From Gracilariopsis chorda (Eukaryota > Rhodophyta > Florideophyceae > Gracilariales > Gracilariaceae), in contig NBIV01000259.1 in the NCBI GenBank assembly GCA_003194525.1, positions 52,371 through 116,370 on the forward strand: 64,000 bases of DNA, read 5' to 3'. The notes beneath the pieces were generated by a model. The model was not told the DNA's origin. It saw only the letters and a program-made list of their open reading frames with translations, and ran no database searches. The first letter of the stretch is position 1. Each line of letters begins with the position of its first letter. Both the position numbers and the translations under genes were made by a program. This document shows, one piece after another, positions 1 to 64,000 of this stretch.

Positions 1-250
1 CTCCGATCTGTTTTGCATGACAAACCCAATTCCAACCAAGACCGCCCTTCGTTTGCAAGGTTGGAATGTTGGCGGCGTTCGGTTGCCCCTGGTCGATGCC
101 TCTCCGGACGTAGAGCAACGTCTCGCCACTTTATTAAGAGAACTCAACTTGCTGTGATAGTTTCTTCTTCGACCAACTTCTCGCCCCCCCTTATTTACAA
201 ACTTTTATTTACTACCCCGACTGCTCCCTCCACCACCTGCACCTGCAATC

Positions 251-2773
251 TTATTCACTTTCGCTTTGGGATTCGGTCTCATATTCCCCTTCTATAACTA
301 TCTCTTCGCCCGCCTCCACCTCTTCTTCTGCGTCCACCCCTTCTCCCGCTTCCACCTCCTCTTCCACCTCCAACTCTTCTTCCGTAGACTCTGCCGCCCG
401 CGTTTGAGTATCCGCTCGTAACATCGCTTGGTACCTCGCCTCCTCTTCCCCCTCCATTAATACCTCAACGAGTTCCAAGTCCTCAGCTTCAGCACCATAC
501 TCGTCCACCTCCTCCACAATTTCATCCTCTTCCTCCGTTTCAGCACCGGCGTCCGCCGTTTGATCCACCGGATCAATCTCCTCTTCTGTAGAAACACCGG
601 CGTCGATCGGCATTTGCAGTTCATCTGTCAGCTCGACTTTTGTTGAGGTACCGTGTCTTGATTGTAGTCGTTCCCTTCGTCTCTCGCTCTTGCGCATTGC
701 CTTTCGTCTCTTAGCAATTTTCTTTTCTTCCGACGTAATCATATTAGCCAAATCGCGCACCCGTTTCATCACGGCTGCGCCAGTCGGCTGCACGCGGTAC
801 GAAGGCTCGTCGTTGTTGCGGGTCATTTCACGCATTTCTTCAAACGCCTCCAGATCGTCGTTCTGGTAAATCTCCTTCCATTGCCCAACCCCGTGAATCG
901 TGACCCCTCTCATTAGCGCCTCGTCGTGGTATCCCTGACGCCACCATTTCGGCATCTCCTTCAGTCGCTCGCTACTCTGGTTGCGCAATCGCGCCAAAAC
1001 AGCTTCTCCCGCTTCACTGTCCAGCTGTGAGGCTGCTTCGTGAATACCCATGCGCACCCGTAGCTTTTGTGCTGTGACAAGCCCAAGAAGCTTGTCTTCC
1101 TTTAAAGCTTTCTTCTCTTCTTCGTCCTCGTCACTGGCTTCGAAAGCGCCGCTTTCGCGCTTCTTCTGTCTCGACTTGGCAGTGTTCTCACAAACAATAC
1201 AGTCACATCCCTTCTTATGTTTTGTGCGCGGTCCTTTTCTCTTCTTTTCTCTTTCCTCGTGGTCGAGCAGGTTGTGAACGTCGGTCATGAATCGGCGATA
1301 ATGCTCGGTGATCATGTTATCATCTCTATTCCTCAAGGGCGCGATATGACGAAAATGATCCCACTCAAATTTGGTTATAGCCCTGTTTGCATCATAGACC
1401 GGCCGCACACCGACAGCAAACAGCGCTCGAACGAATTCAGTCTTCTCCTTCTTTGTCCATTCATCTGCTGATTCGTATTCATCGACAGAGTCCTCAGCAT
1501 TACGACTCTTCTTGCGTTTCTTTCTTTTCGACTGGCTCTCAGATCTTCCTCCGCTGTGCTTTCGTTTCTTGGAGGGAGGCGGAAAGAATTTCGGGTTGAA
1601 CTGAGGTTCTTTCAGTATGTCGACCGCCGTTTCCTCCTCTTCGCTTTCAGACTCTGTTTCAGCTTCTTCGATCGTTTCGCGCACATCCACCTTCTTCCCA
1701 GCTTTTCCCTTGCCCTTACCACGGGCACCCTTCCGTGCGGACGATGATTTCAAACTTTTTTGAGTACCTCTTCGGGAACCCTGTGGACCTCTTCTACCCC
1801 GCCCTCTTCTGCCGCCTCGAGATCCGCGTTTCCCCCGTTCTGCATACACGTCCTCAGAGTATGCAGCAATCGTGCGCGCGGCAATGATCCGTTTTTCCAA
1901 TAGTTCAATGTTGTTCACACAAAGGGTGGTACCCATAGCTTGCACAAAATGTAATGTGAGGTCCCCGATTTCAATCATACTCCTCCTCTTCAGCGGTATG
2001 GCCGGTGATGATGCGTACACAGGAGCCCCATTGACAAGAAACGGAATTCGCGACAAACAACTGATTTTCCAACACTTTCTTGTCTTGTCCCACCAAACTT
2101 TCGCGTGTCGTCGAGAAACATGGCGTCCTTCCGACCGAAGCTGACAGTCCGCTCCAAAACCCAATCGACCGATGGTAACTTCCTGTTTTCGCACAAGATA
2201 ATCCACAGCGCCCTTACCAGCCCCTGATATGCGTGCGTATCCAATTGTGCCAATATCCACACCATGCGTTTCCAAGAGTGTAGTCGCCTGCGCTAATATG
2301 GAGTCTGATTGGAGTTCATTGGCCTGTGGCTCAGCTTCAGCTTCCTCCTCAGTCTCGTTTTCGGTTTCCACAGCGACATAGTCATAATAGCCAGTCGTTT
2401 GTTCGTTTTCCTCTTGACCGTCTTGGCGAATTTCCCGATCTCTTTGGTCTTCGTCCTCTTCCGTCTCGCTCTCCGTGGCGTCGTTGCGATCATGTTGGTG
2501 ATGCATTTCGGCACGCGGGAGGCCTTTGCTACCTTCGGTGTCTGCATGAAGTCGGAGAGTATCGCTCGGAGCATCGGAATAGTTTTCATCGCTCCATTCA
2601 CGATACTCACCAGCGTTTGGCTCTCCTGTTGATGGTACGTCAGCTTGGTGGTAGGAGTTTTCAGCTTGTCCGTTCTGTTGTTCTTCCCCTTCCACCGAGT
2701 ATCGTGCGTCTGAGTACTCGGAGGAGCTCGAGTTCACATTTGCTCTTCTACGCCCGCCCCCTCGCGGATTCAT
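251..2773 (-). CDS. FHA-domain nuclear protein with CHD-like SANT segments
   Basis: A single-exon gene of 840 codons. The first ATG is at 2773; the frame is open a little further up only through a TTG. The N-terminal third is acidic and Ser/Glu-rich. A forkhead-associated domain lies at about residues 175-270, with the phosphothreonine-binding signature seen as IGR followed by HVSRRHAKV. A basic Arg/Gly/Lys stretch follows. About residues 440-510 (DEWTKKEKTEF onward, then LRNRDD) and 610-640 (PKWWRQGYHDEAL followed by GVTIHGVGQW) resemble the SANT/SLIDE-like part of CHD6-9 remodellers. A CDCIVC motif lies between them. The C-terminal 120 residues are almost all Glu/Asp. No helicase domain is present. 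By family knowledge this suggests a chromatin or transcription adaptor that reads phosphothreonine; its exact role is unknown. Confidence 0.8.
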   Translation of the reverse strand: MNPRGGGRRRANVNSSSSEYSDARYSVEGEEQQNGQAENSYHQADVPSTGEPNAGEYREWSDENYSDAPSDTLRLHADTEGSKGLPRAEMHHQHDRNDATESETEEDEDQRDREIRQDGQEENEQTTGYYDYVAVETENETEEEAEAEPQANELQSDSILAQATTLLETHGVDIGTIGYARISGAGKGAVDYLVRKQEVTIGRLGFGADCQLRSEGRHVSRRHAKVWWDKTRKCWKISCLSRIPFLVNGAPVYASSPAIPLKRRSMIEIGDLTLHFVQAMGTTLCVNNIELLEKRIIAARTIAAYSEDVYAERGKRGSRGGRRGRGRRGPQGSRRGTQKSLKSSSARKGARGKGKGKAGKKVDVRETIEEAETESESEEEETAVDILKEPQFNPKFFPPPSKKRKHSGGRSESQSKRKKRKKSRNAEDSVDEYESADEWTKKEKTEFVRALFAVGVRPVYDANRAITKFEWDHFRHIAPLRNRDDNMITEHYRRFMTDVHNLLDHEEREKKRKGPRTKHKKGCDCIVCENTAKSRQKKRESGAFEASDEDEEEKKALKEDKLLGLVTAQKLRVRMGIHEAASQLDSEAGEAVLARLRNQSSERLKEMPKWWRQGYHDEALMRGVTIHGVGQWKEIYQNDDLEAFEEMREMTRNNDEPSYRVQPTGAAVMKRVRDLANMITSEEKKIAKRRKAMRKSERRRERLQSRHGTSTKVELTDELQMPIDAGVSTEEEIDPVDQTADAGAETEEEDEIVEEVDEYGAEAEDLELVEVLMEGEEEARYQAMLRADTQTRAAESTEEELEVEEEVEAGEGVDAEEEVEAGEEIVIEGEYETESQSESE

Positions 2774-3781
2774 GCTCGGATTTGTCGTCGCCCTCAACAA
2801 GAGAGAACAAACCGCCTGTTACAAAACCAGCAGCTCAGCGTCGAACCTTGTTGAATGAGGAGCAGTTCACCATGCAAACGCCCGCGACAATTACAAAGAC
2901 TCAACGAAAACAAGTGCTCCTGAACTCAGGACAAAGAGGAGTGAACTCTGTGGCAGACGCTGATGAACGCGACTACACAAAGACGCTGCTGTTAGGTGTT
3001 CAACTGGTGAGCGCCGTCCGTAGCAATCTAAAACTCTTGTTGGAGTGACCTTTCCCTTCAACCCTTTACCAGTCTTTGCTTCTGCTGGACAGACACTGCC
3101 AAAACACACGACAGCAGAAGAAGATTTCTGGTTTTTGAATCAATGTCAAAACTCTTTTCAGTTATTTTCAAGTGGAAGACTGCTGCGTAGCCCAGGATTA
3201 ACCCGTTACCCCTCGAACGCTATCTCGAACTGGACTTTTGTGTCGTAGAGTTAACGTTTGTTAATTTTCCTTTGCTAGTCTACCAAAGGTACAACGGTCC
3301 TCGCTACCATGAGCAACAAAACAACGCAGGCATGGATTGGACATGCCGGTAGAATGAAAATCTACCCCTTGGTACCAATGCTGCTCCGGCTTCGCAAGGT
3401 GGGTCAGTCTACCTTTCGATCCGAATGGGAAGCGGGAAAAACTTGTGAGAGCGCCTGCCATTGCTCCGCAAATTTGCTGAAAACGCGACAGACGCGGCGA
3501 GGCGTAGTAGGAGTTGCTCATGGTAAGAGTAGTTGGGAAGGGTTTTGCGTATGATTAGGCCTTGCGAGCTGTACAGGAGAGTGATGGATGGACGTGAAGA
3601 AGAAGAAGGACACGGAGTGAAATATGCGAGGAGTAGGAACTAGATTTAGATTCGTTATCAGCAAAACCTAGCCAAAAATATCTTAGACACCCTGGAAAAA
3701 CCTTAGCAGCATCACTTTACTTATCAAGAGTACTTGTTGAGAGTAGGATCGGTGTTAGTCACGTGTCGAGTACCGACGAGA
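2774..3781. other. intergenic, no supportable gene
   Basis: Only short ORFs are present. The best is an 86-codon ATG-initiated ORF on the minus strand (3521 to 3261), with an overlapping 81-codon ORF on the plus strand. Neither resembles a family I know, and I do not call either. The stretch should include the promoter of the FHA gene. Confidence 0.4.
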
Positions 3782-4214
3782 TCAGGGGGCGGTTTCACGG
3801 GAGTTATGCGAAAGCCATCTAAAACCATCAGATGCCCCAAGCGCATCTCCAACGTTTTCATATCTCACTCCAGGCGCAATATTGAGCTTTCTTTCGACCA
3901 CATCCAAACGGCGTCTAAAACTTAGAATAGTGAAGTCCAGGTTCGAATCGATTTCCCGCGTTTCAACCTGCATCTGATTGACCGCAGCCACGATCGAGTT
4001 CGTCTTGTTATTCCAAGGCCTGTGTTTGTTCGATTGCTTTTTGGATCTTCGATATAACGACCGCGAGGTCCTGATGGCGAATTTGACTCTCTTCATCGGT
4101 AGATAAAGTGTTTGCATCGATTACGGCAAGTCTGTCGGAACCCGGTGGTTTTTTTATGGTCTTGAGAACCTGCTGCTGCTGCGCATCTTCTCCTATTTGG
4201 CGCCTTGATAACAA
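3782..4214 (-). pseudogene. possible small coiled-coil protein in two overlapping frames
   Basis: Two minus-strand frames overlap near 4010. The upstream frame (to 4008) carries a heptad-like helix with IRHQDLAVVISKIQKAIEQ, lacks an ATG and stops at TAA. The other frame, ATG-initiated at 4117, continues with a second helix (VNQMQVETREIDSNLDF, then RRLDVVERKLN) and stops at 3782. Going from one to the other needs a +1 shift. The combined pattern resembles small helical subunits such as BRK1/HSPC300 or WASHC3, but only weakly. It could be a broken gene, a missed intron, or chance. Confidence 0.3.
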
Positions 4215-4320
4215 TGCGGTGTTTGCTAAGGATATGTATGGAGGAAAACAAGAGGATGAGAGAAGAAGAGAGAACGAGATGGGTTTTGGGATAAAGTTGC
4301 GGCGAAAAGCACGATTCTAG

Positions 4321-4361
4321 CGTATCATGCGATATTTATAGTATATATATCGCATGATACG
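4321..4361. repeat. perfect 14-bp inverted repeat
   Basis: The arms 4321-4334 (CGTATCATGCGATA) and 4348-4361 are exact reverse complements around a 13-nt AT-rich spacer. Further TATA runs follow to about 4373. It could be a hairpin or cruciform, or the end of a small DNA transposon. Confidence 0.8.
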
Positions 4362-5280
4362 TATATATTATATACCTCCTTAGTTTCTGGGTTAGGAGTC
4401 GTAAGTTTAGACAATGTCCTACCTCACAACTCGTTCCACGCAATGCTAAACGACTGAGGGAGCTCACTAAAAGCTGATTCGTTCATTCAAACTCGGTTCC
4501 GCCTACGCTCGTGGAAGCTCACTAGAAGTATTGCTGGACACGCTCGCATCAGCAGTGTCTGGCCGGATACTTTGTAGCCCAGTCGTTTCACAACGGCCAA
4601 ATCGTGAGGTTAGTCAGAATTTTATTCTCATTCTGAAAACACACTCATACAGTTTGCATGATATGGTCAGTAAAAGTACTTGTGTAGGATTCTTGTGGAA
4701 AGAAAGGAAAGTATAGTGTTAGAGACGCAAAACAAACCAGCATGCTGGCCGTCGACCAAATGCGTATGCGACGGCGACGCAATCTTCGCAGTATTGATAC
4801 CACGGCTTTCCCCTTTGTGTGGCGAGGTGATGAGAAATATAAAGATCTACACTTAGCGCAGCTGTTGGTATATCTAGAGAGAGAGAGGGGTTCTTCTCAA
4901 TGTAACCCCTACCGTAGTCTTGGAATTAGACACGCGAGCTCATATAAACACACACACACACTTAGCGCGAAGATTCTTGAGTTATCAGCATCGTAGCAAA
5001 TATATGTGGACAACTACCAAGGGTAGAAGGCTAGCCGCATTAGAATTGATAACAGCTATTCGAATACACGTCGCTCTATTATACAGCCACATATACCATT
5101 TTGCGAGTTGCGCATACCTCTTTCACTGGGTAACTTGGCACGTACAGTTGGTACTCTTGTTATTCTTTTAGTGGCTGATTTGATGAAGACTATAACACCA
5201 TTTTGTGATTTCTTCTTACTGGAGGCATCATTTTGCTTCTCCTCATCGCAAGCAAGAAGATGTCAATTTCACAGCGAGAG

Positions 5281-5281
<1 letters not shown>

Positions 5282-5318
<37 letters not shown>
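5282..5318. repeat. TG dinucleotide microsatellite
   Basis: Eighteen uninterrupted TG units lie in non-coding DNA. Confidence 0.95.
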
Positions 5319-5320
<2 letters not shown>

Positions 5321-6538
5321 ATGGGCACTTGCCTCTGATTCCGAGGCATCTTCTATTTGCAGGTTGTGGGTTTCTTTTCTGTGCTAATGATCCAAACGTT
5401 TGGAGTAAGGAACAAGGCCGTCTGTTTTTGATTTGATGCCCTAGAAGAAAGCGCTTCATTTCGATATGAACCAATCTCCAAGTATAGATTGAGCATTCAG
5501 CACGGTCCCTTTTCTGATGTACTTCACGCTCTTCTTTTGGTCGGGCTACGAAGACAGGCGGCTCACCACGACTGGCTAGGTACAAAAGGTTTTTATTAAG
5601 AGGGAATGCTAGTATTTCCGATGCCGGTGGTCACTAAGCGCCAAAAAAGTACGCTACTGGCCACGAAATACCTTGGTTACAGAATCTAGACCATCGAAGA
5701 TTCACACACAAGTATATGCGTGAAGCAGTAACTTACCCGCAGAACACCTTGGCCAAAACAGCATGAATCGGGAATAGACGGGTTCAAAACTGTTAAATCT
5801 CTATCAGATAGAGAGAATGCAACATCGAGGACATTCTCACAGCTTCACTTTTTGCCTTACGGATAGAGACACTTATCGATATCTGAAATACAGATATTAC
5901 GTCATTATGTATTGTGGGCTTATTGTGTTCAGTATTTCCCATCCAAACATATCTCAAGCTCAAACATGTGAATAAAGCCCTTCCTTGCAGGATAGCATCC
6001 TAAACTTGATTAAAGAAATGACATAACCGACTTCCGCTGGTACATGTGTGGCGGAGGTAATCGGAATCGCATCTTACTTTGACTCTTCAGAAGCTCTGGA
6101 GAGCTTACGGCTGCAGCGACTTGCCTGTACTATTTGTCATACGTCACAGTGAACAGCAGAGTCAGGATGCCGAAGTCGTGTCAAGCTTGGGTCGTACCTT
6201 ACAGAAGGTAAAGATTTCTAACCGACCTTAAAGGCTCCCTTTGTACCAACGGTACCTTTAGACATGTGAACGGGACGGAGCAAATAAGATCAACATCATG
6301 CACAACGAATTTAGTCCTGCAGTGTGTGCTGCAACGAATTCAAAATTTAAAATTCAAATATCCACATTCAAACATCCCTTGCCAGTCCTGTGCGCATTCT
6401 CGGACGGGATGCAGTTTTCCTTACCCCCTCCCCCTCAACCCCAACGCGCCCAAACCTCCCGCTGTACTTCTCTTTTCTCCATTCACAGGCTTCCTTCCGA
6501 ATTGAAGTTACTGCGAAAGCAACCTTCGCATCTTTGTC

Positions 6539-9500
6539 ATGTGGACCGAATCTCCAGGAGAATCATTGAATACCGAGCGCATACAAGAAAATGATCGACA
6601 AGACTGCCCAGCTTCCGGTCTAGACGGCGAGGACGGTATTCATACCGTACCAGGTACACCGCTGCAGAGTTCCCAACCGGAATCAAACGCACCACGCTTG
6701 GCTATTCAACGTTTGAAACTGGAAAACTTCAAGTCATATGGCGGAGTTGTTGAAGTTGGTCCATTTCACAAGTCTTTTTCCTCAATTGTAGGCCCGAATG
6801 GTTCTGGAAAAAGCAATGTCATAGACGCTATGCTTTTCGTGTTTGGACGCCGCGCGAAACAACTACGACATTCCAAGCTTTCTGAACTACTGCATCACTC
6901 AGCAACGTACCCAAATGTCCAATCAGCTACTGTGACTGTCTTCTTTCACGATATCATTGATACGGGTGGCGGAGACGATGATTACGAAGTTGTCGACGGA
7001 TCCTGTTTTGCGGTTGCCCGACGCGCGTTTCGGAACAATACGAGCAAGTACTATCTTGATGATAGAGAGGTCAAAATGACGGCGGTTGTCGACCTTCTGA
7101 AGTCGAAAGGTGTTGATCTTGACAACAATCGCTTTCTCATCCTACAAGGCGAAGTTGAGCAGATTGCAATGATGAAACCAAAAGCCCAGACCGCTCACGA
7201 AGATGGCTTGCTCGAGTACCTTGAAGACATTATTGGTTCCAATAAGTACATTGAGAGAATCGACGAAACCGCCAATAAAGTCGAATCCCTGAACGAAGAA
7301 CGTGCTCACAAGATGAATCGCGTGAAAGCTGCGGAGCGCGAGCGAGACGCCCTAGACGACGCGAAAGCGGCTGCGGAAAACTATTTGGATAAGGAAAGAG
7401 ATCTATTGCATAAGAAGATCAGATTGTCAAAGGCAGAGAGATTTGAGGTATGCTCTTCATTGAAGCATAGCAGGGAAAGGTATGCAGAGGCGAAGGCTAA
7501 CGTAGATGAGTTTCGCTGCAGTGTGAAAGAAAAAGAAGAAACGCTCCAGGTCCTCGAGAAGAACTTCAACGAGACCCAAAAGAAGCTGGAACTAGCAGTC
7601 AAAGCCATGAATGAAGCGAAAGAGAGTTATTCCGCTTTTGAACGCAAAGACATCAAACTTCGGGAGGACATCAAGGCTCTCAAGCTACATGAAAAGAAGT
7701 TGTCCGGAGTGATTCGGCAAGAAAAGAAGCGGTTCGAAGAGCACACCGGGAAACACAGGCAAAATCTTGACGAGAAAGAAGAAGGTGAAGAAAAACTAGC
7801 CCCTCTTGAGCACGAACTTCAGAATGCTCAGGATAAGCTGGAAAAGATCCGAGACAAGGTGAAAGCAAAGACGGCACCTATTCGAGAGAAGCTTGAACAA
7901 AAGCAGGCGGCACTTCTCCCTTTTTCCGAGACAGTCAACCAATGTCGTCAAGAACTCCAGATTTCCCAGAACGAACTCAAGTTGATAACGGAGAAGCTTG
8001 ACGCCCCAAAAAAACAGCTTGAACAGGCGGAAACCTCGTTGAAAGATATGGAACACAATTATGACGTAAGGAAGCAAGGCCTATCTAAGATGGAGAGTGA
8101 AGTGAAAGCTTCTGACTCGCATGTCAATGAATTGAACAAAAATCTAGAACAACTTCAGCAGCGAGCACGTGGGCTTTCCGAGAAGTCGTCGACCATGCGA
8201 AGAAAAGTAGAGGAAGCTCGTTCTGCTAACGAATTTGCAACCACGCGGTCTCGATTACATTCGGCAATTTTTGCGGCCGCTAGGAGCGGTGAGCTTCAAG
8301 GAGTCGTTGGCAGGTTAGGAGATCTCGCATCTGTTGACTCGCAATATGCTGTTGCAGTAGGCGCGGCTGCTGGTGCAAGTCTGGACAACATCGTGGTCTA
8401 CACTGCTGAGCAATCCCAAGCATGCATTCAGTTCCTGCGAAGGGAAAATCTAGGGAGAGCCACTTTTGTAATTCTGGAGAAAGTAGAATATCTGAAGAAC
8501 TCGATCGAAAGCTGGGCTAGTTCAGGTCGCCAAGCTGATGGTCCCCGACTCTTTGACTATCTTCGTATTCCGAATCCACAAAACCGAACTGCGATTTACT
8601 ATGCATTGCGAGATACACTTGTGGCAAACACCCTTGAGGAGGCCAGACGGATGGCATTTAAGCCGACTCGCATGAATCGTGTAGTTACACTCGCAGGTGA
8701 GCTAATTGAATCATCAGGAGCCATGACCGGCGGTGGTAGAGGCCCATCAAGGTATAGACTCGGGACTGGACGGGGTGTGGAGGATGAAATGAGTCCAGAG
8801 AACCTGCATCGCCTAGAAGAACAGCTTGAATCATTCCAGATGAATATCCGAGCAACACAAGAAGATGTACAAAGACTCACATCTGAGAAACAAGAAGCAG
8901 TAGCAGGACGTGAGCAGCTTCAAATGAGTGTAACTCGGGCAGGGCTAGAGGTCAAATCTCTTCATGAACGAATCGTGTACATGAACAATGACACAATTCC
9001 TTCACTTCGCAGAGCCGTTGAAGACCTACGTAAGGGAAATCGCGGCAAGTTGAGGGCTGAGTTTGAAAGGAAAAAGCAATTGGAAACCACAATCGCAAAG
9101 CAGGAGGACCAATTCAATACAGCACGAGCATCGTGTGATGGATTGGAAAAGGATATAGCTAAGCTACAGGACAAAATCGTGGCGGCAGGGGGACAGGAAA
9201 TGAAGAACGGAAAGGAAGCAGTAGAGAAGCGTAGGTCGGAACTGAGCGAATTACAAAGTGCTGTTTCTAAGGCAGCATCCAGAGCATCCGCTTCGCAGAA
9301 AGCCGCATCGGCGGCTGCAGAGGCTGTGAAACGCGCAGAAGCCGAAATGGAGACTGTGCGGTCAGGTATTGCTACAGCCCGAAATGAAATGAATTCCATG
9401 ACTGATGAAGCAGAGCTAGTCTTTCAGAAGTATAAAGAATCTGAAGCCGTACATGAAGAATGGGTGGAGAAGCTTGGTATGGCACAAGACGATCATGAGG

Positions 9501-10501
9501 CAATCAAAAGTGATTTGAAGAAGCTTCGGAGAAAAGAGGTATCGCTGAATGAAACTGCATGTGAATTTCAGAGGAAGGTGCATCGAGATGAACATGACCT
9601 TAATGGCCTGCGGAGAAAGCACAAGGACATGGAGAAAAAATTGGGTCGTCTGTCCTTGATGGCAGTAGATGTACCAACCGCAGAGAGCCAAAACGAAGAT
9701 GAGGCCGACGCTGATAGCGAGGCTGGGGAAATGGATGTAAATGCGTCTTCTGGAAATGAAGTGGATGAAGCTCAAGATACCGACTTGGCAGCAGAATTCC
9801 AAATGTCCTCCCGAGAAAAGAATCAACTGATCACTGAAATCAGTGTGATCGATGGTGAACTGTCTAATATGGACCCGAACATCGAGGCCATTGCCGAGTA
9901 CAAGACTAAAGACTCCGAGTACAAGAGCCAAGTAAGCGAATTAGACGCTCTCACATCTCGAAGAGATGAAACGAAGCGAGAATGTGATTCGTTAAGACGG
10001 TCTAGGCTGGATGAGTTCATGACAGGCTTCAGTGTCATTACTCTTAAGCTTAAAGAGCTGTATCAGATGATTACATTAGGTGGGGATGCAGAATTGGAAC
10101 TTGTTGACTCCCTAGATCCATTCTCAGAAGGCATTGTGTTTTCAGTGCGGCCGCCGAAGAAAAGCTGGAAGAACATATCCAATCTCAGCGGAGGGGAGAA
10201 AACGCTGAGTTCGCTTGCTCTGGTATTCGCACTCCATCATTACAAACCAACCCCCCTGTACTTCCTCGATGAGATTGATGCGGCCTTGGATTACAAAAAC
10301 GTCAGCATTGTGGCAAACTATGTGAAAGACCGAACAAAAAATGCTCAGTTCATAATCATCTCTCTAAGAAACAACATGTTTGAGCTAGCGGACAGACTCG
10401 TTGGTATTTACAAGACCCACAACACAACCAAGAGTGTTACTATTGACCCTGCTGCATTCACTGTGCCTATCGAACCGCGGGCTCAAAGCCTAACATCGTA
10501 A
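6539..10501 (+). CDS. SMC4: condensin subunit SMC4
   Basis: An intron-less gene of 1320 codons, close to the usual SMC4 length. SMC4 pairs with SMC2 as the ATPase core of condensin, which compacts mitotic chromosomes. The order is complete: Walker A GPNGSGKS at residues 85-92, a long coiled coil, a hinge at about 585-732 containing GVVGRLGDL and ending near SSGAMTGGG, a second coiled coil with an acidic patch near 1060-1085, the ABC signature LSGGE at 1216-1220, and Walker B with D1244/E1245. The C-terminal block with TKNAQFIIISLRNNMFELAD and IYKTHNTTKS is typical of SMC4 rather than SMC1-3. The start is the first ATG. An AATAAA follows the stop by a few bases. Confidence 0.97.
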   Translation: MWTESPGESLNTERIQENDRQDCPASGLDGEDGIHTVPGTPLQSSQPESNAPRLAIQRLKLENFKSYGGVVEVGPFHKSFSSIVGPNGSGKSNVIDAMLFVFGRRAKQLRHSKLSELLHHSATYPNVQSATVTVFFHDIIDTGGGDDDYEVVDGSCFAVARRAFRNNTSKYYLDDREVKMTAVVDLLKSKGVDLDNNRFLILQGEVEQIAMMKPKAQTAHEDGLLEYLEDIIGSNKYIERIDETANKVESLNEERAHKMNRVKAAERERDALDDAKAAAENYLDKERDLLHKKIRLSKAERFEVCSSLKHSRERYAEAKANVDEFRCSVKEKEETLQVLEKNFNETQKKLELAVKAMNEAKESYSAFERKDIKLREDIKALKLHEKKLSGVIRQEKKRFEEHTGKHRQNLDEKEEGEEKLAPLEHELQNAQDKLEKIRDKVKAKTAPIREKLEQKQAALLPFSETVNQCRQELQISQNELKLITEKLDAPKKQLEQAETSLKDMEHNYDVRKQGLSKMESEVKASDSHVNELNKNLEQLQQRARGLSEKSSTMRRKVEEARSANEFATTRSRLHSAIFAAARSGELQGVVGRLGDLASVDSQYAVAVGAAAGASLDNIVVYTAEQSQACIQFLRRENLGRATFVILEKVEYLKNSIESWASSGRQADGPRLFDYLRIPNPQNRTAIYYALRDTLVANTLEEARRMAFKPTRMNRVVTLAGELIESSGAMTGGGRGPSRYRLGTGRGVEDEMSPENLHRLEEQLESFQMNIRATQEDVQRLTSEKQEAVAGREQLQMSVTRAGLEVKSLHERIVYMNNDTIPSLRRAVEDLRKGNRGKLRAEFERKKQLETTIAKQEDQFNTARASCDGLEKDIAKLQDKIVAAGGQEMKNGKEAVEKRRSELSELQSAVSKAASRASASQKAASAAAEAVKRAEAEMETVRSGIATARNEMNSMTDEAELVFQKYKESEAVHEEWVEKLGMAQDDHEAIKSDLKKLRRKEVSLNETACEFQRKVHRDEHDLNGLRRKHKDMEKKLGRLSLMAVDVPTAESQNEDEADADSEAGEMDVNASSGNEVDEAQDTDLAAEFQMSSREKNQLITEISVIDGELSNMDPNIEAIAEYKTKDSEYKSQVSELDALTSRRDETKRECDSLRRSRLDEFMTGFSVITLKLKELYQMITLGGDAELELVDSLDPFSEGIVFSVRPPKKSWKNISNLSGGEKTLSSLALVFALHHYKPTPLYFLDEIDAALDYKNVSIVANYVKDRTKNAQFIIISLRNNMFELADRLVGIYKTHNTTKSVTIDPAAFTVPIEPRAQSLTS

Positions 10502-10506
10502 ACAAG

Positions 10507-10512
10507 AATAAA
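10507..10512 (+). promoter_or_regulatory. likely SMC4 polyadenylation signal AATAAA
   Basis: A canonical AATAAA begins 6 nt after the SMC4 stop codon, which implies a very short 3' UTR if used. Confidence 0.45.
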
Positions 10513-11281
10513 TGTCCCTCCGCCCCACTAACAGCGTTAGTTGTACATAAACATTTTCGGATTGCATAGATTCACGCATCCCTGCAATTCTATAAAACAA
10601 CGGAATAGCCGTCACTGTTCACATGCGAGGTATTGCTCCCTCAGCTAAGTTGCTTTCAAGGATCAAAGCTCTGGTAGGGTGTTCTAGGGGAAACGCGATT
10701 TCCCCGTCACGGTATGCGTGGAGTTCGACCCATCGTTGTGTGCTGACATCTCAGCTATCGCAATTCAGAGAAAGCAAAATGAATCAAGAACCTAATACGG
10801 AGATGAACCTCCTCAATTAGATAAGATAGGGGCTCACACCGGTAGCTTTTCCTACGAACTCGAATTGCATTTTCTTTGCCTGTGGATTTCCTGCACATAG
10901 GCGCTTTGCACAGAACCGTTCCGCACACAATGAAGCCCCCTTTACTGCTTACAAAGAAGGAAGGAAGCCAATCTTGATGCAGAATGAAGATGAGCGGACC
11001 ATCTGCCGTCACATTTCGTACCTACGTTAAAACTATATGGCCCGCAATGAAGCTTGGTCTGTAGGAGTATTCATGTCTTATTCACAAAACCCTGAGAAAG
11101 AAACGCAACATCTGGGCCATCATACCTGTAGGCGAACATTGAGGAGGATATTTTAGTACTCTATAAAGATGAAGAGCTCTGAAAACTTAGCGACACAGGC
11201 TTCTCCAGTTACTTCCCTTAGCTCTGACGTTTTCATCCGTTTAATTTCAAAGGAGCTTCCTTGGAGGTCTCTCTGGGCGTC
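10513..11281. other. intergenic, no gene seen
   Basis: Only short, unrecognisable ORFs are present. The right end should hold the promoter of the first Hint gene. Confidence 0.5.
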
Positions 11282-12653
11282 ATGGTTCGTATAGCTGCAA
11301 TTTTCATTTATTCTCTGCTCTTTTCCTTCTGCGTCGCACAACAGAGGAAAATGACTGGAGATCGCGTTGAGGGATTCTGTAGGTTCGTAACCTTAAGAAG
11401 AAATGCAGACTACTCATTTCGTCCTTGTACGAGTACTGCGTGACGGAGATGCATTTGAACAAAGAGCTGCTAACCATTTCTATCTTTTCATGCGTTTAGT
11501 TGGCCGTTTCATGGAAGTTGTTCCTGGAACCCCTGTGAAAGAGGAATGCTCTAAACTAGTCAAGCATTTTGGGCAAGCGACTCCGAATGATAATGGAACA
11601 GTGTTGATTCTCACTGGCAGTATTCAACATAACGGTAACAAGTGCAGGGAAGGGACAATGCTCATGCACGATTCTCCTGAAACAAATCCAGTTGCTGGTG
11701 TTGGTAAGGCTGACGAAACTTTCGACAATCTCCAGGTTTCTGATGGTTTCTGGGTCGGAGAATCCACTCGAAACTGCGGACGCTGGCAACTTCCGAAACC
11801 TACAGCTGTGTTCATGGTATACGACAAGAACAGGAAGCTAGTTGGTCCGTATAATGTTCCGTTAGAGAAAGGCTTCACTTACATGATATTCACCAACAAG
11901 CGGTTTACTTGCATATACCGTGATGTACCTCCACCATCGCCGAGACCGTCACCCAAAGCTCCGAGTCCTAAACCCGTCGCACCTTCTGAAGCCGACGGGG
12001 AAACATTTTCTGCGGCTGAAGACATTAATGACGGGGATACCGTTGGGGTCCCAGTTACTGTTCTCCCAGGAGTCCCCAAGGAGTCAGCAGAAGCAACTGC
12101 TGAAGATGACGATGGCTCGACCTGTTTTCCAGCTGATACTACCGTCGAATTGGAGGATGGTTCCGTCAAGGAGATGGCTCAGGTCAACATTGGAGATCGA
12201 GTTCGAGTGGGACGATCTATGTTCTCCGAGGTATTTATGTTCACTCACAGGTTGCAGGACGGAGAAAACTATTTCGTCAAAATTGAGACGGACTCTTCTG
12301 GTATTTCCCTCACCAAGGGCCATTACCTATTTGTCAACGGAGTGCTCGCCGCGGCAAAGACGGTTCAGGTCGGTGATCTTGTTGAACTTGCGTCAGGAGA
12401 AACTGCGACTGTTCGGGCTGTTAAAAAGGTGAAGGGAACCGGATTGTACAACCCACAAACCATATCCGGTGACATTGTGGTCAATGGAATTCGCGCATCA
12501 ACCTACACCACAACTGTTGATCCAGCTTTTGCCCATCGCCTTCTGACTCCGTTTAGAGCCTTGTATCAAGCTTTCGGTGTCGCAACTTCGGCGTTCGAGA
12601 GGGGAGCTGTAAACTTGGCTAAACTTGCACCTCAAGGGGCAGCTATTCTCTAA
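11282..12653 (+). CDS. secreted protein with Hedgehog-type Hint domain (copy 1, one intron)
   Basis: Exons 11282-11378 and 11500-12653 (416 aa). The 121-nt intron starts GTAGGT, has a TGCTAAC branch-like site about 26 nt before its end, and ends TTTAG; splicing restores EGFFGRFMEV, matching EGVYGRFFEF in the paralogue at 15801. Residues 1-20 are a signal peptide. The N-terminal domain (about 30-195) shares four Cys contexts with copy 2 (KCREG, NCGRW, TCIY and an earlier Cys). A Pro/acidic linker follows. The Hint domain starts at Cys241 (CFPADT), has TxxH at T304-H307, and ends GDIVVNG, then STYTT and AHRLLTPFRA, much like the end of Hedgehog Hog domains. Family knowledge predicts self-cleavage before Cys241, releasing the N-domain outside the cell. 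The Hog Cys in SCY is Thr here. Confidence 0.85.
11379..11499 (+). other. inferred spliceosomal intron in Hint copy 1
   Basis: GT-AG boundaries, a TGCTAAC motif near 11468-11474 and a pyrimidine-rich stretch before the TTTAG acceptor are all visible. Removing it joins a signal peptide to the conserved N-domain in frame. Copy 2 has no intron at the equivalent place. Confidence 0.75.
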
Positions 12654-15600
12654 ATGTGTGTAAAGGGTGTTCTCCCTTCTTGATATTAGAGTTATTGCAG
12701 CAAAAAAATCATCTTGATGCCGCTGCATACGCCACCATCCTCATCACGAAAGATGTCCCTGGTTGCTCACGCGAAAGCTTCGACTCTTGTCGCAACCCTC
12801 TATTCTTCGCTGGCAATCGTAGCACAAAGCGACCGACTATTTCTTCATGTAATCAGGCCGTTCGCATGTTGTCATCTTCTTATCCGAGTTTAATACCTAT
12901 GGATGTGGCTTCAATTCATGGCCTGTAAAGGGCTGAGCAACCGCTACGTCTGTTCTGCTCGAAGCTGAATCTGTTTATATGAATCCGGGGCAGAACTTTG
13001 GCCTTATTGGCCAGAGGCGAATCCCTTCCTGGAGCAGGCCCATTGGGCGATCGAAATAGTGTGCCTTGCGTCCACAGCCGAGATAGACGGACCTGCACGG
13101 ATTTTTTTGAACAGTTCTTGGAACTTGGGCTCTGATCACGGTCACATAGTCCATTTCACTGCGCCTCGCTAATTATAGACCAACTGCGGTAATCACGGCC
13201 ACTTGTTCAGTCTTGCAATGACTGGCCATGACGGTTCCCGACGGACAATCATTGGCATGACGTAATTTACCAATCATAGATGCCACTGGTGCACCGATAC
13301 ATCCGCTAGCCGTTGTGGGCTGCGGCTCTGTCTACGGATTGACTAACATGGGAACAAAAGAGCTCCAAAACAATTAAAAGACGTCAAGGGGCACATGTAT
13401 GACGAGACGAAAGGCAACCGAAAGCAAAAAAAAGAAAGACTATCTCTCTCTCTTTTTACGAACACGCATACATTACTTCCTCGTAGCGCGGGGGTTTGCT
13501 AAGAAGAACCCCAAAAACCTGCAATACTTACTTCTATACCGTAGCCACGAACTACAAATCAGTAACCGTGCTACACTCACTGGGATACGAAGAAAGTATT
13601 AGGTCCCGTAGGTGTCTTCAACCGCTGAAGCGTTTCTTTTCCGACGACTATCCCCTACTTCTCTGCACCTCTTCATTCATCCTCTAGAGCTCGTCGGTTA
13701 AGGGGCACACCACGACAAGGCGCTTCGCATGTCCCACGTTGGCCGCCATAGAAACCATTGACGACGTCCTTTCTCCCAATCCTCACATCATCGGCGAAAT
13801 TAGACAAAGAAACCGGCGCGTAGCTCCCATCATCATCCGACCCAAGCGTGGTAGCCTGGATCCGATCTCGGGCCTTCCCGTAGAAGCTTGGTGCTGATCT
13901 TTCCATGTTCCGAAATAGTAGCTAGTGAGCGCAGCACGGCTGCTGCAAGGTGAGAGCAAGCAGCAGTCATCGGCTACATTTTGGGGACATGAATAGAGAT
14001 CGGTACTACGGGACAGAGAAAATCTTTCTTTCCGAGTAGCTTTACGTACATAAAGTTTAGCATGCAAGACGAAGAAAAGCTCCCCTGTAGTGTTAGATTC
14101 TACCACAATGCCGTAATCAGGTGATGTATGCCCATAAAAAAGAAAGAAGAAAGAAGAAAGAAGAAGTAGTCCTCCGAGAAGGCCCTGGAAAACCACGTCC
14201 AGAGGCTCCTTTGGAGCTCTTCCTTCGAGGGAAAGAATCCAGGGAAACGGCGGTTGGATCTTCTTCTGACAACAGGCTCGTGACCGACTGCGTACGTGCA
14301 GTTGGACGGGGGCTTTTCACGACTTTCCATCCACGTCCGCGACCGGCAAGCTGACCGATCGCCTGGAAGAGTTTAACGACTTCCCGGGTCGATAAAGACT
14401 ATCAAAGACCCACCTCTAAAATTGCGATAGACAACGGTAGGGCCCATGCAGCCATGGTCATTAGTATTTCAGTACCTAGGGTAAGTCTAGGCTTCTTCAA
14501 TTTGACAATTTGAGGTGACTAGAAAAGAGCCAGGAGCTCAAAAAACGATCGTGAGAGACCTCGATTCTCTTCTGCTTTAAAGAAAAATAGAACCGAAAAG
14601 GGATTCCTTTCCCTATGACGTTCGCTGATCATAAGCTTGTTCAGATTATTCTGTCGAAGCCATCATTCTTGTTTCTATTCCCTTCACGTAAATGCAAGTG
14701 GTTTTATATGCCAGAACAAGCACATAATTTGGACTTGTTTACCTACTTCTGTCTATGTTTTATCTACGTTTCAGTTGAGAGAACAGCAAAACTGATCAGG
14801 TATATCCAATTTAATTCTTCGCCTGTAGGTATAGCGAAGTGTCACGTGAAATAGGTCGGTCTTTAACGGGAGCCGGCAACTTCTCGATCATACGAAACAA
14901 GTACTTTTGTAGCTTGTGTCTTTGCATATTAAAAGCTCGTGGAAAGCATGTGATTGGCAAGGTCCAGAACAGATGCAAAGAACCTCTGTCCCATATCTCA
15001 CTCTCATCGGTTTGGCGTTACAGGGACAAGAGCAGTTCTGTTTACTTCTTGCCCTACTTCACGCTTACCACAGCAAAGCAAATCTTTGGGCCAAACCACC
15101 TCTTCTTCTCTTTGCTTCTTAAATGGGCCAAAGAATCTTCCATGTGCGAGCCTCTTCATGAGTCAAGAAGAAGTATTTGTTGGTCCTACCTAGCTAGACC
15201 GGAACCCGCATCAAGCGAACTAGGTTCTTTCAAGCATAAGTTCATATCCAACACATTTGCTGCCTGAGCTCGAGAGCATGCAGTACGAAAATAAAATGCA
15301 ATACATGGTGTTTCTGAACAGGCCGGCGGTTTCAATGGGTTGACGAGGTTTAGCCTTCGCAGTTTTTACTGAGATTGTTGCAACTCATAGAATGCCTCGG
15401 TTTGACATTACCAACTGACAGCTCAAAAAGCAAGGCGACCCACAATCGCGAAAGGAAAACTGTTTTCCTGTTTTGGTGGTCAGAAGCTTTAACTTTGGAG
15501 GGCTTCAGAGAGAGTAAACCAACAGTTCAATGGGGCAAGGGGCACCCTCGTAAGTAAGCTTCGTATGTGGAAACAGATAATTTTGTCCTGATCCTTCTTC

Positions 15601-15800
15601 TGCAAAATGAAAGTACTTTGTCACTCTGACGTCGAAGAGTGTGACAAAGATGTCTTCATTTGTGGGGTATATATACATATGGTGAGAGCTTCTCGATACT
15701 TGTGAGAGGTCGCCCTCTTCCTTGCGTACTTGTGTGTGTGTGCCGTAGCCTGGGCTGCTGATTGCGTCAACATCCTCGAGTAGCGAAATACCACGAAACA
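12654..15800. other. intergenic 3.1 kb between the two Hint genes
   Basis: No frame resembles a known protein. A purine-rich GAA-type stretch near 14130-14170 produces long Phe/Ser runs in the minus frame, which I treat as noise. I see no third Hint copy. Confidence 0.5.
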
Positions 15801-17414
15801 ATGCCACCCTTTAGTTTCCTGTCGGTCTTCATTGGCTTCCTGTCAATTTGGAGCACTGCAAGTGGAGCGAAGTCTCCCCGTGTTTTCTCCGAGAGCTATA
15901 TTGAAGGTGTCTATGGAAGATTCTTTGAGTTCTCGGACAGGGGAAACTCTGCTCCTTGTCCACAGGTTATTGACCACTTTAACCGAGGAGAGCCGAGCGC
16001 CCTTGGAGATTCATGGATTATACCACATGGAAACATTGTTCAGAGCGGTGCGAAGTGCCGTGACGGGGGCGTTCTGGTTCTCAACTCTTACAACGAGTCC
16101 AGTGCGATGCCGAAAGCCTTAGAATCAAATCAAATAGCGGAGGAGACATTTACACTCATGAAAGAGGAGTCGACGGGCTTTTGGATGGGTGCAGATGACA
16201 GGAAATGCGGAAAATGGCTCTTTCCAAAGCGCACGTATGTGTTCTTCGTTAAAGAGTTCGATCGCAACCTTACCACTTCCTTCCGCCTAACTCTGTCCGC
16301 TGGTAAGAAGTACATGTTTGTCGTCTCCGACTATTTCACCTGCATATACGTTGATATTCCGCGAAGCCGGCCTGGTTCTGATGTCGTGATTACCCCTTCT
16401 GGTGAGAACGTAAAGCCGTCAGATGCCTCAAAGCCGTCACCAGGAGGGGGAAATGGGTCCAACGAAGGAGACAATACCGTCGTCTCCTCTGGTGGCCCTG
16501 GTGGCTCTGGTAGCTCTGGCTCCGGTAAACCATCCTCGGAAGACGGGTCGCCTAATGAAAACCCCCCTACTCCTACTCCTACACCCATAACTGAGACCTC
16601 TGATAGCGATGGTGATTCGGAATCAGATGGCCAGTCAGGTGAAGGCGATAATGTTTCAGGCGGGGATGCGACGGGAGACGGAGACAATGATAGCAGCAAT
16701 GGAGTATCTATAATCGACGTTGACAACGGTCAAGCCCCTCAGGAAAGCGGAAATCCTAGCAGTGACAGCATCATCGCCATCGATTCCGATGCGAGCAGCG
16801 GGAACAATGAGGACGATGCCCAAGCCACAGATGAGTCATTCGATGTAGAAACGTCAACTGGTGAGTCGTTGTGCTTCCCAAGTGATGCTACTGTGGAAAT
16901 GATTGATGGGTCATCCAAACGAATGGATGAACTTGTCATTGGGGATGAGATCAGAGTGGGAGACCAATTTTCGCCGGTATTCTTGTTCACACACAACCAG
17001 AAGGAAACACTCAGGAGCTTTGTACAGATAGAGACCGAGTCACACCGCAAGCTTGCATTGACTGCAGGTCACATGTTGTACGCGAATGGAATTTTGAAGG
17101 CAGCTATGCACGTCAAAACTGACGATCATCTCCGTGTTGTAGACGGCACAGATCGAGTGGTGAGAGTGTCCAAAGTCGTAAAGAAAGGGCTGTTCAACCC
17201 TCAAACTATGCATGGAGACATCGTTGTGAATGGTTTGGTGACCTCGACTTACACGACAGCTGTGGACGCGTATATGGCTCATACAGTGTTGGCTCCCTTG
17301 CGAGCAATGTGGAATTTGGTTGGTTTCACCATGATTCCGAACACGGTCAACTGGAGCGAAATTCGAGGTAGGTTGATCAGAGTTTTCAATACGGTTCTTG
17401 TTTCGAAACTTTAG
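15801..17414 (+). CDS. secreted protein with Hedgehog-type Hint domain (copy 2)
   Basis: Single exon, 537 aa, from the first ATG; a TTG 13 codons earlier is in frame. A signal peptide covers about residues 1-22. The N-terminal domain (about 30-190) matches copy 1, with shared Cys contexts KCRDG, KCGKW and TCIY. A long linker (about 195-350) is rich in Ser, Gly, Asp and Pro and looks unstructured. The Hint domain begins at Cys358 (CFPSDA), has T421-A-G-H424 as the catalytic TxxH, and ends GDIVVNG, STYTT, AHTVLAPLRA, as in Hedgehog autoprocessing domains. Expected role (inference): an extracellular or cell-wall protein that splits itself before Cys358. Tandem with copy 1 after a 3.1-kb gap; its stop lies 35 bp from the convergent HAD gene. 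Confidence 0.85.
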   Translation: MPPFSFLSVFIGFLSIWSTASGAKSPRVFSESYIEGVYGRFFEFSDRGNSAPCPQVIDHFNRGEPSALGDSWIIPHGNIVQSGAKCRDGGVLVLNSYNESSAMPKALESNQIAEETFTLMKEESTGFWMGADDRKCGKWLFPKRTYVFFVKEFDRNLTTSFRLTLSAGKKYMFVVSDYFTCIYVDIPRSRPGSDVVITPSGENVKPSDASKPSPGGGNGSNEGDNTVVSSGGPGGSGSSGSGKPSSEDGSPNENPPTPTPTPITETSDSDGDSESDGQSGEGDNVSGGDATGDGDNDSSNGVSIIDVDNGQAPQESGNPSSDSIIAIDSDASSGNNEDDAQATDESFDVETSTGESLCFPSDATVEMIDGSSKRMDELVIGDEIRVGDQFSPVFLFTHNQKETLRSFVQIETESHRKLALTAGHMLYANGILKAAMHVKTDDHLRVVDGTDRVVRVSKVVKKGLFNPQTMHGDIVVNGLVTSTYTTAVDAYMAHTVLAPLRAMWNLVGFTMIPNTVNWSEIRGRLIRVFNTVLVSKL

Positions 17415-17448
17415 ATTGGCTAAAGAGCTCGGCGGCTTGGTGTAAATA

Positions 17449-18319
17449 TTACTGAAACTTGTTGACAAAAGTTGGGAGATCGAGAAGAGTGATAAAAGGA
17501 TGCTTATCCGCGACGCGACGAACAACTGAGGTGTTGTAACCCCAGGTGGCGAGGAACAACTGCAAGGGTTGTCCAAGCATGCTTAAAGATACTTTTTCGA
17601 GGGTTTCATAACGATCCTCCACAAACATGACCTGCTTGCCAGCGTTCTTGGGCATCGCGATGAGTTCTTTTAACACAGATATCTTTGAACCCTTTTCAAG
17701 TCCGTAGATGTTTTCGGACGGAATGTTGGCGTGGTTGTGATTGAGAAGCAATTGAACGAACCGTGTTTGTTTTGTGCTGATGATGTAAACCGGACTAGTG
17801 GCAGAGTTTATACCGTGAACAACATCCGGAAAACTAAGGGTGTGCAGAAAAAATCGCTTTGTCAGTAAACAGAAGATGCGCGTGAGACGGAGAGAGAAAG
17901 ACGTACAATTTGTTTGTGTTGAGCCACGACAAGAGGTCATCATTAATCCAGCCATCCCTAACGCCACCAAAAACAGATATGAGCTCATCTTTGTCGAGCT
18001 CCCATTCAGTCATGAGATTATCACGAAGAGCCGGCCAGTCATCCATGACCGGATCTATGAATTGGTTTTGCAAATCATTCTCATCGGCTTCTGCAACCAG
18101 TCTGCCAAGGATGACATTTTCATAGCCGGTTTCAATGACAGGACGCACGGTACGCAGGGCTTCTACTAGGGGTTGTGGGAAACGGTGTTGTGGTTGTGAC
18201 GGAAGCGATAAATGGGGCCATTTGGCTTTTGCAGCAAGGAGGGCGGTGCGAGATGATTCATTTGCACTGTCGCATATTACACCATCGAAATCGAGGGCAT
18301 AGACGAAGGGGTCGGACAT
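17449..18319 (-). CDS. HAD-superfamily hydrolase-like protein, one intron
   Basis: Exons run 18319-17907 and 17833-17449 (265 aa). The 73-nt intron (17906-17834) begins GTACGT and ends TTAG; its removal joins SWLNTNKF to FPDVVHGI in frame. Motif I is DFDGVICDSA with Asp10 and Asp12, the nucleophile and acid/base pair of haloacid-dehalogenase phosphatases. Motif II is probably the VYIISTK segment (Ser/Thr), and VMFVEDRYETLE near the C-terminus takes the place of the Mg-binding motif IV. The sequence style resembles the HAD proteins of cyanobacteria and plastids, but no clear transit peptide is seen. The substrate is unknown. Confidence 0.8.
17834..17906 (-). other. inferred 73-nt intron in the HAD-like gene
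   Basis: The donor GTACGT and acceptor CTTAG are visible on the minus strand with a T-rich tract before the acceptor. Without splicing the motif I half stops shortly after 17834, and the C-terminal half lies in another frame. Confidence 0.75.
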
Positions 18320-19022
18320 GCTCTGCTGCGAATAGTGAGTACGACTATCACAAGCCGATGGAGATGTGTAGTATTGTGTGATGTGCTGTACTAAATAGGT
18401 GGATGGTTAGCGGCAGCTGGAGCGGACATAGAAACTTTACAAGCCACCACGGGCAAGAGCGTAGGAATTGCTCTGCGCAGTCGCGTTATCCTACGAAGAT
18501 TGCTGCAGGTAAAGTTACTAGCGTAAGGGAGCACGAGCTGAGACATAGAAACCCCAGTATCACACATCAGCTCAAATGAGCAGTACTGTACTGGGGTTTC
18601 TATGCGCAAGAGGGCGGCATCGATGCAGAGATACCGCCGCCCTCGAATTCTGTCAGAAACCTTACACGTGTGTCGACTGACGTCAGTGCAGATTGCTGCT
18701 GAGAGGGAGGCATGCTGCAGAGGGAGCGATTGAGCAGTCTCATTGCTTTGTAAGAAGCGGTGGAGCATGCTCTTTTTGAGGCACCCAATCGACATTTGCA
18801 ACAGCAATGCACTCAGAGACGGTTGGTTGAGCACAGCGGATCTGTAAGAGTTCGAAGGGCATGGCCAGCCCCTTTTTGGTCCGGGGGTGAAGGCTTATCC
18901 ACCTTCTAATACCCTTCGTAGATCCTCTACAGACTTGACCGAGTGAGCACCCATCGACCTGTATGGTTTGTTGCGCATCAAAGGAGTAACAAAAGACCCG
19001 CCTGTTTGGTTTCCTCGTTAAG
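18320..19022. promoter_or_regulatory. divergent promoter region with two strong hairpins
   Basis: The 703 bp between HAD (leftward) and MGST3 (rightward) hold no convincing gene. They contain a perfect 16-bp inverted repeat (18544-18559 with 18589-18604) and, 5 bp later, a perfect 9-bp one (18610-18618 with 18636-18644). ORFs on the minus strand across this area resemble nothing known. Confidence 0.5.
18544..18644. repeat. two adjacent perfect inverted repeats
   Basis: Stem 1 arm CATAGAAACCCCAGTA pairs with 18589-18604; its 29-nt loop holds a smaller GCTCA/TGAGC stem. Stem 2 arm GAGGGCGGC pairs with 18636-18644 over a 17-nt loop. Together they would form a two-hairpin RNA on either strand, or protein-binding palindromes. 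Confidence 0.8.
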
Positions 19023-19448
19023 ATGTTGACCTCGACCATAACCTTGGCCATTCCGCGCGCCTATTCTCTCATAATCTTAACTTCCGTGATCAACTGGATG
19101 GTTCTCTTCTGGCAGATGATAGCCGTAGGAAAGGCTCGCAAACAGTACGAAGTGCCATATCCCACGCTCTACGAAAACAAGCACCCATCCCCCTTCAACT
19201 GCATTCAACGCGCACACCAAGCATCGTTAGAATGGAACCAGGGCTTCTTAATGTTCCTTTTCATTTCCGGTCTCAGCACCCCACTGCTATCAACAGCCGC
19301 GGGCATGATCTACAATGTTGGCCGCGTATTCTACACCAAAGGGTATCACAAGGGCAATCCCCATCAGGGTCTATGGGGTCTCTACGGGCTGTTTTATCTC
19401 TTGGGAGGAAGCATCTACACCGCCATTCAAATAATTCGGCAGCAGTAA
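19023..19448 (+). CDS. MGST3: microsomal glutathione S-transferase 3-like MAPEG protein
   Basis: 141 aa, the usual MGST3 length, from the first ATG. MAPEG enzymes are trimeric four-helix membrane proteins of the ER or outer organelle membranes that conjugate glutathione or reduce lipid peroxides. Visible features are an N-terminal hydrophobic helix, then VGKARKQYEVPYPTLY, FNCIQRAHQ with the conserved Arg/His/Gln, VGRVFYTKGYHKGNP, and a last hydrophobic helix. These match MGST3 better than MGST1/2 or FLAP. It is convergent with PLGG1, 6 bp apart. Confidence 0.93.
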   Translation: MLTSTITLAIPRAYSLIILTSVINWMVLFWQMIAVGKARKQYEVPYPTLYENKHPSPFNCIQRAHQASLEWNQGFLMFLFISGLSTPLLSTAAGMIYNVGRVFYTKGYHKGNPHQGLWGLYGLFYLLGGSIYTAIQIIRQQ

Positions 19449-19454
19449 AGTTCA

Positions 19455-20972
19455 TCACTGCACCACACTCTTGCTTGCAACTCCAACAGCAGCGCGTAAA
19501 ACCAATGCGCGCGTCATCGGGAATGCGATAAAAATCGTACTAAAGATCCCAACCAACGTCATCGCAAGTGCCGCAAACGGAAACGCGCCACCTTCCTCGC
19601 TCATCGCCGCAGTGCCAAGTCCATGCGCCGATGCGCCGACGGATAATCCCCTCACAACGGGATCCTTCACTTTGAAAATCGACAGCAAACTAGCAGCCAC
19701 ATTTGCTCCCAATAAACCCGTCAACGCCACTACACTCGCTGCCAAGCCCACATTCGCTCCTAACAAATCGGCTATCGCTACGGCCAACGGAGCCGTAACT
19801 GTACGCGGGATCACAATTAGCCCTGTACTCGCAGGCAGCTTGAGTAGACGGGCGACATATGCAGTCCCAAACAAAGACGCTAACGTTGCGAATATTGTAC
19901 TAAACACAACTTCCGCAGCTCGCGCTAAAGCCAGCTTCCGCTGCCGATCCATTGTAAAAGCAAATGTTACCACAGCAGGTCCAAGAAGTGAAGCGAGTAT
20001 ATCACCAGCGCCCCAGACAGCGCTACGTGTGTAGTACGTCGCTAGCATGGCGGGGAACGGTGTGGACGTTACGTAACCTAGCAACGCAACCGCTCCAATA
20101 GTTCCAGCAGTACAGGTGACAAGCGGGTGCAGTAACATCTTCACACCGGCCGGAAATCTTTGGCCCACCGTAAAGGTTAGCAGCGTTGCGAATAAGGCGT
20201 AAGCGGTAGCGGCTGGTTGTACGGCACGTGTTGCCAAAGTGAAAGAGAGTGCCGTAAGTATGCCAAACGTAAGTATTAGGCGATTGGACGGTGGGGAGCT
20301 TTTTGAGGGCGCGATCATCAAAGTCGCTGGTGCCTTCCCTGTGATAGTTGATACTAGACCTCGTAACGTGATACAGATAATGGCAGTGGAAAATAGAGTA
20401 AAGAGGAAACCGCAAACAATTATCATCCCAATCTTCGCGATATGTGCGCTTGGTAGAGCTGGGGCTAGGGGAAGCATGACCAGATTGGGGACGAAGAAAA
20501 CTGCAAGCCAGCGTGTTAAGAAAGCCACGGCTGGGTTAAATAACAGAGAGTTTAGACGATCAACAAAGGGCGAGGCGAATACACGCAGACAGGATATCAG
20601 AGTAAGAAGAAGAAGCATTGACGCCAACGGTGCTGGAAATGCTATGTTGAGGGAAGCGAGGCCCATTCCGACTGCTCGCTGAATAAGAATTAACAATGCG
20701 AGAGAGGTTATGCAGTGGACTGAGGAAACAATGAAAGCGGCAGCTGGCGAAGGTGTAGCTTCAGAGGTTGCCGAAGCTTGCGACGTTGATCGCTTTTGTT
20801 TTTGGGCATGGCGGACGATGGGCTCAGAGAAAGGGGGAAGAAATGCAGAACGGTTGCTAACCAGAGTCGCTCGGCGGGTTCGAATGGAGAGTGGAGAGGA
20901 AAAAGCTGTTGATGCGCGGCGTAATGAGGCCGGAGCCGCCACGAAGGCGGGGTAAGCCGAGGTTGTAGTCAT
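19455..20972 (-). CDS. PLGG1: plastidial glycolate/glycerate translocator (LrgA-LrgB fusion)
   Basis: 505 aa from ATG at 20972. The N-terminus is rich in Ser, Ala, Arg and Thr with few acidic residues, as in plastid transit peptides. It is followed by about 12 hydrophobic segments. The first half corresponds to LrgA (with the loop KSSPPSNRLILTFG between the parts) and the second to LrgB, seen as ARLLKLPASTGLIVIPRTVTAPLA and VKDPVVRGLSVGASAHGLGTAA in order. In plants PLGG1 exchanges photorespiratory glycolate and glycerate across the inner plastid envelope. The gene is intron-less and convergent with MGST3. Confidence 0.9.
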   Translation of the reverse strand: MTTTSAYPAFVAAPASLRRASTAFSSPLSIRTRRATLVSNRSAFLPPFSEPIVRHAQKQKRSTSQASATSEATPSPAAAFIVSSVHCITSLALLILIQRAVGMGLASLNIAFPAPLASMLLLLTLISCLRVFASPFVDRLNSLLFNPAVAFLTRWLAVFFVPNLVMLPLAPALPSAHIAKIGMIIVCGFLFTLFSTAIICITLRGLVSTITGKAPATLMIAPSKSSPPSNRLILTFGILTALSFTLATRAVQPAATAYALFATLLTFTVGQRFPAGVKMLLHPLVTCTAGTIGAVALLGYVTSTPFPAMLATYYTRSAVWGAGDILASLLGPAVVTFAFTMDRQRKLALARAAEVVFSTIFATLASLFGTAYVARLLKLPASTGLIVIPRTVTAPLAVAIADLLGANVGLAASVVALTGLLGANVAASLLSIFKVKDPVVRGLSVGASAHGLGTAAMSEEGGAFPFAALAMTLVGIFSTIFIAFPMTRALVLRAAVGVASKSVVQ

Positions 20973-21383
20973 GGCGCCAACTTTTTACAAGGGCAATTTG
21001 GATCGCGTTGACGCGTTAATAACAAAAGAGGAATGAAAGCACGTAACCGGAGGGGGGTGACAGGAAGCGGCAGCATGGCTGATGGCAGTTGGCTGCCATC
21101 GCCCATCACTACTAGAGCGAGCGTCTGCGGCGATCTGGCTGCGATCCCGCGATGCGGGTGGATGCTCTCAAAACGACGCCTGCGCCACGCGACGCTCTCA
21201 AGATATCCAACGTGTGTACGTGTCCACACGAGGCGGGCCGGAAGATCTCTGCAAACCGCCTCCCACGTCGAGCACATGCAGCTGCAACATGGCACCGACA
21301 TGCAATCTTAAACACCACCAGCGCACACCCCCGGCACCCGTCGTCGTCGTACCGACAGCTTTTGAGCACTCCACCACAACGAC
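20973..21383. promoter_or_regulatory. divergent promoter region of two plastid-protein genes
   Basis: The 411 bp lie between PLGG1 (leftward) and the plastid ATP synthase gamma gene (rightward). No gene or strong motif is seen. The head-to-head arrangement of two photosynthesis-linked genes would allow shared regulation. Confidence 0.4.
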
Positions 21384-22556
21384 ATGGCGCTCGGCTTCAC
21401 CGTTTCGTTGCCACTTTCCTCAAGGCAGAACAGGCTAGCCCTTCCTCGCGTCTGTCCAAATTCAGGATGCCCCTTCGCTGCCCGGCCTGCGAGACCGCTC
21501 ATGTCTGTCGCTGCGCAGGAATTGAGGCACAGAATTCGCACAGCTGAATCCGCGGAGAAGATTGTGTCCGCGTTACGACTTGTCGCCGCCGCTCGAATTC
21601 GTTCTTCTTCAGCTGCAGCTCTTCGTGCTCGTCCTTTTGCCAACCATTTGCAAGTAATGCTATCCTCCCTCCTGCGCTTAGCTCAGACTCGCAGGCTCGA
21701 TATAAAAGGCATTGCTCACAGGACTCCAACCTACGCCGTGAACACCATAACTCTTCACGACCCTTCCGTGTCAAAAGCATTCCTAGATCGAATCTATTTG
21801 GCTCTCATGCACACGCCTCGCACGCCTCAGGTGGCACTAATCGTGGTCGTCACATCAGACAAGCGTTTCTGCGGAGCCTACAACCGAGACGTTATTGCAA
21901 GAGCCGTTCGAAGAATGCGTCACCTCAGCAAAGCAGGATACGATGTGGAGCTTGTAATCATAGGGAGAACCGCATTACAATTCTTTCAGATGCATCATAA
22001 GAACGTTCCAATACGCTACTACGCACCGCTCGGGAGAACTTCTCAAGCGCTTGTAACAGCTGGAAACCTGAACAACATGCTTCTGTCCCACTTTATCGCT
22101 GGCGCCGTTGAGCGCGTTGAAGTTGTCTACACACGATTCGTCAGCCTTATTGCTAGTACTCCGAGCTCACGAACCATTTTGCCCGTTACACCTACCGGAA
22201 TCGAGACCATTGGAGACGAACTTTTTCAGCTCACATCTCACAATGGTCATTTTGCCACCGAACCCGCACCGCCACCCAAATCTGTTTATCAACCCCCTCC
22301 ATCTCTATACGACATGTCAGACGACGAAATCGTGATGCTCCTCAATACAATGCTACCTATGTACGTAGCCTCACAAGTGCAGCGCATTGTCCGTGAGTCA
22401 ATCGCATCTGAACAGGCCTCCCGTTTGGCTGCCATGCAAGCAGCCACTGATAACGCGCGAGAACTTATTACCCGTTTGCGATCCCTCTACAACAAGCAAC
22501 GACAGGCAAGAATAACAAATGAGATCATAGAGGTAACTTCAAACGTAAACTTGTAG
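21384..22556 (+). CDS. atpC: F-type ATP synthase gamma subunit, plastid-type, divergent
   Basis: 390 aa from the first ATG. Residues 1 to about 38 are a likely transit peptide (basic, Ser/Pro-rich, no acidic residues). The mature part starts MSVAAQELRHRIRT. The N- and C-terminal helices that form the rotor shaft are recognisable: SAEKIVSALRLVAAARIR, and at the end SIASEQASRLAAMQAATDNA followed by NKQRQARITNEI. The central block has VVVTSDKRFCGAYNRDV. No two-Cys redox insert of green-lineage chloroplasts is present. Several usually invariant positions differ (SDKRFCGAYN instead of SDRGLCGGFN), so this could be the main plastid gamma or a divergent paralogue. It is convergent with HOP2, 11 bp apart. 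Confidence 0.85.
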   Translation: MALGFTVSLPLSSRQNRLALPRVCPNSGCPFAARPARPLMSVAAQELRHRIRTAESAEKIVSALRLVAAARIRSSSAAALRARPFANHLQVMLSSLLRLAQTRRLDIKGIAHRTPTYAVNTITLHDPSVSKAFLDRIYLALMHTPRTPQVALIVVVTSDKRFCGAYNRDVIARAVRRMRHLSKAGYDVELVIIGRTALQFFQMHHKNVPIRYYAPLGRTSQALVTAGNLNNMLLSHFIAGAVERVEVVYTRFVSLIASTPSSRTILPVTPTGIETIGDELFQLTSHNGHFATEPAPPPKSVYQPPPSLYDMSDDEIVMLLNTMLPMYVASQVQRIVRESIASEQASRLAAMQAATDNARELITRLRSLYNKQRQARITNEIIEVTSNVNL

Positions 22557-22567
22557 GGGTGCTGTTT

Positions 22568-23281
22568 CTATACCTTCGCCCTTTTTTGAATGGAAACAGG
22601 AGAGCGCTTTTGCCTCTTGGCGGGGTTTGCAATTTCGGGGAAGTCGCTCAGTTTGACATTTGCTGCTTCGTCACTTTCGATTGCGAGCTCCTCGAATAGC
22701 TCGCTGCGCTTTTTTCCGCTTGCCTCTCCTATCGCGTCCGTTATGTCAGTGACAATGCGCCTGTACTTCTTCCACAAACTTCGTGCCTGATAGTACGAAA
22801 GCTCTAGCTTCTGCTTATCCTCTTTGGACATCAGTGTTGAGCCGTCGCCCAGCGAGCGTAACTTTTCCTCCTTTTGTTCAGTTGCCTCGTTGAGTTGAGC
22901 AACTCTCTCCTTGGCTTCTTCCAGTGTAAGTTCGGAGCGCAAGGTGTTCGCGTTTTTCGAAAGCTCATCCACCTGACCTGAAACGGATGAAAGCTGTTCT
23001 TGCAACTTTTTGATTTCCTCGTCCAACTCGTTCACTTCCTCCTGGCTGGGGATATCAATTAGCCCTTGAGCGGCTATAAATATCTTCGCCTTACCGTACT
23101 CTTTTTTGGTGACCAGCTTCTTCTCGACGAGAGATGCTAGCGACCTTTCTGCAGCAGCCTTCTTGATTCCCGCCTTCTGTAGCGAGTCAACGATGTTCTG
23201 TACACTGAAAGGTCGGTTCCGCGCCTTCAGAAAATTGAGCACAACCTCTTCGTCCTCAGACGCTTTCTTCGCCTTCGTCAT
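22568..23281 (-). CDS. HOP2: homologous-pairing protein 2 (HOP2/PSMC3IP)
   Basis: 237 aa with the start at ATG 23281. The frame is open to 23431 but only through a GTG, and the family begins near this ATG. An N-terminal winged-helix domain (about residues 8-72: VVLNFLKARNRPFSVQNIVD then VEKKLVTKKEYGKAKIF) binds DNA. A coiled coil at about 80-150 is the MND1 dimerisation region, and the C-terminal domain has YYQARSLWKKYRRIVTDITD. HOP2-MND1 assists DMC1/RAD51 strand exchange in meiosis. The length is close to the human protein. MND1 is not in the window. Confidence 0.92.
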   Translation of the reverse strand: MTKAKKASEDEEVVLNFLKARNRPFSVQNIVDSLQKAGIKKAAAERSLASLVEKKLVTKKEYGKAKIFIAAQGLIDIPSQEEVNELDEEIKKLQEQLSSVSGQVDELSKNANTLRSELTLEEAKERVAQLNEATEQKEEKLRSLGDGSTLMSKEDKQKLELSYYQARSLWKKYRRIVTDITDAIGEASGKKRSELFEELAIESDEAANVKLSDFPEIANPAKRQKRSPVSIQKRAKV

Positions 23282-24279
23282 GTTCGGATGAAGCGGAGAA
23301 GATGCACAATGTACCAAGGGCAGAGAGAGCGATTGAGACAGAAGACTGGAAACCGAGAGCAGACGTAACACGCCTCGCTGGGGAGCAGGTTTGCGGTCCG
23401 TGAACTTGGCGGGAGCATTTCGTTTGGGCACACAGCTAGAAACAGAATATCGGGCTTCGAAAGAACCGCTGAATTTACGGCAGATTTTTTTCTGGCAACT
23501 TCAGTTGCTTACAGTACAAATCACTAATGACTTACCTTGCAGACGGAAACATTCAAGAATGCTACCGCTTCTTCCTTGTTCAAGATAGGTGTTCTTTCAT
23601 TTACGTTGCTTTGCCCCAACCACACCTTGGAAAGGAACAACCGCAGCCAGCACAACCGCCCTTCTTCACCTTCTTCACGTGACTAGTACCTTCGCATCAG
23701 AATGCGGACTTCATTCGAGAAAGAGTCCTTGATACGTGTGATGGGAGGAATCTTTTCCTGGCCGTTTACTGCATCTCTAACGTCGTTGCTAAATAACGAG
23801 ATGCTGCGAAGCTTCCGCTTTGTTTTCAGGTCCTTGAAACTCAAACAAAACTTCAAAGGAATCAGAAATAGATCCCGTCGCAACATCCCAGCTCCTATCA
23901 TGGCAAAGTAGGCATCGTTTTATGCTATTCCTAAGAGCACATTGATCTATGAAATCAGTAGACCGTCTATTCAAAAATGAAGTACATGTACTAAACCGCC
24001 ACACGCTCCGTCTTCAATACTTTTTCCCCATTCGCGGATAGGAAGGAGAGTGCCGGAACTTGCGAGTGCGTGCCAGAAGGGCAGTGCCGGAACTTGCGAG
24101 TGCGTGCCAGAAGGGCAGTGCATCGGTTGTTGTGATGATCTGCAGAGCGAAGAGCTTTGTGAGACGGAGCTCTATTCGCGGCACCGCTACTTCCCAGTGC
24201 ATTTTCCGTGCATTTTCCTGGCCTCTTCGCACACTCACTTGGACCGCCTTTCCTGATTGAGGTGCAGAGTAAACACTTT
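23282..24279. other. intergenic 1 kb with one tandem repeat, no gene
   Basis: Short ORFs only. A 34-bp sequence is present twice in direct tandem at 24050-24117. Confidence 0.5.
24050..24117. repeat. exact 34-bp tandem duplication
   Basis: Two identical 34-bp units (24050-24083 and 24084-24117), each beginning GTGCCGGAACTTGCGAG. It lies in non-coding DNA, or in the 3' UTR of the hypothetical gene to the right. Confidence 0.95.
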
Positions 24280-25233
24280 CTATCCGAGAAAGAACACAGA
24301 TGTTGTCCCACTATAGTTACACCGAAGACGAACGTCGTCATTCACTGCCTTCACCACACTGACGACGGGTTCTGGGGATTTCTTCCCACTAAAGTTGATT
24401 AACAACAGAGGCTCTTGCATTCCACTGAGACCCGTCCTACAAAGACAGGACAATCGAACTGCCCTATCAGAGTCATATGCGAGGGTAATGGCCTTTTCTT
24501 CAATACAAACGCAGCTGTTCACGTCAATCATGAGCGGAGCATTTATGTTGAAAAAGGCTCTTGCATGTAGGTTATGGTTATCGCGATCTCTGCGACAAAG
24601 TTCTTTGTGCCATGACGAGTAGTCCCCACTCGCGTCAAGTGATCTGTTCACAGTGCATTGTAAAACAATTGCAGAAGCACACGACCAGTCATTGAAGACG
24701 CTCAGATGCTGCCGCTCGAAATTGCTCGTTGCCGCCGCCATTCGGTGTTCGATAACAAGCTTGATGGCGAACCGCAAAGCAGAAACAGACGAACAAAAAG
24801 CCCGCAACTCTGATCCAACAGGACAGGTTCGAACCAAGACAAATCTGCAGCCCTTGATGTTCGCTCGCCAGCTTTCTATACTCCAACAGACTCCGCAGTC
24901 TCCGGACACATCACGAAGCGATATGGAACCCAAATTAGATCGAGGTAATACCGCTATCTTCAAGTGAAGAAGTATTTTTAGTGTTCTTTCTGATATTGAC
25001 AAGCTCGGGCTGCTTTCTTGTGATGGGTGCTTCGTCGAGTCATGTGCAACGCCGGTTTTTGCATCCACGCTTTTTCTGGCAGATGTAACTGACCTAGTAT
25101 TGTTGTAGTTGTTGGAAGGAGCAAGGCCTGCGATCAATGAGAGCTGAGACGTTGACAGTGTGCGACGGTTTGTAAAATGCTTGAACCTTTGTCTCCATGA
25201 TTTGTCCTCCATTGCATGAGAATTCGGTCTCAT
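24280..25233 (-). CDS. hypothetical protein, 317 aa
   Basis: An uninterrupted ATG-initiated frame that I do not recognise. It is moderately basic and Ser-rich, with about a dozen Cys scattered through the second half and no clear signal peptide or membrane segment. Its length argues against chance in DNA of this composition, but no domain supports it and it stands alone between HOP2 and the molybdenum cofactor sulfurase. It may be a lineage-specific gene or a spurious ORF. Confidence 0.4.
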   Translation of the reverse strand: MRPNSHAMEDKSWRQRFKHFTNRRTLSTSQLSLIAGLAPSNNYNNTRSVTSARKSVDAKTGVAHDSTKHPSQESSPSLSISERTLKILLHLKIAVLPRSNLGSISLRDVSGDCGVCWSIESWRANIKGCRFVLVRTCPVGSELRAFCSSVSALRFAIKLVIEHRMAAATSNFERQHLSVFNDWSCASAIVLQCTVNRSLDASGDYSSWHKELCRRDRDNHNLHARAFFNINAPLMIDVNSCVCIEEKAITLAYDSDRAVRLSCLCRTGLSGMQEPLLLINFSGKKSPEPVVSVVKAVNDDVRLRCNYSGTTSVFFLG

Positions 25234-25862
25234 GTTACCATTTCAGTTCGAGCAGGAAGGATAACAGCGAAGAGCTTCATGAAGTTGTTGTATTACATAA
25301 TTCTCAAAACTCTCGTGAATGGGCCGGCGTGACACATTTGGCCCATGTGTGAAGGGAACTACACAAGAAAGTGGTTAATTTGCTTCGGAGTTGGAGATGT
25401 TGGTGTCGTATCTGTTAATCCCTGTCTCTTCATCTAGCGGATATTTTTGTCGCTGAAAGCTGTATCGATTTTGTTAACTGAATCGACTGTGATGCGATTG
25501 ATTGCTCCAAGAATGATCAGCACATGACGTGCTTCTGCAAAAACAAGTAGTTCTTACTCTGATCGTTCTTTTGGAAAGGTGATGGAGAACACAAGCGCAA
25601 GGGATACTGCATCTTGTGGATGAAAAGAACTGCTAAGGGTAAAGAGGGTTAGCAATCTAACTGCTAACTTCTTTCCTGAGAATTACGCCGGGTCGTGGGC
25701 ATATGATGCATTGCATCTTTACATCATGATCCTGGATATTTTACACATTTAGGTGGAAACGGGAACTGAAAATCGGATTCCATACAAAGCATCACGGCTG
25801 TCGTACGGAGAGCATTGTGATGGTGAAAGAGCCAAACATGAAGAAATGTTCTTCGCAGGCTG
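25234..25862. other. intergenic, presumed divergent promoter
   Basis: No ORF of note. It lies upstream of the molybdenum cofactor sulfurase gene. Confidence 0.45.
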
Positions 25863-28172
25863 ATGAACAGTGAAGCCATAGAGTTCGCCAGGGCATTGCT
25901 CCCGAGAAACCATATATACGCCGATTGGGCAGCGTCGGCATTGCCATTGCCATCGGAACCGACCTGCTTCGTGCCCCCACACCATGCCGCTGGAGGTACA
26001 ATTGAAGCCGCCCGGGTGGCCGTGCGAGGCTTCGTAGAAGACTCGAACCATAACCACCATATAATATTCACATCCGGTACAACAGCCTCTTTTGAAACCA
26101 TAGCAAACCGTTTGCCATGGACATCAGAGAGTGCCTTTGTATGCCATGCGCATGTGCACAACTCGCTTCTTGGACTTCGCGGTGTCGCGCTCGAGAAGGG
26201 TGCTAGGTGCTACTCTTTTCGCACTGATGAGTTCAAGCAGCTTCTCGAAGATAAGCCGGGACGTTTCCCTAAGAAGTCATTCGTAGTATTTGCTTACTCG
26301 GCAGAATGCAACCTAACGGGATCAAGGTACCCACTAGAATGGGCAGCTCTTGTTAAGAAGTTTGGAATACTTGGATACCCGCCCTCCCATGTGATAACTC
26401 TGGTTGATACGGCAAGGCTGTTGGCCTCTGCTCCCTTCTCAATCGACCAGCACCCGGATATCGATGCCTTTGTATTCTCTCTTTACAAACTTTCCGCCAC
26501 ATACACGGGTTTGGGAGTACTTCTTATCCGTGATGCGACGTTACTGCATCGTCTACTACAATCAACTGCCCGTGGATCGTACTTTGCGGGAGGTCACTCC
26601 GTGAAAGCTATAAGTCCGTTTTCTAATTCGTTGTTTGTACCTTCCGATACTCTGACCGACGTGTTGCAGCTGGGGACCCCCAATATGAATGCCATCCATG
26701 CACTTCCAACACAACTAGCTCATTTCTCGCATTCCGTGATGGCCTCCATAGAGCATTTGGTTCGCAGTATTGCACACCGTTTTCGGTGTTTGCTGAAGGA
26801 AGCATTTCCCTCCTGTGTTGTTCACTGTGACAACGTACTGAGGACGTCAGAGGGATCTGGGATCGTATCAGTGACATTCTACCGCGAGCAAGACTGCACG
26901 CCTGTAGGTCACCATGAAGTCGATACTATCCTGTCCATAAACAAAGTGTATGCACGTGCGGGATGTATGTGTAACGCTGGTGCCTGCGCTTCTGTGTTAG
27001 GGCTATCTGATGCAGATCTCATACGCCACTACGAATTGGGACATCGCTGTGGCGATGAAATGGACTTAGTTGACGGTAAACCGACCGGTGTTGTGAGAGT
27101 TTCTTTTGGCTGGGGTAGTGAGATCTCCGATGCTGACAGAATTGTGAACATTTTGCGAATGTATCTTGTTTCAAATGTTCTCCGCCCACCTACAGACGTA
27201 CCGCACAGAACTGAGAAGTTTGTCGTCACAGACCTTTATACATATCCAGTTAAGGGATGCGAAGGGTACGCTGTGCGCAGTCTGTTTTGTGATGGGACAG
27301 GTGGTGCGCTTGGGGATCGCGTATTTGGCATTGAAGATAGAATAACTGGAAAGCTTCTTGATATACGCCGTTGCCCTGAACTGACGAGAGTGTCTTCTTC
27401 ATATGAGAACGAATGGCACACGTTGGTTCTTTCGGCCCCTGCCCCTTACTGTGAAGCTCTTGGTTTAAAGCAAAGCGTGTCCATTGACGTGACCGGATTG
27501 GCAGAGCTTCGAAGGGAACAACAAATCGTCAGAACAATATTAGTGGACGAAAACATTGGGGGCACATGTGGCTGGGTTTCTCAAATCGATGAGAAACGCG
27601 AAACAGTTGGCAACAAAGCAGTACAAGAATGGATGAGCAAAGTTTTGGGTCGTCCTGTCCGTGTAGTTCACTTACAAGCTGGTTTGAAACGAGACAAAGC
27701 AAATGTACTTATCACAACAAAGGGTGAATTACGAGAACTCGCTGAAGAATCTAGGATCCCTGACGACAATATTCTCCGTTCTGCAATTCGTCCCAACGTA
27801 ATTCTAGAAAGGATAAACGAAAACGCTGGATGGATTGCTTGCACTGGCGAAGTTAAGTGCGCGATTCGACTAAATCGCCTGGAACGGTTCAGGAACAATA
27901 GAGTGCTGATGGAACGCAGTAGGAGTTGCACAAGGTGCCAGGTTGTAAATGTTATTGCGAAAGCGAAAGGTGTGGAGGGCAGGGGGGAGCCTTTGCGATC
28001 TATAGCAAGACTATCCCGTGTGACTAGTGAAAAGGGAATAGTCTTCGGCAGTCTCGCGAGACTTGTCCCCCTACAAGATACCGTCACAACGCATACAAGC
28101 AGGTACGATGAGAGACTCACGAATGTCTTAATGAATGGAGACGAGGTTGTAGGAGAGTACTATCGAAGCTAG
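25863..28172 (+). CDS. MOCOS: molybdenum cofactor sulfurase
   Basis: 769 aa, single exon, somewhat shorter than plant ABA3 or human MOCOS. The enzyme takes sulfur from cysteine and places it on the molybdenum cofactor, activating xanthine dehydrogenase and aldehyde oxidase. The N-terminal 440 residues are a class V aminotransferase/NifS-like desulfurase: FTSGTTASFETIA, the PLP lysine K209 in LYKLSATYTGLG, and RAGCMCNAGAC, whose cysteines (C368, C370) include the likely persulfide carrier. A MOSC N-terminal beta-barrel starts near 452 (VTDLYTYPVKGCEG), and the MOSC domain fills the C-terminus (IRPNVILE, then CTRCQVVNV). The start is the first ATG; the N-terminus is shorter than in homologues, so a small upstream exon is possible. 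Confidence 0.93.
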   Translation: MNSEAIEFARALLPRNHIYADWAASALPLPSEPTCFVPPHHAAGGTIEAARVAVRGFVEDSNHNHHIIFTSGTTASFETIANRLPWTSESAFVCHAHVHNSLLGLRGVALEKGARCYSFRTDEFKQLLEDKPGRFPKKSFVVFAYSAECNLTGSRYPLEWAALVKKFGILGYPPSHVITLVDTARLLASAPFSIDQHPDIDAFVFSLYKLSATYTGLGVLLIRDATLLHRLLQSTARGSYFAGGHSVKAISPFSNSLFVPSDTLTDVLQLGTPNMNAIHALPTQLAHFSHSVMASIEHLVRSIAHRFRCLLKEAFPSCVVHCDNVLRTSEGSGIVSVTFYREQDCTPVGHHEVDTILSINKVYARAGCMCNAGACASVLGLSDADLIRHYELGHRCGDEMDLVDGKPTGVVRVSFGWGSEISDADRIVNILRMYLVSNVLRPPTDVPHRTEKFVVTDLYTYPVKGCEGYAVRSLFCDGTGGALGDRVFGIEDRITGKLLDIRRCPELTRVSSSYENEWHTLVLSAPAPYCEALGLKQSVSIDVTGLAELRREQQIVRTILVDENIGGTCGWVSQIDEKRETVGNKAVQEWMSKVLGRPVRVVHLQAGLKRDKANVLITTKGELRELAEESRIPDDNILRSAIRPNVILERINENAGWIACTGEVKCAIRLNRLERFRNNRVLMERSRSCTRCQVVNVIAKAKGVEGRGEPLRSIARLSRVTSEKGIVFGSLARLVPLQDTVTTHTSRYDERLTNVLMNGDEVVGEYYRS

Positions 28173-28367
28173 TTCTCGGAAGCTGCTCGAACCTACTCTG
28201 GCAGAGGACCAATACATGCTCAACGTATCAGAAGTCATTTATGTAACTATGAAACACAGCGAATGATCTCAGTGTCTTCACTTCTCTTCTCTTCAACAGC
28301 CCTTAAGTAACGCGGTGAATCCTACAGTTGTAATGATTGTTTGTTCATACTATGCCCATAGCTCTTC

Positions 28368-29396
28368 TCATTTCCGGCGCCTAGTAGGACTGATTGGGAC
28401 TCGGTCCGTGCCGTACTTTGCAGTCTTCGATGGTGCGGCGTAAAGCGCTACAGTGACATACCTAAGCAAGCCATCGTGCCAGCCATTATGAAAGATTCCA
28501 CCGTGGGTTTCAATCGCTCGGATCCAATCTTGAATACCAGAGTGTGTCCGAAAGAACCTGAGGTTGATAATTTCAAAGTGGTTGTTGAAGTAAGGTATGC
28601 AAGATTTGGCATGTGATGTAAGAATTGTATTCCAGAGTGGTACATTTCGAGGTTGAATTCCGTTCAGGCCAACATAGGACACCGCTAATTCCTTTAAGCT
28701 TTGTGTTACATTAGGTGAGCAGTCACGATGAAGAGAAGGATATGCGTATTGCAAGCCATGAGCCACAAATGATAGAACAAAGTCAGATCTGATCCTTCTT
28801 GTAAACACAGCACTCGGTTCTAAGCGTATTAGAAAGTCAATATCCTCTAGATAGTCATTCTGTCGCAGTGCCAGGTAAGACCAGAAATAGATCATGTTCT
28901 CCGGACCTTGAAGGCTAATGTTATGCTTTGTACGATTCACGATGTGTTGCAAAAACCGGAATTGCAGTGGGGCTTCGGACAATGACTGCAGCTTCCCTTG
29001 GTCAACCGGTGGAAGACCGTCATGGAGAATCAGTATCTTATATGGTAGTGGTACAAAATGGCTGTTGAACGACTTGAGGGAATGGCCGAGGTCGGAGAGA
29101 CTTGTGTGATTGACGGAAACTAGATATGTAAAACCGCATCTTTCCGCAAGGAGTGCAGCTTCTTTATGCCGATACGCTTCAACTCGCAGGCGATGAACGA
29201 CGACTATCGAAAGCGTGAGGAGCGAGAGCAGGGCGGCTAGATGTGGAAGCGTATAACACAATGAGACCCGTTCACGCCATGTAGAAGGCGAGAATGAGAT
29301 AGAAGTCTCTTCTGACGATTGATGCGATGCCGTTAACTCTGAAAGTTTGGTTGATTGTGATTTCAATAGACTAGACACGTCTTGTGCACCAGTCAT
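28368..29396 (-). CDS. GT15-family (KRE2/MNT1-like) glycosyltransferase
   Basis: 342 aa from ATG 29396; 21 further codons upstream are open only through a TTG. A type II membrane protein: a short cytosolic N-terminus, one hydrophobic anchor at about residues 51-70, then a lumenal domain. The GT15 pattern is visible: YFWSYLALRQNDYLEDIDFL, RLEPS (usually EPD, so the Asp is replaced), NHFEIINLRFFR with the Glu equivalent to the Kre2 nucleophile candidate, GGIFHNGWHDG and VTVALYAAP. In fungi these Golgi enzymes add alpha-1,2-mannose to O- and N-glycans. Activity here is uncertain because of the EPD change. Confidence 0.82.
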   Translation of the reverse strand: MTGAQDVSSLLKSQSTKLSELTASHQSSEETSISFSPSTWRERVSLCYTLPHLAALLSLLTLSIVVVHRLRVEAYRHKEAALLAERCGFTYLVSVNHTSLSDLGHSLKSFNSHFVPLPYKILILHDGLPPVDQGKLQSLSEAPLQFRFLQHIVNRTKHNISLQGPENMIYFWSYLALRQNDYLEDIDFLIRLEPSAVFTRRIRSDFVLSFVAHGLQYAYPSLHRDCSPNVTQSLKELAVSYVGLNGIQPRNVPLWNTILTSHAKSCIPYFNNHFEIINLRFFRTHSGIQDWIRAIETHGGIFHNGWHDGLLRYVTVALYAAPSKTAKYGTDRVPISPTRRRK

Positions 29397-30425
29397 TCTT
29401 GCAGCCTGGCAACAAGATCTCAGTGCAGCGCGAGGTTGTCTAGCCAGTCGGATTGGCAAAGAAGTGCAGAAGAGGTCAAAGTCATTATTGAGCCCCGCAA
29501 GAGGGAAAGGTTGATTGGAGACGCATGTCGCGCTCTTAATTGAAAGGGTGGTCAGTCATTGTACCAAGGTACGTTGTAGGTATGCGACGTGGGCATTCCG
29601 TGTAACGAATGGGTTCCGAATCAGAAGAGGGACGCTCGCTGAAGGTTTCCTCGATGTGCGGAAAACTGACAGCAGATTGCTCCGAAGCGATGGCGGCTTT
29701 AGCGAAAAGTGTTGGCGATGGTGCCTTCTGATGGTTTGGAAACTCCCTATGACATCCCTATCTTTGGTATCTTAGCAGCGTCGGAACTGCTTCATACCCG
29801 CTCTTGCAGTTTGACTGGCACATTTTGGGAGCCACAGTCGGACCGCGGCCGCTGCATACTCCGGACGCGCGGGGCCATACAACTCGGTTTTGAACTGGTA
29901 TTCCCGTAAGACATCAACCTAGAAATTGGAAACGTCCAATTTGTCTAACTGCTGACATTTCACCATGTGCGTGCCAACCTTTCTGTTGATGGGAATCGAT
30001 GGAAGGCGAAATGGATCAGCAACAGAGACAGGGTCCCAGTCTGTCTCTACAGGGATTAAAAGGCTAGCCCTTCTAACCCTTTTCTCGTTAGCTTCGAGAG
30101 CGTATTAAGGCTAATATGGAAGTTGTAACAAGGAGACAACACTTCATTGCAGTCCTCGGAGAACGTGATTCATATTCTGCACTACGTATGTCGCACCTGC
30201 CACGTTTATGCTTCGTGGAAATGCATCCAGAATTGCATGTCGTGCTCTTTGTGCAACCCAATCAGCTTAAATTTAAACGATGCACTGGCCGTGAATTAAA
30301 GTTCAAAGCGTCAGTATCGTCACCAGCTCAGACCAAGTCTGCTCTCCCCTCCCATCTCCGATACTATACAATCGAGAAGAGCAAGATAGCACCGCAACGA
30401 CTGTCTACCCCTCAAAAATCTTCCA
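29397..30425. other. 1-kb divergent intergenic region, no gene seen
   Basis: It lies between head-to-head genes. A 109-codon ORF near 30116-30445 has no protein-like features and is not called. Confidence 0.45.
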
Positions 30426-32198
30426 ATGGGCCGCAAACGTACTAAAACTCTTCAGCGCAATCGACAACGTTCCTGCGCCTCTCTCGCCAGTCCACCGCGT
30501 CGACGCACCAGAAGCAACGCCCCAAAACTCCCCGTGGAAGGTACCCCGACACCGCTACCGCATCTCCTCGTGCGTCCGCCGAAACGCCATCCGCAGGTTA
30601 CCGATGCAGGGTACGACCCAATTGCCACTCCGGTGTTCTCCACGCCGAGGGAGGCTCGCAAGAGACGAGTCTCAGATACCCCCGTAAGACCGCGTCGCGT
30701 GTCAGAAACGCCTGTACCCCCAGCAAAGAAAACGTCCGAAAGTCCGAATCAAGCTTTTCCACCCGTCTTGGAGCCCGTGTTACGAATATCTCCCGCGAAA
30801 AAGCGTCCCAGAACACGGTCGCATCATGACCGACCGTACAACATCCCGTCGCAAACTCCATTCCCGAAGAACATCGTTCGGCGGCGTCGAGTTTCGGACA
30901 CGCCTCTCCCATCAGTGAAGAACAAACTCTCAACTCCAATTTACAACTCACCTCCAATGCCCGATCTAGCGTTAGGAACAACTCCCCAGTCCAAGGGTCC
31001 TGTCTTACAAAGTGCAGGTCAAAAGCGCTTCGTATCCTCGCAAAATCCTCCACGAAGACAATCTGAAAGGCTTCATCGCGTTTCAGAGACGCCTGAGTGG
31101 CCAGCAAAGAATTCTGTGACAAAGAGCCCACTACAACGCCCGTCCTCGGATAAACCATCTCGTAACTCGTCTGCGCCGTTCCAAGGTTCTGCTCTGCTCG
31201 CGTCGCCGGGTTTGCTGTCCGCGCATGTCAGTCTCACGGTAGAGAGCGTGTTTTCGTATGAAGATGAGCAGTCCAAAAACAAAGCGCTCAGTGATCGCGA
31301 GTGCGCTCAGAAAACTCAGCGACGCATCAGTTTTGGAGCTGGCACGCCGCGACAGCAGACGCATCAGCACGGTGCGGAGATTGGTGTTAACTCACCATTA
31401 CAAGCCGTACAGCCGTTGTCAAGCCAAAGGCAGCATGAATCAGCAGCAATACGGCTTCCGCCATCACGGGCCCCACCGTCGATACCGCAGTGCTCGCAAG
31501 CAGATGAGCAAGCGTCACTACGACAGTCTCAACGGTCAGCGCAGTCAAGTGGTTCATCGTCAGCAATACAAGCAAACGATAGATCTCCAGCACGACAAAC
31601 TGGCGTTCGGAAGCGAGCATGTGTACGGGAAGTAGCTTCACCTGCAGATGACAGCAACTGTAGCTGGGGGGCAGACGGTTGTTCGCCAGCGTCTTCAGAA
31701 GTGGCACTGTTTCAACAGAAGAAAATGGAGTGTGCAGATGTAGCAGTTACAGAACGTGGCCGCTCGCCAGTTGTGTGTGAGCAAAGCGCGCCGCAGCAGA
31801 CGGACAGTGAGGCGACGCGTTCGGAAGAGGAGGAAGAACAAGAACGGGGAGCAAAATGGAAAAGTGGCACATTAACTACTCAAGACTTTCTGGTACTGAA
31901 ACCGCGTAGGGTGGGACAAACAGTTGAGGATGCTATGAATGCAGCCAATGTGAAGGTGGATTTGGTTGAAGATGTTGTGGTGACGCAAAGCAGTGTGGCA
32001 GATTCGAATGTGAGAAGTGCGCAAACTAATGTTAGTGGGGATGAATGCTCGTCGACTCAATCACCAGCAAGTGTAGATAGAAAGAGGGAATGTGCCGAGG
32101 AGAACGAAAAGGTGCAAGAAGCGGCAGTTTACTGCAGGTCGGTGTTAGTATCGATCCCAAGCGGTGCACTTGTTTCTCCAGACGGGAGCGATAGATGA
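30426..32198 (+). CDS. disordered basic protein with RVS(D/E)TP repeats
   Basis: 590 aa, single exon, function not recognised. The N-terminal 240 residues are very basic and Pro/Ser/Thr-rich and carry the hexapeptide RVS[DE]TP four times (residues 81-86, 91-96, 155-160, 218-223), each followed within a few residues by PA or PS-V and Lys. RxxS is a basophilic-kinase site and TP a CDK/MAPK site, so the repeat looks like a double phosphorylation cassette (inference). The middle is Gln/Ser-rich. The C-terminal 120 residues are less disordered (TTQDFLVLKPRRVGQTVEDA) and acidic. It is probably nuclear. It is convergent with V-ATPase G, 32 bp apart. Confidence 0.6.
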   Translation: MGRKRTKTLQRNRQRSCASLASPPRRRTRSNAPKLPVEGTPTPLPHLLVRPPKRHPQVTDAGYDPIATPVFSTPREARKRRVSDTPVRPRRVSETPVPPAKKTSESPNQAFPPVLEPVLRISPAKKRPRTRSHHDRPYNIPSQTPFPKNIVRRRRVSDTPLPSVKNKLSTPIYNSPPMPDLALGTTPQSKGPVLQSAGQKRFVSSQNPPRRQSERLHRVSETPEWPAKNSVTKSPLQRPSSDKPSRNSSAPFQGSALLASPGLLSAHVSLTVESVFSYEDEQSKNKALSDRECAQKTQRRISFGAGTPRQQTHQHGAEIGVNSPLQAVQPLSSQRQHESAAIRLPPSRAPPSIPQCSQADEQASLRQSQRSAQSSGSSSAIQANDRSPARQTGVRKRACVREVASPADDSNCSWGADGCSPASSEVALFQQKKMECADVAVTERGRSPVVCEQSAPQQTDSEATRSEEEEEQERGAKWKSGTLTTQDFLVLKPRRVGQTVEDAMNAANVKVDLVEDVVVTQSSVADSNVRSAQTNVSGDECSSTQSPASVDRKRECAEENEKVQEAAVYCRSVLVSIPSGALVSPDGSDR

Positions 32199-32230
32199 AG
32201 CGCAGTTGTATTGTAAATTATGGAAGGCAT

Positions 32231-32566
32231 CTACACGGTGCCAACGGTCTTGACGTAATGGACCAACATGTCGACGACGGCGGCTTTGTTACCCTTCGCC
32301 TCATTAATGGTCCTCTTAATCTTCTGGGTGGACTCGGCGGCGATCTGATCGGCGGATTCCTTGGAAGAACCTGCAAAGGAGGCCTTTTTCTGATTGTACT
32401 CGAGTTCCTTCTGCTTACGATATTCGGCGATTTCGGCGTCTGCCTCGGAAGCGGCTTGCTTGAGACGGCTATCGCGCTCTATGCGGGCGGTTTCGATGAG
32501 CTTTTTTGCTTGCTCTTCGGCCTCGAGGAGGGTTTGAATGGTTTCGGCGGGCTTTTCGGCGGACAT
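32231..32566 (-). CDS. VMA10: V-type H+-ATPase subunit G
   Basis: 111 aa from ATG 32566, the usual subunit G length. Subunit G pairs with E to form the peripheral stalks that hold V1 to V0 in vacuolar and endomembrane proton pumps. The diagnostic N-terminus is present: IQTLLEAEEQAKKLIETAR, then RLKQAASEADAEI and YRKQKELEY. The rest is a long amphipathic helix ending near the C-terminus with VVDMLVHYVKTV. It is intron-less. Confidence 0.95.
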   Translation of the reverse strand: MSAEKPAETIQTLLEAEEQAKKLIETARIERDSRLKQAASEADAEIAEYRKQKELEYNQKKASFAGSSKESADQIAAESTQKIKRTINEAKGNKAAVVDMLVHYVKTVGTV

Positions 32567-32995
32567 TTTGCTGGGGTGTTTGGGGTTTTAGTTGCGAGTT
32601 AGTTGGTAGGGCTGGGACGGGGGATGATGACGGTGAGGTGTCTGTTATTTGAAGGCGGCGGGGGGGGGAGATGGGCGTTGTCCGTTGGTACCTGCGACGT
32701 GCACTGAGTCAGTGGCCGCTATCGCCATGACACAGTCAGTGCCACTGACTGTGTCATGGGGAGAGCGGCCACGTGTACACGGATGCCAGCACGCACACGC
32801 ACGAAACGGGAGCAGAGAAGGCGCTGCATGATGATGCACGATGACGACACAGCGCTGCTCCGACTCGAGCTGCGGAACGTGTGTGCAGCCCTTTCGCAAC
32901 CATCTGCACGCCTCCACTGGACAGTCACCAGCTCTCGCCACACCACCGGCAGCAACCCCAGCAAGCACGCACACACGCCCTCCTTCCGCCCCAAC
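32567..32995. promoter_or_regulatory. bidirectional promoter with palindromes, AP-1-like site and G-box
   Basis: The 429 bp lie between V-ATPase G (leftward) and the eIF4E-binding-motif protein (rightward). Visible sites are a 13-nt palindrome at 32702-32714 centred on TGAGTCA (bZIP/Gcn4 type, 32705-32711), a perfect 16-bp inverted repeat with a 3-nt centre at 32725-32759, and CACGTG at 32770-32775. Confidence 0.5.
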
Positions 32996-33579
32996 ATGTC
33001 TTCCTCCGACCAACCCGCCCGCCGCTGCTATACACGCGACCAACTTCTCGCCCTTCGTCACTCGCGACAACTCCCCCCCCACATAACGCGCATACGCTGT
33101 GCCGCGTTCATCAATTCGAATCCCCCTCCACCGCGACGCCCTTCTCCTCCCCCTTCGCCTCCGCCCGGTTTCGCCCACGTCCAGCTTCCACTCCAACCCC
33201 AACCCTCCCCGCCGCGCTCCCCCTCCCCCCCGCCCGAGGATCGCTCCCGCAGCCGCATAGCGCGCGCTCCGTACATGCCCGATAACTTTGCCGCCAGAAT
33301 CGCCTTTCATTCCAATCCCAATCCATCAGCCTCGCCCCTCACATCCCAGGAAATCGACGCCCTCTTCGATACATCGGCGCCCTTTGAACCGCCGCTTCCA
33401 AATCGCCTCTCCATTTCAAACCACCAATCCGCCACCGCGCCCCCGTCTGGAGTGGCTCGATTTGCTCATTTTCGACAAATCAATCCGTCCAAACAGCCTT
33501 CCCCGATTTCAAATCTGTTTCAACAGCCTGTCAAGCCACAGCCACAGCCACAGCCACAGCCACAGCCACAGCCACAGCC

Positions 33580-33626
<47 letters not shown>

Positions 33627-33874
33627 CTCAATTGGATGATCAACTTGACGACGCCGTCTTGTCCTTCTTCAACTCCATTCGTGCACGCGCCGTAAGTGAT
33701 GATCCGGCCGTGGCGGACGTGTACGATGCTTCACACACAGATTCGTACTCCGTGCCAAATACGTTGACCAACGCTCATAAAGTCGCACCAGCCCAGCCTC
33801 ATCACACCGCCAAGTCAGAGGTGCAGCATCTGCAGGATTGGTTTGCACGTCTCGCCCAGCAAACCATGCAATGA
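32996..33874 (+). CDS. disordered Pro/Gln-rich protein with eIF4E-binding motif
   Basis: 292 aa from ATG 32996. An in-frame ATG at 32756 lies inside a promoter palindrome and would add 80 unconserved-looking residues, so I prefer the later one. Near the N-terminus is Y12-T-R-D-Q-L17-L18 followed by ALRHSR, an exact match to the eIF4E-binding consensus YxxxxL(hydrophobic), and very like 4E-T, Cup and plant EXA1-type proteins. The rest is Pro-rich, then an acidic/hydrophobic patch (LTSQEIDALFD), then a Pro-Gln repeat and a run of 15 Gln, then LDDQLDDAVLSFFNSI. Inference: a translational repressor or P-body adaptor that binds eIF4E. Nothing else identifies it. Confidence 0.65.
33536..33626. repeat. 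CCACAG/CAACAG hexamer array encoding Pro-Gln and poly-Gln
   Basis: Hexamer repeats switch from CCACAG (Pro-Gln) to CAACAG (Gln-Gln) near 33581, inside the eIF4E-motif protein. Length variation is expected in such an array. Confidence 0.95.
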
Positions 33875-34203
33875 CTTGTTGCTCTCATCTGCATCTTCTT
33901 CGATGACCGCCCGCTGTGTATTTCAATCTAGTCTACTCTTGTTCAAGCTATCACGAGCATTGTTACACTTAAAACATAGACTTGCCGTAACAATGCATTT
34001 GCCTTTGTATCATCCCAAGTACAGTAAACAAAAACTCATCACTCTCACTAAAAAGCCTGCGTCTACCAACGGTATCCCTAGGGATATAGGGATATAGGGA
34101 TACCCCTTACCAACGCTTACGTTAGATCACCAACTACACTCGTTCGTTTACTGTCTCCAACTCTACATTCCGCCCCTGCTAAAAACGTATTCTAAGCCTA
34201 TAT
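33875..34203. other. convergent 3' region with a short hairpin
   Basis: No gene. Arms GGTATCCCT (34071-34079) and 34096-34104 are perfect complements. Three TAGGGATA-like units lie between and within them. They sit between the 3' ends of converging genes, so they may aid transcript 3'-end formation. Confidence 0.6.
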
Positions 34204-36549
34204 CTAGGAATGGAAAGCGTTTATCGTCAGCACCCCAATCACCCCTAAAATCAGTTGCAGCGGAACTCCAAACACCACCCAGTCCATGAACGTATAACCA
34301 CCCGGACCATGAACCATAAGATTCGTCTGGTATCCAATTGGAGTGGAGAAACTGGACGAAGCACCAATCATCAACGTATATAACGCTGCGTATGAATTTA
34401 TATCCTTACTCGACTTCAACACGTTGCTAATCACGGGGAACATCAGCGTCACCGCTGCATTGTTCGTGATCACCGATGACAACAGAGCCGTTCCGACGTA
34501 GATACCGAACAACAAGCCGAGGTTGCCAATAGGTTTAAATATATCAACAATGAAATTGGCCAGCTGTTCAGCTGCACCTGTGTCCTCCATACCGTTAGAT
34601 ATTCCAAAACTCGCAGCAATCGTAAGAATAACCGACATGTCAACCGCTCTCCCAGCGTTTGGCAAAGAAAGACAACCAGTAGCAATCAGCAAGAACGAGG
34701 CGCCAGCCGCAGCACTCATCAAGTGCACCACCTCGGCAGTAGCCAAAGCAACCATAGTAATTGCAATAGCCGCAGCAATGAGCATATGTAGACGATCTTC
34801 TCTCGGTGGTTGTGAACCCGACACTTCAGAAACGAGCGCAAAGTTAGAATCCTTGCCGAATCGAAGAGTGAACTCCGAGCCAGTTTCAACGAGCAGAGTA
34901 TCTCCAGCCCGAAGCTTAATATCTGCAATCTTCTCCTTGACGTGCTCTCCCTGGCGATGCACGGCAATAATGGCGGCAGAGAAGCGCGATCTGAACTTGG
35001 ATTCCTTCGCTGTCTTTCCAACAAGCATGGACGACGACGCGATAACCAGTTCTACCAGTCGGCGGTGGTGACGCTCAATCTTCATCTTTTGCGATTGACC
35101 CGTGGCGGGCACAAGGCCGGGAATGTGGTACAATTCTGTAACAGTCTCCACAACACCGGCAAAGAGCAGTGTATCGCCGGCCTCAATCTTAGTTTCCGGC
35201 GCCACAGCCGGAATAAGGGTGCCATCTGCTCGCGTGACTTCAACCAAATAAAGACCTTGCAAATGACGTAAACCGGCTTCCTGGACGGTATCGCCAACAA
35301 TCGGGGAGCGTTGCTGCACTAGCAACGCGACCGTATACTCCCTAGGATTTCGAATAATGGAGTCGACACCAGTCTGTCCGCGGTCTCTGAGCAGGCAACG
35401 CGAGAAGAACACTATGTACACAATACCGGCCACAAGCATAATGGCACCGATGGGAGTGATGCCGAATATAGGGAGACCCTTTCCGACACCGTCCACAGTG
35501 CCGTCTACAGTACCCAGAATGGCGGACTCAATCGCGAGACCGTTGACGACGAGATTGGTACTTGTGCCGAGCAAAGTGAGGGTGCCTCCTAGAATGGCGG
35601 CGTTGTTGAGCGGCATGAGAAGTTTAGAAATGGGAAAGTCAGCGCGACGTGACCAGGATTGTACAACGGGGATAAGCATGGCGACGACCGGAGTGTTGTT
35701 GAGAAAGGCGGAGATAAAGGCAATGGGAAGCATGATGCGTAATTGGGCTTCCCATATGTACTTTGGCTTGCCGAGCACGATTCTAAAGATGGGTAGCAGC
35801 ACGGAGGTTCGCTGAATGCCCTCTGCCACGATGAAGAGAATGGCCACGGACATGACGCCCGTGTTGGAAAAGCCTTCAATTCCGCGCGAGGGGGAGACGA
35901 TGTCCAGCACCAACATGAGAGTGAGGCCGAGTAGCATGGAGACGGCAGTGGGCAAGGCATTTGTTATGAGCAATGAGAGGGTAATTACGAGGATGGCAAA
36001 GGCAGCCCAGGCGCGCCAGGGGAGGGGATCGAAAGCGAAGATGCCGAGCATGGCCAGCCCAATGGAGATGACGAGCATGAAAAGCAGGATACCCCAGTTG
36101 AGTTTGAGAAATCGCACGGTGTACTTTCCAAGCGCCTTGGGGAGGCCAAAGTCATTGCGCAGTTCGGAGAACTTTGGGTTGTACTTTGTGGGAGTGCCGT
36201 AGTAGTGGGGGTTGTCAACGCTGGTGCTTGAGCGCGGGTTTGGTAGAGGGGGGGGGGTGGGGGGGTTGGGAAGGGCATCGGTTTGCAGGGCGCGCTCTAA
36301 AAACTGCCTCTCTGTGAGGGAGCGGTCGGGAAGGGCGTCGGCGTCGGGCTGGTCGGGGATGGCGATGACCTGGAAGTCGATGTTGTCAGAAGAGCGAGCA
36401 CGGGAGACGGGGGAGCGGTGTCTGGAGGAAAGGCGGGTAGAGGCGGGCGAAGCGTTTCGGGAGCGGTTGGAACGGGGGGCATAGTCGGGTTCGTTTGGGG
36501 GGTTTACGGTGGTGGTGGCGGCGGCGGAGCCGCTGCGCCTGTGCGCCAT
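34204..36549 (-). CDS. SLC13/SAC1-like transporter with two TrkA-C domains (copy A)
   Basis: 781 aa with ATG at 36549; the frame is open to 36801 only through a GTG and a low-complexity Pro/Arg stretch. The cytosolic N-terminus (1-160) is Ser/Arg/Pro-rich. The first membrane block (about 165-400) contains SAFLNNTPVVAMLIPVVQSW and LLGTSTNLVVNGLA. Two TrkA-C/RCK-C domains follow (about 405-570), then the second membrane block (585-781) with VITNNAAVTLMFPV and IGASSSFSTPIGYQTNLMVH. This layout is that of algal SAC1/SLT and bacterial DASS-type transporters, which move or sense sulfate or related anions. The substrate is not fixed by the sequence. A paralogue lies just upstream in the same direction. 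Confidence 0.9.
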   Translation of the reverse strand: MAHRRSGSAAATTTVNPPNEPDYAPRSNRSRNASPASTRLSSRHRSPVSRARSSDNIDFQVIAIPDQPDADALPDRSLTERQFLERALQTDALPNPPTPPPLPNPRSSTSVDNPHYYGTPTKYNPKFSELRNDFGLPKALGKYTVRFLKLNWGILLFMLVISIGLAMLGIFAFDPLPWRAWAAFAILVITLSLLITNALPTAVSMLLGLTLMLVLDIVSPSRGIEGFSNTGVMSVAILFIVAEGIQRTSVLLPIFRIVLGKPKYIWEAQLRIMLPIAFISAFLNNTPVVAMLIPVVQSWSRRADFPISKLLMPLNNAAILGGTLTLLGTSTNLVVNGLAIESAILGTVDGTVDGVGKGLPIFGITPIGAIMLVAGIVYIVFFSRCLLRDRGQTGVDSIIRNPREYTVALLVQQRSPIVGDTVQEAGLRHLQGLYLVEVTRADGTLIPAVAPETKIEAGDTLLFAGVVETVTELYHIPGLVPATGQSQKMKIERHHRRLVELVIASSSMLVGKTAKESKFRSRFSAAIIAVHRQGEHVKEKIADIKLRAGDTLLVETGSEFTLRFGKDSNFALVSEVSGSQPPREDRLHMLIAAAIAITMVALATAEVVHLMSAAAGASFLLIATGCLSLPNAGRAVDMSVILTIAASFGISNGMEDTGAAEQLANFIVDIFKPIGNLGLLFGIYVGTALLSSVITNNAAVTLMFPVISNVLKSSKDINSYAALYTLMIGASSSFSTPIGYQTNLMVHGPGGYTFMDWVVFGVPLQLILGVIGVLTINAFHS

Positions 36550-36554
36550 AAGAT

Positions 36555-36640
36555 AGGGGGGACGAGGACGGGGGGGGAGGGGGGGGGGGGGGGGGGGGGG
36601 ACGGGGACGGGGACGAGGACGAGGACGAGGACGAGAGGGG
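36555..36640. repeat. poly-G / GGGGAC low-complexity tract
   Basis: 36571-36600 is all G except one A at 36578, followed by GGGGAC and GAGGAC repeats. It lies just upstream of the ATG of transporter A and would be a C-rich 5' UTR in its mRNA. The assembly may be unreliable here. Confidence 0.9.
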
Positions 36641-36706
36641 GCTGATGCGCAGCGAGGTGGCGAGGAGCGCAGACACGCTGCGAGGCGCGAGTTGAGGGGC
36701 AAATTG

Positions 36707-36863
36707 TATATAATGTAAGGGCGCTCAGAGAGAGGCGCACGACGACGAGCAGCGCGCCGCGAATGAGAGCGCAACGGCGCGTCCACGTGCGCCAGCGTCA
36801 CGCCGCGCGCTTACAGCGCGCTCGCTGACGTCAGAGGCGCGGCCAATCGGCGCGCGGCACGTG
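36707..36863 (-). promoter_or_regulatory. probable promoter of transporter A
   Basis: On the strand of transporter A there is an AT-rich TATA-like element at 36707-36714. Further upstream lie CACGTG (36784-36789), TGACGTCA (36826-36833, CRE/bZIP type), CCAAT on the plus strand (36843-36847) and CACGTG (36858-36863). Their clustering 150-300 bp before the ATG suggests bZIP/bHLH control; this is inferred from motif resemblance only. Confidence 0.45.
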
Positions 36864-36902
36864 ACGCATGTGCAGCGCGCGCGTGAGCACGGCGCCACCG
36901 CC

Positions 36903-37241
36903 CGCCGCCACCTCACGCTGTTGAGATAGTTGAGCAATAATGTCATAATGGCGATAGATGACACGCACACAAGTGTGTTAGCAGGGATGAACACTGCAAC
37001 GCAGGTGTAGGTTCACCTAATTGTATACTCCAGCGAAAGAGCTGTACCGCCGTTTGCTTATAAAAGCAGCCCCCATTCCGTCTCAATAAACGAATGGAGA
37101 GAGAGAACCTTCATCACTATATATATATATATCATTGTCACTTTGTCTGGTAGTCGAACTAAAGTCCTACTGCGCCAGTGACTCCATACGCTGTCCCTCA
37201 CCCCGCTCGTACTAGGAGCGACACACGCCGCCACCTCACGC
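36903..37241. mobile_element. 307-bp insertion-like segment with exact 16-bp flanking repeats
   Basis: The 16-mer CGCCGCCACCTCACGC occurs at 36903-36918 and again at 37226-37241, directly bordering 36919-37225. The bordered DNA starts TGTTGAGA and ends ACACA, is much more AT-rich than its flanks, and contains TATAAAAG (37059-37066), AATAAA (37085-37090) and an AT run near 37118-37131. This could be a retroposon with a 16-bp target duplication or, given TG...CA and the TATA/polyA pair, a solo LTR. The right repeat includes the stop codon of transporter B. Confidence 0.55.
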
Positions 37242-39527
37242 CGCGCGCACGCACACGTAGCGCACGGTCGCCACCGCCGCCAGCCCCAGCGCCGCCTGCA
37301 TCGGCGCGCCGAAGCGCACCCAGTCGCCGAAGCGGTACCCCCCCGGCCCGTGCACCATCAGGTTGGTCTGGTACCCGATCGGCGTCGAGAAGCACGACGA
37401 CGCCCCGATCATCAGCGTGTACAGCGCCGCCTCCGCGCTCAGCCCCTCGTTCTTCGCCACCATGCTGCGCACCACCGGGAACACCAGCGTCACCGCCGCG
37501 TTGTTCGTGATCACCGATGATAGCGCCGCCGTCCCCACGTAGATGCCCACAAGCAATCCGCCATCGCCTACCCCCTCAAACCCCACCACCAGCGCATCCG
37601 CCATGCGCTCCGCCGCCCCCGAGTCCTCCAGCCCGTTCGCAATCCCGAAGCTCGCCGCAATCGTCACCACCACCGCAATGTCAACCGCCTCCCCCGCCCG
37701 CCGCACGCTCAAGCAGCCGCTCGCTATCATCCCCAACGCAGCCCCGCTCGCCGCCGTCACAAGCGGCACGGCCCCGCTCGCCGCCGCCGCAATCATGCAA
37801 ACGGCGATCATTCCCGACATCGCCATGTGCGCCACGTCCTCCCTGGGCGGTTGCGAATGCGACACTTCCGACACTAACGCAAAGTTGGCGTCCTTTCCAA
37901 ATCGTTGCGCAAATTCCGCCCCGGCCTCTACCAGTAACGCGTCTCCGGCGCGTAGCCGAATGTCCGCGATTTTCTCCTTCACGTGAACACCCTGTCTGTG
38001 TACCGCAATGATGGCCGCCGAAAATCGACTTCGAAACCGCGATTCCTTCGCTGTGCGGCCCACCAACGCCGACGTCGCGCCCACCACCAGTTCCACCAGT
38101 CGACGTCGATGTCGCTCTATCTTCATTTTCTCAGACTGCCCGGTTGCAGGAATCAGCCCTGGGATGTGATATAGCTCGCGCACCGTCTCCACCACCCCAG
38201 CAAACAGCAGCGTATCTCCGGCTACCATCCGCGTATCGGGTGCCACCGCTGGAATAACCGTCCCATCGGCTCGCGTCACTTCTACGAGGTACAGCCCGCT
38301 CAGATTTCGAAGCCCGGCTTCCTGCACCGTCTCGCCGACAATTGCAGAGCGCGCTTGCACCAAAAGCGCCACCGTGTATTCCCGCGGATTTCGAATCATT
38401 GCCCCCACCCCGGTCTGCCCGCAGTCAGGAAGCAACCAGTGCGAAAATATCAGCATGTACAACAACCCGCACACCAGAACAACCACTCCAATTGGCGTTA
38501 TACCGAACAACGCCAATCCTATGCCCGCACCCTTCTCGTCCACACCGAGAATCTTACTTTTTACGGCTAGCCCGTTCACCACCAAGTTGGTGCTCGTACC
38601 GAGTAGCGTCAGCGTGCCCCCCAACACAGCTGCATTGCTGAGTGGCATTAGCAGCTTTGAGACCGGTATGTTCGCCCTCCTAGACCACGACTGCACGATG
38701 GGAATCAGCATTGCGACTACCGGTGTGTTGTTTAAGAACGCTGAAGTGATGGCCACGGGAACCATAATGCGTAACTGCGCCATCCACACACTCTTCGGCT
38801 TACCGAGCAAAACGCGAAACAACGGCAGTAGTAATGATGTGCGTTGAATGCCCTCCGCTACGATGAACAGTACCGCTACAGAGAGCACTCCTGTGTTTGC
38901 AAAGCCCTCTGCTGCACGGGACGGCGACACTACGTCGAATACTAACATCAGAGTGAGCCCGATCAACATCGAAAAAGCTGTTGAGAATGCGTTGGTGAGC
39001 AGTATACCAAGCGTTACTAGCATAATGGTGACGGAAAGCCACGCCTTCCACCCGAGGCCGCGCAACACGAATGAAGCAAGCATCATCACCCCGAGCAGCG
39101 CGATTGAAACGAATAAGATCGTTAGCCAATGACGATATAGAAAGTCGACCACATCGTAGAGAACGGTGCGCACAGGTTCGGTCTGCGAACCTGTCATTGG
39201 AATCGCGCCGTAACGTGGCCGCAGTTTTCTCCGTACATCCGAGCGGGGGGAAGGGTGTGCTGAAGGCGCTGGTGTGGGAAGCGAGGGTTTTGCTGTCTCA
39301 ACATCTTCGAGATAGGGCTCTGGGATTTGTAGCGCCGCGCATACGAACTGTTCCTCGGTTATGACACTGTTCGACGGTGACGCTGGCAAGTCGGGGATAC
39401 TGATAATGCGGCAATCTATCTTGTCGTCGGAGCTGGACGAACTGCGCCCAGTATCCACCGCGCAGAAGCGACGGCTTTCGCCACGGTCCGCGGAAGACGC
39501 GGGAAGTCTGAATGAATCTTTCTGCAT
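37236..39527 (-). CDS. SLC13/SAC1-like transporter with two TrkA-C domains (copy B)
   Basis: 763 aa with ATG at 39527; the frame extends to 39584 only through a GTG. It is collinear with copy A: N-terminal Ser-rich tail, SAFLNNTPVVAMLIPIVQSW, GTSTNLVVNGLAV, two TrkA-C domains, VITNNAAVTLVFPV and IGASSCFSTPIGYQTNLMVH. It therefore probably moves or senses the same kind of anion. The 3' third of the gene (about 37236-37850) is strikingly GC-rich, unlike its own 5' part and unlike copy A, although the protein is conserved. The stop codon lies in the 16-bp repeat that borders the insertion-like segment. Confidence 0.9.
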   Translation of the reverse strand: MQKDSFRLPASSADRGESRRFCAVDTGRSSSSSDDKIDCRIISIPDLPASPSNSVITEEQFVCAALQIPEPYLEDVETAKPSLPTPAPSAHPSPRSDVRRKLRPRYGAIPMTGSQTEPVRTVLYDVVDFLYRHWLTILFVSIALLGVMMLASFVLRGLGWKAWLSVTIMLVTLGILLTNAFSTAFSMLIGLTLMLVFDVVSPSRAAEGFANTGVLSVAVLFIVAEGIQRTSLLLPLFRVLLGKPKSVWMAQLRIMVPVAITSAFLNNTPVVAMLIPIVQSWSRRANIPVSKLLMPLSNAAVLGGTLTLLGTSTNLVVNGLAVKSKILGVDEKGAGIGLALFGITPIGVVVLVCGLLYMLIFSHWLLPDCGQTGVGAMIRNPREYTVALLVQARSAIVGETVQEAGLRNLSGLYLVEVTRADGTVIPAVAPDTRMVAGDTLLFAGVVETVRELYHIPGLIPATGQSEKMKIERHRRRLVELVVGATSALVGRTAKESRFRSRFSAAIIAVHRQGVHVKEKIADIRLRAGDALLVEAGAEFAQRFGKDANFALVSEVSHSQPPREDVAHMAMSGMIAVCMIAAAASGAVPLVTAASGAALGMIASGCLSVRRAGEAVDIAVVVTIAASFGIANGLEDSGAAERMADALVVGFEGVGDGGLLVGIYVGTAALSSVITNNAAVTLVFPVVRSMVAKNEGLSAEAALYTLMIGASSCFSTPIGYQTNLMVHGPGGYRFGDWVRFGAPMQAALGLAAVATVRYVCVRAA

Positions 39528-40151
39528 TTCGAGTGTCCTTTTGAGTGGCGTTATGTGATGTTTTGGTGATGAGAGCAAGTACACCTTGGGATAGAAGTGG
39601 CGTTCGAGAGTATACTTGTTCTCATAGCATGGCCATCACCTGCTGAGCAGCGCGACGATGAGCACTGAGTTGAGCTGATGGATGGACAAGTGATCTGTTC
39701 CACATCATTTGGGCTTGTCTTTGATACAAACGGTCAAGGGACGCGTCGTAATACAGTAGGCAGAAGTATGAAAACGGTCAGGTATCCGTATCTATACACT
39801 GCCCGAAATTCAAATAGGTCCAACAGACCAGCGGCCTTGCTCGTGAAGAGCAAGGCCAGTGAGGATCTGTTGAGTAGCTCAGAACATGTACAAGAGTAGC
39901 GTTTTTGCATTGGTACACTCCGCGAAAGCTGAATAAAGCCACCGGCCTCTTCCTTCCTGTGACAATACGTGAAAGGGAGGCAAGGTAGCACACTGCCCTT
40001 CTTCAACTCAGTAACGAGCGCAGTTAAGCAGCCTTGTAGAGCGGAAGACCTCGCAGGTCAACGTAAACGGGTAGATAGCTTGAACAAAAAAACGAAACCT
40101 AATTAAAATCCAAAATAACAAAAACCTTTATATGACTCAATACTTCGTCAT
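39528..40151. other. intergenic with a nested hairpin
   Basis: No gene. A perfect 10-bp stem (GGCCTTGCTC at 39833-39842 with 39848-39857, loop GTGAA) sits inside an outer 7-bp stem (39821-39827 with 39866-39872). Confidence 0.6.
39821..39872. repeat. nested stem-loop (10-bp inner, 7-bp outer stem)
   Basis: Both stems are exact. An RNA from either strand would fold into a 52-nt hairpin with small internal loops. Confidence 0.75.
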
Positions 40152-41197
40152 TTACCCCTTCTTTTCCACCACTTTTATGCAACGCTCCTGTAAAGACTTG
40201 TACAGAGTTTTCAAGTACTCACTGGTCAACTCGTTCCAACAGTCCACAACAACTTCCAGAAGCGTTCCAACATTCGCAAATTGGCGCTGATTAGCGTACA
40301 CTCAACGTGCCAACAGTCCCCAGATGCTTTCCATAATGTTAAGGTCGGGAGACTTAGCCGGCCAGGGAAGAAAACCCACATTGCAGTCCTCAAACCACTT
40401 CTTAGTATAAACAGACCAATGTATAGAAGCTCTATCTTTTTTAAAAGTGAAAAAGTTCTCCCAATGTTCCCAATGTTTCGGCCCCAAACGATAGCACTTC
40501 GTACTCTAGTATTTTGCAGTTTTTTAGAATCCATATTACTTTTGCAAACTACTAAATTACTCAAACCATAAAAGGAACATGCAACCCATGATATAACCAA
40601 ATCCTCACCATTTTGCCTCTTTGAAAAGACCACTTTTTTCTTACAAAGATCATGCCAGCAGTATGTGAGCCCATCCAGAACATCAAAGTTGAACATTTTC
40701 TCATCGGAAAAATTAGTTTTCTTCCACTTTTCCATAGAAAAGGTTATTTTATGACGAGCCAAAATTTGTCGCTCTTTTTTATAGCGGTCTGACATCATTG
40801 CTATCTTTTTCATCTTCTTATAAATTAAATTGCGATCATGCTTCAAAACCTGTTGAACTCTTCTGACAGATAACAGTAGTGACAGAGCGTTATGCAGCTC
40901 TCTTACAGATGAAGTTGTGTTTGAAGCGGTGCAAAGTAACGCTCGTTTCGTAGTAGAGGTCAGTTTTTTATTGTTAGATTTTTTTAACTGAGTCTTTAAC
41001 TTGTTTTGATTCCTTAAAAACTTTTGGACAACAGTACGACAGCGATTCAAAGATTGTTCTATTTCTCTCTGCGAACAGAAGTGAGCTGAAGCTGCAAGAA
41101 TCATGCCTTTTTCTTTGTCAGACAGGGGCTTACGGCATCCCATGTTGCCCGTTGTTGGACTTGGGGAAACTGAGGAAGATGCGGTTGAAACTGTCAT
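40152..41197 (-). pseudogene. Tc1/mariner-type transposase, frameshifted and with a stop
   Basis: The main frame (ATG 41197) holds an N-terminal helix-turn-helix and the first catalytic Asp in NFSDEKMFNFD. After about 40490, in a run of T/G, the homology moves to another frame with KKDRASIHW (second Asp) and FLPWPAKSPDLNIMESIW (SPDLN and Glu, a DDE catalytic triad). A TGA interrupts that frame near 40304, and homology then continues (QFANVGTLLEVVVDCWNEL) to a TAA at 40152. I found no convincing terminal inverted repeats or TA duplications. It is AT-rich compared with its neighbours. It is inactive unless these breaks are sequence errors. Confidence 0.88.
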
Positions 41198-41694
41198 GGG
41201 ATTTAAACTACTGTGTAGTGCACGCGCTTTTCAATGAGGTGGACTTAAGGTAAGTGTACTTTAATTGAAATACGCAGGTATGGATTTTTATTACTTAACT
41301 GGAGGCATCCAACAGGGTTGGAAGGTAATCTGACTAGACAATTAGGTTACGTTTGTCAGTTTCCTACCTGTGAATGGCCGTGCTACAGAAAGGAAAGAGT
41401 CGTTCAAGAACTATTGTGGAAGTGGGGGTCGCATTATTCTGGTTTCACGGACCGTAGTAGCAAAAACACAAAGTAGAACTCAAACAACAACATATTTAGA
41501 CTTTAATATGTGAAATTTAGCATAAATCCACGAAATTCAATAAGTCCAAAAACAACTTTGTAGACAAAACAACACACTCAATAGGCAGTGTGGTATACCA
41601 CGAAGGCCTCGAGTAGGCAGTGGCAGAGGTGTGGCACACCACGAAAAAACCAGGGTAGCCTGGGCTTGGCTTGCCGCCAAAGGGGGGGGCAAAG
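41198..41694. other. intergenic; right part looks like a truncated hairpin-rich element
   Basis: No gene. From 41590 the sequence takes on the short-palindrome style of the gypsy element: 41590-41601, 41606-41618, 41628-41640 and 41650-41663 are all short inverted repeats. It is not the same sequence as the LTRs, so it may be a remnant of a related family. Confidence 0.4.
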
Positions 41695-42518
41695 TGTGGT
41701 GCAATGCCCCAAAGGGGAAAAACACCGGAAGACGTTCGGGATCTTCCTCTCACGAGGTGAACCCAGTTGGGTAGAGCCCTCCCAGAGGTGTCACGGCGAA
41801 GCCGATTTGTAACACCAGAGACACCTGTCGCGACTCGCGCAGGGAGGTGAAGGCGAAGAATCGGTATCCGCGTGAGCGGGGTGTGATCCTCAGTAGAGGT
41901 ACGTTTCCACGTAAGTGAGGGTGTGTGAGCGGATGCGCACACAAGGGCCGCGGATAGCGGGAGGTGCTACCCTAAAAAGGGGAAAAAGGAATGGCGAAGA
42001 GGAGGACGAGAGAACGAAGTGAGTTGCGAGAGCGACGGGGACGAACGGCGATGCCGGTAAAAATATCCCTATACAGGGCGAAACACCAATGCAATTGGAA
42101 TAATATGACTCCCAGTGATGGGTCCCTTTAGATGTGCAAGGGGGTTAGATGTCCCGTGGTTTACGGCGTTTCCTTCCAAGGAGGAGTAGAGTACGCGCGC
42201 AAGCGGCAACAACTAGAGCCAATTCCCCGGTTGGGGTCCCTTGTTGGGGAAGGTTTACTGGTGCGACGGCAGTGCGCCGTCGCACTAAGTACTAGCTTCC
42301 CAGAAATGGGTGTGAAAATAATAAATAATATTAACTAAAATACTCCACATTTCGTGGCAACATCCACTACTGTGGCCAACCGCCAATTGACCGAAAACCG
42401 TGTCCCACGTGTCCATACCCACCATTGTGGGGCGTAGTTCATATACACACTACACAACCGATAATATCGGGAAAGCGTTCAAGTGCCCAGAATCCCTCCC
42501 TGAGGGCGTTGCACTTCA
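41695..42518 (-). repeat. LTR 1 (824 bp)
   Basis: Plus-strand ends are TGTGGTGCAA and TTGCACTTCA, i.e. TG...CA with a short imperfect terminal inverted repeat. Boundaries come from where the three copies diverge. It has more differences from LTR 2 and LTR 3 than those have from each other. Confidence 0.9.
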
Positions 42519-42520
42519 TA

Positions 42521-42532
42521 TCCCCCCCCTAA
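42521..42532 (-). promoter_or_regulatory. polypurine tract of unit 1
   Basis: On the minus strand a purine run with eight consecutive G lies 2 nt before the 3' LTR start (TGAAGTGC). This is the expected plus-strand DNA primer and fixes the element's orientation. Confidence 0.75.
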
Positions 42533-42574
42533 GACGGGAAAACGACCGCGGACACGGAGGATTCCCAGACGAAA

Positions 42575-44379
42575 ATGGGCGATAAAAGCGCGTGCTCTGT
42601 CTCCGGTTCTCCGGTAAATCCCTCTGCATCAGAGTCACCAAGCGCACAAACGACAACAACAGCCACCCTCGACAAGGGAGAAATGAACGACGACAACAAC
42701 ATCAACAACCACAGCCAACCTCCGAGACTTCTCGGGCGATACACCACCGGTTTCCGGTCAGTTCCCCTGCCTCAGGGCGATCGAAATCCGGTACAACCCG
42801 GGAATATGGCTGCTGCAGCCGACCATCCCTTCGCACTACCACCTTCGGTGGTGTCCTCCGGAACCACTCCGGTGTCCAGCTGGCCAACCTACAACACCCT
42901 GGTGGGGCTCAACCCGATGAATCGGAATCACGCGTCGCGCCTGCGCCTTGCCCCGTGGTTTCACCCGGTCGCTGTCCTCAATGAGGGATTGGTCACCGCT
43001 TATGCGGATGGCTCAGACACCCTTCCGGGGGATCTGCCCAGAGCAGTCACCACATCGTGGGATTGGCGTCACCGGATTGCGATTCCGCGTCACCACCTCC
43101 GAAGAAATTCGGGCGAGACCGTCGCTGCGGCACAGACCGCGTTGACGCGCATGGCGTATCAACGGCAGAGCCGGGCTCCATTCGATGTACCGGTCCCACC
43201 GGAGTTTGGCTTCGACGTTAGCTACTTCCGCACTCGCGGGGAGGTTGGGTACGGCGAGAACCTGTTCCGCCTCGAGAACCTCGCTTGGAGGAATTTCCCC
43301 GCAGCGCGGCAAGAAGCCCTTTGCTGGGAGCGACCGATTATTCGGGCGGAGTTCAGGTACCTTCCCCGGCAATACCGGTCCAACTTTCTCCAAAACTTCA
43401 TCCGCTACGAGCGGCGTTGGCGATCCCGATTCGGGTATTTTATCCCGTATCAGAACGTGGAGATAGAGCCGATTGCGCCGCCTCACCGACTAGGTCGGTA
43501 TGTAGCACTCCCCGAGTGGTGGCGCTTCCATGAAGCCTGCCGGGGGTGCTACATAGAACTCCCGCCGGTACTTACGTACCTCGGTTCGCTGCTCACGCAG
43601 GATCCCCGGTCGGGGTTGTGGTCAGTAGTGGTTACGGAGTGGGCGGCCCGCACTGCGGCTTATATCCTCAACGAGGCGTACGACCAGTATCGTCTCTGGT
43701 TCCTTCAACCGCGTGTGCGGGCAGCGATCCGAAACCTGGATCTTCGCATCCCCCTTGGGGGCCAGGGCAACAATGAAGAGGTCCTCCAATTACTTTGGTA
43801 CATCGACAGCGTTAGCTGGAGTGAGGTCCCGCTGGAGCAAAGCGGTCGTCTGGATGGCGGCAGCGGTAACACCGGTTGTCCGGGACTCGGTAGAAACACC
43901 GCCCTTGCGGGGGATTTTATCTACTTCGACCCCTGGTAGTTCCGGGAAATTTCCTCCGAGGAGGCGCGCGAGCTTCGCGATACGCCCCAGCATGTGCCGG
44001 AAGACCACCCGGTGGGGTACGTCGATTCTGACGACTACTACCGCGCATACGGCGGGATGACCCAATGGTCGATAACGAACCGGAAGAACCCGGGGAGATG
44101 GACGTAGAGGAAACCGGCGCTAGCGCGGAAGCTTTCCCAGAGGGGGTATCTCCGGCCGAGCCGGCTGCTGACCCTTCGGCGGCAAGTGCCGGACCTTCTA
44201 TCCCCAGCGGGGTGACGGCGAATGAAAACGAGATCATCGCACGTTTTCTCCGGGGTGCCGGTCTGAGCGCTGCCGAGGTATCGGGGGATGTCACCACCAT
44301 GGCGGACGCGTTGGCCTACCGCCTCGCTGGTGGTTACGCCCCGGACGATGGGGGACTTGGGCTCCGCCTTCGGGGTTGA
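42575..44379 (+). pseudogene. plus-strand accessory ORF of unit 1, function unknown
   Basis: Opposite in direction to gag-pol. The intact part (42575-43939, 454 codons) starts with ATG after the 3' LTR and ends at a TAG where unit 2 has GAG. The frame then continues, with one single-base loss near 44054, into an acidic tail (DVEETGASAEAFPEG) that stops at 44379; the undamaged protein would be about 600 residues. The N-terminal 90 residues are Asn/Ser/Thr-rich. The middle is dense in Trp, Tyr and Arg (YERRWRSRFGYF, LPEWWRFHEACRGCYIELPP) and looks folded. I recognise no family. Its 3' end overlaps the 3' end of the pol extension on the other strand. Confidence 0.7.
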
Positions 44380-47300
44380 GCTCACGAACCGTGAGTTTGC
44401 GGGAAGATGACCGCTCCTGCGGAATCTGCATTTCCACAATCCCTTTGGGGGTCCCGTGCGACACGGTGATTGGGTGGCAAAGCGCCTCCCTGCCAGGCGC
44501 ACGAGCGCTCTGCACCATACGTTCCGGCGATGCCGTGGTGTCCCCGGCTACTGACGGGTTGCCTGGGGCTAACTCCGGTACACCGGTATTTTGGTCAAAA
44601 TTCCCCTTTGGGGGGTGCCGGGCAGGTGCCGATAACACCCTTTTCAGGGGCTTGGCCGCTAAGTGCGGTGCACCGTCTCCAAGCGGAGGAGCAGCGTCCG
44701 GTATGACCGGTTTCGAGCGTGCGATGGCGTGCGCTTTTTCCGAGCTCCTCGGTTCTTTCCCGCAGCGTTGCGGGGGTTGGCGCAAATTATTCCCCGGAGC
44801 GGGGGCTTCGATTCCGTCAACGACGGGAGGCGTTTCCGGTGCTTGCGAGCCAGGGCTTAAAGCTTCGACTGCGGCTTGGCTTCCTTTTTCCCCAAGAGGG
44901 GTGTGGGTATTTCCCTGTGAGGCCGGCGTATCTGGGCGCCCCTTCTCCGCAAGGCGCGGGTCTGATCGACCTGATTGAACCGCTTCCGCGGGGACTTCCG
45001 CCAACGGCGGCTTCGAGGCATCGCCCTGCTGAGGGGATTGAGGGCAATCGTCACCATACTCCCTTATCGGGGATCCTTCCCTGACAGGGTTGTGCGGTAG
45101 TTGCGCTTCAACTTCCCGTGTAGCACGGTATATTTCCCGCGTTTGTGGCGATGCCTCAGGGGATGGATCGGGCGATTGCATTTCCGCTGCTGCGGTATTG
45201 GAGGGAGGCTTCTAGTTTTCCCGTGACAAACGGTGTATTTGCCGCTTTTGCGGGGCCTGCGCGTCTGGTTCCTGTTGCACAGCACTGCCCGGGAACGAGG
45301 GATTAGTGTCGCGTGACATACTCCGTGCTCCACGGTCAGTGTTCCGTATGTTACGGTGTGTTTCCCGTTGCGACGGCGATATCGTTCCTCGAAAACGAGT
45401 GTTCTCCTCCCCCTCCTTAGACGAAGCAGCGGGATAAGGGATAAAATTCCCCGCTTGGCGGGTATAAATGCGCGCCAATGGGGCGGGCGTGGTAGGGGCG
45501 GGCGCTGAGAGGCCCGAATTACCCGGCTGAGCCGGTGAATCCGACAGGGTCGGTAGGTCTGAGAGTCCACGGCTGGGGTGTGGTAGTACCGTAGGCCTAG
45601 TACTCCCGGATGATTCCGGTGTTGCAGAGTCCGTAGAAATGGGGTTGCCTGGATCCAGGACTACCTCTGACGAGGGAGGAGGGGCAAGGACAACACGATC
45701 ACGGGAAATCCGTTCGTGCGTGTCGCCCATCTCTACCACGACAGTGTCGGTGTTCACAGAGATGACCTTGAATGGTCCATCCGCCACAGGCGAGAGTTTA
45801 TGGCGCTTCTCCCGTTCCGGGTTGTAGTACTCCTTCCTGATGAAGATGTAGTTATTCGCCCGAATCGGGGACGGTTTTCCTCGCAAGCGAGCATCAAAAT
45901 CCCGCTTGTAAGCGGCTTGGGCCCGTGCCATAGACTTCCGCGCAGCGTGGACCAGCTTGGAAAGCCATTGCTTCCATTGCTGCCGGTAGATACCCACGGA
46001 TGGGAAATTGTCCAAGGTAGCTTGGGGTTCCAGCGCCATAGGCGGGGGTGTTCTAGATAGAACCAACTCGAATGGCGAAACTTCGGTAGTCCGGTGTACC
46101 TGCGTATTGTACGCGTAGGTTACCGCATCAGCGTACATGTCCCAGTTCTTTGGGTGGTCTGCGACGTAGGAACGTAACGCCGCGAGTAACGTCGGGTTAA
46201 ACCGTTCAACTTGCCCATTACACTGGGGGTGGTAGGTAGTCGTGAACAAGTTCTTGACATCCAGGATGCGACAAACATCCTGGAAGAACTTGCTCACGAA
46301 CTGTTTCCCGTTATCGGAGAGCACCTCCACAGGGGGACCGTAGACAAAAATCCAGTGCGTCACCAGAGCCTGGGCCACCGTGAGAGCGGTTATCCTCCGA
46401 AGAGGGACAGTCCGTACCAGCTTAGAAAAGCGGTCGGTAATGACAAGTAGAAACTTGTTTCCACGTTTCGTGGTGAGTAGTGGTCCGAGAATATCGATCG
46501 CGATAAACTCGAGCGGCCCCCTTGCGGGGAATAGTTTCATCTTCTTCGCATTTTTGCGGAGCTTGACGCGATTCTTCGCGCATTCGCTACAGAACCGCAC
46601 AGTTGCGTAGCAATCCACCGCCATGGCGGGCCAATAGAAATCCCTTCGCAGGGTTAGGTAGAGTTTCCTCCCACCTGGGTGACCTCCAATGGGGGCGTAG
46701 TTTGATAGATGTAACACCCGCGATTGCAGGGAATGTGGTACCACAATCTGTGGGCGGGCTTCGACCTTCTTTACGAGGTAGCCTTTGTCGTTTACCCCGA
46801 AAGGGAGATCTTCACCACCGTTAAGACGGGCACGAATCCTCGTACAGAATCGGTCGCCGAATTGTTCTCGGATCATTTCTTCCGGTGATACCGGTACAAA
46901 GTTTCCCGGTAACGGGTTCTCAGATTTATCTCGCGATGCGAGTAGTTCGTCAAAATCAGCATCCTCGTCCCAGGTTTCTGGCCTAGCCTCGACGGCATGT
47001 TCCGGATCACCCGGGTCTATAGCCATGAAGCATGGGACTTCATCATCCTCCGTTGGGAGTGCTTCCCCACTTGTGGGTAACCGCGATAAAGCGTCGGCCT
47101 GGGTGTTCTGCGCGCCCTTTTTATAAATGACTTGAAAGTCATATTCCGCGAGGCGGAGTCTCCAGCGCATGAGGCGTCCCGACGGGTCGGAGATATTCAT
47201 CAACCACCTCAATGAGGAATGATCCGTGTACACGGTGAAGTGAATTCCCATAAGGTAGGGGCGCAGAGTGGTCATCGCCCATACGACGGCGAGGCACTCT

Positions 47301-49595
47301 TTCTCCGATACGGAGTAGTTCCGCTCATGAACATTGAGCGAACGTGACCAATAACCAATTGGATGCCGTTCCCCCTCGGGGGTGGTTTGAAAAAGAGCAC
47401 ACCCGACTTGGTAGTCGCTCGAGTCCGTATCTACGGAGTATGGCAACCCAAGTTTTGGGAGATGTAGGATTGGTGCTGATGTGACAGCCTCCTTTAAGGA
47501 GTTAAAAGCTTCCGATTGCTCGGGCGTAAATGTTCCCAGTTTTGGGGGGTTCCCCTTTCGCAACAACGCGTTCAGGGGCGCTGCAGTATCCGAAAAGTTC
47601 GGGATAAACCGTCGATAGACGTTGACCAGTCCCAGAAAGGAGCGCAGTTCCGTTTGAGTACGGGGTTCTTTCGCCTCAACGAGGGATTTGACTCGAGCTT
47701 TCTCGATCGCTAACCGTCCAGGACGGATAATGTGACCCAGATACTTCACAGTATCTGTGAAAAACTCGCATTTCCTCAACTTGAGGGTAATTCCCGCATC
47801 GCGGAGTACGGTCAGCACGTCTCGGACGTGAGTGAGATGGTCGTCCAACGAGTTGGAGAAGATGATAATATCATCAAGGTAGACCAGACAACTCCGCCAC
47901 TTAAAGCGGTTGAGTAGAATATCTACTGCACGCTGAAAGGTGGCGGGGGCGTTGGTTAACCCGAATGGCATCCGCTTGAAGCGGTACGTTCCTGCGTGGC
48001 AGGTGAATGCGGTTTTGTCGCGATCCTCCTGTCTGACAGGTACTTGCCAGTATCCCCAATTGGCATCAAGGGCCGTGAACACGGTGGTGTCTCCAAGGGA
48101 GTCAATGCACTCGCCCATACGAGGGATAGGGTACGTGTCCCTAACGGTCACGGCATTGAGCCGGCGGTAGTCGACACAGAACCTCCAGGTTCCGTCGGCC
48201 TTTAAAGCCAGTACAACTGGGGATGCCCAGGGTGATTGAGCGGGCTCAATCAAACCTGCGCGGAGCATCTTGTCCACTTGGGACTGCTCCTCCTCCCGAG
48301 CTTTCGCACCTACCCTGTAAGGGGGTTGTGCGACCGGTCGCGCACCGGGGATTAAATCGATCCGGTGTTCCGTTGCGTTAATCTCGCCAAGCGAGCCATC
48401 CCACATTGTGGTGAATTCCCGTAACATAGTACGGAGTTTGTCGCGGTGCGACTCTGGCACGTGGCTGAAGTCCAGCGCTTCAAGTGCTTTTTCCGGATCA
48501 ATCCGGTCGTTGCTCGATGGAGCATTGTCCTGTGGAACAGGTGTGGTTCGCAATTCCGAGTTACTCGGTATGTTCGACGCTGAAGTAGCGGTTTCCTCCC
48601 CCTCCTTAGACTTGACGTCTTCGGACGGCCGGGCGAACTCCTCAGAAGACGTGGTAACTCCGAGTACATCGGCGGCTGTCATCTTTGTTGGCAGCATTCC
48701 CATAGGATGGGGGGTTACACTCCCAATTACTTGGTGTTTTACCAGATACTGGGGGTGTTTGCCAAGTTTGGCAACCAATATCCGGAAAGGAACATCCGGG
48801 GAAATGGAGACAATTCCATTAGCCAGCGCCAGCTGGGATTTCTCGTACAACGAGGCGAGGGGTTGTATAACCCGAAGACCGTGTTGGCGGGAATTTACCT
48901 GCACCCAGACTTGGGACTCAGCCGGTATAGGAACCGAGGCAGCGACGCGGAGCTTGGTGGAATCGCGGGACGCGGGCGGTGGTTCCTGCGCAGCAGGGAG
49001 CGGAACTTGTTTCCGAGAGGACCGCTTTAGCGGGCGGCGAACAATCGGAACCGACGATCCGTCGTCAAGTTCTACACGCCTGAGGCGGGGCGTAATTGCG
49101 TCGACAAATCTGTCGCAGTAATCACATCCCAGTATCACTGGTGCTGCCAATGAACGGCAAACGATGAAGTCCAACTTCACCACGGAGGTACCAAGTCTCA
49201 CGACGAGGTCCACTGTGCCCACCGTTTGTAACGGATTGTTGTTCACATCCGAAATGTCGGGGACTGCGTCAGAGCGGATACGAGACCGCACAAGCGGGGG
49301 TAACAATGATTCCACAACAAAGTTGGGGCTGCACCTGTATCCAGGACGGTGAGAAACCTCACCATAAACTGGGGATCAAGGCCAAGGTCGCATACACCTT
49401 ATAATTGCGCTTGGCCAAGACCAAGACTCTACCGGGAATCCGGGGATTTTTACTCTGTATCCACGGGCGACGCAACACACCGAGGTGCGCAGAGTCTGCG
49501 TCAGCGGTGTCTTTCCTCGAGAGGACTTTCACCGGGGAGCGAGGCGAGGACGCCTTGGGCGCCAACAGCCTCGTTCTTGAGGACGCCTCTCCCAA
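44291..49595 (-). pseudogene. pol: pol polyprotein of unit 1 (PR, RT, RNase H, IN plus long tail)
   Basis: The protease region around 49330 is out of frame because single bases are missing compared with unit 2, so the DTGA motif is not in the main frame. From 49315 a frame of 1367 codons has RT (YLDDIIIFS), RNase H (DTDSSDYQVG, the Glu in CLAVVWAM, TDHSS), the integrase zinc finger, the integrase Asp-Asp-Glu (FIAIDILGP, SDNGKQFV, and the Glu of QVERFN), a GPF-type module (DGPFKVI) and a Pro/Ser-rich tail. A TAG at 45212 (GAG in unit 2) cuts the tail; beyond it the same style continues for nearly 300 codons to 44291. There is no chromodomain. The start of pol has no ATG, which fits expression by recoding from gag. 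Confidence 0.93.
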
Positions 49596-49611
49596 AGGGG
49601 AGACGCCCTCA
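49579..49611 (-). promoter_or_regulatory. gag stop codon with strong stem-loop (candidate recoding site)
   Basis: The gag TGA (49611-49609) opens directly into a hairpin of about 13 pairs (minus-strand arm GAGGGCGTCTCCC with its partner ending at 49579, small CTTT loop). Pol lies in the +1 frame and is open across the stop. Unit 2 keeps the stop and the stem ends but has one mismatch inside. Confidence 0.5.
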
Positions 49612-51787
49612 GTTAGTTTTCCGCCTTCGGCGGTGGGTTGGTTTCCTCGACAAAGAGTGCTTCATCCCGTTGACGGGGGTTTCTATCCGCATAAGCGGGG
49701 GTTGCAACGGATGGTTGCGTGATCTCCCGAATCGGGGTGTATGAAGCTTGCCGCGCACGCGGGGTCTGTGGTAGGGCGTGGGAAAAGTCCGTTTTAGCAC
49801 GGAGGTAGGAAGCCGTCGGACGGAACGTTTCTCCTCTGTAGTGAGGGCCTCATAGTTTGCCACTACCTTGGCCATATCCTTCAGTGAACAAATACACTGA
49901 GGTGAGGTATGGCCATGGGCGTAGCACAGGTGGCAAATGAGAGCCAACACCGCGACACGCGGATTATTATTCCTAGTATCGGAGAAGCGAACCGCAGGGC
50001 GGGTGTCAGTCCATCCAGGCCGTTGATAACGGGATTGACCGTTTGAAAACGGGAGTCGTTGGGGTTGAACCCGACTGTTACCACCGTATAGAACGGGATC
50101 TTCTGTTCCCGTATCATGGGTCATCTCCGTCGTTGACGGTAAATCACTGGTGGGTATCGACACACCATCCTCCTGCACTAAATGCACGGTATCAAATCCC
50201 TGTCCAGGGTTCCCATCCGCGGTGAGCGGGAGTGAGGAAGCTTCGCTTTCCAGCAACAACGCCTTGGCGGATTTAGACCGATTGTTCGGAGTTCTTGCAC
50301 GAAGTGCATCCCCTTCCGCTCGAGCGTGTTGGACCAGCTCGAGGTAGGTGATCCTCCGCTTGTCCTCCCGATAACGGGTAACTAAACTCCGGATTGCCGG
50401 GTCAAGACCATCGATGAACATGGTACTGCGCTCCCCAGCGGGGTATACGTTACCACATCTGTGGAAAGCCTTGTTAAGGCGCACCGAGTAATCGGTCTCG
50501 GTCTCTCCAGCACGCTGGCGTGTATCTCGCAAAGCGAGGATAGCCTGCTGAATAGCGGTGTTTGTGGCGTAGGAGCGCAGTAAGATACTGCACAGCCTCC
50601 GGCCAGCAAGTAACTCCTCCCTCGGAGGCACGAGAAGATCCTCTGACAGAGTTGTATTGGTCCTCCGCCACTCCCCGTAAGAAATACGGTAAAGCCAAAT
50701 AGGCTTGTCCCTCATTCATACCGAGGATATCGGCCTCCGCTACAAAGCGGGATAGGAAATCCAGTACTAGGACTGGGTCCTCTCCAGTAAAATACTGGTT
50801 GCGGAGCGAGAGCTGCATTCGCTTAATGCATTCTCGCACCTTCCCCGTACCACGGGGCGTACGTCCAAGTGACGAATCTTCGAGCCGGTAGTACCGGTAT
50901 GATAAAAGCTTCCGGTAATCCGGGTTTGTCGGTTTCAATTCCCGAAGACCGGGGTGTCTTCTCCCCTTCTGGCGGGTTCGGACCACACCTTCAGTGGCCG
51001 ATGACCGCTTCGAGCGGGAGGAGTAGCCTCGCTTCTCGTCCTCCGAGTCGGAGTCCGAGGAGCTCGAGCTAACCGAATGGTTTCGGGATGAGTCCGACGA
51101 TGTCGAAGAATCGGAGTCCGAATATTTTCGGTGGTGTTTCCGTCGATGACGGCGTTTCTTCTTCCCAGCAAGCTGGTCGTTGTGCGATGCCTCGTTTACC
51201 GGATCATCCGGGGATGGTTTGTCCATGAGGACGAACTGCTCCAGCGTCTCCAGGCGGGCACCAATCCGATCAAATCGGGCTTCAACTCCTTCGATGAAGG
51301 TGGCGGGTTGTCCCAAACTCTCCAACACGGAGTTGACGTCAGACCGTAAAATACGGAGTTCCTCGGCGACCTCCTTTACGGGGGTTGCCAAGACCACCTC
51401 TTGGAGGGATTTTAGTTCCCCTACAAGGGTGTCATGGGCGGTCCACAGAGCGCGGACCTGGGATTCCAGGGAAGTCCCCTGGGGTGTGTTATCGCCCGTT
51501 CCACGGGGGCTTGAAGCCGCGACAGCGGGAGCAGGCCGGGGTGCCTGGGGCACTGCGGCAACAGCCGGAGTCGATGCTGCATTCCCCTGCGGGGGTGATA
51601 ACGAGGGCAAAAGGAAGTTCCGGGGTTCCCGGTCGGGGGTATCATTCCGCGATGAAGCGGCGCCAGCACGGCTGGAACTTGTCCGTATAGGGATACGGGG
51701 TACGAACCGAACTTCGGAAGTGTCCGCGTTGTCGCGGGAGCGACTACGCGTAACCACTGGCTCCGCATCGGAGGGATTTCTCGACAT
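49609..51787 (-). pseudogene. gag: gag of unit 1, one frameshift
   Basis: ATG at 51787. The N-terminal part is Pro/Ala/Ser-rich, then a coiled-coil-like segment (LESQVRALWTAHDTLVGELK onward), a basic Lys/Arg/His patch and a long Ser/Asp run, then a capsid-like domain (YRKLLSYRYYRLEDSS, VLDFLSRFVAEADILGM). An extra T near 50581, absent in unit 2, shifts the frame; the other frame continues with the rest of the capsid-like region (DTRQRAGETETDYSVRLNKAF) and one zinc knuckle CHLCYAHGHTSPQC (CX2CX4HX4C). It ends in a basic tail at the TGA 49609. The product would be the virus-like-particle structural protein. Confidence 0.88.
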
Positions 51788-51871
51788 GAGAAAATACCGT
51801 TACGACGGGAAACGATCACGGAACTTCCGGTAAATAAAAACAAACCTCGTAAGAGGGAAAACAAAAACCGA

Positions 51872-51889
51872 TTCTAGGTCGGGAGACCA
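51872..51889 (-). promoter_or_regulatory. candidate primer-binding site, unit 1
   Basis: Three nt after the 5' LTR end, the minus strand reads TGGTCTCCCGACCTAG, starting with the TGG expected to pair with a tRNA CCA end. I could not assign the tRNA. An identical site occurs in unit 2. Confidence 0.5.
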
Positions 51890-51892
51890 CTT

Positions 51893-52717
51893 TGTGGTGC
51901 AATGCCCCAAAGGGGAAAAACACCGAAAGACGTTCGGGATCTTCCTCTCACGAGGTGAACCCAGTTGGGTAGAGCCCTCCCAGAGGTGTCACGGCGAAGC
52001 CGGTTTGTAAGACCAGGGACACCTGTCGCGACTCGCGCAGGGAGGTGAAGGCGAAGAATCGGTATCCGCGTGAGCGGGGTGTGATCCTCAGTAGAGGTAT
52101 GTTTCCACGTAAGTGGGGGTGTGTGAGCGGATGCGCACACGAGGGCCGCGGATAGCGGGAGGTGCTACCCTAAAAAGGGGAAAAAGGAAGGGCGAAGAGG
52201 AGGAAGAGAGGACGAAGTGAGTCGCGAGAGCGACGGGACAGATACGGCGATGCCGGTAACAATATCCCTATACAGGGCGAAACACCAATGCAATTGGAAC
52301 AATTATACTCCCAGTGATGGGTCCCTTTAGATGTGCAAGGGGGTTAGATGTCCCGTGGTTTACGGCGTTTCCCTCCAAGGAGGAGTAGAGTACGCGCGCA
52401 AGCGGCAACAACTAGAGCCAATTCCCCAGGTTGGGTCCCTTGTTGGGGAAGGTTTACTGGTGCGACGGCAGTGCGCCGTCGCACTAAGTACTAGCTTCCC
52501 AGAAATGGGTGTGAAAATAATAAATAATATTAACTAAAATACTCCACATTTCGTGGCAACATCCACTACTGTGGCCAACCGCCAATTGACCCAAAACCGT
52601 GTCCCACGTGTCCATATCCACCATAGTGGGGCGTAGTTCATATACACACTACACAACCGATAATATCGGGAAAGCGTTCAAGTACCCAGAATCCCTCCCT
52701 GAGGGCGTTGCACTTCA
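51893..52717 (-). repeat. LTR 2 (825 bp), shared by both units
   Basis: It is the 5' LTR of unit 1 and the 3' LTR of unit 2. It is nearly identical to LTR 3, with the same TG...CA ends. No separate target-site duplication separates the units. Confidence 0.93.
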
Positions 52718-52719
52718 TA

Positions 52720-52730
52720 TCCCCCCCTAA
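52720..52730 (-). promoter_or_regulatory. polypurine tract of unit 2
   Basis: On the minus strand a purine run with seven consecutive G lies 2 nt before the 3' LTR; it matches the unit 1 tract with one G fewer. Confidence 0.75.
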
Positions 52731-52772
52731 GACGGGAAAACGACCGCGGACGCGGAGGATTCCCAGACGAAA

Positions 52773-54611
52773 ATGGGTGATAAAAGCGCGTGCTCTGTCT
52801 CCGGTTCTCCGGTAAATCCCTCTGCACCAGAGTCATCAAGCGACACAAACGACAACAACAGCCACCCTCCAAAAGGGAAAAATGAACGACGACAACAACA
52901 TCAACAACCACAGCCAACCTCCGAGACTTCTCGGGCGATACACCACCGGTTTCCGGTCAGTTCCCCTGCCTCAGGGCGATCGAAATCCGGTACAACCGGG
53001 GAATATGGCTGCTGCAGCCGACCATCCCTTCGCACTACCACCTTCGGTGGTGTCCTCCGGAACCACTCCGGTGTCCAACTGGCCAACCTACAACACCCTG
53101 GTGGGGCTCAACCGATGAATCGGAATCACGCGTCGCGCCTGCGCCTTGCCCCGTGGTTTCACCCGGTCGCTGTCCTCAATGAGGGATTGGTCACCGCTTA
53201 TGCGGATGGCTCAGACACCCTTCCGGGGATCTGCCCAGAGCAGTCACCACATCGTGGGATTGGCGTCACCGGATTGCGATTCCGCGTCACCACCTCCGAA
53301 GAAATTCGGGCGAGACCGTCGCTGCGGCGCAGACCGCGTTGACGCGCATGGCGTACCAACGGCAGAGCCGGGCTCCATTCGATGTACCGGTCCCACCGGA
53401 GTTTGGCTTCGACGTTAGCTACTTCCGCACTCGCGGGGAGATTGGGTACGGCGAGAACCTGTTCCGCCTCGAGACCCTCGCTTGGAGGAATTTCCCCGCA
53501 GCGCGGCAAGAAGCCCTTTGCTGGGAGCGACCGATTATTCGGGCGGAGTTCAGGTACCTTCCCCGGCAATACCGGTCCAACTTTCTCCAAAACTTCATCC
53601 GCTACGAGCGGCGTTGGCGATCCCGATTCGGGTATTTTATCCCGTATCAGAACGTGGAGATAGAGCGGATTGCGCCGCCTCACCGACTAGGTCGGTATGT
53701 AGCACTCCCCGAGTGGTGGCGCTTCCATGAAGCCTGCCGGGGGTGCTACATAGAACTCCCGCCGGTACTTACGTACCTCGGTTCGCTGCTCATGCAGGAT
53801 CCCCGGTCGGGGTTGTGGTCCGTAGTGGTTACGGAGTGGGCGGCCCGCACTGCGGCTTATATCCTCAACGAGGCGTACGACCAGTATCGTCTCTGGTTCC
53901 TTCAACCGCGTGTGCGGGCAGCGATCCGAAACCTGGATCTTCGCATCCCCCTTGGGGGCCAGGCCAACAATGAAGAGGTCCTCCAATTACTTGGGTACAT
54001 CGACAGCGTTAGCTGGAGTGAGGTCCCGCTGGAGCAAAGCGGTCGTCTGGATGGCGGTAGCGGTAACACCGGTGGTCCGGGACTCGGTAGAAACACGCCC
54101 TTGCGGGGGATTTTATCTACTTCGACCCCTGGGAGTTCCGGGAAATTTCCTCCGAGGAGGCGCGCGAGCTTCGCGATACGCCCCGGCATGTGCCGGAAGA
54201 CCACCCGGTGGGTACGTCGATTCTGACGACTACTACCGCGCATACGGCGGGGATGACCCAATGGTCGATAACGAACCGGAAGAACCCGGGGAGATGGACG
54301 TAGAGGAAACCGGCGCTAGCGCGGAAGCTTTCCCAGAGGGGGTATCTCCGGCCGAGCCGGCTGCTGACCCTTCGGCGGCAAGTGCCGGACCTTCTATCCC
54401 CAGCGGGGTGACGGCGAATGAAAACGAAATCATCGCACGTTTCCTCCGGGGTGCCGGTCTTAGCGCTGCCGAGGTATCGGGGGATGTCACCACCATGGCG
54501 GACGCGTTGGCCTACCGCCTTGCTGGGGTTACGCCCCGGACGATGGGGGTGAGTGAAACCTCTAGTCCAGTTTCCTGGTTCTTCTTTCCCTGGCTATGCC
54601 AGTTAGTGTAG
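52773..54611 (+). pseudogene. plus-strand accessory ORF of unit 2, several frameshifts
   Basis: Same protein as in unit 1, starting at ATG 52773. Indels near 52848, 53110 and 53226 scatter the first third over three frames. A long frame (53339-54226) then carries the Trp/Tyr/Arg-rich core, and a last shift near 54210 leads to the acidic tail. Because the copy carries the extra 54542-55205 segment, the tail ends differently (SSPVSWFFFPWLCQLV, stop at 54611), and an AATAAA follows at about 54645. This may be the original 3' end of a separate plus-strand transcript. Confidence 0.7.
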
Positions 54612-55205
54612 TGTAGTATTGTGGGGAGCTAGCTGCTCCCTTGAATAAACTTTCCCGTTTAGAACGGTGCTTCTCGGTTGAGTTCCCCGTCTTCGACGGA
54701 CTTTGCCTTGTTATCCTTTCCTTTCGCTCTCCGCTCGCGCGGCAACGTTACCCAACTTGGGCATTAACCAGCGTGGCTGGGGCTGCAGTTCCCGTTTGAC
54801 GGTGGTATCGCAGGACCTGCGACCGTGGGAGGTGTTCAATTGGCTCCCACGTATCCCCACTGGGGTCATACCCGTACCAGCGGACGCGGTATTGTAGAAT
54901 ACCATCCTGGTCCCAGGTGTGTCCGACAAGTCGGTCTACTACGAACTCTCGTTCGTAGACCTGCCGGCCGTGCCGGGTGGTGGTTGTAATCCCTGCGGGG
55001 GCTGCCCGCTGTGCGGTATAATGTCCCTTAGCAGGGTGTTCGGCGATAACTCCGGCGTTGCCGTGCGCTGTGATAGTGGCCGCTGCTCATGCGGGAAAAT
55101 ATCCCTCAAGAGGGTGTGTGGTGCCACGGTTTTCACCGGCAAGTCATTCCCCATGGGGAGGTTCGTTTTCCGTCTTCACGGTAGGCCGGGCGAACCGCCA
55201 GTCGG
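54542..55205. other. about 650-bp segment present only in unit 2, packed with hairpins
   Basis: Both ends are GGGGG runs, and unit 1 has a single GGGGG at the junction (44349-44353), so unit 1 probably lost it by microhomology deletion. Perfect small hairpins lie nearly end to end, for example 54808-54822, 54824-54851, 54855-54865, 54888-54903, 54906-54917, 54923-54934 and 54939-54958. On the minus strand it would extend the pol tail. Confidence 0.75.
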
Positions 55206-58200
55206 CGGGGGACTTGGGTTCCGCCTTCGCGGTTGAGCTCACGAACCGCGAGTTTGCGGGAAGATGACCGCTCCTGCGGGATCGGCATTTCCACAATCCC
55301 CTGGGGGGTCCCGTGCGACACGGTGATTGGGTGGCAAACCGCCTCCCTGCCAGGCGCACGAGCGCTCTGCACCATACGTTCCGGCGATGCCGTGGTGTCC
55401 CCGGCTACTGACGGGTTGCCTGGGGCTAACTCCGGTACACCGGTATTTTGGTCAAAATTCCCCTTGGGGGGTGCCGGGCAGGTGCCGATGACACCCTTTT
55501 CAGGGGAATTGCCGCTAAGCGCGGTGCACCATCTCCATGAGGAGGAGCAGCGTCCGGTACGACCGGTTTCGAGCGTGCGATGGCGCGCGTTTTTCCGAGT
55601 TCCTCGGTTCTTCGCCGCAGCGTTGCGGGGGTTGGCGCAAATTATTCCCCGTAGCGGGGGCTTCGATTCCGTCAACGACGGGAGGCGTTTCCGGTGCTTG
55701 CGAGCCAGGGCCTAAAGCTTCGACTGCGGCTTGGCTGCCTTTTTCCCCAAGAGGGGTGTGGGTATTTCCCTGTGAGGCCGGCGTATCTGGGCGCCCCTTC
55801 TCCGCAGGGCGCGGGTCTGATCGACCTGATTGAACCGCTTCCGCGGGGACTTCCGCCAACGGCGGCTTCGAGGCATCGCCCTGCTCAGGGGATTGGGGGC
55901 AATCGTCACCATACTCCCTTATCGGGGATCCTTCCCTGACAGGGGTGTGCGGTAGTTGCGCTTCAACTTCCCGTGTAGCACGGTATGTTTTCCGCGTTTG
56001 TGGCGATGCCTCCGGGGATGGATCGGGCGATTGCATTTCCGCTGCTGCGGTATTGGAGGGAGGCTTCTCGTTTTCCCGTGACAAACGGTGTATTTGCCGC
56101 TTTTGCGGGGCCTGCGCGTCTGGTTCCTGTTGCACAGCACTGCCCGGGAACGGGGGATTAGTGTCGCGTGACATACTCCGTGCTCCACGGTCAGTGTTCC
56201 GTATGTTACGGTGTGTTTCCCGTTGCGACGGCGATATCGTTCCTCGAAAACGAGTGTTCTCCTCCCCCTCCTTAGACGGAGCGGCGGGATAAGGGATAAC
56301 ATTCCCCGCCTGGCGGGTATAGATGCGCGCCAGTGGGGCGGACGTGGTAGGGGCGGGCGCTGAGGGCCCGAATTACCCGGCTGAGCCGGTGAGTCCGACA
56401 GAGTCGGTAGGTCTGAGAGTCCCCGGCTGGGGTTTGGTAGTACCGTAGGTCTAGTACTCCCGGATGATTCCGGTGTTGCAGAGTCCGTAGAAACGGGGTT
56501 GCCTGGATCCAGGACTACCTCTGACGAGGGAGGAGGGGCAAGGACAACACGATCACGGGAAATCCGTTCGTGCGTGTCGCCCATCTCTACCACGACAGTG
56601 TCGGTGTTAACAGAGATGACCTTGAAGGGTCCATCCGCCACAGGCGAGAGTTTGTGACGCTTCTCCCGTTCCGGGTTGTAGTACTCCTTCCTGATGAAGA
56701 CGTAGTTATTTGCCCGAATCGGGGACGGTTTTCCTCGCAAGCGAGCGTCAAAATCCCGCTTGTAAGCGGCTTGGGCCCGTGCCATAGACTTCCGCGCAGC
56801 GGGGACCAGCTTGGAAAGCCATTGCTTCCATTGCTGCCGGTAGATACCCACAGATGGGAAATTGTCCAAGGTAGCTTGGGGTTCCAGCGCCACAGGCGGG
56901 GGTGTTCTAGATAGAACCAACTCGAATGGCGAAACTCCGGTAGTCCGGTGTACCTGCGTATTGTACGCGTAGGTTACCGCATCAGCGTAGAGATCCCAAT
57001 TCGTTGGGTGGTCAGCGACGTAGGAACGTAACGCCGCGAGTAACGTCCGGTTAAACCGTTCAACTTGCCCATTACACTGGGGGTGTAGGTAGTCGTGAAC
57101 AAGTTCTTGACATCCAGGATGCGACAAACATCCTGGAAGAACTTGCTCACGAACTGTTTCCCGTTATCGGAGAGCACCTCCACAGGGGGACCGTAGACAA
57201 AAATCCAGTGCGTCACCAGAGCCTGGGCCACCGTGAGAGCGGTTATCCTCCGAAGAGGGACAGTCCGTACCAGCTTAGAAAAGCGGTCGGTAATGACAAG
57301 TAGAAACTTGTTTCCACGTTTCGTGGTGAGTAGTGGTCCGAGAATATCGATCGCGATAAACTCGAGCGGCGCCCTTGCGGGGAATAGTTTCATCTTCTTC
57401 GCATTTTTGCGGAGTTTGACGCGATTCTTCGCGCATTCGCTACAAAACCGCACAGTTGCGTAGCAATCCACCGCCATTGCGGGCCAATAGAAATCCCTTC
57501 GCAGGGTTAGGTAGAGTTTCCTCCCACCTGGGTGACCTCCAATGGGGGCGTAGTGTGATAGATGTAACACCCGCGATTGCAGGGAATGTGGTACCACAAT
57601 CTGTGGGCGGGCTTCGACCTTCCTTACGAGGTAGCCTTTGTCGTTTACCCCGAAAGGGAGATCTTCACCACCGTTAAGACGGGCACGAATCCTCGTACAG
57701 AATGGGTCGCCGAATTGTTCTCGGATCATTTCTTCCGGTGATACCGGTACAAAGTTTCCCGGTAACGGGTTCTCAGATTTATCTCGCGATGCGAGTAGTT
57801 CGTCAAAATCAGCATCCTCGTCCCAGTTTTCTGGCCTAGCCTCGACGGCACATTCCGGATCATCCGGGTCTATAGCCATGAAACATGGGACTTCATCATC
57901 CTCCGTTGGGAGTGCTTCCCCACTTGTGGGTAACCGCGACAAAGCGTCGGCCTGGGTGTTCTGCGCACCCTTTTTATAAATGACTTGAAAGTCATATTCC
58001 GCGAGGCGGAGTCTCCAGCGCATGAGGCGTCCCGACGGGTCGGAGATATTCATCAACCACCTCAATGAGGAATGATCCGTGTACACGGTGAAGTGAACTC
58101 CCATAAGGTAGGGGCGCAGAGTGGTCATCGCCCATACGACGGCGAGGCACTCTTTCTCCGATACGGAGTAGTTCCGCTCATGAACATTGAGCGAACGCGA

Positions 58201-60449
58201 CCAATAACCAATTGGATGTCGTTCCCCCTCGGGGGTGGTTTGAAAAAGAGCACACCCGACTTGGTAGTCGCTCGAGTCCGTATCTACGGAGTATGGCAAC
58301 CCAAGTTTTGGGAGATGTAGGATTGGTGCTGATGTGACAGCCTCCTTCAAGGAGTTAAAAGCTTCCGATTGCTCGGGCGTAAATGTTCCCAGTTTTGGGG
58401 GGTTCCCCTTTCGCAACAACGCGTTTAGGGGCGCCGCAGTATCCGAAAAGTTCGGGATAAACCGTCGATAGACGTTGACCAGCCCCAAAAAGGAGCGCAG
58501 TTCCGTTTGAGTACGGGGTTCTTTCGCCTCAACGAGGGATTTGACTCGAGCTTTCTCGATCGCTAACCGTCCAGGACGGATAATGTGACCCAGATACTTC
58601 ACAGTATCTGTGAAAAACTCGCATTTCCTCAACTTGAGGGTAATTCCCGCATCGCGGAGTACGGTCAGCACGTCTCGGACGTGAGTGAGATGGTCGTCCA
58701 ACGAGTTGGAGAAGATGATAATATCATCAAGGTAGACCAGACAACTCCGCCACTTAAAGCGGTTGAGTAGAATATCTACTGCACGCTGAAAGGTGGCGGG
58801 GGCGTTGGTTAACCCAAATGGCATCCGCTTGAAGCGGTACGTTCCTGCGTGGCAGGTGAATGCGGTTTTGTCGCGATCCTCCTGTCTGACAGGTACTTGC
58901 CAATATCCCCAATTGGCATCAAGGGCCGTGAACACGGTGGCGTCTCCAAGGGAGTCAATGCACTCGTCCATACGAGGGATAGGGTACGTGTCCCTAACAG
59001 TCACGGCATTGAGCCGGCGGTAGTCGACACAGAACCTCCAGGTTCCGTCGGCCTTTAAAGCCAGTACAACTGGGGATGCCCAGGGTGATTGAGCGGGCTC
59101 AATCACACCTGCGCGGAGCATCTTGTCCACTTGGGACTGCTCCTCTTCCCGAGCTTTCGGACCTGCCCTGTAAGGGGGTTGTGCAACCGGTCGCGCACCG
59201 GGGATTAAATCGATCCGGTGTTCCGTTGCATTAATCTCGCCAAGCGAGCCATCCCACATTGTGGTGAATTCCCGTAACATGGTACGGAGTTTGTCGCGGT
59301 GCGACTCTGGCACGTGGCTGAAGTCCAGCGCTTCAAGTGCTTTTTCCGGATCAATCCGGTCGTTGCTCGATGGAGCATTGTCCTGTGGAACAGGTGTGGT
59401 TCGCAATTCCGAGTTACTCGGTATGTTCGACGCTGAAGTAGCGGTTTCCTCCCCCTCCTTAGACTTGACGTCTTCGGACGGCGGGGCGAACTCCTCAGAA
59501 GAGGTGGTAACTCCGAGTACATCGGCGGCTGTCATCTTTGTTGGCAGCATTCCCATAGGATGGGGGTTACACTCCCAATTACTTGGTGTTTTACCAGATA
59601 CTGGGGGTGTTTGCCAAGGTTGGCAACCAATATCCGGAAAGGAACATCCGGGGAAATGGAGACAATTCCATTAGCCAGCGCCAGCTGGGATTTCTCGTAC
59701 AACGAGGCGAGGGGTTGTATAACCCGAAGACCGTGTTGACGGGAATTTACCTGCACCCAGACTTGGGACTCAGCCGGTATAGAAACCGAGGCAGCGACGC
59801 GGAGCTTGGTGGACTCGCGGGACGCGGGCGGTGGTTCCTGCGCAGCAGGGAGCGGAACTTGTTTCCGAGAGGACCGCTTTAGCGGGCGGCGAACAATCGG
59901 AACCGACGATCCGTCGTCAAGTTCTACACGCCTGAGGCGGGGCCTGATTGCGTCGACAAATCTGTCGCAGTAATCACATCCCAGTATGACTGGTGCTGCC
60001 AATGAACGGCAAACGATGAAGTCCAACTTCACCACAGAGGTACCAAGTCTCACGACGAGGTCCACTGTGCCCACCGTTTGTAACGGATTGTTGTTCGCAT
60101 CCGAAATGTCGGGGACCGCGTCAGAGCGGATACGAGACCGCACAAGCGGGGGTAACAATGATTCCACAACAAAGTTGGGGCCTGCACCTGTATCCAGGAC
60201 GGTGAGAAACCTCACCATAAACTGGGGATCAAGGCCAAGGTCGGCATAGACCTTATAATTGCGCTTGGCCAAGACCAAGACTCTACCGGGAATCCGGGGA
60301 TTTTTACTCCGTATCCACGGGCGACGCAACACACCGAGGTGCGCAGAGTCCGCGTCAGCGGTGTCTTTCCTCGAGAGGACTTTCACCGGGGAGCGAGGCG
60401 AGGACGCCTCGGGCGCCAACAGCCTCGTTTCTGAGGACGCCTCTCCCAA
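54939..60449 (-). pseudogene. pol: pol polyprotein of unit 2, frameshifted
   Basis: The first frame (to 59532) has the retropepsin motif LDTGAGPNFV, intact here but not in unit 1. A shift near 59565 leads to a frame (59556-56974) with RT YLDDIIIFS, RNase H and most of integrase. A single-base loss near 57085 breaks it just before the integrase Glu, which lies in the next frame (QVERFNRTLL). Another shift near 56360 moves the Pro-rich tail, which here reads past the position of the unit 1 TAG as Glu and continues, with further shifts, towards 54939. No ATG begins pol; it lies in the +1 frame relative to gag. Confidence 0.9.
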
Positions 60450-60462
60450 AGGGGAGACTCCC

Positions 60463-62633
60463 TCAGTTAGTTTTCCGCCTTCGGCGGTGGGTTGGTTTCC
60501 TCGACAACGAGTGCTTCATCCGTTGACGGGGGTTTCTATCCGCATAAGCGGGGGTTGCAACGGATGGTTGCGTGATCTCCCGAATCGGGGTGTATGAAGC
60601 TTGCCGCGCACGCGGGGTCTGTGGTAGGGCATGGGAAAAGTCCGTTTTAGCACGGAGGTAGGAAGCCGTCGGGACGGAACGTTTCTCCTCTGGAGTGAGG
60701 GCCTCATAATTTGCCACTACCTTGGCCATATCCTTCAGTGAGCAGATACACTGAGGGGAGGTATGGCCATGGGCAATAGCAAAGGTGGCAAATGAGAGCC
60801 AAAACCGCGACACGCGGATTATTATTCCGAGTATCGGAGAAGCGAACCGCAGGGCGGGTGTCAGTCCATCCAGGCCGTTGATAACGGGATTGACCGTTTG
60901 AAAACGGGAGTCGTTGGGGTTGGACCCGACTGTTACCACCGTATAGAACGGGATCTTCCGTTCCCGTATCACGGGTCATCTCCGTCGTTGACGGCAAATC
61001 ACTGGTGGGTATCGACACACCATCCCCTGCACTAAATGCACGGTATCAAATCCCTGTCCAGGGTTCCCATCCGCGTGAGCGGGAGTGAGGAAGCTTCGCT
61101 TTCCAGCAACAACGCCTTGGCGGATTTAGACCGATTGTTCGGAGTTCTTGCACGAAGTGCATCCCTTCCGCTCGAGCGTGTTGGACCAGCTCGAGATAGG
61201 TGATCCTCCGCTTGTCTCCCGATAACGGGTAACTAAACTCCGGATTGCCGGGTCAAGACCATCGATGAACATGGTACTGCGCTCCCCAGCGGGGTATACG
61301 TTACCACATCTGTGGAAAGCCTTGTTAAGGCGCACCGAGTAATCGGTCTCGGTCTCTCCAGCACGCTGGCGTGTATCTCGCAAAGCGAGGATAGCCTGCT
61401 GAATAGCGGTGTTTGTGGCGTAGGAGCGCAGAAGATACTGCACAGCCTCCGGCCAGCAAGTAACTCCTCCCTCGGAGGCACGAGAAGATCCTCTGACAGA
61501 GTTGTATTGGTCCTCCGCCACTCCCCGTAAGAAATACGGTAAAGCCAAATAGGCTTGTCCCTCATTCATACCGAGGATATCGGCCTCCGCTACAAAGCGG
61601 GATAGGAAATCCAGTACTAGGACTGGGTCCTCTCCAGTAAAATACTGGTTGCGGAGCGAGAGCTGCATTCGCTTAATGCATTCTCGCACCTTTCCCGTAC
61701 CACGGGGCGTACGTCCAAGTGACGAGTCTTCGAGCCGGTAGTACCGGTATGATAAAAGCTTCCGGTAATCCGGGTTTGTCGGTTTCAATTCCCGGAGACC
61801 GGGGTGTCTTCTCCCTTCTGGCGGGTTCGGACACACCTTCAGTGGCCGATGACCGCTTCGAGCGGGAGGAGTAGCCTCGCTTCTCGTCCTCCGAGTCGGA
61901 GTCCGAGGAGCTCGAGCTAACCGAATGGTTTCGGGATGAGTCCGACGATGTCGAAGAATCGGAGTCCGAATATTTTCGGTGGTGTTTCCGTCGATGACGG
62001 CGTTTCTTCTTCCCAGCAAGCTGGTCGTTGTGCGATGCCTCGTTTACCGGATCATCCGGGGATGGTTTGTCCATGAGGACGAACTGCTCCAGCGTCTCCA
62101 GGCGGGCACCAATCCGATCAAATCGGGCTTCAACTCCTTCGATGAAGGTGGCGGGTTGTCCCAAACTCTCCAACACGGAGTTGACGTCAGACCGTAAAAT
62201 ACGGAGTTCCTCGGCGACCTCCTTTACGGGGGTTGCCAAGACACCTCTTGGAGGGATTTTAGTTCCCTACAAGGGTGTCATGGGCGGTCCACAGAGCGCG
62301 GACCTGGGATTCCAGGGAAGTCCCCTGGGGGTGTTATCGCCCGTTCCACGGGGGCTTGAAGCCGCGACAGCGGGAGCAGGCCGGGGTGCCTGGGGCACTG
62401 CGGCAACAGCCGGAGTCGATGCTGCATTCCCTGCGGGGGTGATAACGAGGGCAAAAAGGAGGTTCCGGGGTTCCCGGTCGGGGGTATCATTCCGCGATGA
62501 AGCGGCGCCAGCACGGCTGGAACTTGTCCGTATAGGGATACGGGGTACGAACCGAACTTCGGAAGTGTCCGCGTTGGTCGCGGGAGCGACTACGCGTAAC
62601 CACTGGCTCCGCATCGGAGGGATTTCTCGACAT
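60463..62633 (-). pseudogene. gag: gag of unit 2, multiple frameshifts
   Basis: ATG at 62633 as in unit 1, but an extra base near 62575 and further indels near 62430, 62330, 62240, 61820, 61215 and 60775 split it. The capsid-like region (61126-62019) keeps the frame that unit 1 lost at 50581. The zinc knuckle is broken by an indel (only AHGHTSPQC remains in one frame). It stops at TGA 60463, with the same downstream stem-loop. Confidence 0.85.
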
Positions 62634-62720
62634 GAGAAAATACCGTTACGACGGGAAACGATCACGGAACTTCCGGTGAAATGAAAACAAACCTCGTAAG
62701 AGGGAAAACAAAAACCGATT

Positions 62721-62736
62721 CTAGGTCGGGAGACCA
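62721..62736 (-). promoter_or_regulatory. candidate primer-binding site, unit 2
   Basis: The same TGGTCTCCCGACCTAG minus-strand sequence as in unit 1, 3 nt from the end of LTR 3. Confidence 0.5.
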
Positions 62737-62739
62737 CTT

Positions 62740-63561
62740 TGTGGTGCAATGCCCCAAAGGGGAAAAACACCGAAAGACGTTCGGGATCTTCCTCTCACGA
62801 GGTGAACCCAGTTGGGTAGAGCCCTCCCAGAGGTGTCACGGCGAAGCCGGTTTGTAAGACCAGGGACACCTGTCGCGACTCGCGCAGGGAGGTGAAGGCG
62901 AAGAATCGGTATCCGCGTGAGCGGGGTGTGATCCTCAGTAGAGGTATGTTTCCACGTAAGTGGGGGTGTGTGAGCGGATGCGCACACGAGGGCCGCGATA
63001 GCGGGAGGTGCTACCCTAGAAAAGGGGAAAAAGGAAGGGCGAAGAGGAGGAAGAGAGGCGAAGTGAGTCGCGAGAGCGACGAACAGATACGGCAATGCCG
63101 GTGGACAGGACTCCCTATACAGGGCGAAACACCAATGATTGGAACAATTATACTCCCAAGGATGGGCTCTCTTTAGATGTGCAAGGGGGTTAGATGTCCC
63201 GTGGTTACGGCGTTTCCCTCCAAGGAGGAGTAGAGCACGCGCGCAAGCGGCAACAACTAGAGCCAATTCCCCAGGTTGGGGTCCTTGTTGGGGAAGGTTT
63301 ACTGGTGCGACGGCAGTGCGCCGTCGCACTAAGTACTAGCTTCCCAGAAATGGGTGTGAAAATAATAAATAATATTAACTAAAATACTCCACATTTCGTG
63401 GCAACATCCACTACTGTGGCCAACCGCCAATTGACCCAAAACCGTGTCCCACGTGTCCATACCACCATTGTGGGGCGTAGTTCATATACACACTACACAA
63501 CCGATAATATCGGGAAAGCGTTCAAGTGCCCAGAATCCCTCCCTGAGGGCGTTGCACTTCA
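62740..63561 (-). repeat. LTR 3 (822 bp)
   Basis: The 5' LTR of unit 2, with the same ends as LTR 2 and a few single-base indels. Its right edge is where the sequence leaves the LTR consensus and enters an older pol fragment. Confidence 0.92.
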
Positions 63562-64000
63562 AAGTTGAAGAAATGTGAGTTCTTCACCGACACGGTCAAG
63601 TACCTTGGCCATAGTACTCTCCAGGACGTGTCATGAGCGAACAGGCTTGGGTGAAATCATTGAACCAAGCAAGCGAGGCCACCACCCAAACCGGCCTTCG
63701 CTCTTTTCTAGGATTGGTCACCATCTACCAACCGTTCATTCCCAATTTTGTGGATATCGCGGTTCCCTTAAACGTAATTCTGCAGAATGGGGAATTACCT
63801 AAACTGGAACGCTTCACTCCCATTCAAACGGAATCCTTTAATTCCCTTATGGAGGAGTAAACACCGGCTCTGATACTTTCGTTACCGGAGCCAGATTCTT
63901 GCACTGCGTGAACGCAGACTCTACCAAACCAGGTATGTTGCGCACTTTTTCAAACAACCCTCGAACGTTAATGCACACCCATCGGATACTGGTTTCCTTC
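63562..64000 (+). pseudogene. older Ty3/gypsy RT-RNase H fragment, plus strand
   Basis: It begins abruptly with KLKKCEFFTDTVKYLGH, the same RT segment that unit pol carries (LKLRKCEFFTDTVKYLGH), but diverged and on the opposite strand. It goes on in other frames with TGLRSFLGLVTIYQPFIPNF and then RNase H-like remnants (ALILSLPEPDS, stop, then a CALFQTT-like piece). Several frameshifts and stops. The LTR of unit 2 abuts the middle of this fragment, which shows that the array's right end lies inside an older element. It continues past the window end. Confidence 0.85.

What the first reader, a model, noticed from the sequence alone, without database searches (positions are those of the whole stretch)
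41695..63561. A retrotransposon saturated with short perfect hairpins, each with a different stem
Across LTRs, gag, pol and the plus-strand ORF, short exact inverted repeats recur every few tens of bases. Examples: LTR 41707-41717, 41746-41757, 41761-41772, 42086-42098, 42261-42285 (10 bp), 42458-42470; plus ORF 43402-43414, 43567-43580; pol 45880-45891, 45902-45915, 46443-46458, 46461-46473, 46603-46613, 46618-46629, 47224-47235, 47489-47501, 47861-47875, 47991-48003, 48028-48040; gag 51344-51356. Stems differ from each other, so this is not a spread repeat family but a structural property imposed on unrelated sequence, including codons. I saw nothing like it in the SMC4 or MOCOS genes by eye. 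Possible causes: selection for RNA structure (packaging, nuclear retention, avoidance of silencing), or a mutational process such as intrastrand template switching that turns near-palindromes into perfect ones. I know of no described element with this pattern.
Basis: partly seen in the sequence, partly recalled or inferred. Interest (0 to 1): 0.92.

Follow-up and report, generated by a model that had tools for sequence, protein, structure and literature searches.

The report
Retrotransposon clade tiled with tiny hairpins
A family of jumping genes in a red seaweed has tiny, one-directional hairpins packed along its length, in coding and non-coding parts alike, and natural selection appears to preserve them, which suggests that some protein reads or coats the element through these hairpins.

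Summary
The Ty3-like element (41695-63561) holds 31 short hairpins per kb, the host part 9. The excess survives shuffles keeping protein, codons and dinucleotides (pol 130 vs 53.6±5.4; five host ORFs at chance). It lies in one class: stem 4-6 bp, loop 3-5, outermost pair 5'-C/G-3' (family A: 240 vs 34; other outer pairs at chance), in a stability window of about -2 to -7.5 kcal/mol, with preferred spacing near 21 nt and strand-oriented flanks.
Stems change less than their surroundings between copies (7/924 vs 93/2506), while mutations private to one copy hit stems freely (36 of 112, expected 33; fixed 14 of 98, expected 29; p=0.003): purifying selection. Five families of this genome (Gracilariopsis chorda) show it; 12 other sampled Ty3 loci pooled do not (C-start 1.13x), though two reach 1.5-1.8x. 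Most positions turn over between families.
Template switching is not supported; generic RNA structure explains neither polarity nor loop limit. Best reading, inferred: binding sites for a hairpin-reading protein coating the genomic RNA. No reader is demonstrated.

The parts
41695..42518 (-). LTR 1 (TG...CA), hairpin-rich
   Evidence: direct repeat with 51893 and 62740; sequence read; 27 hairpins
42520..42529 (-). polypurine tract next to the 3' LTR (run of 8 C on the plus strand)
   Evidence: read; assignment is standard LTR-element anatomy, recalled
42533..43939 (+). antisense ORF (468 aa here, mostly 609-aa open frames in other copies), no Pfam match
   Evidence: 40 hairpins vs 21.6 expected under codon+dinucleotide shuffle
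45212..49375 (-). pol: RT, RNase H, integrase of Ty3/Gypsy type
   Evidence: Pfam RVT_1, RT_RNaseH, RT_RNaseH_2, Integrase_H2C2, rve; 130 hairpins vs 53.6
49609..51799 (-). gag region in two overlapping frames (50474-51799, 49609-50715)
   Evidence: 48 hairpins vs 21.8 in 50474-51799; no Pfam family over its cut-off; the gag label rests on position, the zinc knuckle and recall
49888..49935 (-). stretch with a CCHC zinc knuckle (C-x2-C-x4-H-x4-C) in gag
   Evidence: pattern scan
51877..51889 (-). probable primer-binding site, starts TGG 3 nt after the LTR
   Evidence: read; assignment from standard anatomy, recalled
51893..52717 (-). LTR 2, shared by the two internal copies
52718..62739 (-). 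second internal region, about 98% identical to the first where aligned, also hairpin-saturated
62740..63561 (-). LTR 3
42458..42470 (.). example of the core motif: 5-bp stem, 3-nt loop, outer 5'-CC...GG-3'
45902..45915 (.). example inside pol codons: 5-bp stem, 4-nt loop

Best explanation
Shown: a clade of Ty3-like LTR retrotransposons in a red alga carries along its length a series of short, polar hairpins (4-6 bp, loop 3-5, outermost pair C on the 5' side and G on the 3' side, moderate stability, preferred pitch about 21 nt), kept by purifying selection while most positions turn over between families. Inferred: the hairpins work as many weak, interchangeable binding sites for a protein that reads the base of a short stem on one strand of a single-stranded form of the element, most likely the genomic RNA. 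Binding of one unit about every 21 nt would package or protect the RNA, and the hairpins stay weak enough for ribosomes and reverse transcriptase to pass. Candidate readers are Gag, which has a CCHC knuckle, and the conserved antisense-ORF protein.
For: Excess beyond codon+dinucleotide shuffles. In family A it is confined to C-starting hairpins: 240 vs 34.4, against G 32 vs 29.1, T 26 vs 22.5, A 20 vs 19.4. Pooling A-E, outer CC...GG is 11-26x in the 5/3, 4/4 and 4/5 classes and 6-7.5x in 4/3 and 5/4, GG...CC 0.3-1.3x. At equal predicted dG (-2 to -7.5), G-starting or large-loop hairpins are at 0.5-1.7x, so stability alone is not what is selected. Private changes 36 stem of 112 (expected 33.4) vs fixed 14 of 98 (expected 29.2), p=0.0032; with the 8 closest copies 15 of 50 vs 14 of 111, p=0.014 (one real copy as reference); the earlier version with a majority reference gave p=7.6e-5. 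Third codon positions, fixed changes: stems 6/401, outside 51/772. Gaps 0-4 nt 11 vs 54.6, gaps 5-12 nt 129 vs 81.0; distance peak near 21, weaker rises near 43 and 63. Strand-oriented flank: 5' T 193 vs 3' A 77, p=1e-12, same sign in A-E. Families B, C, D, E enriched. A-B covariation 46 vs 25.6±4.5.
Against: No reader protein is shown; the fold of the antisense-ORF protein came out at pLDDT 36 and is useless. Family B lacks a detectable antisense ORF in the one copy seen but has the hairpins. Interior G.U pairs are not enriched on either strand, unlike ordinary RNA helices. Most positions are not conserved at 70% identity (stem/non-stem 0.82-0.92). Hairpins without C in the outer two pairs, at chance number, may be conserved too (3/182, p=0.21; 4/436 vs 0.0227, while C-outer stems there are 33/2294; pooled G-start 0.40, A-start 0.46, T-start 0.80), which would argue against a polar reader. 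Changes shared by some of the 8 closest copies are not depleted in stems (4 of 8). Two or three of 12 other Ty3 loci have a mild excess: L023 C-start 38 vs 21.0, L032 30 vs 19.7, L018 5/3 hairpins 24 vs 9.5. The C-family covariation test is not significant (8 vs 5.9±2.2), and the B test counts hairpins present in both sequences twice. The best Fourier period is 19.75-20.25 in A, C, E but 54 in B and 17 in D.
Confidence: 0.4

Rival explanations
1. Escape from RNA interference or from sense/antisense pairing: the element is coded on both strands, and dense self-folded hairpins on both RNA strands, too short for Dicer, would hinder dsRNA formation and Argonaute access.
For: Antisense ORF conserved in several families. 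The host has two near-complete Piwi-domain matches without stops and two frames with two RNase III domains each. Perfect Watson-Crick stems fold on both strands and would explain why G.U is not used. The excess stops at stems of about 6 bp.
Against: Does not explain why only C-outer hairpins are in excess, nor the strand-oriented flanks. Family B has hairpins without a detectable antisense ORF. No small-RNA data.
Confidence: 0.2
2. Capture of a host RNA-binding factor (export, stability, translation or localisation) through many weak hairpin sites.
For: The polar, stability-limited motif implies a reader; nothing in the data says that it is element-encoded.
Against: The host part of the window (C-start 99 vs 96.0) and 12 other Ty3 loci pooled (1.13x) lack the motif, so the factor would have to be exploited mainly by this clade.
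Confidence: 0.15
3. The hairpins act in single-stranded cDNA during or after reverse transcription rather than in RNA.
For: Strict Watson-Crick pairing without G.U; loop limit of 3-5 nt; the DNA-parameter folding z is slightly stronger than the RNA one (-1.65 vs -1.32, sense strand; but host also -0.36 vs -0.23).
Against: cDNA is normally short-lived (recalled); the z difference is small; no direct test.
Confidence: 0.12
4. Mutational origin: intrastrand template switching or lower mutation in paired bases makes hairpins accumulate without function.
For: Would give varied stems in unrelated sequence; a lower rate of change in stems alone would also raise their frequency.
Against: Private mutations are not depleted in stems while fixed differences are; few long stems; interior mismatches near chance; almost no compensated pairs in close copies; polarity of the outer pair.
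Confidence: 0.05

Closest known systems
Dispersed packaging signals of single-stranded RNA viruses (many degenerate coat-binding hairpins; recalled)
   Same: Many short, sequence-variable hairpins spread through coding and non-coding parts, individually weak, plausibly read by a coat protein.
   Different: Here at saturation (mean start-to-start 32 nt; preferred pitch near 21), with a fixed outer C-G polarity, free loops and no G.U excess, in an LTR retrotransposon; no coat binding shown.
Genome-scale ordered RNA structure, GORS (recalled; search listing only)
   Same: Element-wide folding excess, mean sense-strand MFE -37.7 vs -33.3 kcal/mol in shuffles at 120 nt.
   Different: As I recall it, GORS is not tied to one polar hairpin class, a loop limit, a stability window or a spacing.
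Ty1 and Ty3 RNA dimerisation and packaging structures (search listing and abstract openings only)
   Same: LTR-retrotransposon RNA structure used by Gag.
   Different: The listed abstract on Ty1 RNA structure concerns the 5'-terminal region, not an element-wide series of hairpins.

Membership tests
Ty3/Gypsy LTR retrotransposon | RT, RNase H and integrase (H2C2 + rve) in that order | tested here: met
   Pfam matches with positions
Ty3/Gypsy LTR retrotransposon | LTRs with TG...CA ends, primer-binding site, polypurine tract | tested here: met
   site assignment by eye
Ty3/Gypsy LTR retrotransposon | target-site duplication around the whole array | tested here: inconclusive
   left flank ends CAAAG, right flank begins AAGTT; no clear duplication in register
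Chromovirus branch | C-terminal chromodomain | tested here: not met
   no Chromo match at E<=0.01 in the window pol frame; precomputed labels show PF00385 in many of the 120 listed relatives, 49-57% identical ones among them
GORS | folding energy below dinucleotide shuffles across the genome | tested here: met
   mean z -1.32 sense, -1.05 antisense at 120 nt, 43 windows each; host -0.23 and -0.34, 41 windows each
Dispersed packaging signals | hairpins throughout the genome under selection | tested here: met
Dispersed packaging signals | shared recognition element | tested here: met
   outer C-G polarity and flank orientation
Dispersed packaging signals | binding by the coat protein | not testable with these tools
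   no binding data

The most novel reading that the evidence does not exclude
A retrotransposon lineage has put nearly its whole genome under a second, structural code: a quasi-regular, strand-oriented series of interchangeable polar mini-hairpins, one per ~21-nt protein footprint, so that the genomic nucleic acid is stored as a hairpin-registered nucleoprotein. This would be a form of genome packaging that I know from no mobile element.
Probability: 0.35. Interest if true: 0.95.

Novelty: new variant of a known kind. Interest (0 to 1): 0.86.

Why it matters
Selected structure across a whole mobile genome is usually argued from folding energies (recalled). Here individual stems can be counted and shown to be conserved, and five families with hairpins sit in one host beside sampled Ty3 elements with none or little. 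That makes the question 'what reads distributed hairpins?' directly testable by probing and pull-down in a red seaweed, and it shows a constraint overlapping codons of ORFs on both strands that slows fixed third-position change about fourfold in pol stems (6/401 vs 51/772).

Tried and rejected
Composition artefact: rejected by dinucleotide and codon+dinucleotide shuffles. A spread repeat family: rejected, since inner stem letters are free. Mutational trapping and template switching: disfavoured as main cause. Generic thermodynamic RNA structure: insufficient. Loop recognition: no loop motif seen in the two classes looked at. Weak 3-bp hairpins in the linkers are not enriched (C-start 53 vs 51.7). 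Coding-frame effect: pol phases 52/37/35, no strict phase. The scan of viral contigs matched none of six peptide patterns. AlphaFold model of the antisense-ORF protein unusable, so no fold search was made. Literature searches (listings and abstract openings only, no paper opened) showed no description of such an element; the library lacks most subscription journals.

Rechecking changed one number: the private/fixed contrast is p=0.0032 (12 copies) or 0.014 (8 copies) with one real copy as reference and unanimous main copies, weaker than the 7.6e-5. Rows left out: L014 beyond position 2,500 of the pol piece (unrelated sequence); L040-L043 cover about 1,860 of 3,976 positions. The test used 14 copies, the window's two included, of the 40 places listed and the 34.

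Other results against the reading: L030 1000-3300 has a weaker, non-polar excess (40 vs 22.6; C 13/6.5, G 15/8.0). The first A-B pair count, without a shuffle null, showed no evident compensatory excess. The flank orientation is weak in E (T 0.33, A 0.29).
Full report
What is there. Window 41695-63561 is a Ty3-like LTR retrotransposon array, LTR - internal - LTR - internal - LTR, coded on the minus strand, with an antisense ORF on the plus strand. Pol carries RT, RNase H, H2C2 and rve; the gag side carries a CCHC knuckle. The host is Gracilariopsis chorda or a very close relative: protein P0124, named by its source as BWQ96_03215 of that species, matches G000 at 100% over residues 1-491; G000 has 91.3 Mb in 1,081 contigs. 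The search with the antisense ORF lists 91 places at 94-100% identity, a lower bound.

Is it more than chance. Yes. Dinucleotide shuffles: first internal region 168 vs 50.0±5.6 (stem 5 or more, loop 3-8), host 230 vs 217±14. The excess is bounded: stem 5/loop 3 is 60 vs 4.6, stem 4 with loops 3-5 2.3-3.2x, stem 6 with loops 1-3 5.6-7.8x; at loops 6-8 it falls to 1.0-1.6x for stems 4-5. Stems of 7 or more (loop 3-10) are 15 vs 11.1±3.2 over the array. The raised span is mainly 11-14 nt. Codon+dinucleotide shuffles: pol 130 vs 53.6±5.4, gag 48 vs 21.8, antisense ORF 40 vs 21.6; five of five host ORFs within z -1.2 to 0.3.

The motif. Pooling families A-E, the outer dinucleotide CC (with GG opposite) is enriched 26x in 5/3 hairpins (90 vs 3.4) and 11x in 4/4 and 4/5, 7.5x in 4/3 and 6x in 5/4; GG...CC hairpins are at 1 vs 2.9, 12 vs 11.0, 12 vs 10.2, 15 vs 11.7 and 3 vs 3.0. 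CC-N7-9-GG is enriched 7.5-11.3x only if the next two pairs also match (otherwise 1.25-1.35x), so real pairing is needed, with free letters inside. In family A the excess is C-starting: 240 vs 34.4; G 32/29.1, T 26/22.5, A 20/19.4. With the sense-strand RNA model, C-start hairpins with loops 3-5 are enriched 4.5-10x between -2 and -7.5 kcal/mol, 1.9x at -2 to -1, and 0.6-1.4x beyond either end; at equal energy in the window, large-loop or G-start hairpins are at 0.5-1.7x. Interior G.T on the plus strand is 370 vs 359 and A.C (G.U on the other strand) 277 vs 320, against Watson-Crick 2370 vs 723. Flanks are strand-oriented: T before the hairpin (plus strand) 193, A after it 77 of 489, p=1e-12, same sign in A, B, C, D and E, weak in E. 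Neighbouring C-start hairpins prefer a gap of 5-12 nt (129 vs 81.0) and avoid 0-4 nt (11 vs 54.6), a centre distance of about 21 nt with weaker rises near 43 and 63. The order is loose: the best Fourier period is about 20 in A, C and E, but 54 in B and 17 in D.

Selection or mutation. Copies differ little in stems: first window copy against L008, stems 7/924, loops 20/371, outside 73/2135. In one search, 34 of 36 comparisons at 84-98% identity have a stem/non-stem ratio of 0.71 or less; the others are 0.86 and 0.99. Among 12 main-group copies of a pol piece, changes private to one copy fall freely in stems (38 of 114, expected 33.4); shared ones 6 of 32 (expected 9.4); fixed against window copy 1, 13 of 104 (expected 30.5), and against copy 2, 2 of 53 (expected 15.5); p=7.6e-5 with that majority reference. 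Repeated with one real copy as reference and unanimous main copies: private 36 of 112 (expected 33.4), fixed 14 of 98 (expected 29.2), p=0.0032; with only the 8 closest copies 15 of 50 (expected 14.9) and 14 of 111 (expected 33.1), p=0.014, where shared changes are few and not depleted (4 of 8). At third codon positions fixed changes are 6/401 in stems, 9/153 in loops, 51/772 outside. That private changes are mostly later than insertion is an inference. So mutations seem to arise in stems at the normal rate and to be removed before they spread, which argues against a purely mutational origin. Hairpins without C in the outer two pairs, at chance number, may be conserved too (3/182, p=0.21; 4/436); this is unexplained.

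Evolution. Sister family B (L031, 70% nt) is 2.4-2.9x enriched in LTR, pol, gag and the part downstream of pol; family C (L044, L045) 2.6-2.7x; D (L046) 3.0x and E (L047) 2.5x on 1.2-kb pieces. The more distant L030 (42% aa in pol) has none in pol (38 vs 38.6). Of the 20 loci of 10 kb fetched around Ty3 matches, 12 without DNA similarity to A were pooled and show no polar excess (C 1.13, G 0.94); singly, L023 (C-start 38 vs 21.0) and L032 (30 vs 19.7) have a mild one and L018 has 24 vs 9.5 5/3 hairpins of mixed polarity. The other eight hold pieces of A or B (L019, L020, L025, L026, L031, L033, L034) or are L030. Between A and B most hairpins are not at the same place (stem/non-stem 0.82-0.92), yet pairs covary: 46 double Watson-Crick changes vs 25.6±4.5 in within-type shuffles, highest of 1,000 shuffles 42; for C 8 vs 5.9±2.2 (hairpins present in both are counted twice). 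A first count without a null showed no evident excess. Density is thus kept while sites turn over, as expected if many sites are interchangeable.

How it works. Shown: a polar, size-limited, stability-limited, loosely spaced and strand-oriented hairpin series under purifying selection. Inferred: it is read by a protein on a single-stranded form. Double-stranded DNA has no evident use for matching arms of arbitrary sequence, so RNA or single-stranded cDNA is the likely substrate; strand-oriented flanks say that one strand matters more; the stability ceiling fits an RNA that must be translated and copied. A pitch of about 21 nt fits one bound unit per hairpin. Gag is the simplest candidate. The antisense-ORF protein is the second: the four sampled families that have it (A, C, D, E) all have hairpins, but B lacks a detectable one. 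RNAi escape remains open, since the host has two near-complete Piwi-domain matches without stops and two frames with paired RNase III domains, but it does not predict the polarity.

Limits. No relative outside this genome could be tested at DNA level; protein relatives of pol at up to 57% identity are listed, most of them without a source name. No paper was opened; the statement that this is undescribed rests on ten listing searches and recall.

Noticed in passing
G000 contigs C483, C648, C777, C944: Piwi-domain fragments, several with stops, recur at about 8-kb spacing, as if an Argonaute-like piece were carried in a tandem repeat or mobile element.
   Followed up: no
G000 C573, C819, C883, C998, C1001 (period about 5,679) and C225, C509, C755 (period about 6,350): Other Ty3 families also lie in head-to-tail arrays, so tandem LTR arrays are not tied to the hairpins (sampled loci L016, L017: no clear excess).
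   Followed up: partly
window 42533-43939 and P0124-P0128: The antisense-ORF protein is a family of its own (invariant W, R and P residues) with no Pfam match in the three members scanned; relatives occur in G. chorda annotation and unnamed contigs.
   Followed up: partly
window 20001-41694: Host part has more long perfect hairpins (stem 8 or more, loop 3-20) than shuffles: 16 vs 4.9.
   Followed up: no
L030 1000-3300 and 7100-10000: A weaker hairpin excess without the C polarity, G-starting in part (18 vs 8.6), in a distant relative whose pol has none.
   Followed up: no
L023 (G000:C114:88500-98499): C-starting hairpins 38 vs 21.0 in a Ty3 locus without DNA similarity to family A; could be a piece of another hairpin-rich family.
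   Followed up: no
window pol piece, L006 vs L013: The first window copy has lost more hairpins than it gained relative to the second (14 vs 4 stems hit), as if decaying.
   Followed up: no
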